Shown in pieces: positions 1 through 64,000 of a stretch of DNA of 64,000 nucleotides (position 1 is its first letter; each line of letters starts with the position of its first letter). The stretch covers positions 105,243,001 through 105,307,000 of the forward strand of contig CM027380.1 in the NCBI GenBank assembly GCA_015680905.1, written 5' to 3'. The DNA comes from Coptis chinensis. Lineage: Eukaryota; Streptophyta; Magnoliopsida; Ranunculales; Ranunculaceae. The notes under the pieces are model-generated. The model ran no database searches. It saw only the letters and a program-made list of their open reading frames with translations, and was not told the DNA's origin. Made by a program: the position numbers and the translations under genes.

Positions 1-1523
1 TTTTGTTGGACTTCTAGTTTGAATGCATGCATTTTTTTTTTAAGAACAGAAATATTCTGGAAAATGTTGCCAAAAGTAGTCTTATTCCAACACCTAAGGC
101 TTTTTTTTTTTATGGAAGAGAGATGTTTCCCAAATATCAGATATGAGAAAGCAATGCTAACAAGCAATGCTAGATTACAATTTGAAGGGGAAAAATGCGA
201 AAATACTCCAATCATTCACAAACCAATATAAGCACAAATTAAAAGCCTACAGACAGAAGAGATTTTCAAAATTAAGTTTCATGACAAATTGACAGAAGGA
301 TCGTTTGATCATGCTATCTTCCAAAATTACCACCATGTACAGCATTAAGGAGCCTCACCATAGCAATTTGGAAAATTCCAATAGAAATGGCATATCACAT
401 TAACTAGTACAATCTATCTAATAAAAAAGGTTGGTGTGGGGGCCTGAGGCCCCATCCAACGGTTCATATAGCGTTTCACAAATTGTGACATGGCGAATCC
501 AAGTAATTTATGTGTTTGTGCAATTTAGTTAAAACAAATCAATACCCGTGGAATCCATCAAAAAATCACTCAAAAGTCTACAATGGCGGCTGGGCTTATA
601 AACACTATTGAGCCTCCAAATTTTGCTTAATATTGTTCTTTTTGCATATAGGGCTGGTTGGGTTTATTGGGCTGGCCCAATTGATATTATTGAGCTAGCT
701 TATGGATAATGAAGTGGCCATGATTGGGTTTTCTGGCGAATATAGCGCCGAAGACATGACAAGTTGTTCAATGCCGTACGACACAGGCATGGCAAACCCT
801 AGTATAACTACAAAATTCCTTGTCATGACATAAACTAGTAGTCCCCACATCAACATGATATCTCATGGTATAAGTTTAGATCGTGCTAAAATACAAACAT
901 ATCGATCTTTTTAAATCACAACCTCTTTAAACAAACCAAATTATTTGTTGTTTTTAGCATAAAGTCTATTGTCTAGATATTGAAATATTGTTTTAACGAA
1001 AATATGTGGTGAGCAATGTCGTTGTCTCATAAATTTGTCTTTCTTTCTCCGAGTGTAGAATGCGAAAGTTGTCTTCACCACTTACAAAAATAAATAAATA
1101 AAATAAAAATTAACAAAATGCTCATTATAGGTTTCCTTAGCTAGAGACCTAGGGTTACACTAAATAGGTCAACTAAAACAAGGCATGCCACTGAAATTGG
1201 ACATGCAAACGATATCTATTGATCTCAACCTTAATATCCTCTAGAATGCCCCTTGATTTATAGGCGCAAAAAGGTTCAAAAGTGGGATTGAACCATCAAC
1301 CTGAGACGCATCCTCAATATTAGAAACCACCGATTTATTATTATGTGGTGGTGGAGATCATATTAATAGTTTTCTTTAGTTAGCAAAGAAAACCTTAGGT
1401 ATAAATAAGGGCTTAATTCAGTTTAGAGGTTGATGTTTAAGAGTTTATGAGATATCATAAATAAAAGAACAACATTTGGGTTATTGACTATTTTCTATAA
1501 AATGTGGATTTTAATTAATTGTT
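1..1523. other. AT-rich intergenic sequence, no gene recognised
   Basis: No open frame here resembles a known protein. The stretch is AT-rich with short homopolymers. Around 590-700 there are repeated 'GGGCTGG/TGGGCT' words of the kind seen in plant intergenic and LTR DNA, but no element ends could be fixed. Nothing in this stretch reappears in the duplicated block further right. Confidence 0.5.
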
Positions 1524-1646
1524 GCTTTTGCCAATTGTTAATCCATATTTCTATTATTATGGTTTAATTGTTTTTAGTATATCCAAAAATACAAAAAAAC
1601 AATAAAACAGTAACAATAGTAATACGGATTAACAATTGGCGAAAGC
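1524..1646. repeat. Foldback (long inverted repeat), MITE-like
   Basis: The left arm begins gcttttgccaattgttaatc and the right arm ends gattaacaattggcgaaagc, which is its near-perfect reverse complement. Pairing continues inward, since a tctattattatggttt-like stretch faces its complement, so the segment can fold into one long hairpin. I could not identify a target-site duplication. A small foldback transposon or an AT-rich MITE is the likely origin. Confidence 0.6.
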
Positions 1647-3149
1647 ACAAAAAAATTATGTTTTTTTTATTAATATTATTTAGACCTAATTAAAAGTGTT
1701 TAGAAAGCTAATTCATGAGTTCTTGTAGTCTTAGAAGTTACTATTATGAATTACAATATAGATGAAGTAATGTGAAGAGCTATAAAGTTAAAACTTGAAA
1801 CTTTAGGGATTAGGAAATTTTTTTGTGTGTATTTAGGGGGGAGACCCTAATTTCCCATCTAGTGGGGGGGGAAATCCTAATTGGCTCATCTAGTGGTAAT
1901 ACTAGTTCACCCTATTTTCAAACCCAAAATAAGTTCCTCATATCTCACTCTCAACACGAGGAGCCAATGTCAACAAATAAATAGAACTCAATTATCAAGG
2001 TTTCTTTCATCTAGCATATTCTACGTAAAATAGTGAGAATAATATATTGATTAGCCAAGCCATGAAGAAGCTAGACCATTTAAACAAATGAAAGATAGGG
2101 ATCTGAAGGGCACTAGCAACCTGCAAATTGATAATGGTAAAAGTATATAAAAGGAATTCTAAAATGTATAATGCATGCAACCGTGTAGATATTGGAAGAA
2201 CCATTGCTTTATATCCTTCTTGCTTTCTTGATGAACAAGTACACTCTTTAACCCCTTTACAAAAATTGGGATCATATAGCCAAAAATATGAACTGGGTTG
2301 GATGCAAAGTAAGAAATTAAATGTAAGTTTTCCTTCCCGAGATCATTAGTCACTTACAATTACCTGATGATACATGATTGTTAGTCAGGGGTTACAAATT
2401 AAGTTCCAGTGGTATAACGTTCTTTCTATTCATATGAGAATGGATTCAAGGTCATCCCGCTGTTGGAAATGAGGAACAAATTTGCTAGTTAGGTGATTTG
2501 AGTGGCTTATTCGACGCTATATCACACAATTGAATTATTTCTTACAGTGGTAAATTATTTCAACTAGCAAAATGCACGTGCCCTGCACATGAACGATACA
2601 CAAAACTTATTGAAGAGAATGTGAACATAGTTATCAAGAGGAGAGTTAAGCTACTCCATATTAGAAAAAGTAGAGAGTCTGCTAACATTAATTCGTGTAC
2701 TATAACTTTTTAATGAAATTATGTTGCAGTTGTCCATCACTCAGTGCCAAGTGCTAACTAATACCATTTACAGAGCTTAAATTCATTAGGAGGAAGACTT
2801 ACAGGAAATACATAATGAGAAAATATCCTTTTCATCAATAATCAGAAATATGTGACATAAATATCCTTTTATCAATAATCAGAAAAGTTTTACAAAAACT
2901 CTAAACTCCAGACTGGAACCCTACCAACTGCAAAGATTAAGTAATATTGCGACTCTAACTACTAAGACGTCAAACGTAAGGCATCCGATTGAACCCGAAC
3001 ACACGGTTGTCCATCACACCTCATCATCAACGCTTGAGCTCTCTGCCTATCTGCCCTATGCTTTGCTTTCTGCGGATAGATACTATTTGTCGATTAGAAC
3101 AATCAACTTAAACCAAAGAAAAGTAGCCCTCACAATTTTTCATTGAAGA
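1647..3149. other. Non-coding AT-rich stretch, no gene recognised
   Basis: Only short overlapping open frames occur here (for example both strands near 2007-2353), with no family resemblance. The right end may include 3' flank of the FKBP-like pseudogene that follows on the minus strand. Confidence 0.4.
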
Positions 3150-4894
3150 TCAGCAACTTACATCGATTATCAAGTGTTTCTAATTTGCTCATCTTGGCAA
3201 ATATGTTGCCACAAAACCGAAGCGCCCCTTCTTATTGTACTCATTCATTTTTTTCCTTGGAGACTTTATACTCAAGCTTTACGTCCCTGTTTCAACAAAG
3301 ATTCAACCCCAACATACATTCAGTCAATAGACATTGGACATCAATGAATTAGCTGGTACAATGAAAAAGGCACAATACATACCTGTTTTTGGGATCAATT
3401 TCCAATGCCTTCTTAATATCAATCTCAGCAAGGTCCAAATCAGCCAGTTGGATGTAAGCTTGGGCTCGTATATAGAGTGCCTTGACATTCGTACTCGCAA
3501 GTTCTAGTACCTACAATATCATTAACAGAACATTAATCATCATGCCTCTTGCTTTGATGTGATTTGAGTTGTAGGTATAAGTTGGTCCGCAGTTACCTTT
3601 GTGCAAAGCTTCTCTGCCTATTTGTAGTCCTTTAACTTCAGCTTGCAAGCTGCATTGTTCAGATTGCAGCTTACCTTTAGAACCTTGGGCTACTTCTTTT
3701 CCTCTTCACTGAAGTTGGTGTCATATTCAATAAATTTACCAGCTTGATTACAAGGTGATTTTCAGTCAGATGCAATAACACAAAATCATATCTAAAATGA
3801 TTTGATCCTACTAAAAACTATCTTGCCTTTTCATATCTTTTTGAAGCCTTAGCATATTTTTTAGCTTTGAATGCTACATTTCCTTCCTCTTTCTTCCTAC
3901 CAGCAGCTTCAATTTTCTTAGGTGTGTTCATGTCCCATGATTCTCTCTCCTAATGATAGAAAAGGACAATTTTAAACTCACTCATACCAAGCACAATGCA
4001 AGAGCCGCACAAAGAGAAGTCTCACTGAAGATACCTTGACAAAGGATTCAAGCTCAACTTCATAGTATAATTTTGAATTCGGGGGAACAACAGCCAATTC
4101 TTGCTTGGATTCAGATGAACCAAAACCATATTCTGGAGCAATAGTCAACTCTGCAACCTCCCCTTTCTTCATTGTCATGGCAACTCTATCAAGTCCATCA
4201 ACAACTTGCTCTGCAAAATGTAAAGACTACACTTCAGTATCTAGTTTAATATTGTTAACAAAAAAAGCATGCAAAGTCCATTGACATGAAAAATTTCCTT
4301 CTTGAACTCAAATAGCTCATCATCATCGTCATGCCCCTTCTTCATAAATACTGGTTCCATCTTGCAACTTCCCAATAAGTTTCCTTTGTCCGGACAAATG
4401 AGATAACATTATTATGCACACTACAACGATCCCATTCCACTAAGAACTCTTACAATTTATTATAATAACAAAAATCGAATTAATACTCCTTATTATCCAT
4501 TGTTCCTTCATTTGGATGCTCAAAATTCACCTTTAGCCCTTTGTTCCTTCATTTGGACGCTCATAACCTTCTCCTTCATTAACGATCTTCTTTATAACCT
4601 TCTTGTCATTAGTTACTTCATCCACGGTCTTCCACTCTAAACCAATTCAAGAGTTATATGAAGTGTGGCACTTGGTGGCACAAAGTGCCTTCAACACCGA
4701 GAGGCTGGTCGACCCATCTCCCCAAAGCCATCTAAAAAAAGTCTGAAATGCAATGTAAGTGACAGGTTCCACAATCTGTACAATTAAGTGATTTCCACTT
4801 CAAGCAAACTTACATTGTGGCTTCACTGTAATGAGAACCTTTTCTCCCTTCTTCATTATCTTTACTACTTTTGATAGTGGTGGGCAGAAATAAC
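3150..4894 (-). pseudogene. ROF1/FKBP62-like multidomain FKBP with TPR repeats (decayed, 5' part missing)
   Basis: On the minus strand, successive exons match the plant high-molecular-weight FKBP order. Exon 4814-4894 encodes GYFCPPLSKVVKIMKKGEK (second FKBP domain), entered at ttgcaaccag and leaving at gtaagt. About 4500-4731 encodes VTNDKKVIKKIVNEGEGYE. About 4290-4380 encodes KKGHDDDDELFEFKKE. Exon 4036-4212 encodes EQVVDGLDRVAMTMKKGE and PEYGFGSSESKQELAVVPP (third FKBP domain). About 3824-3952 encodes ESWDMNTPKKIEAAGRKKEE. Exons 3597 to about 3745, 3383-3510 and about 3150-3286 carry the TPR region (VKALYIRAQAYIQLADLDLA) and the C-terminus (IFAKMSKLE). Known family members are prolyl isomerases and HSP90 co-chaperones of heat stress. 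Signs of decay are in-frame TAG at 3690-3692 and 3618-3620 (both where relatives have Gln), frame loss in the 4.3-kb and 4.5-kb exons, and no first FKBP domain found upstream. The family call is firm; gene activity is unlikely. Confidence 0.85.
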
Positions 4895-6239
4895 CTGGTT
4901 GCAAAGACAAAACATGCAGATTCCGTTAGAGAAGTCGGAACTAAGGAGTGGGTCGTTGCTTCCATAAAGCGATTTTTTGTTGCCTTTGGCGGAGAGAATG
5001 ATTAGCGAGCCAATATAAGTTCTCTTTTTAGAAATAGGCGATATCATAAGCAATTCACAGAATAAAAATGTCAAAAAGCCCCAATCTGTAGTCCTTATTA
5101 GAAACTTCACAACTTAAACCCACTTTTAAAATGACATTCTAAAAAAAAAAAAACATTGAATTTCAGATTAGGCGATCCACGAGGAAACAATATTTTCAAA
5201 TCTTTCAAGCCTTCAAACATATATACTTTATAAGAGGGCTTTTACATAAGATAAAAATGAATAGAATAAGATGCTAAGTTTTTCACCCTGATTGAGACAA
5301 TTAATCCCAGTGAAGCACGAGAACAAAACAGACCACAAACAATAAAACATACATCCTTTACTTATGAAAGTCCCCGGTTACACATCCAAAACAGTTATGA
5401 AGCTATAATCACAACAAAAGTCGAAAACCTTGCATACCTGAATGTTAAAAAAACTCCCTACTTAAGCACCAAAACCTATCTCAAACAAAGGCAATCACAA
5501 AGCGAGAACCTCGTCCAAACGAAACATTTAGAACTCATGAAATTGGTCTATTGTCGAGAACCTTCAACGGCTGACTTCTTCTTTGGGGAAACAACTCAGA
5601 TCGGAAGCATCTAAAACCATTGATGATGATGTTTTGGTTCTATTCGGAATAAGTATCATAAGGCATCTCACCGTCGGGAAAAAACTACCACTTTTCATCC
5701 AAAATCCCTTGTTCGGAAAAGGCGCCAAGGAAAAACTAATGAGTATATATATTCAATATTGCGGTTTCTTACGGCTAATGTGCTTGAGTCGACCTTGTCA
5801 TAATTATGAATTCTTTGAACAAAGTCACATTCAAACAAGTAATTTCTAATTCATTCTTATGTTTCCTCTTCTAACCTTTTTGAAGTATAACATTTAAAAA
5901 TCACTATATATACCAACAATGAACACTTTAGGTAACAAATGCATATAATGGATAAAGTAGTTATCAACCCTAATTAAACAGGTTAGACACCAAATTTCCT
6001 ACCAAGAGTGCAAAGCTATTTATCATCATGCATTAAACAACTTACTCCATGGTAAAATGGGAACACTGCAGAGATCTTTCCAACAATAAACATTATGTTT
6101 CTCTATACAAAATATAGTTTAAATAATTATTTTCATTAAAAGTGAAGCTAAACAGGGTAACACAAGTTCTCTGGCCTATTGAGACATGCGAGCTCTTTAC
6201 ATTCACGAATCAAACAACTTAATCCACAGAGATGGCAAA
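4895..6239. other. Unrecognised sequence shared by both copies (A)
   Basis: This lies between the FKBP exon and the Athila-like LTR and is repeated at 31744-33072. A plus-strand open frame of 88 codons (5583-5849) corresponds to a 165-codon frame in copy B. The translation matches nothing I know, and the frame is not kept between copies. It may be decayed 5' intron or exon sequence of the FKBP gene, but no first FKBP domain is visible. Confidence 0.4.
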
Positions 6240-7332
6240 TGATTTTACGTATTCTAACTATCTATGCGTAAACACAAATAATCAATTTACGTAAATACGT
6301 GTTTATATCAATATTCCTAATCTCAATAACGAAGTAATATAAGAGAGTCAGGATTCGTTCCACTCTTAACTCTCTAGACTTAAATCGAATTCAACTAATC
6401 AAACCCAAAAGGAACAATGGTGAGAGTAATGATTTGATGTGAAATTTCTATACTACCATTCCCAACACAAGAACAATAATAACAATAAGACATAATTAAA
6501 TTAAACTGGAATTAAAACTAATTTAGAACTAAGATTGTGAATAACTAATTATGAATTTAAGACAACTAAATTTAAATAAAAATTTAAGCAATAATCTAAA
6601 TTGAAATGAAAAACTAATTCTTTATTCTAAAAACTAAAATATGATTCTAAACTAACTAATTGAATGAATGTAAAAAAAACTAGATCTAGATCTAAAAACT
6701 AATCTAGATCTATCTTTTTCTAATCCTAAACTCCATTAACATTAGCTTCCTAACCTAACTACCTTTAACAAAGAGTCAAGCTTTTGTTTTTATACTTTCA
6801 GATTAAAAAATCGTGCATGGGCTTGGAGCCATGTTTTGGGCCGGAAAATCGGGCCCAAAACCAAATTTCTTTAGTCCAAAATGGGCTCTTCAGCTGCAGT
6901 TGGCTTCGACAGATGTTTCGTCCACTTCTGCTCCTCTGATTGGGCCAAGGCTTAGACCATTGGAAAGCTCTTTCCGAGCCGGTCGTTTTAATATAAGATT
7001 CTCCCAATTCCAAGGTCTGAGTCCAAAGATACAGCCTTCGAAGTTCCATTGACTTTCTTATGTAATTTACGCCCGTGTTGACTTTTCAGCTTTTGACCGG
7101 GCTCTACAAAGGCTTTGTCTCCTTGAATCTTGGCCTTTATTCACAGAACTCCTTAGCAACCGACCTTTGCTCCTTTATCTCACTAAAGTGACACATTTCT
7201 ACACATAATAGACTTTGAAGCCCTGAAATGCATAAAAACACGAATCGAGATTAACTCTTAATTATTACTCACATAATTGGTCTAAAAGTATGATTGTTAA
7301 GGGGTTAAAACTACAGTTTTGGGCTCTTATCA
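6240..7332 (-). repeat. Athila-like 3' LTR, copy A
   Basis: On the minus strand it begins TGATAAGAGCCCAAAACTG, directly after a purine-rich GGGGTGGTT tract, and it ends at CGTAAAATCA (6240). The length is 1093 bp. The same segment is at 33073-34155. The ends are chosen from the inverted TGAT..ATCA termini and by comparison with the third LTR of this type at 60822-62519, so the inner end is inferred. Confidence 0.65.
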
Positions 7333-8234
7333 AACCACCCCAAACAACATTTTGCTTGTCCTCAAGCAAATATGAGAAATTAGAATAAGTGACCAAAAAT
7401 GGAGTTCTATCTATCTACGTTTTATTGAAAGTCGCGATTGCATTGACCATATGCAACAAGGCCTTAAACCACTAGGAATTCCCTAATGGACGAAGTTATA
7501 GCCTCGTGAGAGTTTTTAGGTGAAGGTACTCACAAACTTCATCTATACTACAACGACTAAGAAATAAAACTATTGTTTCCTTATTTATGTCTCAATTATC
7601 TATACATCTCACTAGCAATGAATCTGAGAATAATCATGTCGAAAACCTAAGCTAATATATGCATAATAATCAATCATCTACGAATAAACATATATACAAT
7701 GAGTAATGCCATGAAATGCATGAACAGTCCGTTTCTGAAACTTTGGAATAAGCCCTTAAGTAGGTTCTCACATAAAAGTCAAGACAAAAATCACTCTGAT
7801 TTTTCCACTCAAGTTTTGCTACTCCAGTGTGCAGTGGGTATACTTTACCTTACAATCTCAATGACACACAAGGAAGCCAAAGTTAATCAAACACATCTGC
7901 CACTTACTATCCCACTAACCTATTCCTAATTGAGCTAGAGGTCTTTATTAGGTGTTGCGGGGATTAGGAGATGGTTTAAGAAGGAAGAAAATGGATATTC
8001 AAAAAGGACAAGTCTGAGATAATAGAGTCTTCATATTATGTAACTAGAGAAAACCTTGTTATTTACTTTTGCTTATACACTTTGTTTCCATCCTTAGCCA
8101 TATTTTTTTTTCTTTGGCTTTTGACTCATTTTATTCTATTTTTTTGGAGTTTTTATTTTATTTATATTTATATTTTTCTTTTCTTTGGATGGAAACTTCT
8201 TTTCTTTATTTTCTGAAGCAATTAACTTTTTTTG

Positions 8235-9405
8235 TTTTTTTTTTTTTTTTTTTTCAAAGGGGGTTTTGAGAGGTCCCTTACCCCTATTTTATTAAAATTA
8301 AAACTAGCTTGGTTACATAGCTTATACTCTTACATATTTTTTGCCCGTGGCGAGGGAATACAATTTTCCTTACATCTTTGGAAAATGAACTAGGGGTAAT
8401 TACTACATAACCGGGTCAATTTTTCCGGGATATTACTAGCCAATATATCGCCTAATTTGTTGGTTTCGAAAGACATGCTTGAGTGTGAAACTCTCAAGTT
8501 GGGCTTTCAATCGTGGATTTCACCCATCGGATAATGGGCTCGCCATGGGTAATCTCAAATGTTTCCTCATATAAGGCTTTCAGGGCGTTGTTGAGTCCGT
8601 CTCGGGATTAACATTTAAACATCTTCTCTCCACAGATTTGCTGAATTCCTCTCGCTAACCCCTGTAGAACTCAATGAGGTCGATCGATTGATATTACCGA
8701 CTTATTAACCTAAGTTTGGCGAAAACTATTCTTTCTCTTATCATGCCGCCCATCCCCCTTTGTTCTCCCTAGAGTGTTCCAGATATAGAGAAAGAAAGTT
8801 CCCATATTTCGCTTCTCCCATGCATACAACTTTTTATTTTATTTTTGCTTCCACCATTACATTCCATATTGACATAACCCCTGTCTAATTTCGGGTCCTT
8901 CATCCATTCTTGTTTTTGAGAGAAGAGAGTTTGGTCGCTACATCATGAATGAGCAATGTACTCACGGACGGCAATCTGATTTTTGTGTTGAAAGATAATT
9001 TTCTATTCCTCTTTTTGCCATTTTATGATAGATGAAGCCATTAAACATCATCCTAAGCGCATCTAATTTTGAATGCCTTTCTTTCGTTTTCATGATCACC
9101 CATTCCACTTGTCTTCCAACCGGTAAAGAGACTTTGTGCCTTGTTGAAATTGGCAAACGTTGTAATGTATGCCGCCATATGAATTGTAAAGATGATATGC
9201 ACTCAAAGAATATAAAATTTCAGTTTCTCTCTCCTTCCAACACAAAGACACATGTGTCATCGGGCTTACTACCCCCACTCTTTCAACTTGCTAGTTGTCT
9301 CAACCCTCCCTGGAATGTGAGCTTTTTAATGAAGGAATGTCTCGGCCTATCCGATCGAGAACCGGATTCAAGAGATTCCAAGATCTTGGGGTTTTTTGAC
9401 CGCCC
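8235..9405 (-). mobile_element. 5'-truncated L1-type LINE, insertion specific to copy A
   Basis: The plus strand has a T run at 8235-8254, that is, the poly(A) tail of a minus-strand element. Next to it, on the minus strand, is a 3' UTR-like end (ttttaattttaataaaatag). Upstream, minus-strand frames near 8962-9278 encode VSLPVGRQVEWVIMKTKERH followed by LDALRMMFNGFIYHKM. This resembles the C-terminal tail of plant L1 reverse-transcriptase proteins (the 'W..K...L.K..F...IYHIW' pattern). Copy B lacks the whole segment: its sequence runs from the TTTTCTGAAACAATTAAA region straight to TTTTTCTCTTCTTCG. Only the 3' end is present, in more than one frame, so it is dead. The right edge is good to within tens of bases, and target-site repeats could not be fixed. 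Confidence 0.65.
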
Positions 9406-12400
9406 GACGAGGTTTTCTCTTCTGTTTTTCTTCCTCATTCTATTCTCAGACTTATTCTAGATTAGGTAGGTTGAAATTTTTTTTATTTTGTTTTGTTTTT
9501 GTAACAGGGTAAAGGATTTGTGGTTTATGAAAGGCTAAAGAAAGGCTAAAGAAACGTAGACTAAGAATCCGACACTTACAACCACTCACTCCAAAAGGAG
9601 GGTCCGGTTGCCTTAATGGTGCACTCCCATAATATAAGATTGGAATGGAGTTCACCGAAGAATAAAATGAGTCTTTTATAGTCAGATACTCGAGACTTTA
9701 TATAATATATATGTATTAAAATGCAGTTTACCATATATCAACAATCGAAAAAGTTGTGGGTCTTTCCACAAATAATTAACATGGAATGCACCATCAAACA
9801 GAATTAAGCACCAAGATTTCCTATGACGTAGCTTAGTGGAATGAGAACAAAGCCTTATAGATCTAAAACCTAATCGAGCATACAGTTTCTTCTTTGTCCT
9901 CCTACGAAGGGGATGCCAAATAAATGAACGTGAGAAAATTGATGGTTGTGGAAGATACGTAGGATGTGGATAATTTTGAGAGAGAAAAAATGAAAAAACG
10001 TCAGGTGGCTTGTCCTTGGGTGTTACTTCTTCACCAGTTGGTTTTAGATAGTTATGAAGCATAGGAGAAACGCCAAGGTCAAGTACAAACTCAATGGTTC
10101 TTTGAAAAGGTAAAGGGCGAGGAACATTCGTGATGGAAGGTGAATGAGTGACATGAGGATGTGAGGTGGGTGAATGGTATTCAACTAGTGTTCTTAGGTC
10201 TATATCATCAGAGGCCTTAAGATATGCAAGACATTCCTCAATAGGTGGGTAAGAAGAATCACTGGGATAGAGGGCTTAAAAAATTCTTCTTCCGTCATGG
10301 CATGGCCAAGAGATGAATGGATGTCAATAGGAGAGAACTTCGCGGAGGCTGCAAAGAAGGGTTGCAAAGAGTCGAAGGAAATCCTCCTTGATGTTATCTA
10401 CGCCTAGGGAGTAGAAATTGTGATCCTTGTCTTCTTCCATAAGAGGGGTATCTACTAGTGTGGGGACTAAAGTGTCGGCCCGACTAATGTGAGGTACAAA
10501 ACTCTCAATGGACTTCACTTCCCTTCTACATGCAAACCTAGTTGTCCCTGTTTTTTGTCTAAACATGTTAACTTCTACAGAAAGATTTCCAAAGGAAAGA
10601 GTCATTGAGCCATCCCGACAATTGATTTGGGCATTGGCGGTTGCCAAGAAAGGACGCATTCTAAGATGATGGGAATGGAATCATGAGCAACCGTGTCAAG
10701 AATAACAAAGTAAATTTCGATAGTAAAAATCCTGAACTTTAACGAGAATATTTTCAACTACACCCTTGGGATACTTAATAGAACGATCGCTAACCAAAGT
10801 CATTTTGGTTGGTTGAAGTTTTGTTAGACCTAGTTGTTTATATAAATAAAAAGGGAGTAAGTTAACACTTCGCCCCGTGTCTAATAATAAAGTTGTTATG
10901 AAGGTATCACCTAAGGTGCATTGTACAATAGGATCGACCCGGGGTCCTTGTACTTAACAATCCGTTATGTTGGATAAATAGAGATATTATTGATTAAGAA
11001 TGCTTAAAGGTGGGGTATGTTGGTTTTCCTCTTCTTGGTGCACAACTCTTTTAGAAACTTAAGTGCGTGTCGGTAGACTTTTATAGCTTCTAGAAAAGGT
11101 AGGTTGATAGTTAGATTTTTAAACACTTCCCTAATCTCATCAAAATTCTCGTCCTTTTTAAACACAATTAGTCTCTCGAGATCACGGTGGTTTATCTTTA
11201 TACCTAATATGAGGGGAACATATTTGTTAACCGTTGTTTTATCTTTTATCACTTTCGAACTAGGTTTCCATATTGGAACCTCTACAGTGTAGGGTCTTCA
11301 CTTTCTATTATTGGGTCTTGTAATGTTTTCCCTTTTTGGTTGTGGTTTAACCGGTACTTCTATAGTTGTAGGGTCTTCGGTTTCTATTATAGTATTTGGT
11401 ATGGTATCATTTTTAGTTTGCGGGTAATCTTTAGGCATAGTCACTTGGTTATCAACAACTCTCCCCGAGCGAAGGTAGTGACTCACCAGAGTCCCCCTTG
11501 GTTTATATTACCATTACACTCAATACTTTTTATTTGGCGGTGTTTGTTGACTTAGGATTAGGCTTCGCTTGACCGAAAACGCCGGTTTGGTTATTATTTT
11601 GATTAGAAGACATGTCAATAACCTTTTGGCACAAAGACGCATCATTTGCATCGTTTGTTTCATCATATTAGAGTTTTGATCATGCCGATCTTTCATCAAG
11701 TTGGAGTTTTGTTGCATAATTTGATTTTGTTTCTCCAACAAGGTCACTACTACTTTGTCCATAGATGGTTGTATTGGAATTAAAAGCTTGTTGGCGTTCA
11801 TGTCTTGATGTTGATAGTTCTCGGGTAATGGGTACTAAACCTCTATTCCGGGTCACCTAAGTTCCCTTGTCCTTGATGTTGAGTTAACCGGTTGAAGTGT
11901 GATGGTTGTGGTGGTGTTTGTGCATAAATAAGAGGACAATAGAAGTCGAATGCTCAAGACTACAAAACGAGACATTACAACGAAAGTAGAGTTAATGTTC
12001 ATGACCGGAGTGGGTTGTTGTTGAACGAGATGGCATCTACCTTTTAGTGAGGGCATCAATAAGAGTTTTAAACGGGATCATATTTAACCTCAAGAGAAAG
12101 AAGAGAGGAGCGGGAGGAATCGTTACCTCCCCAATTGTTGTTCTTCTTAGATTGATCTTCTAAGAATTTATAAGCCTCCCAAGGCTCTTTTACTAAGAAA
12201 ACTACCCCTACCATGATATCTAGAACCTCCTTATGACGATGTAAAAGCCCTTGAAGAAGAAGGCACCTAACAAGCGTTGTCTTTCGCAAGATTATGATCT
12301 GGGCATTCAATGAGAAGATCAGTGAAATGATTCCAGGCCTCTGAAAAGGATTCATGAGGATTCTGGTGGAAGAAATGAATCTTTTGAAGAATTTCATCTG

Positions 12401-12900
12401 TCTTTAGTGGTGGGTAAAATTGTTCCATGAACAATTGAACAAGTGAGCCCATGAGTCGACAGAGTTTGGCGTTTGGGCAGTTAACCAAGACGCCGCCTTA
12501 TCGGCTAAGGTGAAAGGGAATACCCTCAGTTTAATTTGTTCCGCACCAACCGTAGGATGGTGGAATGTTGTTAGGACTTGTTCAATCCTACGCATGTGCT
12601 GATAAGGTTTTTCGTAGTCTAAACCATGAAAAATGGGTAACAAATTAAAAATATTTGGGGGGATTCGGAAATCCCCCACTGGGTCTACTAGAACGATACA
12701 AGATTTGGGGCTATTGCTCAAGGCTTTGTAGAAGTCAGAGAGAGGAGTCTCTCTTTCTTCAGCCATTATATCAGGTGGTGTGTGTGGAATAGTAGCTAGA
12801 GGTGTAATGGGTGGTATACTAGATAGACGTGTTTGTCGACGTTGCCGTGAGTGAAACACTGTGTTGCAACTTTGCAAATAGCCTAGGGTGTAATATAGTA

Positions 12901-13618
12901 TAAGTGTACTTAAAGGTGCAATAATCTATCACAGCTATCACTGTAGGCCATTTTCATGTCATATATAAACGTCATTCTAACATATGAATAGTATGACTAA
13001 TCGTCCTGACTGTTAATTAGTTCTTGAACAATGGGTCGGAATGATCATCTTTGGAATATGAATCCTTGCATATATAGAGAGTCGGTTGGAGAGGAATTTT
13101 GGATGATCAATCAACCAATCGCAAATAATACAAAGTCGAAAAGACGCAAATTACAAACTACAAAGCTCAAATCACTAAAAAAAATGTGCACATATTACAA
13201 ATTACATAATTTCACCAATTAAAATGTGCACACATTTCATTTGCTTTTAGTATTTTGTGCTATGTAATCATGTTGTTTGCACAAGACATAGTTAAAGATG
13301 AGATTGTTTTCAAATAAGATTTGCCTAAACACACCCGGTTGGGTTTGAAAGTGGTCTTTTCGGAGGAGATTGCGGAAGGAGATGGTTGTTGGGGAGAGTT
13401 GAGACTGGACTTTTCGTTTTGAAGTTGCCCTACGCACCCAAAGATATTGCTTGGGATCAAGTATCGATTAAGTTTCGAAAAAAAATAAATTGAATGTTGG
13501 ATTTTATAGGTAGGATTGGTAATAGTTACTTCATCGTTCTCCAATATTCCAATCGTGGGATGAAGTTGGAGAACTGGCGGGAGAATTGTCCAATCGTGGG
13601 ATGAAGTTGGAGAAATGG
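12901..13618. other. Unrecognised sequence with a 41-bp direct repeat (A)
   Basis: This lies upstream of the Athila-like gag and may be the remains of its leader. The right end holds two copies of a 41-bp unit starting caatcgtgggatgaagttgg (13550 and 13591), and a solo LTR landed in the second of them. The corresponding region in copy B is 39741-40470. Confidence 0.5.
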
Positions 13619-16600
13619 TGTAACGCCAGTATTTTTAAAATACATTTTTATCTATTTTATTAATTAATTAAATTATTTATTTTCAAAATTCGTCGGATTG
13701 GACTCGGGATAACGTGGCCCACGGTTTTGGGCCCGAAGTTCCAGGTTGGGCTTGGGTTTCGGACCCAAGTATATAAACACATTTTTCTAGAGAATAGGGT
13801 TCTGGAAGAATAAAAAATAATGAAAATGGAGGCAGAGCTTGAAGCTTGTTTCTTTGGAGGGTGGATAGCTTGACACTTCGAACTTCGGAGGAATTCGTAG
13901 GAGCTGTTCATACAGGTGAGTAGCTATTGTTGCTATTTCACTAGATTTATAGTTTTTCTGGTATACCGACAAAATTCTACTGTCAACGGTTTCTATTCAT
14001 TTTTGGTTTGTTCGGCTGTAGTTATTCGGCGATATTGTCGAATTGATTAAACTAGATAATGTTAGGATATCTTTTGTTTAAGTTATTGGACCATTGTTTT
14101 TTTTTGAACCATTGAACTCAAGAGAGCCGCCAATGGCAGCTCCTATGTCGTATCGTTCACACGGGATGTCGAGGGGGTGTAGTATTTGAAGTTGGTTGTA
14201 GAGTGGATTCGCGTCTGTCGAGATTTACATTGGTGGAGTGGTAACAAGGCCGGCTTCGCGATCCGACACTAAGGGCGCCACCGCCGCTTGATTTTGATTG
14301 ATTCGGCTTGAAAAGAGTGTGGGTTTGGATGATGGGTTGAAGGGGTATGTTGGAGTGTGTGAGGACGCCGAGATGGAATTAGAGTGTCTTTGTTGGAGCT
14401 TGAGAATTTTAATGGCTCGAACGTCCATTCTTGTGTTCTTGAAGGATTTGTTTGATGCGCTTTTAAAATTGTTTAAACCGTTTTGTTGTTGTGGGTTGGT
14501 TGAATGATGTTTGGTGATACCGTGGTAGTGGGGATGGTTGGAAATTTGCCGATTGGAGCTTGGAACAAGTCAGAATGGTGGCCGAAATTTGTGTCTAGAT
14601 CTAGTTTTGGGGAAGGTTAGATCTAAGGAATTGAGGTTTATGCCTTAATTAAAGTTATAGGGTTTTTGTTTGTGAGTCTAACCGACTTGTTGAAATGGGA
14701 GTGGGTGGCCGGAAAATTTGGTGGCTGCTGGTGGTGGAGGCTGTTAGAGAAGATGAACAGTAATTTCGATTTGGGCTTTGGGCCTTGGGCCAAATTCTTT
14801 TATTTTGTTTGGGCCCGATTTTAATTAAGTTTTGGGACCAGTTTTAGTGTTAGTCTATGGGTCGGTTTTTTTGGGCCTAAATCTTTTGTTTGGTTGGGCC
14901 AAAATTCTAATTTTATGTGGGCCGGATTCTATTTTTAGATGGGACCAGTTCTAATTTTTAAGTGGTTGGGCCTTAGCTAGTTTAGAGTGTTTTGTTTGGG
15001 CCAGTTTCTAATATTGCTTGGGGCCAGTCCATAAGACTTAAAATAGATATCCAAAGGGGTCTTTCAACTTTTAGACTTTCGGGTTTTAAGGTTTGGGCTT
15101 GGCCAGTTGGATCCGAACCATTACCTTAGCCATGACATGAACTTTGACCTTAGCCATGAACCATGGCTATGACCCTGAACCTGTCGAACATGGAAACGAC
15201 AGTTTGGCTTTGACCATGGCATGTTGACTTTGACCATAACATGTTGACTTTGACCTTGACCATGACGTGTTGACTTTGACTTTGACCGTTGACTTTGACT
15301 GTTGACTTTTTCCAGTTTTTCTCATATTTGATTTTATGGACTATATATAGTAATAAAATGTTGTCGAACATTATATAACGTTGTTTGTCATTATCTAATT
15401 ATGATTTGACGTGAGTAGTGTGTAAAGCATATATATATTAGGCTTTGATTGTGGACTGTGGACTGTTTAATTGTGCTACATTTTATGTTGTAAATTGTAT
15501 GGACAAATCCAATGCTAAAATGCTGTGGAAGCTTGTATAAATTTGGTGGTCTTTATCTAATTAAGATTTGACGTGGATATTGTGACACTATGTAATATGT
15601 GGGATATATATATTAAATACAATAGTTTTGGAGACATAAATGTATCACCGCTCCATTATTATATATGTGAGATGCTACTATGAGGTAGTATAGTATTTAT
15701 GAATATTTGTCCACGGGAGTGTGGTGTAGTGCAATAATATATTGGCACGTGAAAGAATGAAATTAGTTATGAGATATAATTAAGATATTTCTAAATATTG
15801 TGGTTTAGTGCAATAAGGTATTTGACCTGCACGTGATATAGTGGAATGTTTATGAGTCATAAATATATGACACCCGAATAAATTACGTAACGAAAATCCT
15901 AGAACCTGACTACCACAACTCATGTGATTTTGCGTATTGCGGGCATTATGTGATATATAAGATGTTGTATATATAAGATGTTGATTGACCCATGTGTTTG
16001 GGCAATCGTGGCGAATAGTGGCTTGATTATTCCGTTCGCGCAAAAATAGAACGAGATGCTAATATTTTATGCCGAATAGGGCATTACTTACATAATGGCC
16101 AGGTGTGAGGATTTACAGTGTCGCGCATCCATTTCGGGGTGGTTGGTTACGGAGTGGTTCCTTATGTAAGGGGAGGCATGTGGATGTACATGTTCGGCGT
16201 GGGTAGCGATTGTGGTAGCCGTGGAAACTAGGTAAGACATAGATCTGACGTGATTTTAGGGACACAAAGAAAGCCTTAAATAATCTAATTATGGTAATAT
16301 GTTGGTTATTTGTTTAGTTGAACTAAAACCTCGATGGAGGAACTACACCGCCTTATTTATCATGTGTATAGTTTGTTGCGTGGTTAATGGGAAGTTAAGG
16401 CGCCTTAGTGGAGGAACTACCTGCCTAGATTATTGTAATTAAGGATGTTGTATTAGTTGTTGAAAATTAAGGCGCCTCGGTGGAGGAACTAACTGCCTTA
16501 TAGATTGTGTAAATATATGTATAAGTATATGTTGTGTTTTAGAGCTACTCACACCAAAGATTTTTATAATCTTCGACCCGATTTGCATGTTTGCTTATCG

Positions 16601-16951
16601 GGTGTGTTCATTAAATGAACACAGTTGATAAGTCTTGACAGGTTTAGTGTTGAAGAAGATTGGTTGCTGCTTGTGGTTTGCGTTAGCGTTGCATCTCAGG
16701 ATATGTTTTGTTTTCCCTCGAGGTGATATAGATTTTCAGTCCATACAATGTTGTTGTATTTTCATTTGTAAGTATTTTGTAATGAAGAGGACACTTGTTT
16801 AAGTTTAAAATTTTTATTGATTTTTAATTATCCGCATATTTAAACTGTTGATTGGTTTTTGGGAGTTGAGAGTGCGTCACACCTCGGAGATCGAAGAGTC
16901 GGGAACAAATAATGTTTTTTTCCGAATTCTGTCGAAATTCGGGGTGTGACA
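13619..16951 (+). mobile_element. Solo LTR of a large LTR retrotransposon (likely Ty3/gypsy), copy A only
   Basis: A 3333-bp insertion starts TGTAACGCCAG and ends GGGGTGTGACA. Its flanks, aatgg (13614-13618) and actgg (16952-16956), are a near-match 5-bp target duplication. Copy B shows the uninterrupted site. No protein-coding core is present, so this is a solo LTR. Inside are several 'GGAGGAACTA.CTGCCT' repeats (about 16320-16500) and a run of TTGACTTTGACC repeats (about 15210-15310), features common in long plant LTRs. Strand is assigned from the end sequences. It is younger than the duplication, or a haplotype-specific insertion. Confidence 0.85.
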
Positions 16952-17198
16952 ACTGGCGGGAGAACTGTCACACGATATGAAGTTGATGGAAGTGAATCTT
17001 GAATGTGGATGAAGTTGTGGACGAAGTTATGGATGAAGTTGTGGATAAAGTTGTGGACGAAGTTGTGGAAGCTGTTTGACTCGCAAAATATGTATGTAAT
17101 TGATATTGATTTTACGTGTAGGTATGTAGGCTTTGAGCATAGGCTTTGAACATGGGCTCTGAGTGTGGGATTTATTATAGATAAGCTCTGAGCATGGG
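16952..17198. repeat. Short tandem repeats between the two solo LTRs (A)
   Basis: At about 17007-17070 a 15-bp word, gatgaagttgtgg with variants, is repeated in tandem. From about 17120 begins the GCTCTGAGCATGG minisatellite, which is interrupted at 17198 by the second solo LTR and continues at 19991. Copy B has the uninterrupted version at 40500-40990. Confidence 0.75.
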
Positions 17199-19990
17199 TA
17201 TAACACCCCGTGTTTTATTTCTTTTATTTTTCTAATAATAATAATAATAAAGATAATAATGAAAATAGATAATAGATAAAACCGTTAAAGGATATCTAGC
17301 AGTTACGGACGGATAAAAGCCCGTAGATAAATGGATAAGTGTTGTCCTTGTTTTTCGGGGAGTTTTCTCACGTAGAGTTTTTAGGGAAAAACAAAACAAG
17401 AGTTTGAAAAAAAGAGGAGAGTTTTACTGAGAGGAAAAAAAAGGGGGGGTTTGAACAAGAAAGATCGTCCAGTTTCGCGCGACGGTCGACTTCAGTTTTT
17501 GGGGGTTTTCTGCTTAAGGAAAGCGGTTCGGTTTATAACAGTGAGTAGTCTGAAGTTTTTTTGTTATATGTGTTTATGCTATTCATCCCAGTAATACTGT
17601 TTTCTAGAATTGAAATAATGTAAACCTCTTTAATGGTGTCGACTGAGTTATACGAATGTCGCAGTACCACAGTATGTAAAACTCTGTTAAGGTGCAGACT
17701 CTGTTAATGGTGCCGACTCTGTTAGAGACCATTTGGAAGTACTACAGTAAATAAATTCTGACGAATTTGAGCATTTAACTATCGAAGCCTTGACACTGGT
17801 TGTTATTGGCGTCGTCACCAGAACCCAAATCGTCCTGTTTCGTGTTGGTTGAATGAATTGTTTTGTTGGAATTTTTGTTGTGATGTTATACTGTTAGTTT
17901 GAATTGATTGTTGATGTTTGATTGTTAGTTTGAATTTGATTGTTGATGTTTGATTGTAACTTTGGAGAGCGGGTTGAAGCTCTGAATAAGTTAATGGAGG
18001 TCGAAATATAGATCCAGTTTTGAGGGAGGAATTGGAGAATCAATGAATTGGGTTTTTGTATGAACTAAAGAAGTAGGGGTTTTGATGTAGGTTATTTTCG
18101 AGTAGATTAGAAGTGTTGGGGGTTGGAAATTTGTGGTGGTGGATTGAGGAGAGAGTCGATTATGCGTTAGTGAGGGAGACGACCCTTGGTTGGGTTTGAG
18201 ATTGGGCCGAATCCCTCATAGTGTTGGTTAGGTAACACCTACGAGTCTTATTGGATGGTCGGTGGTAGCTGGAGTGGAGGAGAGGTGCTGGAGGAAGAAG
18301 AAGATGAACAGTAAAGTCTGATTTGGGCTTGGGCCCGAAAATCGTGGGTTGGGCTTAGGCTTTAACTTTTTTATTTTTATTTTTTGACTTAAGTTAGACT
18401 ATGGGCCCTAGTGCTTTGGGCTTTTGGGTTTTTGGAGTTTAGGCATGGTTGACCAAGGTTGGCTGTTGACCAGAGTGGACTCTGATTTTGACTGTTGACC
18501 AGAGTGGACTTTGACTTTGACTTTGACCAGGGTTGACTTTGACCAGTTGACCCAAAAATTTGACTTTTTCCTAAAATTATGATTCGGTCTATTAGGATAA
18601 GTCTAGGACTATTAGCATGTTTGACTTAGGCTAGGACCTTTATAAATATACTTGTGTACGTGTATTTACTGCTTTGTGATTTTTAGTCTTTTATGATACA
18701 CAACGTTATGGCATTTATACATCCATGAAATTAATAACGCGTAAACCAAAAATACTTGAATCAAGATATTCCTTCGTTCTCTGAAATAATATATACAATA
18801 AAGTTCAATAATCGTAAATAAAATTTACCGCACCCTTTTAGAACTCCAACTCAAGTTTTGAATTGAAGTTTATAGTGATGAAGTCATATGTTAGGTGGGC
18901 ATTTATTAAATGTGCCATGAATGACCCAGGTATTCATTGAATGTGCCATGAATGACCAGATAGTTTGGACGCCTAAAGAGGAACTAAGGTATTCGGCCAT
19001 GGGTTAGTTGTATTCCTCGAGTGTAACGGGAATGTAGGATTGGGTATTCCTTGAATGTGGCGAGAATGACCGTGGTATTCATTGAATGTGTCATGAATGA
19101 CCAGATTATTTGGACCGCCCTAGATAGGAACTAAGGTATTAGGGCCTTGGGTTAGTTGTATTCTTTGATTATCGAAGTGTTTGGGTTTACTTTTGAATAC
19201 CTAATATAATATCTACATATGTTATATAGAAGTTATAACTTTCTTTGCAGGAGGGTAGGACTTAATAACATTTTGTCCCGAGGGGACGCGGTCCTACCCT
19301 TATACGTTAAAGTGGATATCGGTAAGTTTTAATTCAATGGTTTAGATATTAAAACGAGTTATTATAATGAAGTTATATAATGGAAGTCTTGCTTGGGAAG
19401 AAATTATGCGGTTAAAATGACGGAACCACACGCCTTCCAAGCTGTGAATGATTAAGTTATGGGATAATATAAAGTGATTGTCCGAATAATTAAAGTATGA
19501 TAAATGTTTTATGTGGTTAGTCTACTCATACAAAGACAAATTCCATTTTGTCAACCCATGTTTGCTTTGTTTTGTAGCGTGGGTGTGTTCTTGGGAACAC
19601 AGTGGAAAGCGATGGAACCGCGTGTGTGGATGGGATTCGCGCCCGGAGCAAGTCCGTTAGTTTTGTTAGGTCTGTTTCTTTTGGAAGTATGTAATAACAT
19701 AGTTTTCTTTTCATATGACATGAGAATACGATGTTGAGGACCTGTTATTCTTAGAATGTTATATTGATGATTTTTGATGGAAGATAGACTTGCATAAAGT
19801 AATAAAGAGAATTTTTTGGAGATTATATTTGTGGTTAAGATTGTTTATGATGTGGGTTTTAGGTTTTGACATGTGTTGTATCTACCCCGTCATAGCCTGG
19901 GTTTTTAGACAATTGAACCAAGTGATGTTTGAGATATTTATATTTCAAATATTCATTTTTTTTAATTGTTTAGAAATTCGGGCTGTGACA
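17199..19990 (+). mobile_element. Second solo LTR, Ty3/gypsy-like, copy A only
   Basis: This 2792-bp insertion is bounded by a perfect 5-bp target duplication, ATGGG (17194-17198 and 19991-19995). It begins with an AACACCCCGTGTTTT word and ends CGGGCTGTGACA. Copy B has the empty site (gagcatgggctttgagcg). It contains degenerate tandem units of 'GAATGTGCCATGAATGACC' (about 18895-19110) and TTGACTTTGACC runs like those of the first solo LTR, suggesting a related family, but the two are not copies of each other. There is no coding core. It looks recent, since the target repeats are intact and it is missing from B. Confidence 0.88.
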
Positions 19991-20275
19991 ATGGGCTTTG
20001 AGCGTGGGCTTTTTGGGCACTGAACATGGGCTTTATTATAGATAAGCTCTGAGCGTGGGTTTTTTGTAGATAAGCTCTGAGTATGGGCTCTGAGCATGGG
20101 CTTTTTGGGCTCTGAGCATGGGCTTTATTATAGATAAGCTCTAAGCATGGGCTCTGAGCGTGGGTTTTTTGGGCTCTGAGCATGGGCTTTATTATAGATA
20201 AGCTTTGAGCATGGGCTCTGAGCGTAGGATTTTTGTAGATAAGCTCTGAGCATGGGCTCTGAGTGTGGATTTGTA
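19991..20275. repeat. GCTCTGAGCATGG minisatellite (A, right part)
   Basis: Degenerate tandem units are built from 'gctctgagcatgggcttt' alternating with 'ttgggctctgagcgtggg' and 'attatagataagctctgagc'. The unit length varies by about 15-30 bp. The minus strand shows a long open frame of Ala-Gln-Ser-Pro repeats. I treat this as an accident of repeat length, not a gene. Confidence 0.8.
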
Positions 20276-21520
<1,245 letters not shown>

Positions 21521-21837
21521 CATTCCAGAAAACACACATCCAGCGGTATTTCAATTCGAAGGGATCGGCCGTAACAGCAGAAAATCAATCGAAGGGATCG
21601 GCAGCTCAAAGCTTATGGGATTGATTGAAGTACACTTGCCGATCTTTATTGCCTTGAATGCCAACAGAAAATCCCTGAACTTATCTTCTCATTCTGCTAT
21701 AAATCTCTTTGGTTACGACTCAAAACACAACGACCAATTACAACCCCTCGCTAAACAATTGATATGGCGATTCATCGGTACCCATATAAGCTTGAATGGT
21801 TCATAGGCTTTAATTCAACTTCTTCAAAAGAATATCA

Positions 21838-22989
21838 TGTTGGTTGGGATCGGTAACATGCGACTTTAATTCTTTCACTCAGTTCAGTTTGATTCAATGG
21901 CTTGCTTATTCTGAGTTGTGAGTGAAGCAAGGTTGTTAAGGTAAATGTGAAACTAAGGTGCCAAAGGCCTATATTGCTTGTGGCGAGAGGAGAGGTGCAC
22001 TTCCAATTGAAGACTTTCAGCAGAAACAAAACTGTGAAATACCATCAGGAGCCTTAGGTACCGATTTCTACAATAAAATTCGTTGTGAAATACCATATCA
22101 TCAGGAGCGGCAAATGGAAACCTATTGTTTGTGAAATACCCAACACATGATTATAATGGAAACCAATGAATTTTATTGTTTGTGAAACAAAAGGTAACCT
22201 ATTGGTTTACGTTTCTTATGAGAGTCCTTGGATATAAAAAGAAAGCAAATCGGCTCATCATCAGTCATAAAACTGAGAGAGAAGAAAATAAAATAAAAAA
22301 ATAAAACAAAGTTCTGATATGTAGAGAAAAAAGATGTTTTCTCATTCTGGTGTGAAGGGTGCGACTCGCGCTCCATTTACACCTGGACAAGGCGCGACCC
22401 GCGCTCATGAATTTGGTGACTTACAGGCTCTTCAGCGCGACCCGCGTTCTACCATATTTAAGTACGAATTTGCTTTTTTTCGGAAGTTTTCTGAAATAGG
22501 ATAAATATAGGTGCATTTGGTGACTTACAGGCTCTTCAGCGCGACCTGCGCTCCACCGTATTTAAGCACGAATTTGCTTTTTTTCGGAAGTTTTCTGAAA
22601 TAGGATAAATATAGGTTTTTTCTGTAGAAACCTAACTTTTCCAAAACAAAGAAAGACAGATTATAAGTGAGCAATTCTTTGTGAGTTGAGTGTTCATTCT
22701 TTGTGAGTGAATTGAGAGACTTGTAATCTGTTACTCTGGACATCTAGTAAAGCTTGGAACTCGCAGTGTGGACGTATGCAAATTGCCGAACCATGATATA
22801 TCTCGTCTTGTGGTTTGTTCTTCTTTTATATTAATTGTTTTACTTTAGATACTTGTTATTTGATATTGAGAAGTGTTGGGGTTACTTTGGAGGGTGTTGA
22901 AGCCTTGTCTAGTAAGAAGGATCGATCTTTGTGTAAGATTGATCTATTGTAGTGGGTAACGTTGTTTCCACAGTGTTATATTCACAACA
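21838..22989 (+). repeat. Copia 5' LTR, copy A
   Basis: It ends CACAACA immediately before the initiator-Met primer site. The left end is placed at TGTTGGTTGGG because it mirrors the CAACA end; this is an inference. Inside, a segment of about 104 bp (ggtgacttacaggctcttca, with a TATTTAAG box) is present twice in tandem at about 22415-22620, whereas copy B has it once. Confidence 0.65.
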
Positions 22990-22991
22990 AT

Positions 22992-23003
22992 TGGTATCAG
23001 AGC
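22992..23003 (+). other. Copia primer-binding site (initiator Met tRNA type)
   Basis: TGGTATCAGAGC is the classic plant Copia primer site, complementary to the 3' end of initiator methionine tRNA. It sits two bases after the LTR end and about 100 bp before the gag start. Confidence 0.9.
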
Positions 23004-24142
23004 GTAGGTTTACGACCTAGAAATTTGTGTAGACAAGGTGTTCGATTAAATTTCTGAGTTAAAACTTTTTTTTTGGGTTATTGTGTGTAACTTGAAAGAA
23101 TGGGTCCCAAGATGTCAAATGCTAAGTTTGAAGTAGAGAAGTTTAATGGGAAAAATAATTTTGGGATTTGGAGAATCCAAGTAAGGGACATCCTCATCCA
23201 ACAAGGTTTGCATAAGGCTTTAAAGGAGATTAAATCTAAGGCGGCGAGTATGAGTGATGATGATTGGGAAGAGTTCGATCTACAAGCTTGTTCATCAATC
23301 CGGTTGTGTCTTGTTAATGAGGTTATGTATAGTGTGATAGGAGAAGATACCGCTGCCGGTATTTGGCTCAAGCTAGAGTCTATGTATATGACCAAGAGCA
23401 TGACTAACAAGATGTACCTTAAGAAGCGTCTTTATCGGTACATGATGGTGGATGGTTCAATGATACAAGAGCCGTTAGTGAGTTCCGTTGACGCCTAATG
23501 GATTATTTGAATGTTGGCATGAAGATGGATGATGAGGATCAAGCAACATGTTTAATATTCTCTTTGCCAGAAAGCTATGAGCATCTAATGACTAACTTTA
23601 TGAACAGAGAAGATGTAGATCTCGACGAAGTTCAAATTGCGCTTCTTTCTTATGAGTTGATGAATAAGACATAAGTTGAGAATAACATTGATGCAGGACA
23701 GGGGAAAGTGGCAAGAGGAAATTCGTATGACTAGAATTCTACAAGCAATGAGAATTCTAGGTCCAAGTCAAACAAGCCTTTAAAACATGTACAATGCTAC
23801 AATTGCAATGAAAATGGACATTACGCAAGTAATTGTCCTCACCCGAAGAAAGAGAATAAGAGAGATGGTCAGAAGAAAGTAAGGCAAAAATTGAGCCAAA
23901 TTATGTTTTAGGCTCTGAAGGGGATGAGTTCAGTCTTTGTGTGTCCATACAAGACTATATGACCGAAAGGTGGATTTTTTATTTCGGATGTTCCTATCAT
24001 ATGTGCCCGAATAGAAAGTGGTTTACTTCATATGAGAGCATTGATGGTAGTTCCATTTTGATGGGTAATGACGTTGCTTGTAAGATGTACGGTAGGAATT
24101 GGAACTATACGGGTCAAGATGTGTGAGGATATAAAAACAAAC

Positions 24143-25528
24143 CTTTACCGATTAGGAGACCAAACTGCTTCCAGCTGAAAATGTGAAAAGGCTCCAAGTT
24201 TGTAATATTCAGTACAAGGGCAACTGGTAGGAATATTAAGAGGTTGAAAAGGCCTAAATATCCAAGTAGTTGCGCCATACTCACACGTCCACACTTTTCA
24301 TCCTCGTCTGGTATCCTCTTACGAATAATGGTGATAAATGAAGCATACAAGCATGCGGAAGCAAGAGCAAGAATGTCACCAAGCAGAGGCTTTGTATCAA
24401 TGACACTTAATTCAGATTCCATATCACCCAAGCTGACAATTACCGTTCCTCCAAAACATAAAAGGATGCTTACTAACTTTAGCAATGTGAACCTCTCTCC
24501 CAAGAATATTAGAGAGAGCAAAAAGGTAAAAAGGCTAGATGTGCTGTTTAAGACGGTATTTGACTGCAGGAGAAAATAATACTAATTACAAGCTAGAAAC
24601 AGGAAACACCGAAACGGCATCTCTACTACATGTAACTAGACTTCATATATTTGACAGAATTTGATGGTAATCACCGTGCTATTCGTATTGAGGATCACCT
24701 AAGTTTGGAGATTATCTAATTTTTCAGCTGATATAGGAACTAAAATTAGACTACCAAATGGTGTTCAAGAAGGAAGACCTGAACGGAAACATATATAGGG
24801 GAACCTCCTAGGCATGTGTATTTGTGAGTTGTTAGTGGGATTCCTTAGATAATATGTAGTTTACAAACATCTGCTTGAAAACAGAATGAGAGTAAACCTG
24901 TTACTAGTACTCTCCCTGATCCTATGTAAATCTTTTCCAGTTTATTGTAGTTACTTAACTAGCCAAAATAATGTAAGCAATTTAGATTAAACTGATGCAT
25001 AATCAACAAATGCTAAAAGTATTTAGACACGCTTACTGTCACACTTGTATACTTGAGAGAGAGATTGGAACAGAGATATGAAAGAAACCAAAAAGGGCAC
25101 AACAAGAGGCTAACTCTTGCGGTTTTAGTACGAGTCCAACGCCCTTTGGCATCCAGATGGTTATTAGATACAAGTTCCTCACTCATTTCTCCATGTTCAA
25201 CAAATTCAGATGGATTTAGATCATCCCCTTTCCTAGTTAAATTGCTCTGCCCAAGAAGAACCTCTTCCTTGTCCGAACGTCCAGCATGAATGACATTCTT
25301 ATTACTAGACCAAAACCAAGTACACTCAACTGAATCCTCCAAATAATGCCAAACTTCAACAACAGGAATATAAATCATAAGTAAAGCATTGCATACATAG
25401 GTGACAAGGAACGGCGAAACACCTCCATCTACAACAGATTGAACAACAAAACCAGCAGCAACCCAGATTGTTGCAACAGCTACTATGTATATTAAACCCA
25501 ATAACCATCTCCAAACTTCAGTATTCAT
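24143..25528 (-). CDS. SLC35F5-like EamA/DMT-family transporter, first two exons only (copy A)
   Basis: Minus strand. Exon 1 at 25528-25037 starts MNTEVWRWLLGLIYIVAVAT and runs to SLKYTSVT, ending at a gtaagc donor. Exon 2 at 24563-24143 follows a ctcctgcag acceptor and encodes SNTVLNSTSSLFTFLLSLIF and later MAQLLGYLGLFNLLIFLPVA, ending AAAG|gt. Several hydrophobic spans are visible: two in the first half of exon 1, one at its end (VSLLLCPFWFLSYLCSNLSL) and four or more in exon 2. A hydrophilic loop containing HAGRSDKEEVLLGQ lies between. Relatives (Arabidopsis At4g32140/At3g07080 type) are about 10-TM membrane proteins of poorly known substrate. The two exons read open, but downstream exons are missing because a broken Copia element occupies the next intron. 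The residual gene would give a truncated protein. Transcription would start in the 25.5-26.8 kb interval. Confidence 0.85.
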
Positions 25529-26505
25529 AACTCAGGCCCCCAGTTTTTTTATCAAGTACTTAATCAGTAACCCCCCACAAGATACTATAATGTTACATCA
25601 TCACGTACACATCTTTGCACACATTCTCAGTTTTAGCTTAAGAATTCTTCAAGTCAACGTACAGGATAAATAGATAAACATATATTTGTGTTAGCCTGAT
25701 CAGAGATGAGAAGTAGAAAAGCTAGAAAACTGATAATGGAAATGAGTAGGTTGCAAAAAGGACAAAAGACATGAGGCAAGACAAGGGTTGGTTAATTATT
25801 TTCATTTTAGTGTAAGCCGTCCTTAATCAATCACTGTGTTTTTTTTCATAAAGTCTTAACGTATTTGCCCATAAGCCAATCTGCTTTTAGTGTCATCTTC
25901 ATAAATTATTGTACTACGTCTTGTTGTAAGACAATATGGTCTAATTGCTAAGTTGCTAACTTATTGGATCACCACAATAAATAAATAGTGAGTTGAAAAT
26001 GTATCCCGCACTCACTAGATCTGCATAGGATGCGTTACACATGTTAATTCTTCATTGAGTCTAGACTTCTGTATTTACAAAATGAGTATAAAATAATAAC
26101 TTATACGAAACAAAATAAATAAATAAAACAAAGGAAAAGAAAATGTCTAGACTTATGTATATGTAAATTGCGTGTTTAAAATATCGGAAGCTTGTGATTT
26201 GCATGCTAATGCTATTAAAAGAGGCTCAAAATATACAAGTACCATAAATAAAGAGTGGTTTGTGTGAGACTGATAGAGGTTTGGTGAGGGGACTGAGGGG
26301 TCTAGAGCTTCTGCCTCTTTCCAGTTTGTTTAATTTGTATATCTCCTTTCAGTCCTTTGTTTAGTACGGTTAGTAGGGACTAATTGGTTATTGAGCCCAG
26401 TCATATATAGGTCCAAGGGCATGGAATAGTAGGGTCGACAAGCATATGTATATGTTCGATCTGTATATTGTGGACTGGTGTCTATTGTTAGTGGTCATGA
26501 TGATC
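25529..26505. other. Shared 5' flank between two divergent transcription units (A)
   Basis: Non-coding DNA between the start codon of the minus-strand transporter and the plus-strand promoter at 26.85 kb. It is almost identical to 46843-47818, more so than the repeat-rich parts of the duplication. No TATA box could be chosen with confidence for the transporter. Confidence 0.5.
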
Positions 26506-26602
26506 AAGTAATTTGGAGCACCATGCCATGGAAATCTTGATTGTTTCAGGGAGCACCACGCGAGACATGATCCGCCCAACTGATAGGTGCTCCAAATTAC
26601 TT
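26506..26602. repeat. 17-bp perfect inverted repeat / hairpin (A)
   Basis: The left arm aagtaatttggagcacc (26506-26522) and right arm ggtgctccaaattactt (26586-26602) pair perfectly around a 63-nt loop. It is kept without change in the arms in copy B (47819-47916). It could be a small foldback element or part of a hairpin transcript. The loop has little further pairing that I can see, so a miRNA precursor is not a strong reading. Confidence 0.6.
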
Positions 26603-26839
26603 AGATTTTTTTTTTGTTTTAATTCAAGAATATAGATTCAAGCATGTATGGTGTAAATAAATGTTTATTGTGTTAAGTCTTTGTTGATGCATGCTATGAA
26701 GGATCGATGGCTATTACTATTGAACAACAACATATCTAAGCCAACCCAAAATTTGAAAGCCCAAGTTTCAGCCACTTCCAGCGGTATGGCATTACCATAA
26801 TCCCTGAATTGAACAATCAGGTTCAAATTCGATGCTAGT

Positions 26840-27090
26840 TATAAATATACCCTATAAATACACGCCCCGGTTCCTAAGAGGGCACTCTCCGATCCGGAAC
26901 CGGTTCTGGTTAAGAGAAAATACATCCGGTTCAATAGAAAATTAGAGGGGCACGCTCCTTGTAACTGGGTGACTTCTTTCCTCGGTTACGGCAGTCGTGA
27001 ACTCATCTATAGCAACGCAGAAAAAAAAAAAAAAAAAAAAAAAGTCGTAACTCTCGCAAACAGATCTGTATCTCTCCTTCCACATTTTAG
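26840..27090 (+). promoter_or_regulatory. Putative promoter and non-coding first exon (A)
   Basis: Two TATA-like boxes (ataaata at 26841-26847, tataaata at 26853-26860) precede a GC-richer stretch. A strong splice donor, cacattttag|gtgagttt, occurs at 27090/27091, followed by T-rich intron-like DNA. This reads as a promoter, a 5' UTR of about 200 bp and intron 1 of a plus-strand gene. The intended gene may be the PMD gene at 29.8 kb, but no transcript evidence is available here. Confidence 0.45.
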
Positions 27091-28290
27091 GTGAGTTTTA
27101 CTTTATACTTGAATGTTGTTTCCTTGTGAGATTTTTCGTTGTTTGAATTTAATCATTACAAAAATTCAATTGCTAGTCATTGGATACAATGGTAGAGTTG
27201 CTCTCTTACTATGTTGTACCAAAATCATAGATATAGCGTATATGATTTTCGAAATGAAATTTAACTTATTGAATTGTTAAAAAAATGTGTTTTTTGTAGA
27301 TCTGATGTTGATTCTATGCTTTGATTCGTATTTAGACAAGTGGGTATTGGAAATTTTCTATTGAATTTGAAGTTTTAAGTGTATGGTTAGTTTAGAATCA
27401 CGTTAGAATACTTTAATTTAGCATGTTGAAGACAATTGAATCAGTGTAGTTGAAATTTTAAGTTGCTGGTGTTGATTTGTTGATGAAAAAGACTTATTTT
27501 TTAGTTCTAAATATTATTGGAAGTTTTGTTGTCATTTGCGTTGTGTTGATGAGTGATGATCACTATTATTTAAAGTAGAAGTATATATTACATTTTGGTT
27601 GTTTGGATTATGTTTGTGTAAAGACGTAATAAACGACTTCGTTTTATGCCTTCATGCATGTGTTGTTGTTGTTGTCATTGATTTTTTTCTTATTAGGTTT
27701 AAAAGTTGCTAATTAAGTGGTAATAAGTGTTTAAGTGTTGTTGTTGTTGTTGTCAGTTCAATTATTCAGTTGTTGTGTTACGTCGCTTGAATTCTTTTCT
27801 CGGATAAATCCCATTTTGTGTTCTTTAAGTTTCTTTGAGCAGTGTTAGCGAATCTTTGCACCCTTATTCAATTCATTCAATTTTAGTCTACTACTTGCCT
27901 ATCTTAAGAAATAACCCTTTTAAATAATAAAATAAAAAACCTTTGTTTGGATATGAGTTGTTTGTAGGTAGTTATTACTTATTGCGAAGTTCAAGTTACT
28001 TCAAGTATATGAGTATATCGTTCTTTGGTACTTGGAGATAGTTTTAACTTCCTTGAGTGCTATTAGACCACAAGTTTGGTAAAGTAAAAGAGTATATATA
28101 TGAACAAAGAAACAAGGTTCTTAAGACTAACGCGTAACAACTTCCTTGAGTGCTATTAACAGCTCAGGTACCTAACCAGATCGACGTAGATGATATCATC
28201 ACAACCTCTCTTTAACTAAACTGTAGAAGATTGTAACCTGCAACTACTGTATGAGGTTGCAAAAGGCGAACTTCATGCAGTCATACCAGT
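27091..28290. other. Intron-like non-coding DNA (A)
   Basis: T-rich sequence with gttgtt microsatellites near 27660 and 27740. No coding frame was recognised. The right end is 3' flank of the minus-strand B3 gene. Repeated at 48391-49591. Confidence 0.5.
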
Positions 28291-29220
28291 TCAATCACTG
28301 CCACTACCATCGCCAACACCACTACCACTGCCATTACCATTACCACCATTACCTTCACCAGTGAAATTAGTACCATCACCATAGTTGCCACTACCATCAC
28401 CACCGTCACTACTACCTCCAGAGGTGTCATTATCATTTGGGCTAGTCCCGTTCCTGTCACGAATGTTAATAGCAAAACAAAGTGTGTCATCACGGTTTTT
28501 GAACGTCCAAATCTCTGCTGTATGGACGCCCTTTTTTATACCGTTTGCATGTGCGAATTCATACCACCTTGTGAGCAAAACGCATCTGCGACAACCTGGC
28601 CAATGAGTAAAGTTAAGTTTCCATATTGTGTTCCGGGGACCTAAAACATGCACTGGTAGTTGTTCTCTTAAGGTACGCATACCGCGTGTTCTTTTCGTCT
28701 TCTGCGGAGGCTCTCTTCCACTTCCGGCCGGCAGGTAAAGACGGTTCCCCGAAGTCTTTAATGTATCACTCTCAAACATATCTTTCATGTTTACCCACTC
28801 AATCTTTTTTCCTTTCAATACATTGATGATAGAAGTCTTCATACTTTCTGGCATAACTGGCTCTGGAGCTCTTATGCTTTGTTGGTCTGTCCGTCTTCTT
28901 GTTGTTCGTTCCCTTCTTGTTGGTAACCCGATTGGTAGTCCTATATTCCTCGTCGTCTTCTTCTTCTTCTTCATCATCGTGGCTTTATTGTCCTCGTGTT
29001 CCTCTACTAGTTGGGGCGTTGTGCTAGTGAGCTAGATTCCTCCTCTTGTTGTGGTGACCGTTCGGGTGAGGGCGTAACTTCTCCTTCCTCTAGTGAACAT
29101 GATAATGAACACGATGATACACAAGTCCAATTATCTTGCTTTTCTTTTCTCAATTAAATTGTCATGTTCCATCTCTGCAAGAACATGTAGGATAGCACAT
29201 AAAAGTTGGGATCGTTGCAT
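28291..29220 (-). CDS. Plant B3-domain (At2g31720/DUF313-like) protein with Gly/Asn/Asp-rich tail, copy A
   Basis: Minus strand. An open frame of 228 codons runs from ATG at 28977 to 28291. Residues about 1-25 are basic (KKKKK, RRERTTRRR), as in a nuclear localisation signal. Residues about 110-175 look like the plant B3 fold: VHVLGPRNTIWKLNFTHW, CRRCVLLTRWYEFAHANGIK and AEIWTFKNRDDTLCFAI match the 'W..L....W.....YVL...W...V....L..GD.I.LW.F' pattern of this subfamily. The last 40 or so residues are low complexity (GDGSGNYGDGTNFTGEG). A further N-terminal part begins at 29220 (MQRSQLL), with an acidic/Ser-rich stretch, in another frame, so either the true start is the internal ATG or the gene is shifted. 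A DNA-binding role follows from the family; no target is known. The gene faces the PMD fragment on the other strand. Confidence 0.7.
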
Positions 29221-29780
29221 CTAGTAGCTAGTACCTATTAGGGGGAGAGCAATATAAGGACAATAAGTTTTCTTGTGTATTCTCATATGTTTTTCATTTC
29301 TATATCTTTGGATACATTTTGACTTGGCTAATTATAGACAAAAGAAAAGGAGGGATGGATACATTTCTATATGTTACTCCTCGTGACATTTCAAAATTTG
29401 AGTTGGTGCTCACTATTTTAACTTGTTGTAAGAAGTAATTGAAACAAGAGTACTTTTTTTTTTGCAATTCTTTCTTTTGGGTGTTTGATCGCTCACTTGT
29501 TTCATTTTCGTTTCAAGGAAGTTATTTGTCGAGGAAAAGGGAACTCTGTCAAGGTATGTACATTTCTTTTTAGTCCACTAATAGTGTGAGCTAAATTTTG
29601 TATTTGGTCCTGCTAAATTACGATTTTGCATAAGAATACTTATGTTAATCTTCAATGTGTGGAAATGTGGTTCTCACTTTTGAAGTCATATGAATAGTTT
29701 TTTTATTTTTACTTTTTTAATTTGTTTTTGCATTCACAAGTGTGTACTAAAACTATAATTTTTTTGCAATAACTATAGGC
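29221..29780. other. Intergenic / possible upstream PMD exon (A)
   Basis: This is the promoter side of the B3 gene. A short exon-like piece, ggaagttatttgtcgaggaa through ctctgtcaag|gtatgt (donor at 29553/29554), follows a gtttcaag acceptor-like site. It could be an upstream exon of the PMD gene. Otherwise there is nothing but T-rich sequence. Confidence 0.35.
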
Positions 29781-30642
29781 ATGGATATATGAGCATTTCC
29801 CAATGTTTAGCCTCCCTAACATGAATTATGTGAATACATTGCCGCTGTTATGCGATGGGCAAATGGCATGTCAACCTATCTCGATCCGTTGGGGGCATTG
29901 AAGCATTTTAGGTTGATGATGGATAAGATGACACGTCATGATGTAAGCATAGTTTGTTAGTTTATTTATATACACATAGTTTTTGAAATCTTGTTTGTTA
30001 ATTTTAATTTTGAACTTGATAGGTAATTTGGAATCCATACGGAAACGTTCGAGACGTCTGCCCGTTGGAGGATATTACATTTTACAATGGGGGTATATGC
30101 TTTTTTGACAAAGACGAGGTATATTTTGGAGAAAGGGTGTTGCGTCAGTTTGGAATCCAACAATGTATACCGTCAGCACCATCTCCATCTCTGTCATCAA
30201 AAAACAAAACTGGAAAAATTAGTACGGGAATTGTGACCCAGTACTAGGAGTGTCGGGATCATTATATTATACCAATGCAGAATAGAGCACCTCTTTCTCA
30301 AACTCCATGGGATTGTGTGGATTCGTACTTGGAGTGGTATAACGTGATCAATCATCCTTATCTTGTGAACTTTAACCCTCGTGATCCTCCTTCTTACATT
30401 ACCCTATATAGACCACCTCCTTGTGATTGGGTAAGTTCAAATGTAGTTGAACTAATTTTGATTTTATTTTTTGTTTGAGATTATTTTAAGGTTAGAAGTG
30501 ACTTTGATTTATGTTTTGCAGAATGCTATTGTCAATGAAATTGGTCGCCTATTAGAAGTCGGTATGTACGGAGGAGGTGAAATTCGAGAAGCGGAGTACT
30601 TTCAGAGGGCTTTTTATCGACGCAATCAAAATATTGATGATG
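29781..30642 (+). pseudogene. Plant mobile domain (PMD, MAIN-like) gene fragment, copy A
   Basis: Three plus-strand exons: 29781-29942 (AWIYEHFPMFS, later MSTYLDPLGALKHFRLMMDK), 30023-30430 (VIWNPYGNVRDVCPLEDITF, then FGERVLRQFGIQQCIPSAPS, ending PSYITLYRPPPCDW) and 30522-30642 (NAIVNEIGRLLEVG). Introns are gtaagc..gatag and gtaagt..tttgcag. The 'W.PY..VR..CPL....FY.G' and 'ERVLRQFG..Q.IP' words are hallmarks of the plant mobile domain of MAIN/MAIL1-type proteins, which act in genome stability and TE silencing; the domain is also carried by plant transposons. An in-frame TAG replaces the Trp of the usual 'Y.ER/Y.E.' stretch (VTQY*EC, near 30244), is shared with copy B, and so is ancestral. 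A short loss in the first exon (after NTLPLL) breaks the frame in this copy. Host pseudogene or transposon-borne copy cannot be separated here. Confidence 0.8.
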
Positions 30643-31357
30643 GTACATACTTAAACTTACTTACCTAGAAAATATTTTGAAAACATACCTAGAAATAGCT
30701 GTTTCTATTTCCAAACATAATGATCAAAATATTGATGATGGTACAACAATAACAAATGAAATAGCTGTTTTGGCTATTAAGGAGTTGAGGGCTATGACTC
30801 TTAAGATCTGGTATAGTTGTGTAGAAGTTCCCCATTGTTGGGTGAGCATGGTTTTGGCAAAATATGGGCCAAGGACTTTTCGGTGTTCTAGTTTTACAAG
30901 AATAAGAAAGAGTAAAGAAAGAAAATTACTTAAGGGAAGATGATTAGTTTTTAAAATTGGAAAATTTTGATAGGTTAAGGTATTCATTTAAAGTGCTTAC
31001 TTAAATACAAATGAGGGTTGTTCTAGTTTGGGTAATTTCGTGAATTTGTGATATTTTAGTTCTCGCTTTTGTTACTATAATATCGTGAACCCGATGTATT
31101 TGTGGATTGTCTTGATTTCCCTAGTATTTTTCTCTTGGAGCAATTAGCATTTGGGTCTCGTTTCCACTGCGGAACCATGTTGTCTTGCTCTTTGATCAAC
31201 AAAATTCAAGTTACCTACGGAAAGAAAAGAAAAATGAAGTCGGGTGTTACATGTTAATGTTTGTTGGTCTAAAAATTATCTTTGGTGGTGTCTATGATAG
31301 GGACCCGTGAAGGGAACAAGCAGCCATGGTTTGCCAAGGACCTTAAGGAACCATCTT
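30643..31357. other. 3' flank of the PMD fragment (A)
   Basis: Contains a second 'aatattgatgatggtacaac' copy near 30728, echoing the end of the last PMD exon (about 30631), followed by AT-rich DNA up to the A/B junction. An 88-codon plus-strand frame (30677-30943) matches nothing known to me. Confidence 0.4.
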
Positions 31358-31743
31358 CATTGTTCCTTCATTTGGATGCTCAAAATTCACCTTTAGCCCT
31401 TGTTCCTTCATTTGGGCGCTCATAACCTTCTCTTCTTCATTAACGATCTTCTTTATAACCTTCTTGTCATTAGTTACTTCCAGTCACAGCCTTCCCGCGA
31501 AACCAATTCAAGAGTTATATGAAGTGTGGCACTTGGTGGCACAGTGCCTTCAACACCCGAGAGGCTGGTCGACCCATCTCCCCAAGCCATCTAAAAGTAA
31601 TGCAATGTAAGTGATAGGTTCCACAATCTGCATAATTCAGTTGATTTCCACTTCAAGCAAACTTACATTGTGGCTTCACCATGTGAGAACCTTTTCTCCC
31701 TTCTTCATTGTCTTTACTACTTTTGATAGTCTTTGGAAATAAC
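31358..31743 (-). pseudogene. FKBP62-like exon remnants, copy B
   Basis: Two exons of the FKBP gene are repeated here: 31667-31743 (second FKBP domain, MKKGEKV core) and about 31361-31590 (VTNDKKVIKKIVNEE-type stretch and GYERPNEG region). The copy is cut at 31358 by the duplication junction, so the third FKBP domain and TPR exons are missing. The sequence differs from copy A at several CAG/CTG sites. A dead fragment. Confidence 0.75.
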
Positions 31744-33072
31744 CTCGGTTGCAAAGACATAACATCAGTTCCGTTAGAGAAGTCGAACTAAGGAGTGGTT
31801 GCGTTGCTTCCATAAAACGATTTTGTTGCCTTTGGCGGGGAGAACGATTAGCGAGCCAACATAAGTTCTCTTTTTAGAAATAGGGCGATATCATAAGCAA
31901 TTCACAGAATAAAAATGTCAAAAAGAGCCCCAATCTGTAGTCCTTATTAGAAACTTCACAACTTAAACCCACTTTTAAAAATGACATTCTAAGAAAAAAA
32001 CATTAAATTTCAGATTAGGCGATCCGAGGAAACAATATTTTCAAATCTTTCAAGCCTTCAAACATATATACTTTATAAGAGGGCTTTTACATAAGATAAA
32101 ATGAATAGAATAAGATGCTAAGTTTTTCACCCTCGATTAAGACAATTAATCCCAAAAGCCACGAGAACAAAAACGGACCACAAACAATAAAACCTACATC
32201 CTTTACTTATGAAAGTCCCCGGTTACACATCCAAAACAGTTATGAAGCTATAATCACAACAAAAGTCGAAAACCTTGCATACACGAATGTTAAAAACTCC
32301 CTACTTAAGCACCAAAACCTATCTCAAACAAAGGCAATCGCGAAAGAACCTCGTCCCAAACGAAAACATTTAGAACTCCCCGAATTGGTCTATTGTCGAA
32401 CCTTCAACGGCCGACTTCTTGCGAAACAACTCAGATCGGAAGCATCTAAAACCATTGATGATGATGTTTTGGTTCTATTCGGAATAAGTATCATAAGGCA
32501 TCTCACGTCGGGGAAAAACTACCACTTTTCATCCAAAATCCCTTTGTTCGGGAAAGACGCCAAGGAAAAACTAATGAGTATATATATTCAATATTGCGGT
32601 TTCTTACGCTAATGTCTTGAGTCGACCTTGTCATAATTATGAATTCTTTGAACAAAGTCACATTCAAACAGTAATTCTCTAGGCCATTCTTATGTTTCCT
32701 CTTCTAACCTTTTTGAAGTATAACATTTAAAAATCACTATATATACCAACAATGAACACTTTAGGTAACAAATGCATATAATGGATAAAGCAGTTATCAA
32801 CCCTAATTAAACAGGTTAGACACCAAATTTCCTACAAAGAGTGCAAAGCTATTTATCATCATGCATTAAACAACTTACTCCATGGTAAAATGGGAACACT
32901 CCAGAGATCTTTCCAACAATAAACATTATGTTTCTCTATACAAAATATAGTTTAAATAATTATTTTCATTAAAAGTGAAGCTAAACAGGGTAACACAAGT
33001 TCTCTGGCCTATTGAGACATGCGAGCTCTTTACATTCACGAATCAAACAACTTAATCCACAGAGATGGCAAG
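31744..33072. other. Unrecognised sequence shared by both copies (B)
   Basis: Equivalent to 4895-6239. It has a 165-codon plus-strand frame (32115-32612) with a start codon and KAKEPRPKRKH-like basic stretch, but the corresponding frame in copy A is interrupted, and the product resembles no family I know. I do not call a gene. Confidence 0.4.
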
Positions 33073-34155
33073 TGATTTTACGTATTCTAACTATCTATGC
33101 GTAAACACAAATAATCAATTTACGTAAATACGTGTTTATATCAATATTCCTAATCTCAATAACGAAGTAATATAAGAGAGTCAGGATTCGTTCCACTCTT
33201 AACTCTCTAGACTTAAATCGAATTCAACTAATCAAACCCAAAAGGAACAATGGTGAGAGTAATGATTTGATGTGAAATTTCTATACTACCATTCCCAACA
33301 CAAGAACAATAATAACAATAAGACATAATTAAATTAAACTGAAATTAAAACTAATTTAGAACTAAGATTGTGAATAACTAATTATGAATTTAAGACAACT
33401 AAATCTAAATAAGAATTTAAGCAATAATCTAAATTGAAATGAAGAACTAATACTTTATTCTAAAACTAAAATATGATTCTAAACTAACTAATTGAATGAA
33501 TGTAAAAAACTAGATCTAGATCTAAAAAACTAATCTAGATCTATCTTTTTCTAACCCTAAACTCCATTAACATTAGCTTCCTAACCTAACTACCTTTAAC
33601 AAAGAGTCAAGCTTTTGTTTTATACTTTCAGATCCAAAATCGTGCATGGGCTTGGAGCCATGTTTTGGGCGGAAAAATCGGGCCCAAAACCCAATTTCTT
33701 TAGTCCAAAATAGGCTCTTCAGCTGCAGTTGGCTTCGACAGATGTTTCGTCCACTTCTGCTCCTCTGATTGGGCCAAGGCTTGGACCATTGGAAAGCTCT
33801 TTCCGAGGCGGTCGTTTTAACATAAGATTCTCCCCAATTCAGGTCCGAGTCCAAAGATACAGCCGCGAAGTTCTCATGACTTATGTAATTGTTTATGCCC
33901 GTTGACTTTTCAGCTTTTGACCGGGCTCTACAAAGGCTTTGTCTCCTTGAATCTTGGCCTTTATTCACAGAACTCCTTAGCAACCGACCTTTGCTCCTTT
34001 ATCTCGCTAAAGTGGCACATTTCTGCACATAATAGACTTTGAAGCCTGAAATGCATAAAACAAATGAATCGCGATAACTCTTAATTATTACTCACATAAT
34101 TGGTCTAAAAGTATGATTGTTAAGGGGTTAAAACTACAGTTTTGGGCTCTTATCA
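33073..34155 (-). repeat. Athila-like 3' LTR, copy B
   Basis: The 1083-bp counterpart of 6240-7332, with the same ends and an adjoining purine-rich tract on the minus strand. Confidence 0.65.
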
Positions 34156-35194
34156 AACCACCCCCAAACAACATTTTGCTTGTCATCAAGCAAATATGAG
34201 AAATTAGAATAAGTGACCAAAAATGGAGTTCTATCTACTCTCGTTTCGCTGAGTGCGATTGCATTGACCATATGCAACAAGGCCTTAAACTACTAGGAAT
34301 TCCCTAATGGACGAGTTATAGCCTCGTGAGAGTTTTCCAGTGAAGGTACTCACAAACTTCATCTATACTACAACGACTAAGAAATAAAACTATTGTTTCC
34401 TTATTTATGTCTCAATTATCTATACATCTCACTAGCAATGAATACGTAATAATCATGTAGCCGAAACCTAAGCTAATATATGCATAATAATCAATCATCT
34501 ACTTAATAAACATATATACAATGAGTAATGCTATGAAATGCATAATGTGTCCGTTTACGAAACTTTGGAATAAGCGTCCTTAAGTAGGTTCTCACATAAA
34601 AGTCAAGACAAAAATCACTCTGATTTTTCCACTCAAGTTTTGCTACTCTAGTGTGCGATGAAAAAGTACTTTACCTTACAATCTCAATGACACACAAGGA
34701 AGCGAAGTTGATCAAACACATCTCCACTTACTATCCCACTAACTTATTCCTAATTGAGGCTAGAGGTCTTTATTAGGTGTTCATGGGATTAGGAGATGGT
34801 TTAAGAAGGAAGGAAATGGATATTCAAAAAGGACAAGTCTGAGATAATAGAGTCTTCATATTATGTAACTAGAGAAAACCTTGTTATTTACTTTTGCTTC
34901 TACACTTTGTTTCCATCCATAGCCATATTTTTTTTTCTTTTTCTTTGGCTTTTGACTCCTTTTATTCTATTTTTTTGAAGTTTTTATTTTATTTCTATTT
35001 TTATTTTTCTTTTCTTTGGATGAAAACTTCTTTTCTTTATTTTCTGAAACAATTAAATGACTTTTGTTTACACAGGTTTTTCTCTTCTTCGTTCTTCATC
35101 ATTCTATTCTCAGACTTATCTAAATAGGGTAGGTTGAATTTTTTATTTTGTTTTGTTTTGTAACAGGGTAAAGGATTTGTGGTTTATGAAAGGG

Positions 35195-36410
35195 CTAATG
35201 AATGGCTCAGTGGGGCGACTAGCGGAAAATATACTTAGGTCAGAATTTCTAGCTATATCGATCCAAAAAGGGCCTAAATTCTCTCTTAGGACATGGTATA
35301 GTGGTCAAGCAAGTGGACGTGTGATTTCTCTATTCGGAATATACTTCTCCCTTGTGTCATTTCTCAAATGTTTCACTCATATAAGGCTTTAGGCTATATT
35401 CTCACAGGATTTATAGAATAAGTACTCTAGCCTAGATTTCAGAAACTTACTGCCAAACAATCATAGATACTCATGTAATATATTTATAGATAGATGCAAA
35501 GATTATTACCTACATATTAACCTAAGTTTATAAAAACTATTCTAATGCAAAAACTACGTGAGACTTCTAGATTATTAAGAGCATAGAGAAAGAAACAATA
35601 CCAACATTCCTAAGTGTATAGCATAAACTTTTTATTTTTATTTTTATTTTTATTTTTATTTTTATTATTTTTAAGACAAATAATACGTAATATACAACCT
35701 AATATGTGCTTAACATTTACATCGTGTTTCTATACCACCCCCCAAACAATTTGGGAGAAGGGGGTTCATGAAACAATTCAATAACACAATTAAATTATGT
35801 AACTAACTAATTTTTATAATTTTTAACATTTTATAAATAAAAGTGCGTAATTTACATCCTAAAAGTGTCTAATTTTTGCAATGTTTCTATCCCACCCTCA
35901 AACAATCGAACGCTTTGTCCTCAAAGTGTAAAGAGATAAGGAAAGAATTTACCATAGAAACGTGGCAAAAATTGGCGCACTGTAATGTAAATATTGTAAA
36001 GATGATATGATAATATGAAGCACAATTAAACCGGTATCGCGTCTTAACTAACACAAACTCTACCTAGTAAACATGACAAAGCTTAGGGTGGCAACATGAT
36101 TTGAAATGAATACCAAAATCGCCACCCCCAAACAAAATTGGAAAACTCTTTTTAAGTTTGAAAATTTTGTTTGGCCTATAATCTCGAAAAGTTGGTATTG
36201 TGCGAAAACTTGGGTCTTTTAAAAGTCGATTCCTAGACTTACTAATATATGTTTATGTTTTATTTTATTTAGTTTTTATATGTTTGATTTTTAGAAAAAC
36301 AAAACAAAATTACGATAAAGAAATAAAAATGAAACTCACTCCATAGAGAAGCACTACTCAATCCACGAGAAAAAGTGTAAGAGATAAATGCGTGAGTCAC
36401 ATGAAACGTA
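35195..36410. other. Segment of the Athila-like internal region present only in copy B
   Basis: Copy A jumps from ggtttatgaaaggctaaag straight to aaacgtagactaagaatccg, with a short repeated filler (ggctaaagaaaggctaaag) at the join. Copy B has about 1.2 kb in between, including a TTTTA microsatellite at about 35628-35672. The filler suggests a deletion in A rather than an insertion in B. No coding sequence recognised. Confidence 0.6.
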
Positions 36411-39400
36411 GACTAAGAATCCGACACTTACAACCACTCACTCCAAAAGGAGGGTCCGGTTGCCTTAATGGTGCACTCCCATAACATAACTTTGGAATGG
36501 AGTTCACCGAAGAATAAAATGAGTCTTTTATAGTCAGATACTCGAGACTTTATCTAATATATATGTATTAAAATACAGTTTACCATATATCAACAATCGA
36601 AAAAGTTGTGGGTCTTTCCACAAATAATTAACATGGAATGCGCCATCAAACAGAATTAAGCACCAAGATTTCTTATGGCGTAGCTTAGTGGAATGAGAGC
36701 AAAGCCTTATAGATCTAAAACCTAATCAAGCATATAGTTTCTTCTTTGTCCTCCTACGAAGGGGATGCCAAGTAAATGAACGTGAGAAAATTGATGGTTG
36801 TGGAAGATATGTATGATGTGGATAATTTTGAGAAGGAAAAAATGGAAAAAATGAAAAAGTGTCAGGTGGCTTGTCCTTGGGTGTTACTTCTTCACCAGTT
36901 GGTTTTAGATAGTTATGAAGCATAGGAGAAACGCCAAGGTCAAGTACAAACTCAATGGTTCTTTGAAAAGGTAGAGGGCGAGGAACATTCATGATGGAAG
37001 GTGAATGAGTGACATGAGGATGTGAGGTGGGTGAATTGTGTTCAACTAGTGTTCTTAGGTCTATATCATCAGAGGCCTTAAGATATGCAAGACATTCCTC
37101 AATAGGTGGGTAAGAAGAATCACTGGGATAGAGGGCAAAAAATTCTTCTTCCGTCATGGCGTCAAGAGATGAATGGATGTCAATAGGAGAGAACTTCGCG
37201 AGACAAAGAAGGGGTTGCAAAAGAGTCGAAGGAAATCCTCCTTGATGTTATCTACGCCTAGGGAGTAGAAATTGTGATCCTTGTCTTCTTCCATAAGAGG
37301 GGTATCTACTAGTGTGGGGACTAAAGTGTCACCGCGACTAATGTGAGGTACAAAACTCTCAATGGACTTCACTTCCCCTTCTACAGCAAACCTAGTTGTC
37401 CCTATTTTTGTCTAAAACATGTTAACTTCTACAAAAAGATTTCCAAAAAAAAGAGTCATTGAGCCATCCCGACAATTGATTTGGGCATTGGCGGTTGCCA
37501 AGAAAGGGGCTAAGATGATGGGAATGGAATCATGAGCAACTTCGTGGTCAAGAATAACAAAGTCGGCCGGATAGTAAAAATCCTGAACTTTAACGATAAT
37601 ATTTTCAACTACACCCTTGGGATACTTAATAGAACGATCGGCTAACCGCAAAAGTCATTTTGGTTGGTTGAAGTTTTGTTAGACCTAGTTGTTTATATAA
37701 ATAAAAAGGGAGTAAGTTAACACTTTCCCGTGTCTAATAAAGCAGTTGTTATGAAGGTATCACCTAAGGTGCATTGTACTGATAGGATGACCGAGGTCCT
37801 TTGTACTTAACAATTCCGTTATGTTCGGATAAAAAGGGATATTGTTGATTAAGAATGCTTCGTGGGGTATGTTGGTTTTCCTCTTCTTGGTGCACAACTC
37901 TTTTAGAAACTTAGCGTGTCCAGGTAGACTTTTTATAGCTTCTAGAAAAGGTAGGTTGATAGTTAGATTTTTAAACACTTCCCTAATCTCATCAAAATTC
38001 TCGTCCTTTTTAGACACAATTAGTCGCTCGGGATACGGTGGTTTATCTTTATACCTAATATGAGGGCGAACATATTTGTTAACCGTTGTTTTATCTTTTA
38101 TCACTTTCGAACTAGGTTTCCATATTGGAACCTCTACAGGTGTAGGGTCTTCACTTTCTATTATTGGGTCTTGTAATGTTTTCCCTTTTGGTTGTGGTTT
38201 AACTGGTACTTCTATAGTTGTAGGGTCTTCAGTTTCTATTATAGTATTTGGTATGGTATCATTTTTAGTTTGCGGGTAATCTTTAGGCATAGTCACTTGG
38301 TTATCAACTACTCTCCCTGAACGAAGGGTAGTGACTGCCTGTAGGTCCCCTTGGTTTATATTACCATTACACTGAATACTTTTTATTTCGAAGGCGGTGT
38401 TTGTTGACATAGGATTAGGCACTGCTTGACCTGGAAACACGCCAGTTTGGTTATTATTTTGGTTAGAAGACATGTCAATAACCTTTTGGCACAAAGACGC
38501 ATCATTTGCATCGTTTGTTTCATCATATTAGAGTTTTGATCATCTTTGATCTTTCATCAAGTTGGAGTTTTGTTGCATAATTTGATTTTGTTTCTCCAAC
38601 AAGGTCACTACTACTTTGTCTATAGATGGTTATATTGGAATTAAAGCTTGTTGAGCGTTCATGTCTTGATGTTGATAGTTCTGGGTAATGGGTACTAAAC
38701 CTCTATTCTGGTCACCTAAGTTCCCTTGTCCTTGATGTTGAGTTAACTGGTTGAAGTGTGATGGTTGTGGTGGTGTTTGTGCATAGACAAGAGGACAATA
38801 GAAGTCGGAATGCTCAAGACTACAAATGTACATTACAAACGAGTAGAGTTAATGTTCATGACCGGAGTGGGTTGTTGTTGAACGAGATGGCATCTACCTT
38901 TTTAGTGAGGGCATCGATAAAGAGTTTTAAACTTCGGGATCATATTTAACCTCAAGAGAAGAAGGAGAGGAGCCGGGAGGAATCATTACCTCCCCAATTG
39001 TTGTTCTTCTTAGATTGATCTTCTAAGAATTTATAAGCCTCCAAGGCTCTTTTACTAAGAAAACTACCCCGACCATGATATCTAGAACCTCCTTATGACG
39101 ATGTAAAAGCCCCTTGAAGAAGGCACGAACAAAAGCGTGTCTTTTCGCGAAGATTATGATCGCGGCATTCAATGAGAAGATCGCTGAAACGATTCCGTGC
39201 CTCCTCGAAAAGGATTCATGAGGATTCCGGGCGAAGAAATGAATCTTTTGAAGCATTTCATCTGTCTTTTAGTGGTGGGTAAAATTGTTCCATGAACAAT
39301 TGAACAAGTTGAGCCCATGAGTCCACGAGAGTTTGGCGCTTGGGCGCAAGACTAAGACGCCTTTATCGGCTAAGGTGAAAGAAAGGAATACCCTCGCTTT

Positions 39401-39740
39401 AATTTGTTCCACCAACCGTAGGATGGTGAAATGTTGTTAGGACTTGTTCAATCCCACGATGTAGCCGATAAGGTTTTCATGGTCTAAACCATGAAAAAAC
39501 GGGTAACAAATTAAAAATATTTGGGGATTCGAAATCCCCAATCGGTCTCGCTAGAACGATGCAAGATTTGGGGCTATTGCTCAAGGCTTTGTAGAAGTCA
39601 GAGAGAGAAGTCTCTCTTTCTTCAGCCATTATATCAGGTGGTGTGTGTGGAATAGTAGCTAGAGGTGTAATGGGTGGTATACTAGATAGACGTGTCTGTC
39701 GACGTTACCGTGAGTGAAACACTGTGTTGCAACTTTGCAA

Positions 39741-40376
39741 ATAACCTAGGGTGCAATATAGTATAAGTGTACTTAAAGGTGCAATAATCTATCACAGCTA
39801 TCACTGTAGGCCATTTTCATGTCACATATAAACGTCATTCTAACATATGAATAATATGACTAATCGTCCTGACTGTTAATTAGTTCTTGAACAATGGCTG
39901 GAATGATCATGCTGGAATATAAATCACTGCATATATAGAGTCGGTTGGAGAGGAATTTTGGATGATCAATCAACCACTGCAAATAATACAAAGTCAGAAA
40001 GACTGCAAATTACAAACTACAAAGCTCCGTCACCAAAAAAAAATGTGCACATATTACAAATTACATAATTTCACCAATTAAAATGTGCACACATTTCATT
40101 TGCTTTAGTATTTTGTGCTATGTAATCATGTTGTTTGCACAAGACATAGTTAAAGATGAGATTGTTTCAGCAAGATTTGCCTAAACACACCAGTTGGGTC
40201 GAAAGTGGTCTTTTTCGGAGGAGATTGCGAAGGAGATGGTTGTTGGGGAGAGTTGAGACTGGACTTCCGTTTTGAAGTTGCCTACGTACCCAAAGATATT
40301 GCTTGGGATCAAGTATCGATTGCGTAGTTCTGGAAAAATAACGAATGTTGGATTTTATAGGTAGGATTGGTAATAG
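39741..40376. other. Unrecognised sequence (B)
   Basis: Equivalent to 12901-13540, possibly leftover leader of the Athila-like element. No gene recognised. Confidence 0.4.
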
Positions 40377-40990
40377 TTACTTCATCGTTCTCCAATATTC
40401 CAATCGTGGGATGAAGTTGGAGAATTGGCGGGAGAATTGTCCAATCGTGGGATGAAGTTGGAGAATTGGCGGGAGAACTGTCACACGATATGAAGTTGAT
40501 GGAAGTGAATCTTGAATGTGGATGAAGTTGTGGACGAAGTTATGGATGAAGTTGTGGATAAAGTTGTGGACGAAGTTGTGGAAGCTGTTTGACTCGCAAA
40601 ATATGTGCGCAATTGATATTGATTTTACGTGTAGGTATGTAGGCTTTGAGCATAGGCTTTGAACATGGGCTCTGAGTGTGAGATTTATTATAGATAAGCT
40701 CTGAGCATGGGCTTTGAGCGTGGGCTTTTTGGGCACTGAACATGGGCTTTATTATAGATAAGCTCTGAGCGTGGGTTTTTTGTAGATGAGCTATGAGTAT
40801 GGGCTCTGAGCGTGGGCTTTTTGGGCTCTGAGCATGGGCTTTTTGGGCTCTGGGCATGGGCTTTTTGGGCTCTGAGCGTGGGTTTTTTGGGCTCTGAGCA
40901 TGGGCTTTATTATAGATAAGCTCTGAGCATGGGCTCTGAGCGTAGGATTTTTGTAGATAAGCTCTGAGCATGGGCTCTGAGTGTGGATTT
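40377..40990. repeat. 41-bp repeat, 15-bp repeat and GCTCTGAGC minisatellite, uninterrupted (B)
   Basis: Holds in one piece what two solo LTRs split in copy A: two 41-bp units (caatcgtgggatgaagttgg), then gatgaagttgtgg units at about 40520-40585, then the ctgagcatgggctttttggg minisatellite at about 40640-40990. It gives both empty sites for dating the LTR insertions. Confidence 0.8.
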
Positions 40991-42300
<1,310 letters not shown>

Positions 42301-42596
42301 CCAGTATATTTCAATTCGAAGGGATCGGCCGTAACAGTAGAAAATCAATCGAAGGGATCGGCAGCTCAAAGCTTATGGGATTGATTGAAGTACACTTGCC
42401 GATCTTTATTGCCTTGAACCAACAGAAAATCCCTGAACTTATCTTCTCATTCTGCTATAAAATCTCTTTGGTTACGACTCAAAACACAACGACCAATTAC
42501 AACCCCTCGCTAAACAATTGATATGGCGATTCATCGGTACCCATATAAGCTTGAATGGTTCGTAGGCTTTAATTCAACTTCTTCAAAAGAATATCC

Positions 42597-44756
42597 CGTT
42601 GGTTGGGATCGGGTAACATGCGACTTTAATTCTTTCACTCGGTTCGGTTTGATTCAATGGCTTGCTTATTCGAGTTGTGAGTGAAGCAAGGTTGTTAAGG
42701 TAAATGTGGAACTAAGGTGCCAAAGGCCTATATTGCTTGTGGCGAGAGGAGAGGTGCACTTCCAATTGAAGACTTTCAGCGAAACAAAACCGTGAAATAC
42801 CATCAGGAGCCTTAGGTACCGATTTCTACAATAAAATTTGTTGTGAAATACCATATCATCAGGAGTGGCAAATGGAAACCTATTGTTTGTGAAATACCCA
42901 GCACATGATTATAATGGAAACCAATGAATTTTATTGTTTGTGAAACAAAAGGTAACCTATTGGTTTACGTTTCTTATGAGAGTCCTTGGATATAAAAAGA
43001 AAGCAAATCGGCTCATCATCAGTCATAAAACTGAGAGAGAAGAAAATAAAATAAAACAAAGTTCTGATATGTAGAGAAAAAAGATATTTTCTCATTCTGT
43101 TGTGAAGGGCGCGACTCGCGCTCCATTTACACCTGGATAAGGCGCGACCCACGCTCATACATTTGGTGACTTACAGGCTCTTCAGCGCGACCCGCGCTCC
43201 ACCCTATTTAAGCACGAATTTGCCTTTTTTCGGAAGTTTTATGAAATAGGATAAATATAGGTTTTTTCTGTAGAAACCTAACTTTTCCAAAACAAAGAAA
43301 GAGAGATTATAAGTGAACAATTCTTTATGAGTTGAGTGTTCATTCTTTGTGAGTGAATTGAGAGACTTGTAATATGTTACTCTGGACATCTAGTAAAGTT
43401 TGGAACTCGCAGTGTGGACGTAGGCAAATTGCCGAACCACGATATATCTCGTCTTGTGGTTTGTTCTTCTTTTATATTAATTGTTTTACTTTAGATACTT
43501 GTTATTTGATATTGAGAAGTGTTGGGATTACTTTGGAGGGTGTTGAAGCCTTGTCTAGTAAGAAGGATTGATCCTTGTGTAAGATTGATCTATTGTAGTG
43601 GGTAACGTTGTTTCCACAGTGGTATATTCACAACAATTAGTATCAGAGCGTAGGTTTACGACTTAGGAATTTGTGTAGAGAAGGTGTTCGATTAAATTTC
43701 TGAGTTAAAACTTTTTTTTTTGGGTTATTGTGTGTAACTTGAAAAAATGGGTCCCAAGATGTCGAATGCTAAGTTTGAAGTAGAGAAGTTTAATGGGAAA
43801 AATAATTTTGGGATTTGGAGAATCCAAGTAAGGGACATCCTCATCCAACAAGGTTTGCATAAAGCTATAAAGGGGATTAAATCTAAGGCGGCGAGTATGA
43901 GTGATGATGATTGGGAAGAGTTCGATCTACAGGCTTGTTCATCAATCCGGTTGTGTCTTGTTAATGAGGTTAGTATAGTGTGATTGGAGAAGATATCGCT
44001 GCCAGTATTTGGCTCAAGCTAGAGTCTATGTATATGACCAAGAGCATGACTAACAAGATGTACCTTAAGAAGCGTCTTTATCGGTACATAATGGTGGATG
44101 GTTCAATGATGCAAGAGCATGTTAGTGAGTTCCGTCGACGCCTAGTGGATTATTTGAATGTTGGCATAAAGATGAATGATGAGGATCAAGCAACATGTTT
44201 AATATTCTCTTTGCCAGAAAGCTATGAGCATCTAATGACTAACTTTATGAACAGAGAAGATGTAGATCTCGACGAAATTCAAATTGCGCTTCTTTCTTAT
44301 GAGTTGATGAAGAAGACACGAGTTGAGAATAGCATTGATGCAGGACAGGGGTTATTGGCAAGAGGAAATTCGTATGAATAGAATTCTACAAGTAATGAGA
44401 ATTCTAGGTCCAAGTCAAAGAAGCCTTTAAAACATGTACAGTGCTACAATTGCAATGAAAAGGGACATTACGTAAGTAATTGTCCTCACCCGAAGAAAGA
44501 GAACAAGAGAGATGGTCAGAAGAAAGGTAAGACAAAAATTGAGGCAAGTTATACTTCAGGCTCTGAAGGGGATGAGTTCAGTCTTTGTGTGTCCACACAA
44601 GACTATATGACCGAAAGGTGGATTTTTGATTTCGGATGTTCCTATCATATGTGCCCGAATAGAAAGTGGTTTACTTCTTATAAGAGCATTGATGGTGGTT
44701 CCATTTTGATGGGTAATGACGTTGCTTGTAAGACAGTAGGAATTTGAACTATACGG
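42597..44756 (+). mobile_element. Ty1/Copia element, broken, copy B
   Basis: LTR about 42597-43635, primer site about 43638-43649, gag from 43747, zinc knuckle near 44440, protease-like start near 44610-44740. It ends at about 44756 against the SLC35F5-like intron, exactly as in A. No integrase, reverse transcriptase or 3' LTR, so it is broken. Confidence 0.85.
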
Positions 44757-44785
44757 TCAAGATGTGTGAGGATATAAAAACAAAC

Positions 44786-46842
44786 CTTTACCAATTAGGA
44801 GACCAAACTGCTTCCAGCTGAAAATGTGAAAAGGCTCCAAGTTTGTAATATTCAGTACAAGGGCAACTGGTAGGAATATTAAGAGGTTGAAAAGGCCTAA
44901 ATATCCAAGTAGTTGCGCCATACTCACACGTCCACACTTTTCATCCTCGTCTGGTATCCTCTTACGAATAATGGTGATAAATGAAGCATACAAGCATGCG
45001 GAAGCAAGAGCAAGAATGTCACCAAGCAGAGGCTTTGTATCAATGACACTTAATTCAGATTCCATATCACCCAAGCTGACAATTACCGTTCCTCCAAAAC
45101 ATAAAAGGATGCTTACTAACTTTAGCAATGTGAACCTCTCTCCCAAGAATATTAGAGAGAGCAAAAAGGTAAAAAGGCTAGATGTGCTGTTTAAGACGGT
45201 ATTTGACTGCAGGAGAAAATAATACTAATTACAAGCTAGAAACAGGAAACACCGAAACGGCATCTCTACCACATGTAACTAGACTTCATATATTTGACAG
45301 AATTTGATGGTCATCACCGTGCTATTCGGGACCTGAACGGAAACATATATAGGGGAACCTCCTAGGCATGTGTATTTGTGAGTTGTTAGTAGGATTCAGT
45401 GGCGGAGCCAGGGGGGGTCCAGGGTACACCCTGGCTCACCCTCGGTTTTGGTAGAAAAAACATTTAGTCTTGGTAAAATTGTAAATTTCACTTTCCTTAA
45501 GGGCTTTATCAAACCCATTATGTTTTGAATTGTCAATTATGCCTATAAAACCTAAAATAGAGTAAGTGTGTCCAGTTAGATCTGCTAAGGTTTTGAAAGT
45601 AATTTTGGAATTTATTAGTTGGTTTGACTTGAACACGGACGCATTTGAAACAACAAGTGCACATAGCTTCCACGTACACTTCAACTGAAAAGATGGTAGT
45701 GCGTAGTAAGTTTGTCACATGAATGTTTGTATGCTCCTCTAAGTGTCATAAGCCATATGGCATTATAGTTTGAACAAAGAAGAACAAAAAAAAAAGTGAA
45801 AGAGTATACACTTTTAAATGGCTTTTATCTATAGAAATTATCAATTAAGAAAACAAACAATTTAATGAACTAACCTACACAATTAATAATCTCGTTTCCT
45901 CCTTATTAAATATAATAGATGTGAGTTATGATTGTTCTTTCAAATAAAAAAATTTCATTACGTAAACTTTAATATGTTTTGATTTTGAAAAATTTATAGA
46001 CTAAATTAACAATTGTATGTTTGCATAAAAAAAATGCGATAGATTGACAAATATTAAAGTAAAGAGAAAAGTAAGAAATATGTGTACACTCTAATTGAAT
46101 TGCGCTGCAAATTTGTAGTGCTAATCGGCTCACCCTAGAATAAATTTCTGGCTCCGCCACTGGTAGGATTCCTTTACAAACATCTGCTTGAAAACAGAAT
46201 GAGGAGTAGACCTGTTACTAGTACCCTCCCTGATACTATGTAAATCTTTTCCAGTTTATTGTAGTTACTTAACTAGCCAAAATAATGTAAGCAATTTAGA
46301 TTAAACTGATGCATAATCAACAAATGCTAAAAGTATTTAGACACGCTTACTGTCACACTTGTATACTTGAGAGAGAGATTGGAACAGAGATATGAAAGAA
46401 ACCAAAAAGGGCACAACAAGAGGCTAACTCTTGCGGTTTTAGTACGAGTCCAACGCCCTTTGGCATCCAGATGGTTATTAGATACAAGTTCCTCACTCAT
46501 TTCTCCATGTTCAACAAATTCAGATGGATTTAGATCATCCCCTTTCCTAGTTAAACTGCTCTGCCCAAGAAGAACCTCTTCCTTGTCCGAACGTCCAGCA
46601 TGAATGACATTCTTATTACTAGACCAAAACCAAGTACACTCAACTGAATCCTCCAAATAATGCCAAACTTCAACAACAGGAATATAAATCATAAGTAAAG
46701 CATTGCATACATAGGTGACAAGGAACGGCGAAACACCTCCATCTACAACAGATTGAACAACAAAACCAGCAGCAACCCAGATTGTTGCAACAGCTACTAT
46801 GTATATTAAACCCAATAACCATCTCCAAACTTCAGTATTCAT
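44786..46842 (-). CDS. SLC35F5-like EamA/DMT-family transporter, first two exons only (copy B)
   Basis: Exon 1 is 46842-46351 and exon 2 is 45206-44786 on the minus strand, with the same splice sites as copy A. The proteins are almost identical; exon 1 differs visibly at one residue (Gln-Ser-Ser versus Gln-Ser-Asn in the loop). The intron is longer than in A because a 766-bp hAT MITE sits in it, and it has also lost about 85 bp that A retains next to 45330. As in A, later exons are replaced by the broken Copia element, so the product would be truncated after about the seventh membrane span. Confidence 0.85.
45397..46162. mobile_element. hAT-type MITE, 766 bp, copy B only
   Basis: Perfect 15-bp terminal inverted repeats, CAGTGGCGGAGCCAG at the left and CTGGCTCCGCCACTG at the right, are flanked by an exact 8-bp target duplication, GTAGGATT (45389-45396 and 46163-46170). 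The 8-bp duplication and CAGTGGCGGA-type ends indicate the hAT superfamily. No transposase frame is present. Copy A carries the empty site (GTGGGATT at 24835-24842). It sits in the intron of the transporter gene. Confidence 0.93.
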
Positions 46843-47818
46843 AACTCAGACTCCCAGTTTTTTTATCAAGTACTTAACCAGTAACCCCCCACAACATACT
46901 ATAATGTTACATCATCACGTACACATCTTTGCACACATTCTCAGTTTTAGCTTAAGAATTCTTCAAGTCAACGTACAGGATAAATAGATAAACATATATT
47001 TGTGTTAGCCTGATCAGAGATGAGAAGTAGAAAAGCTAGAAAACTGATAATGGAAATGAGTAGGTTGCAAAAGGACAAAAGACATGAGGCAAGACAAGGG
47101 TTGGTTAATTATTTTCATTTTAGTGTAAGCCGTCCTTAATCAATCACTGTGTTTTTTTTCATAAAGTCTTAACGTATTTGCCCATAAGCCAATCTGCTTT
47201 TAGTGTCATCTTCATAAATTATTGTACTACGTCTTGTTGTAAGACAATATGGTCTAATTGCTAAGTTGCTAACTTATTGGATCACCACATTAAATAAATA
47301 GTGAGTTGAAAATGTATCCCGCACTCACTAGATCTGCATAGGATGCGTTACACATGTTAATTCTTCATTGAGTCTAGACTTCTGTATTTACAAAATGAGT
47401 ATAAAATAATAACTTATACGAAACAAAATAAATAAATAAAACAAAGGAAAAGAAAATGTCGAGACTTATGTATATGTTAATTGCGTGTTTAAAATATCGG
47501 AAGCTTGTGATTTGCATGCTAATGCTATTAAAAGAGGCTCAAAATATACAAGTACCATAAATAAAGAGTGGTTTGTGTGAGACTGATAGAGGTTTGGTGA
47601 GGGGACTGAGGGGTCTAGAGCTTCTGCCTCTTTCCAGTTTGTTTAATTTGTATATCTCCTTTCAGTCCTTTGTTTAGTACGGTTAGTAGGGACTAATTGG
47701 TTATTGAGCCCAGTCATATATAGGTCCAAGGGCATGGAATAGTAGGGTCGACAAGCATATGTATATGTTCGATCTGTATATTGTGGACTGGTGTCTATTG
47801 TTAGTGGTCATGATGATC
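46843..47818. other. Shared 5' flank between two divergent units (B)
   Basis: Nearly identical to 25529-26505. No gene. Confidence 0.5.
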
Positions 47819-47916
47819 AAGTAATTTGGAGCACCATGCCATGGAAATCTTGATTGTTTCCAGGGAGCACCACGCGAGACATGATCCGCCCAACTGATAG
47901 GTGCTCCAAATTACTT
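47819..47916. repeat. 17-bp perfect inverted repeat / hairpin (B)
   Basis: Same arms as 26506-26602, with a loop one base longer. Confidence 0.6.
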
Positions 47917-48150
47917 AGATTTATTTTTGTTTTAATTCAAGAATATAGATTCAAGCATGTATGGTGTAAATAAATGTTTATTGTGTTAAGTCTTTGTTGA
48001 TGCATGCTATGAAGGATCGATGGCTATTACTATTGAACAACAACATATCTAAGCCAACCCAAAATTTGGAAAGCCCAAGTTTCAGCCACTTCCAGCGGTA
48101 TGGCATTACCATAATCCTGAATTGAACAATCAGGTTCAAATTCGATGCTA

Positions 48151-48390
48151 GTTATAAATATACCCTATAAATACACGCCCCGGTTCCTAAGAGTGCACTC
48201 TCCGATCCGGAACCGGTTCTGGTTAAGAGAAAATACATCCGGTTCAATAGAAAATTAGAGGGGCACGCTCCTTGTAACTGGGTGACTTCTTTCCTCGGTT
48301 ACCAACAGTCGTAACTCATCTATAGCAACGCAGAAAAAAAAAAAAAAAACTCTCGCAAAAACGGATCAGATCTCTCCTTCCACATTTTAG
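48151..48390 (+). promoter_or_regulatory. Putative promoter and non-coding first exon (B)
   Basis: TATA-like box tataaata at 48166-48173 and splice donor cacattttag|gtgagt at 48390/48391, as in copy A. The A run before the donor is shorter here. Confidence 0.45.
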
Positions 48391-49591
48391 GTGAGTTTTA
48401 CTTTATACTTGAATGTTGTTTCCTTGTGAGATTTTTCGTTGTTTGAATTTAATCATTACAAAAATTCAATTGCTAGTCATTGGATACAATGGTAGAGTTG
48501 CTCTCTTACTATGTTGTACCAAAATCATAGATATAGCGTATATGATTTTCGAAATGAAATTTAACTTATTGAATTGTTAAAAAATGTGTTTTTGTAGATC
48601 GATGTTGATTCTATGCTTTGATTCGTATTTAGACAAGTGGGTATTGGAAATTTTCTATTGAATTTGAAGTTTTAAGTGTATGGTTAGTTTAGAATCACGT
48701 TAGAATACTTTAATTTAGCATGTTGAAGACAATTGAATCAGTGTAGTTGAAATTTTAAGTTGCTGGTGTTGATTTGTTGATGAAAAAGACTTATTTTTAG
48801 TTCCTAAATATTATTGGAAGTTTTGTTGTCATTTGCGTTGTGTTGATGAGTGATGATCACTATTATTTAAAGTAGAAGTATATATTACATTTTGGTTGTT
48901 TGGATTATGTTTGTGTAAAGACGTAATAAACGACTTCGTTTTATGCCTTCATGCATGTGTTGTTGTTGTTGTCATTGATTTTTTTCTTATTAGGTTTAAA
49001 AGTTGCTAATTAAGTGGTAATAAGTGTTTAAGTGTTGTTGTTGTTGTTGTCAGTTCAATTATTCAGTTGTTGTGTTACGTCGCTTGAGTTCTTTTTCTCG
49101 GATAAATCTCATTTTGTGTTCTTTAAGTTTCTTTGAGCAGGTGTTAGCAAATCTTTGCACCCTTATTCAATTCATTCAATTTTAGTCTACTACTTGCCTA
49201 TCTTAAGAAATAACCCTTTTTAAATAATAAAATAAAAAACCTTTGTCTGGATATGAGTTGTTTGTAGGTAGTTATTACTTATTGCGAAGTTCGAGTTACT
49301 TCAAGTATATGAGTATATCGTTCTTTGGTACTTGGAGATAGTTTTAACTTCCTTGAGTGCTATTAGACCACAAGTTTGGTAAAGTAAAAGAGTATATATA
49401 TGAACAAAGAAACAAGGTTCTTAAGACTAACGCGTAACAACTTCCTTGAGTGCTATTAACAGCTCAGGTACCTAACCAGATCGATGTAGATGATATCATC
49501 ACAACCTCTCTTTAACTAAACTGTAGAAGATTGTAACCTGCAACTACTGTATGAGGTTGCAAAAAGACGAACTTCATGCAGTCATACCAGT
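48391..49591. other. Intron-like non-coding DNA (B)
   Basis: Equivalent to 27091-28290. No gene recognised. Confidence 0.5.
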
Positions 49592-50511
49592 TCAATCACT
49601 GCCACTACCATCGCCAACACCACTACCACTGCCATTACCATTACCACCATTACCTTCACCAGTGAAATTAGTACCATCACCATAGTTGCCACTACCATCA
49701 CCACCGTCACTACTACCTCCAGAGGTGTCATTATCATTTGGGCTAGTCCCGTTCCTGTCACGAATGTTAATAGCAAAACAAAGTGTGTCATCACGGTTTT
49801 TGAACGTCCAAATCTCTGCTGTATGGACGCCCTTTTTTATACCGTTTGCATGTGCGAATTCATACCACCTTGTGAGCAAAACGCATCTGCGACAACCCGC
49901 CAATGAGTAAAGTTAAGTTTCCATATTGTGTTCCGGGACCTAAAACATGCACCGGTAGTTGTTCTCTTAAAGGTATGCATTACCGTGTTTCTTTAAAGTC
50001 TTCGTGAGGCTCTCTTCCACTTCCGTCGGCAGGTAAAGACGGTTCTGAGTCTTTAATGTATCACTCTCAAACATATCTTTCATGTTTACCCACTCAATCT
50101 TTTTTCCTTTCAATACATTGATGATAGAAGTCTTCATACTTTCTGGCATAACTGGCTCTGGAGCTCTTATTCTTTGTTGGTCTGTTCGTCTTCTTGTTGT
50201 TCGTTCCCTTCTTGTTGGTAACCCGATTGGTAGTCCTATATTCCTCGTCGTCTTCTTCTTCTTCTTCATCATCGTGGCTTTATTGTCCTCGTGTTCCTCT
50301 ACTAGTTGGGGCGTTGTGCTAGTGAGCTAGATTCCTCCTCTTGTTGTGGTGACCGTTCGGGTGAGGGCGTAACTTCTCCTTCCTCTAGTGAACATGATAA
50401 TGAACACGATGATACACAGTCCGAATTATCTTGCTTTTCTTCTCGAATTAAATTGTCATGTTCCATCTCTGCAATGTGTAGGATAGCACGCAAAAGTTGG
50501 GATCGTTGCAT
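49592..50511 (-). pseudogene. B3-domain protein gene, frame-broken copy B
   Basis: Three minus-strand blocks: 50511-50302 (MQRSQLLRAILHIAEMEHDN and an acidic stretch EEGEVTPSPERSPQQEEES), 50272-49967 (basic MMKKKKKTTRN start) and 49903-49592 (B3 part RCVLLTRWYEFAHANGIKKG and the Gly/Asn tail). The blocks lie in different frames. The change between the last two corresponds to a CCTGG in copy A that reads CCCG here, so it may be a sequence error. The first block is more complete than in copy A and shows what the N-terminus looks like. Confidence 0.65.
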
Positions 50512-51071
50512 CTAGTAGCTAGTACCTATTAGGGGGAGAGCAATATAAGGACAATAAGTTTTCTTGTGTATTCTCATATGTTTTTCATTTCTATATGCTG
50601 GATACATTTTGACTTGGCTAATTATAGACAAAAGAAAAGGAGGGATGGATACATTTCTATATGTTACTCTCGTACATTTCAAAATTTGAGTTGGTGCTCA
50701 CTATTTTAACTTGTTGTAAGAAGTACTGAAACAAGAGTACTTTGTTTTTTTTTTTTTGCAATTCTTTCTTTTTGGGTGTTTGATCGCTCACTTGTTTCAT
50801 TTCGTTTCAAGGAAGTTATTTGCCGAGGAAAAGGGAACTCTGTCAAGGTATGTACATTTCTTTTTAGTCCACTAATAGTGTGAGCTAAATTTTGTATTTG
50901 GTCCTGCTAAATTACGATTTTGCATAAGAATGCTTATGTTAATCTCAATGTGTGGAAATGTGGTTCTCACTTTTGAAGTCATATGAATAGTTTTTTTATT
51001 TTTACTTTTTTAATTTGTTTTTGCATTCACAAGTGTGTACTAAAACTATAATTTTTTTGCAATAACTATAG
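50512..51071. other. Intergenic / possible upstream PMD exon (B)
   Basis: Equivalent to 29221-29780. The exon-like ctctgtcaag|gtatgt donor recurs near 50847. No gene recognised. Confidence 0.35.
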
Positions 51072-51947
51072 GCATGGATATATGAGCATTTCCCAATGTT
51101 TAGCCCTCCCCCGAACATGAATTATGTGAATACATTGCCGCGTGTTATGCGATGGGCAAATGGCATGTCAACCTATCTCGATCCGTTGGGGGCATTGAAG
51201 CATTTTAGGTTGATGATGGATAAGATGACACGTCATGATGTAAGCATAGTTTGTTAGTTTATTTATATACACATAGTTTTTGAAATCTTGTTTGTTAATT
51301 TTAATTTTGAACTTGATAGGTAATTTGGAATCCATACGGAAACGTTCGAGACGTCTGCCCGTTGGAGGATATTACATTTTACAATGGGGGTATATGCTTT
51401 TTTGACAAAGACGAGGTATATTTTGGAGAAAGGGTGTTAAGGTCGGTTTGGAATCCAACAATGTATACCGTCAGCACCATCTCCATCTCTGTCATCAAAA
51501 AACAAAACTGGAAAAATTAGTACGGGAATTGTGACCCAGTACTAGGAGTGTCGGGATCATTATATTATACCAATGCAGAATAGAGCACCTCTTTCTCAAA
51601 CTCCATGGGATTGTGTGGATTCGTACTTGGAGTGGTATAACGCGATCAATCATCCTTATCTTGTGAACTTTAACCCTCGTGATCCTCCTTCTTACATTAC
51701 CCTATATAGACCACCTCCTTGTGATTGGGTAAGTTCAAATGTAGTTGAACTAATTTTGATTTTATTTTTTGTTTGAGATTATTTTAAGGTTAGAAGTGAC
51801 TTTGATTTATGTTTTGCAGAATGCTATTGTCAATGAAATTGGTCGTCTATTAGAAGTCGGTATGTCTTCTGGAGGAGGTGAAATTCCGGAGAAGCGGGAG
51901 TACTTTCAGAGGGCTTTAGCACTGACGCAATCAAAATATTGATGATG
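51072..51947 (+). pseudogene. Plant mobile domain (MAIN-like) gene fragment, copy B
   Basis: Exons at 51072-51239, 51320-51728 and 51820-51947 match copy A. The first exon is fuller here: NYVNTLPRVMRWANGMSTYL reads through, which fits the family better than A. In the second exon the stretch equal to ERVLRQFG is disturbed at the CAG codon, while A is right there. The shared in-frame TAG after VTQY remains. The third exon also differs from A in length near 51860-51925. The pair of copies therefore breaks in different places apart from the shared stop. Confidence 0.78.
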
Positions 51948-52833
51948 GTACATACTTAAACTTACTTACCTAGAAAATATTTTGAAAAACATACCTAGAA
52001 ATAGCTGTTTCTATTTCCAAACATACGCAGTCAAAATATTGATGATGGTACAACAATAACAAATGAAATAGCTGTTTGGCTATTAAGGAGTTGAGGGCTA
52101 TGACTCTTAAGATCTGGTATAGTGGTGTAGAAGTTCCCCGCATTGTTGGCAGAGCATGGTTTTGGCAAAATATGGGCCAAGGACTTTCGGTGTTCTAGTT
52201 TTACAAGAATAAGAAAGAGTAAAGAAAGAAAATTACGAAGGGAAGATGATTAGTTTTTAAAATTGGAAAATTTTGATAGGTTAAGGTATTCATTTCTGAG
52301 TGCTTACTTAAATACAAATGAGGGTTGTTCTAGTTTGGGTACTTCGTAAATTTGTGATATTTTAGTTCTGCTTGTTACTATAATATCGTAAACCTGATGT
52401 ATTTGTGGATTGTCTTGATTTCCCTAGTATTTTTCTACTGGAGCAATTAGCATTTGGGTCTCGTTTCCAGTTTGTGAACCGCATGTTGTACTGTTCTTTG
52501 ATCAACAAAATTCAAGTTACCTACAGAAGAAAAGAAAAATGAAGTCGGTGTTACATGTTAATGTTTGTTGGTCTAAAATTATCTTTGGTGGTGTCTATGA
52601 TAGGGACCCAGGAAGGGAACAAGCAGCTGCGGTTTGCCAAGGACCTTAAGGAACCATCTTGAAGAAGGGAAAGATCCGAGTACAAAGCCATTTTGAAGCA
52701 CGGTCTTAGGAGCAGCATATAGTAGTAGCATTTTTTGGAAATATTGCAAAACCGAACAAAGAAGTGGTACTTTCGAACAACTCAAAGTGATGAAGAAGAA
52801 TTGGACTTGCAACATGCTCGATAGAGTACCAAG
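51948..52833. other. 3' flank of PMD fragment and right edge of the duplication
   Basis: Equivalent to 30643-31357 up to 52660. Beyond that lies unique DNA (gaagaagggaaagatccgag) found once in the window, which is the ancestral right flank of the duplicated unit. No gene recognised. Confidence 0.45.
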
Positions 52834-53205
52834 CATGGCCCAAAATATCGCCGAGATATCTCGAAGTCGATATTTCCGACATATATCCACCGAATATTGA
52901 ACCCTTTTTTTCCGAGATATATCGGAATTTCCGATATGAAAATTTATATCGCCGATATAATCGATATTTCCGAGATAATCGATATATATCAGTTGACTTT
53001 TTGACCAATTGTTAATAACTTAATATTGAAATTTCCGAAATATCCGAAATATCCGAGATATATTGGCGAGATATCCGAGATATATCGGTGAGATATCTGA
53101 TATTTTAGAAACTTTGGACTGGTCACCAAAAAAACCGAGATATCCGATATATCTCGGTTTTTGGGTACACCGATATATTAACCGATATCGAAATTTTGGG
53201 CCTTG
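52834..53205. mobile_element. hAT-type MITE with internal CCGATAT repeats, 372 bp
   Basis: Ends are CATGGCCCAAAATATCG at the left and CGAAATTTTGGGCCTTG at the right, an imperfect inverted pair (15 of 17 match). They are flanked by an exact 8-bp target duplication, GTACCAAG (52826-52833 and 53206-53213). The interior is filled with short palindromic words such as ccgatatatcgg and ccgagatatc. No coding capacity. The hAT class is assigned from the 8-bp duplication. Confidence 0.85.
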
Positions 53206-53479
53206 GTACCAAGTATAAGACTTTTCTTATAAAGCTTTTGCGTCTGAATGTAAACTAGTCAACTTCTTTTAATGGGGAGTTCCATCCTTGTATGGTCCAG
53301 TGTTTGCTATTGTTCCGATATTTTCACTTTAATGATGAACGACCGATTGATTACCAAAAAAAAAGTTTGTTGGTCTTGCATGATTGTAGGAAATTTAGTC
53401 CATCCACAACACATGAAGAGGGTGAGGTCACATCACATTAGAGAAAAAAACTACATGTAACGAAAAAGGCACCAATAGC

Positions 53480-54625
53480 CTTTAAGCTCACAAAAGCTCT
53501 TATTGAAAATTGTATTTCTTAAATGGTAACCGGTTACTAAAACTCAATTTCGGTATCCCAACTAAAACTTGTAATAGTAAAGTGGTAACTAGTTACCGAA
53601 ATTAAAACTCAATTTCGGTATCCAATTGCTAATTTGATAAATGGTATCTAGATGCTGAAAATTTGTCAAAATTTTAGTGTTCAGTTGCTGAAAATTGTAT
53701 TTGTAAAAAGGTAACCAGTTACTAAAACGCAATTTCGGTCTCCCTAATTTGAGAAAATTTCTCAAAATTTTGGTGTTCAATTGCTGAAAATTGTAATAGT
53801 AAAATGGTAACCAGTTACCGAAATTAAAACTCAATTTCGGTATCCAATTGCTAATTTGATAAATGGTATCTAGATGCTGAAAATTTCTCAAAATTTTGGT
53901 GTTCAGTTGCTGAAAATTGTATTTGTAAAACGGTAACCAGTTACTAAAACGCAATTTCGGTCTCCCTAATTTGAGAAAATTGCTCAAAATTTTGGTGTTC
54001 AATTGCTGAAAATTGTAATAGTAAAGTGGTAACCAGTTACCGAAATTAAAACTCAATTTCGGTATCCAGTTGCTAATTTGATAAATGGTATCTAGTTACT
54101 GAAAATTGTTGAAAATTTTGGTATTCAGTTGCTGAAAATTGTATTTATAAAGTAGTAACCAGTTACTAAAACGCAATTTCGGTCTCCCTAATTTGAGAAA
54201 ATTGCTCAAAATTTTGGTATTCAATTGCTGAAAATTGTAATAGTAAAGCGGTAACCAGTTACCGAAATTAAAACTCAATTTCGATATCCAGTTGCTAATT
54301 TGATAAATGGTATCTAGTTGCTCAAAATTGCTCAAAATTTCGGTGTTTAGTGGCTGAAAATTGTATTTGTAAAACTCAATTTCGGTATCCTAATTTCATA
54401 AATGGTATCTAGTTGCTGAAACTTGCTCACAATGATGGTGTTCAGTTGTTGAAAATTGTATCTATATAGCGGTAACCAGTTACCGATATTAAAACTCAAT
54501 TTCGGTATCCAGTTACTAATTTAATAAATGATATCTAGTTGCTGAAAATTGCTCAAACTTTTGGTGTTCAGTTGCTGAAAATTGTATTTGTAAAGTAGTA
54601 ACCAGTTACCGAAAGTAACATAAGA
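53480..54625. repeat. Satellite of about 222 bp, roughly five units
   Basis: The marker aaattaaaactcaatttcgg recurs at about 53600, 53820, 54042, 54264 and (with a change) 54488, a spacing of about 222 bp. Each unit has two related halves, each containing 'ggtaaccagttac' and 'ttgctgaaaattgta'. Because 222 is a multiple of three, the minus strand stays open across units (53589-54056 and 54096-54335), repeating NWLPFYYYNFQQLNTKIL. A weak echo of the unit is seen near 58610-58690. Confidence 0.85.
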
Positions 54626-55358
54626 TTGAGAAGATTACAACATTCTACATTCTACGATTCTTCTTTTTTCTTTTTCCCTTTCACAATAACTTTTGTCCCA
54701 AACCTATGACATATGTTGTAAACTTCCACTTCCAATTCCAATGTAAGCCTTCAATGTGCTGAAATTAGACTTAAATTCAACAAAAAGAAAAGAGTTAGAC
54801 ATATACCCAACTTAAAGAAAAGAATTGAAGTGGAAGAGATAAGTCAAACAAATTACCTTGCAAGTGTGTGGATTGGGTGAGTTTTCATGCTCACCACCTC
54901 CCATAGTTTTGAGTTTTTGTAAGTTTCTATATTAGGAATGGAGAATAAGTATTTAAAGAGAAGTAGGTTTGAGGGTGGGGAAAGAAAGAGAGTATAAAAA
55001 GGGCTAAAATTTGGGTTTGAATTTCAGTTTGAATTTGAGGGGAAAACAAAAAAGTTGAAAATGAGTTTTGAGTTTGATTTTGAGATGGAAATTCAAATCA
55101 ACCTAAAAAGAGAATAAATTGATTTCGAAATTTCATAAAAACAATTGGGCAAAATATTGAAATAGTATTGAATTATTGAATAATTGGTCGAAATATCAAA
55201 AATTTTTGAAATATTGAAATAATTGGTTAAAACTCAATTTCGGATGTCGAGATATCGAAACAATTGAAATATTGAAATATCGAGATGTCTAACTCTAAAC
55301 CCTAATCCTAAATTGGGAATATCGAGGAATCTCAAATTTTGATACCATTACAAATTAA

Positions 55359-55398
<40 letters not shown>

Positions 55399-55464
55399 GG
55401 TGTTAGATTAGATATTGAATATTAACTTCCAAATGTACTAGATGTTATATACTATATTCAAAAT
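54626..55464. other. AT-rich sequence with a (TA)n microsatellite
   Basis: No gene recognised. A pure TA run lies at about 55362-55392. The region 55130-55280 has degenerate 'gaaatattgaaata' words. Confidence 0.55.
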
Positions 55465-58165
55465 ATCCGAATCTAATGGATAATAAAAAATTTATCCTAA
55501 TCCGATTTTGGATATCCGAATCGGATATCGGATAATATCCGATCTGAAAATTAATATTAATTAAAATTTTATTTGCTTTGAATAATTCATTTTAACACTA
55601 TAAAAACTATTATAAATATATATATATATATTTGTCATTTATTATTATTATTTTGTTATTATAGTTTTATATTATTAGTTTATGATTTTATATAATATTT
55701 TATACAATAATAAATAAATAAATAAATTATATATAAGAACTATTAATTTTTTAAATCGGATCGGATATTTTCGGATGTGGATATGGCAGTATTCGAAACC
55801 AATTAAGACATAAAAAAGTATCCGAATCCGAATCCGATATCCGATATCCGAAATTTTCGGATAATATCCAATTTTTTTAATACGAATTCGAATCGGATTC
55901 GAATATTTGGATATCCACTTGCACTCCTAATTCAGTAGTTAGAACTGGGGGTGCAAATGGATAGGTCCGATTCGGATATATTTATATCCGAATCCGAATC
56001 AGAAAATTTATACCGATATCCGAATCTGAATTCGACGGATATTAAATTTTTTATCCGTATCCGATTTTGGATATCCGAATCGAATATCGAATAATCTCCG
56101 ATCGGAAAATTAATATTAATTAAAATTTTATTTGCTTTGAATAATTTATTTTACCACTATAAAAACTATTATAAATATATATATATATATTTGCCATTTA
56201 TTATTATTATTTTGTTATTATAGTTTTATATTATTAGTTTATGATTTTACATAATATTTTATACAATAATAAATAAATAAATAAATTATATATAATAATT
56301 ATTAAAATTTTAAATCGGATTAGATATTTTCATATGCGGATATGGCATTATTCGAATCCATATCCAAAACCAATTCGAACATAAAAAATTATCCGAATTC
56401 GAATCTGATATCCGAAATTTTCGGATAATATCCAATTTTTCGAATACGAATTCGAATATTTGGATATCCACTTGCACTCTTAATTCAAAGTGTAGTTAGA
56501 ACTGGGGGTGCAAACGGATAGGTCCGGATTCGGATATGTCTGTACACCAATCAGAAAATTTATACCGATATCCGAATCCGAATCCGACGAATATTAAAAA
56601 AATTATCCGTATCCGATTTTGGATATTCGAATCGGATATCGGATAATCTCCGGTCCGAAAATTAATATTAATTAAAGTTTTATTTGCATTGAATAATTCA
56701 TTTTACCACTATAAAAACTATTATAAATATATATATATATATTTGTCATTTATTATTATTATTTTGTTATTATAGTTTTATATTATTAGTTTATGATTTT
56801 ATATAATATTTTATACAATAATTAATTAATTAATTAATTATAATAATTATTAATTTTTTAAATTGGATCGGATATTTTTGGATGCGGATATGGCAGTATC
56901 CGAATCCGTATCCGAAACCAATTCGGACATAAAAAATGATCCGAATCCGATATCCGATATCCAAAATTTTCGGATAATATCCGATTTTTTTGAATATGAA
57001 TTTGAATCGGATTTAAATATTTTGATATATATTTGCACCCCTAATTCAAAGTGTAGTTAGAACTAGGGGTGCAAACGGATAAGTCCGAATTCGGATATGT
57101 CTGTATCCGTATCCGAATCCGAATCCGAAAATTTATACTGATATCCGAATCCAAATCCGAATCCGACAGATATTAAAAAGTTTATCCGAATCCGATTATA
57201 GATATCCGAATCGAATATCGGATAATATCTAATCCGAAATTAATATTAATTAAAGTTTTATTTGCTTTGAATAATTTATTTTACCACTAAAAAAATATTA
57301 TAAATATATATATTTGTCATTTATTATTATTATTTTGTTATTATAGTTTTATATTATTAATTTATGATTTTATATAATATTCTATACAATAATAAATAAA
57401 TAAATAAATTATATATAATAACTATTAATTTTTTAAATTGGATCGGATATTTTCGGATGCGGATATGGCAGTATTCGAATCCGTATCCGAAACCAATTCG
57501 GACATAAAAAATTATCCGAATCCGAATCCGATATCCGAAATTTTCGGATAATATCCGATTTTTCGAATACGAATTCGAATATTTGGATATCCACTTGCAC
57601 TCTTAATTCATAGTGTAGTTAGAACTGGGGGTGCAAACGGATAGGTCCAGATTCGGATATGTCTGTATTCGAATCCCAATCAGAAAATTTATACTTATAT
57701 CCGTATCCGAATCTGACGAATATTAAAAAAATTATCCGTATCCGATTTTGGATATCCGAATCGGATATCGGATAATCTCCGATCCGAAAATTAATATTAA
57801 TTAAAGTTTTATTTGCTTTGAATAATTCATTTTACCACTATAAAAACTATTATAAATATATATATTTGTAATTTATTATTATTATTTTGTTATTATAGTT
57901 TTATATTATTAGTTTATGATTTTATATAATATTTTATACAATAATAAATAAATAAATAAATTATATATAATAAATATTAATTTTTTAAATCGGATCGGAT
58001 ATTTTCGGATGCGGATATGGCAGTATCCAAATCCGTATCCAAAACCAGTTCGGACATAAAAAATTATCCGAATCTGAATCTGTTATCCGAAAATTTTAGA
58101 TAATATCCGATTTTTCGAATACGAATTCGAATCGGATTCAAATATTTGGATATCCACTTGCACCC
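55465..58165. repeat. Tandem array of a MITE-like unit, period about 560 bp
   Basis: Four full units begin GGGGGTGCAAA(T/C)GGATA or GGGGTGCAAACGGATA at about 55947, 56503, 57065 and 57627, preceded by a unit lacking its start (about 55465-55926). Each unit ends TGGATATCCACTTGCACTC-like, roughly the inverse of its beginning. Near both ends are runs of ATCCGAAT/CGGATATCC words. The middle is AT-rich with taataaataaataaataaa and a (TA)n stretch. The spacer 'aattcaaagtgtagttagaa' repeats too. It looks like a non-autonomous DNA transposon that became a satellite. Confidence 0.85.
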
Positions 58166-59270
58166 GTAGTTAGAAATGTACTAATTCAAACCCTAAACCC
58201 TATACATAAGTATAGTTGCTACCAATTCTGAAATAAAAAATTATAAAAACGTTTTATTATAAATTGGAGAATGGGTTTAAATTATGTTATATAATCCAAT
58301 TTTAATTTGTTGGTAACAATTTAGATGTTAGATTCAAAGTCTAGTTAGAACTGTATTTATTCAAACCTTAAATCCTAGAGACATGTACAATTGCTAACAA
58401 TTTGAAAATAAAAAATTATAACCTAAATGTTTTCTACTTGTTGGAAGTAAGTTATCACCTAAAACAACTATAAATAAGTTAAAATATGCTAATTATTAAT
58501 CAAATTATTATCAAGATGATTAAACATTTAAATATTGGAACTTGACATCACAGCAACAAAATACCAAATGGTTTAAGAATTTTCGGTGTCTATTTGTTGT
58601 ATATTTATTTGGTAAATGGTAACCCGATACTGTAATTTATGGTTATGTTTCAGCAACCCGTTACCGTAGTTTATGGTATTTTACGACAATGTATTACCGT
58701 TCATCAAAATAGCACATACATCAAGATTACACAAAATTTATTTTGAAATCTAAGATTCAAACTATTGTAATTCATTTAGTTTCAATTCCATTAGGCAATT
58801 TCAATTACATTAATCTCCAATTTTTTTTTTTCATGTTCAATTGATTCTTCTAACATCATATAATCTTCAATTTATTTGACATTGAGATGTGAGTATTTGT
58901 ATTGCGATAAATCGTTCATTTGAGAGTTGGATAATGATACATACTCCATTTGAGAGTTAAAATATAGAGGTATTGAGAGTTGAGAAGTAGAAGAAAATTG
59001 AGTTTAGTTGAGTCAAGGAAAATTAAATTGGATGTAGATAATTGGAAAAGGAGAGTGTATTTTGATAGTGTATAGAGTTGCATAGTGCAAATTAGTTAGT
59101 TAAGGGCAATAAGAGGTTACCACTATTTTTTATGGGGAGTGCCCTCTTAGAAAACATGGGTTTTAAGTTGGGACATAAATGTAATAACAAATTTCGGGTT
59201 GGAGAGTGCCCTATTAGAAATGGAGAGTGTATTTAAGATTACCCTAAATAATTAAGGTGAAGATCAAACC
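58166..59270. other. AT-rich intergenic sequence
   Basis: No gene recognised. Around 58610-58690 'ggtaacccgatactg' and 'cagcaacccgttaccg' resemble the 222-bp satellite. Confidence 0.5.
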
Positions 59271-60801
59271 GAAATCTAAGGATCAAACCGAAAATGTTTG
59301 GCGGTTTTTCGAAAATCACCTACTATAGCATCAAGTTTAATGCAAGAAGCAGGTCCTTCTTGTAAGGCAGTATAGAAATCTGAAAGGGGTTTCTCGACTG
59401 TGGGATTTTCCTGGGCCATAATTAAGGGAGATGACGGCAACAGAGATGTTTGACGAGGTTGGTTTACGGAGGAGGAACTATGTCTAGGAGATAGCATAAG
59501 CAGGTTGTTTATTGTATTTCTGACGCCGATATGTAAGTTCTAATTCCTTATGTTTACCAGACCGTAGTCTCATACAAATATAAATTTTAATTTAAGGCTC
59601 ATAAGGAACGAATTACGACTGGAGGTTTTAGAATTAAGGAAAGAGAGAGGTGAAGCACGCCCTCCTCGAGCTATTGCTAACTTGAAGCAGTAAACTAGGA
59701 TAACGTGTGAATATTCCAAAAAGCCTGTCACCGAGAGAATTGAGGGAGGTTGTTCGTATAGCACGTTCCTTAATTAGGCAACCTCAATTTTTTCAAGTTT
59801 CCTAGGCATCGATGGAATAGGATGATGATTTATGATGGTGTATTATGCGGGGTGTTATTAAGATGATTTAGATGAAATTTTTAATTACTATGATTTTTTT
59901 TATTTTTTTTATTTATTTATTTTTTATTTATTTATTTTATTTTATTTTTTATTTTTAGTTTACGTAATTAATGTATTATGGAGACATGATTATGAAATAT
60001 GCAATTAAAAACGATAGATGCCAAAATAGAAACTAATTAACATATACTAGTTTACGCAGAAAGTCTACACATGCAAATCTATATTACTTATACGTGCAAC
60101 TATATGTGAGTTATAGGTGAGCTAGGGGAATGTCGAGAACGAACTCATACAAATGAATAGCACGTACGTGAATTGATGTAACATACACATACAAAAATAT
60201 TCTAAACAGGTGGTTTGAAACTACACATACATCCAAATATATTCGAATCATATTGATCATGTTAATGTGAATATGTAATGATGAATCACATTTATATGCA
60301 AAGAGTTCTTATGCCAACACACAAACATGCAAGGTAAAACAGGTTATAGTAACAACCAAATAATATCCTCGACAAGTTTGAGGAGTTTAAGAATTTGAAA
60401 CCCTCAAGGCCCCGCGATTTCACGATCGAACTAACTCCCCGAGCTCGTTTATTGGAAAAACAGGACCGAGAGTCCAAAAGAGTAATCTTGAAAAGGAAAG
60501 TGGCATGTACCTAAAACCGGAGTGTTGATACTCCAGTTAGTCTCATGGCTACTACTAATTTAGTCTCGTCCAAGACTCTTTTGTCTGTTTAGTACTTCAA
60601 GTTCCTACGGAATACTTAGACTGTGCTAATGAAAATAAACAAGATTTGGTTCACAGATATTTGTTAGTAGAAAAAGTTAGGGCAAACAGTTACGTAACAC
60701 GTTAGTATCGTAAAAGAAATGGAAATTAAAAAAAATTGAAGAGGTAGGGGAGGGAGTTTTACGTGATGTGTTCCAGTTATTACGTTAAGTCCAGAGTCCT
60801 T

Positions 60802-60819
60802 CGGCGTGCAGCGGCGCCA
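60802..60819 (-). other. Athila-like primer-binding site (Asp-tRNA type)
   Basis: On the minus strand TGGCGCCGCTGC lies two bases after the LTR end. The start TGGCGCCG is what the 3' end of Asp tRNA would pair with, and is the usual primer site of Athila/Tat elements. The match weakens after about 12 bases. Confidence 0.75.
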
Positions 60820-60821
60820 TT

Positions 60822-62519
60822 TGATAAAAACGCATTTTATTGCACGTTTATTGTTTTCACTTACTTATTTTCTTAAGTCCGAGGTCCACAAATCCAAAGT
60901 CCAAATCCAAAGACCCAAGTCCAAAGTCCAAAGTCCAACGCCTCAGATAGTCGATGCGTTTTAGTCAAGTTACCTTACTCACGTGGGTTTAGTAGGATAG
61001 GTCGAGTAAGGGATCATCCAAACCTTAGGGCTCGGAAAAGGTTCACAACTGGAATTACAACTTTTGGTGAGTAGGATTTTAGGTTTTTTAGTTGGTTTTA
61101 ATTAAATTAACGGTAATGCAAATAATGTAAATTACTACGGTGATTATATGTAGGTAAACAAAAATAGAGAAACAGGGAGAGAGTTAATCATACTCATGCA
61201 AGAATCATTTTTTAACAGTTTATATTACCACATCACTACATCTCTAATTCCATCGCGTGTTCGAGAGACGGCGCCGAGTATTGATCCCTATCGCGATGCC
61301 CACATCTCTCGAAATAGCATAAGGAGTTGAACTAATATTTCATCTCGGAATATCATTTCAGCTCTCGGCTCGATTCCACATCAACAAATTGGAGAATTCG
61401 ACACCATAGAGTCACGCTACAGACATTTTGGGTCGCCCCCCGAGAGAGCATCGCTCCAATTTATGCGGTCTCGATCATTTTGGGACCGGATGTCTAATCT
61501 ATGCCTAATTCCTAAGTAGTGATTCTAGAATATTAAAGAGTCAATCTGGATTCTCACACGAGCAGGATAACCCTCCCCCTGAGGGGGGGATTAGCTCATG
61601 GTCATTGAAGGAATAATAAAATTTGATGTATACATTAAGTAAATAAATGCAAGACGGGAATTAAACTAGAAAAGAAATTACTGTTATTAAGGGTAAAATG
61701 ACTTACAGTATTTAAGCTGTTGGAATGAAAATGACAGAGTTTAAGTGCTGGAATGAAACTACAGACGTTAAAGTAAAACTAATGTATAGCTAAAGCATGA
61801 AAATGTTGAAGGAAAAATAATAAAGGCTACCCCCTCATATATATAGGCGGGATACTGGAGACGGATTAATTGAGTTTTGGCCTTATGCTAATTGAAACGT
61901 TCAAAACTTTGAGAAGTTTTTATCTGTTTTAAATTTTGTCTTTTACCTTATTAAGGTTTCGTCCTTTAGCTAATTTCAATTCAAACCACCTGGTTTGAAT
62001 TGGTACGTGTCTTCTATATTGCGAGGTGGCACCAAATTAAAATCATCACTTGTCACATGCCTATGCTGACTCGTCATGCCTTTTAGGCCCGCAGAGTGGG
62101 TCCACTTAGTATGTCAAGTGGCGGCATCGATTTTGGCGTTTTTACAACTTTCTGTCTTTGCGTAGAGTTTGTCGCCCTGGTTGCTCTGGCAGTTCACTAG
62201 CCAATGTCGGCACCCCGATTTATCAGATTTGAGTTTCGGAAGTTTGCTGCTTCTTTATATGTGGACCCGTTCTGACTGGTTTTGTTTTTTGGAAACTTTG
62301 GCTCTAGTCAGGCTCTATTGGGCTTCACTGGGGTTAAGTGGGAAACTTCAAATATTCTAGTATTCCCGTATTTCGATGCATGTTTTATCATTATATTCAT
62401 TTTAAATGCGGAAACCTGTAAAAGTACGAAAATATAATTATTACATGATTATTAAACACATAATCGACCAAAATGTTATGTCTCTCGGGGTTTAATATTA
62501 TAGTTTTGGGTGCTTATCA
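60822..62519 (-). repeat. Athila-like 5' LTR
   Basis: 1698 bp. On the minus strand it starts TGATAAGCACCCAAAACT and ends GCGTTTTTATCA, with a perfect TGATAA/TTATCA inverted terminus. The start closely matches that of the LTR at 6240-7332 (TGATAAGAGCCCAAAACT), so the families are related, but the interiors differ. Degenerate 'aaagtcca' repeats lie at about 60885-60945. Confidence 0.85.
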
Positions 62520-63231
62520 TTTACCAAAAAAAAAAACGTGTCTATAATCTATACAGAGTTTTTAGCGGAGGGGAGGGGGCAAGGGGCAACGAAGGACCTT
62601 CGTCTAGAATTTTTTTGCGGCTAGACAAGACTAGCCATGAACTCTCATATTCTCCACTCATAGCTCCTAGAAGACAAAAGAAACATTACAAAACTCAAAG
62701 GTTATTCTGTAATCTCAGGAGTGTTTCATTTGAATTGTTACTACACAAATCCCATGTGGACACAGATCACATATGAAATTCAAAATATGAAATCCAAAAG
62801 GTCGATCAATGCCAAATTTCAAAGGTTATTTTGAAGACAGAAATCATAAATAATAAAAATAATAATAAAAACACCCATTTTTTGGAATGATTAAAGGGAA
62901 AAAAGGAATGGAGAGAAAAGAAGATGAAGAGCCAAGGAGATTACTTTGATTGTGGGAGATGTGAAGGTCGGCATCTAGTGTGCGTTGGAGTGCAATGAGG
63001 AAAATGTATTTTGAGAGGGGAGGTGTTTGTGAGAAAAAACCCAAAAAAGGTAAAATGGGTATTCTGAAAAAATGAAACACAAATAAAAAAGTTCAACTCT
63101 AAACTTATCCAAAACTGGAACCTTTATTTCATATTTTGAAAAACTGGGTGGGCTTTAGCTATAATTCATAAAGTCAATAGGTTTTAGGCTAATAAAAGCC
63201 GGAATCAGGGTTTTGAACCTAGTTTTATGTT
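62520..63231. other. Unrecognised sequence
   Basis: Right flank of the Athila-like LTR. Has a G-rich run at about 62565-62590 and purine-rich DNA near 62900. Open frames on both strands match nothing known. Confidence 0.45.
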
Positions 63232-63400
63232 AAGAGTATATAAGTATCAGTTTCAAATTTTCAATAAAGTGTACCAAAGAAATTCTTGAAAAAAAAACGT
63301 ACGCTATGTAGAAGAAGATTTAAGGGTACAGGCGTACATCAATGGATTTGTTAGGATTCCATCTACATTCACTAAAATACATGTACAAGTACAACTAGTC
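63232..63400. repeat. Direct repeat, left copy
   Basis: Begins ttaagagtatataagtatca and includes cgtacgctatgtagaagaag and gttaggattccatctacatt. It recurs at 63853-64000, about 620 bp away, with small differences. Confidence 0.85.
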
Positions 63401-63453
63401 TTTTCTTCTTTCAAAACTAGCATAGAAGTGTTACGAGGATAGCAATTAGCAAC

Positions 63454-63525
63454 TAATCCATGAGATTTGGAGCATGTCCTGTTACTGAATCAACAATAGC
63501 TGCCATTGGGACTTCAATTGTGAGG
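63454..63525 (-). pseudogene. Lone downstream exon of an SLC35F5-like transporter
   Basis: On the minus strand, after a cctttag acceptor, the 72-bp exon reads LTIEVPMAAIVDSVTGHAP then NLMD and ends GATTA|gttgct. The '(L)TI.VP.AAIVDS..G..P' stretch is a hallmark of a late exon of SLC35F5-like EamA proteins. This is the part of the gene missing from both truncated copies at 24.1 and 44.8 kb. It lies on the wrong side of their first exons, so it must belong to another, third copy whose upstream exons would lie beyond 64000, or be an isolated fragment. A plus-strand frame over it (63460-63711) is only its shadow. Confidence 0.7.
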
Positions 63526-63852
63526 CTAAAGGTTAAAAGGTTCAATCGCCGTCTGTGGCAACAATATGTACTCACTTTGCAAGTACCGCAGCAAATGCCA
63601 ATAAAGAACAGAAAAAATCCCCCTGATAAAAATCCAAAGATGCTTCTCGGGGACTTTTGGAATTTAGAAGTGACGAAAGAAGGGCTAGAACAAAGCGCCC
63701 GCCATGGATAGCATACACGTACACTTTAACTGAGGTACCACCTCAGTAGGCAACAGAGCTAAAGTTTCAATTGCAATGGTCGTCATCTGTGAATTGAATC
63801 TGCTTCGGAAGCACGAAGTGCTTTCGTATCTCTTTGCTCCAAAAATATTTAT

Positions 63853-64000
63853 TTAAGAGTATATGACTATCAGTTTCAATAAATTGTACCAAAGAAATTC
63901 TTGAAAAAAAAAGCGTACGCTATGTAGAAGAAGATTTAAAGGTGTACATCAATGGATTTGTTAGGATTCCATCTACATTCACTAAAATACATGTACAACT
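63853..64000. repeat. Direct repeat, right copy (reaches the window edge)
   Basis: Near-copy of 63232-63400, lacking a few bases (for example in the caatttt part of the left copy). Together they flank the SLC35F5-like exon. The right end is cut by the window. Confidence 0.85.

Follow-up and report, generated by a model that had tools for sequence, protein, structure and literature searches.

The window, a stretch of 64,000 nucleotides of Coptis chinensis DNA, holds a head-to-tail duplication. Comparing the window with itself by blastn, we found copy A at 4498-31357 and copy B at 31358-52660, with the junction read between 31357 and 31358; the copies, and the repeats and patch described below, are given without strand. 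A and B align in five blocks, and about 6.3 kb of A (13619-19981) is for the most part absent from B. This stretch together with 8238-9550 and 24686-24859 in A, and 35070-36402, 40470-40697 and 45329-46172 in B, lie outside the aligned blocks and are uncounted, whereas B 43160-43262 sits in two blocks, and its events are counted twice. The ends at 4498 and 31357 were considered as the ends of a mobile element, which we rejected because other copies run on beyond both points. Copy A carries a transporter region of the SLC35F family (24111-26446, minus strand), in which the ORF at 24114-24521 matches Pfam PF06027 and the ORF at 25013-25528 gave no Pfam match. A Copia-type gag piece (22514-24110, plus strand; Pfam PF14223) lies next to it, and an open frame at 28291-29031 on the minus strand has a weak B3 match (PF02362 at 23 bits, below the cut-off of 30.1).

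The differences between A and B amount to 487 events: 223 single substitutions, 74 single-base indels, 30 pure indels and 160 complex events, by definition those that change more than one alignment column (scrambles). An earlier note on this DNA had claimed that the differences cluster at CAG/CTG in repeat-rich DNA, and the counts bear this out: 81 of the 160 complex events involve a CAG/CTG in A, B or both, against 25.4 expected (sd 4.7, maximum 42 in 500 shifts). By site, 99 of 567 CAG/CTG triplets (17.5%) lie in complex events vs. 5.7% expected (z 9.4, 200 circular shifts), and among trinucleotides without CG these are the most affected. CG-containing trinucleotides are also often found in complex events (12.8-22.6%), in part because CG appears in the other version. 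CAG/CTG is present in exactly one copy in 122 of all 487 events and in 72 of the complex ones; in these 72, CG is more frequent in the copy lacking the triplet in 39 and less frequent in 8, which agrees with the description of the counterpart word as often CG-containing. The three examples given were all found (A 4879, A 30141 and A 13049 / B 39910), and the 15-base word that A has at 4879 is found 12 times genome-wide, the one in A among them. The statement that one version "usually" has CAG or CTG was right about the bias and too strong in its wording, since in 79 of the 160 scrambles the event and two flanking bases contain no CAG/CTG; 60 have none within 8 bases, a distance within which chance alone would put one in 64.7 of 160. 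CAG/CTG thus accounts for about half of the scrambles. As for the motif, and for the motif only, the concentration at a short word is that of a nanopore consensus error at a methylation motif. Outside 22.5-28.6 kb, CCWGG was affected at 6 of 8 sites and other CWG at 85 of 342, numbers too few to lean on.

The mismatch count by trinucleotide that had been proposed, inside and outside the transporter region, was uneven along the copies. Outside 24-28.5 kb, 144 of 396 CAG/CTG sites differed between the copies, and inside it 11 of 171 (p 2e-15). Set against ten control trinucleotides, the CAG/CTG sites that differ between A and B number 18/34 (controls 63/359) at 4-6 kb, 12/54 (66/570) at 6-8.5 kb, 45/81 (179/1159) at 9.5-13.7 kb, 38/118 (69/573) at 19.5-22.5 kb and 23/69 (68/728) at 28.5-31.4 kb; the figures are 8/40 (42/402; p 0.11) at 22.5-24 kb and 11/171 (49/1147; p 0.23) at 24-28.5 kb. 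In a scrambled patch at 4814-5600, all four one-copy events (4827, 4879, 5310 and 5438), which are labelled by CAG/CTG itself, have the triplet in A and not in B. The Copia-type gag piece is rich in substitutions but scarcely scrambled: complex events take in 2 of its 41 CAG/CTG sites. In the transporter region, 1 of 105 CAG/CTG sites differs and none lies in a complex event. The triplets were said to be unchanged in the transporter and in its flank; this holds for the transporter, but the adjoining 26.4-28.6 kb is partly affected, with 6 of 71 sites in complex events. Four transporter paralogues on C4, compared with A, had CAG/CTG in complex events at 0/65 sites (105.40 Mb), 1/64 (105.19 Mb), 0/50 (105.44 Mb) and 1/15 (105.43 Mb), a total of 2 in 194 checks. 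The transporter region and its paralogues serve here as an unmethylated control whose methylation state is assumed.

Further copies of the repeats (third copies) indicate which version of a scramble is the common one. They polarise 28 of 63 complex events, while 31 are not polarisable and 4 have both versions among the third copies. CAG/CTG was present only in the supported version in 16 events and only in the private version in none (sign test, 3e-5); where third copies decide, the version bearing the motif is the one common to the other copies. In a retroelement-like repeat, A is mainly scrambled at 10740-12190, where all 9 complex events that third copies polarise (between 10888 and 12099) speak for B; of 1224 trinucleotides, 74 were lost by complex change in A, 29 in B and 1-39 in 26 third copies. 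In the same repeat at 12200-12849, B is mainly scrambled: third copies back A in 6 of 7 polarised events (12321-12614), and private multi-base events number 11 in B, 3 in A and 0-4 in the third copies. In the dispersed repeat at 29690-31357, called "PMD" earlier and scrambled mainly in A from 30566, 11 of the 12 complex events polarised by third copies speak for B. Compared with A, its copies on C2, C3 and C4 (53 Mb) have CAG/CTG in complex events at 11/42, 10/34 and 21/34 sites, and compared with B at 11/52, 9/44 and 13/44; all other trinucleotides range from 252/3330 to 387/3340 against A and from 130/3324 to 213/3334 against B. When A and B were left out, the CAG/CTG effect among the third copies was weaker but present (6/130 vs. 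356/31694, p 0.004). Third copies of a gag-like repeat carry fewer scrambles than A and B, and these copies, the best-scoring of 8208 candidates, are selected for few scrambles. A polarity based on patches (CAG/CTG 61/114) was discarded as evidence, because the patches had been chosen by CAG/CTG and the reasoning was circular.

The scrambles alternate between A and B in blocks, with 15 runs vs. 33.7 expected, and the polarity from third copies gave the same picture (5 runs vs. 11.5 expected, p 0.002). The earlier note had ascribed the pattern to base-calling error at methylated CHG in uncorrected long reads. The part about error is the best-supported reading, backed by the polarity, the gain of CG, the clean gene, the weaker effect among third copies alone and the mutational sign of CG and CWG methylation in the repeat families (below), but "uncorrected" fits badly, because the scrambles switch in blocks between the copies and third copies carry fewer of them; the block-wise pattern resembles an unevenly polished assembly. 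As to CHG, what the data show is the CWG (CAG/CTG) context, not CHG in general.

One rival is real divergence, in which rapid mutation of methylated CHG sites would leave old repeat copies different at CAG/CTG. The repeats do carry a genuine C-to-T excess at CG and at CWG: C-to-T changes in the gag-like repeat number 34/599 at CWG vs. 85/5324 at CHH, in a second repeat 37/349 vs. 103/3751 (A and B being among the rows of both) and in nuclear rbcL copies 7/86 vs. 29/1799, and CG likewise exceeds CHH in these families. We take this excess as a separate, indirect sign of methylation, which would concern the past germline and not the sequenced sample. At CCG, C-to-T was not above CHH in the gag-like repeat (3/180) or the flank (3/168) and was 4/85 in the rbcL copies, counts too few to settle CWG against CHG. 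Changes other than C-to-T are also in excess at CWG of the gag-like repeat (20/599 vs. 49/5324 at CHH), and these may be scrambles. Deamination, however, yields single C-to-T or G-to-A changes, which the 160 complex events are not; it does not produce multi-base, length-changing words that gain CG. Third copies hold both versions in only 4 of 63 complex events; the share is higher among single substitutions (9 of 47) and single-base indels (7 of 30), and mutation would not be expected to switch block-wise between copies. Real divergence is thus a very improbable source of the scrambles, while methyl-deamination may well account for the single substitutions that separate the two copies.

Uneven polishing alone, with random long-read errors mended in unique genes and left in repeats and methylation playing no part, would suit the patchwork switching between A and B and the uneven load of scrambles among copies. 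Random errors would not favour CAG/CTG about 3-fold, and the transporter region, one of the stretches most alike in A and B and hard for read placement, is clean in both, although this argument is not airtight, as identical copies can share reads; we regard polishing alone as improbable. It is harder still to credit an allelic origin of the differences, with A and B representing two haplotypes or a contig repeated in error. The copies abut exactly at their junction, where no long repeat was seen, and one has the 6.3 kb insertion, as such a reading would have it, but it leaves the word bias unexplained, and the CAG/CTG excess is also found in dispersed copies on other chromosomes. A haplotype or repeated contig is, moreover, compatible with methylation-linked error, and both can hold.

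These data make it very likely that the clustered differences are mostly consensus errors at methylated CAG/CTG (and CG), and not mutations. Speaking against it are the scrambles that lack CAG/CTG, the hardly scrambled Copia-type gag piece, the lower load of scrambles in third copies of the gag-like repeat, and the nuclear rbcL copies, where complex change removed CAG/CTG at 0 of 23 sites although these copies bear the mark of deamination. Native DNA bearing 5-methylcytosine at these words in repeats would have gone through a long-read method that works from signal, most probably nanopore. Its base-calling model would have been untrained on the mark, and the methylated word and its neighbours would have been called as a different short word, often with CG. 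Later correction would have mended unique stretches; within repeats, reads would have gone to the copy that they already fitted better, so that only this copy was put right in a given patch while its partner kept the errors. CAG/CTG in the transporter would have been read correctly because the gene has, as we propose, little CHG methylation. From the pattern we infer that methylation was the cause in this tissue, that 5-methylcytosine led to miscalls, that the platform was nanopore and that polishing took place.

In a Klebsiella genome, default ONT callers placed about 70% of consensus errors in the 5mC motif CCAGG/CCTGG, and signal polishing often fixed only about 70-80% of the errors at this Dcm motif (Wick et al. 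2019, PMC6591954). The presumed errors in the window are likewise concentrated at a CWG word, which in that system bears 5mC and met a model untrained on it; unlike the bacterial CCWGG, the word here has any flank and lies in plant repeats of a large genome, in a patchy manner. Native plant DNA was read worse by general nanopore models, with methylation named as a likely cause (Ferguson et al. 2022, PMC9749173); the main text of that report is without CHG or CAG, whereas here words, regions and polarity were measured in an assembly. In a full-text search covering few subscription papers, the titles and abstract openings of the matches listed describe no CWG-specific consensus errors in plant assemblies.

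Differences between duplicates or transposon copies serve for dating, pseudogene calls and selection scans. The assembled letters probably understate how alike A and B are, and if most scrambles are read errors, the two copies have a more recent origin than it seems and may also be less damaged. Such a bias would fall on methylated repeats and spare genes, and could be mistaken for biology; judging by the patchwork, polishing may leave such errors in repeats, where gene-based quality scores miss them. More tentatively, the finished sequence might keep a readable imprint of the CWG methylation of the sample, so that a comparison of near-identical repeats would reveal the methylated stretches and the copy that polishing missed, with no need for reads or bisulfite data. 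If this were general, many public plant assemblies would carry it, and ages estimated from divergence would be too high for their young repeats and duplicates. The further claim, that many frame breaks in the window are not real, is illustrated by a single case, where no third copy points to either version as the faulty one: the B counterpart of the open frame at 28291-29031 is interrupted between about 49912 and 49970, and the break coincides with a cluster of such scrambled differences.

A blastn self-comparison placed copy A at 4498-31357 of the window (C4:105243001-105307000; genome searched, 935.6 Mb in 116 contigs), followed directly and in the same orientation by copy B at 31358-52660. 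Because the sequence left of A and right of B resembles the flanks that these repeats have elsewhere in the genome, whereas the A-B joint does not, we read the pair as either a simple tandem duplication or a joint made during assembly. On reading the joint, we saw no long repeat at the break (31357/31358). About 6.3 kb of A (13619-19981) is for the most part missing from B, although a 251-base piece (16948-17198) aligns with B 40461-40711 at 97.6%.

Over five aligned blocks, A and B are set apart by 487 events. Of these, 160 are complex, that is multi-base, differences; the rest comprise 223 single substitutions, 74 single-base indels and 30 pure indels. When mismatches were counted by trinucleotide context, 99 of 567 CAG/CTG (CWG) sites fell in complex events, against 5.7% with events shifted along the alignment (z 9.4), and CAG/CTG was involved, in one copy or both, in 81 of the 160 complex events (25.4 expected). 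These counts bear out the clustering described in the earlier note, but its statement that one copy usually has CAG or CTG where the two disagree must be toned down: CAG/CTG is one leading cause of the scrambles and not the sole one, because 79 of the 160 lack the triplet, 60 of them lacking any within 8 bases. CG sites, too, were frequently affected. Where only one copy had CAG/CTG (72 complex events), the opposite copy was CG-richer in 39 and CG-poorer in 8.

CAG/CTG sites differed at 144 of 396 positions outside 24-28.5 kb and at 11 of 171 inside. The transporter region (24111-26446), where one of two tested ORFs matched the SLC35F family in Pfam, was said to keep these triplets unchanged, and this holds for all but one of its 105 sites, with none in complex events; in the adjoining 26447-28590, 9 of 71 differed, 6 in complex events. 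Further local copies of the region, 89-99% alike, lie at C4 105.19, 105.40, 105.43 and 105.44 Mb. Set against A, only 1/64, 0/65, 1/15 and 0/50 of their CAG/CTG sites, respectively, fell in complex events (2/194 pooled), even though they do diverge from it by substitutions and indels of the ordinary kind.

Copies elsewhere in the genome were then compared with A and B, in counts that also take in A's and B's own errors. For 29690-31357, CAG/CTG sites in complex events were 11/42 (C2), 10/34 (C3) and 21/34 (C4, 53 Mb) when A was the partner; with B they were 11/52, 9/44 and 13/44. Four copies of 26855-28236 gave 4/29, 5/30, 5/25 and 4/34 against A and 7/28, 8/29, 9/24 and 6/33 against B. In the gag-like repeat with A and B excluded (26 of 28 third copies), complex change removed 6 of 130 CAG/CTG and 356 of 31694 other triplets (p 0.004). 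Since the excess appears in these comparisons, including the one without A and B, the bias extends beyond the window. Scrambling is heavier in A and B than in the fetched third copies, these having scored best among 8208 candidates and hence been selected for cleanness: private multi-base events at 12200-12849 numbered 3 in A, 11 in B and 0-4 in each third copy, and complex-lost triplets at 10740-12190 (of 1224) numbered 74, 29 and 1-39.

Compared with CHH, CG and CWG sites showed C-to-T type differences more often in all three repeat alignments, whose rows share ancestry so that the counts are of non-independent events. The gag-like repeat (30 rows, among them A and B) gave CG 74/983, CWG 34/599, CHH 85/5324 and CCG 3/180; the 30.0-30.7 kb repeat (28 rows including A and B, 2 of 30 loci being too short), 44/515, 37/349, 103/3751 and 0/34; and the nuclear rbcL copies (8 rows), 31/332, 7/86, 29/1799 and 4/85. 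The gag-like repeat flank had a weaker excess (CWG 13/343, CHH 205/10822, p 0.03). High CWG with low CCG is a hallmark of the plant enzyme CMT3; low CCG was not clear in the rbcL copies. The excess is a sign of past germline methylation, as distinct from that in the sequenced tissue. The rbcL copies (L069-L076) are about 88-94% alike and show C-to-T decay at CG and CWG.

Third copies also allowed us to polarise events, one version being present in at least two of them and the other in none. Among 63 complex events in stretches with fetched copies, 28 were polarised, 4 had both versions in third copies and 31 were undecided. In the polarised events CAG/CTG was in the supported version only 16 times, in the private version only never, in both twice and in neither 10 times, while CG was in the supported version only 5 times and in the private version only 11 times. 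Ordered by the copy holding CAG/CTG, the 72 one-sided events formed 15 runs against 33.7 expected (0 of 20000 shuffles that low), and the 28 polarised events formed 5 against 11.5 (p 0.002). Were methylation the only determinant, scrambling of a methylated repeat would be similar in A and B. In a simple account, correction reads would be placed on the better-fitting copy, which would be repaired while the other was starved.

Taken together, the scrambles are best read, with high probability, as methylation-linked miscalls at CWG, unevenly polished. Two results count against this reading: complex change removed CAG/CTG at 0 of 23 sites in the nuclear rbcL copies, and only 2 of 41 sites in the Copia piece (22514-24110), which has 53 single substitutions, fell in complex events. 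Aligned with B 43160-44754, this piece has about 6 times the substitution density of the transporter beside it (53 in 1.6 kb vs 12 in about 2.2 aligned kb). Such a contrast is odd if A and B arose by one duplication, and could be due to gene conversion or mixed haplotypes. Methylation-linked miscalls are already known as a kind of error, and the plant CWG form with block-wise switching between duplicates adds to it. In results given for a Klebsiella genome, about 70% of consensus errors with default ONT models lay in Dcm motifs (PMC6591954), and the authors of a two-plant study name methylation as a likely cause of lower accuracy (PMC9749173).

The frame open in A from 28291 to about 29031 (minus strand; weak B3-domain match; 228 aa from its ATG, 244 aa when counted within 28300-31357) is broken in B at 49912-49970, with pieces of 119 and 104 residues on either side, and complex and single-base A/B differences lie at the break. 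In this one case, at a place covered by no third copy, either version may be in error; it illustrates the earlier warning that many apparent frame breaks here may not be real. The window also holds two tandem arrays, at 53565-54609 (4.7 copies of 222-base units) and 55424-58180 (units of about 550-580 bases).
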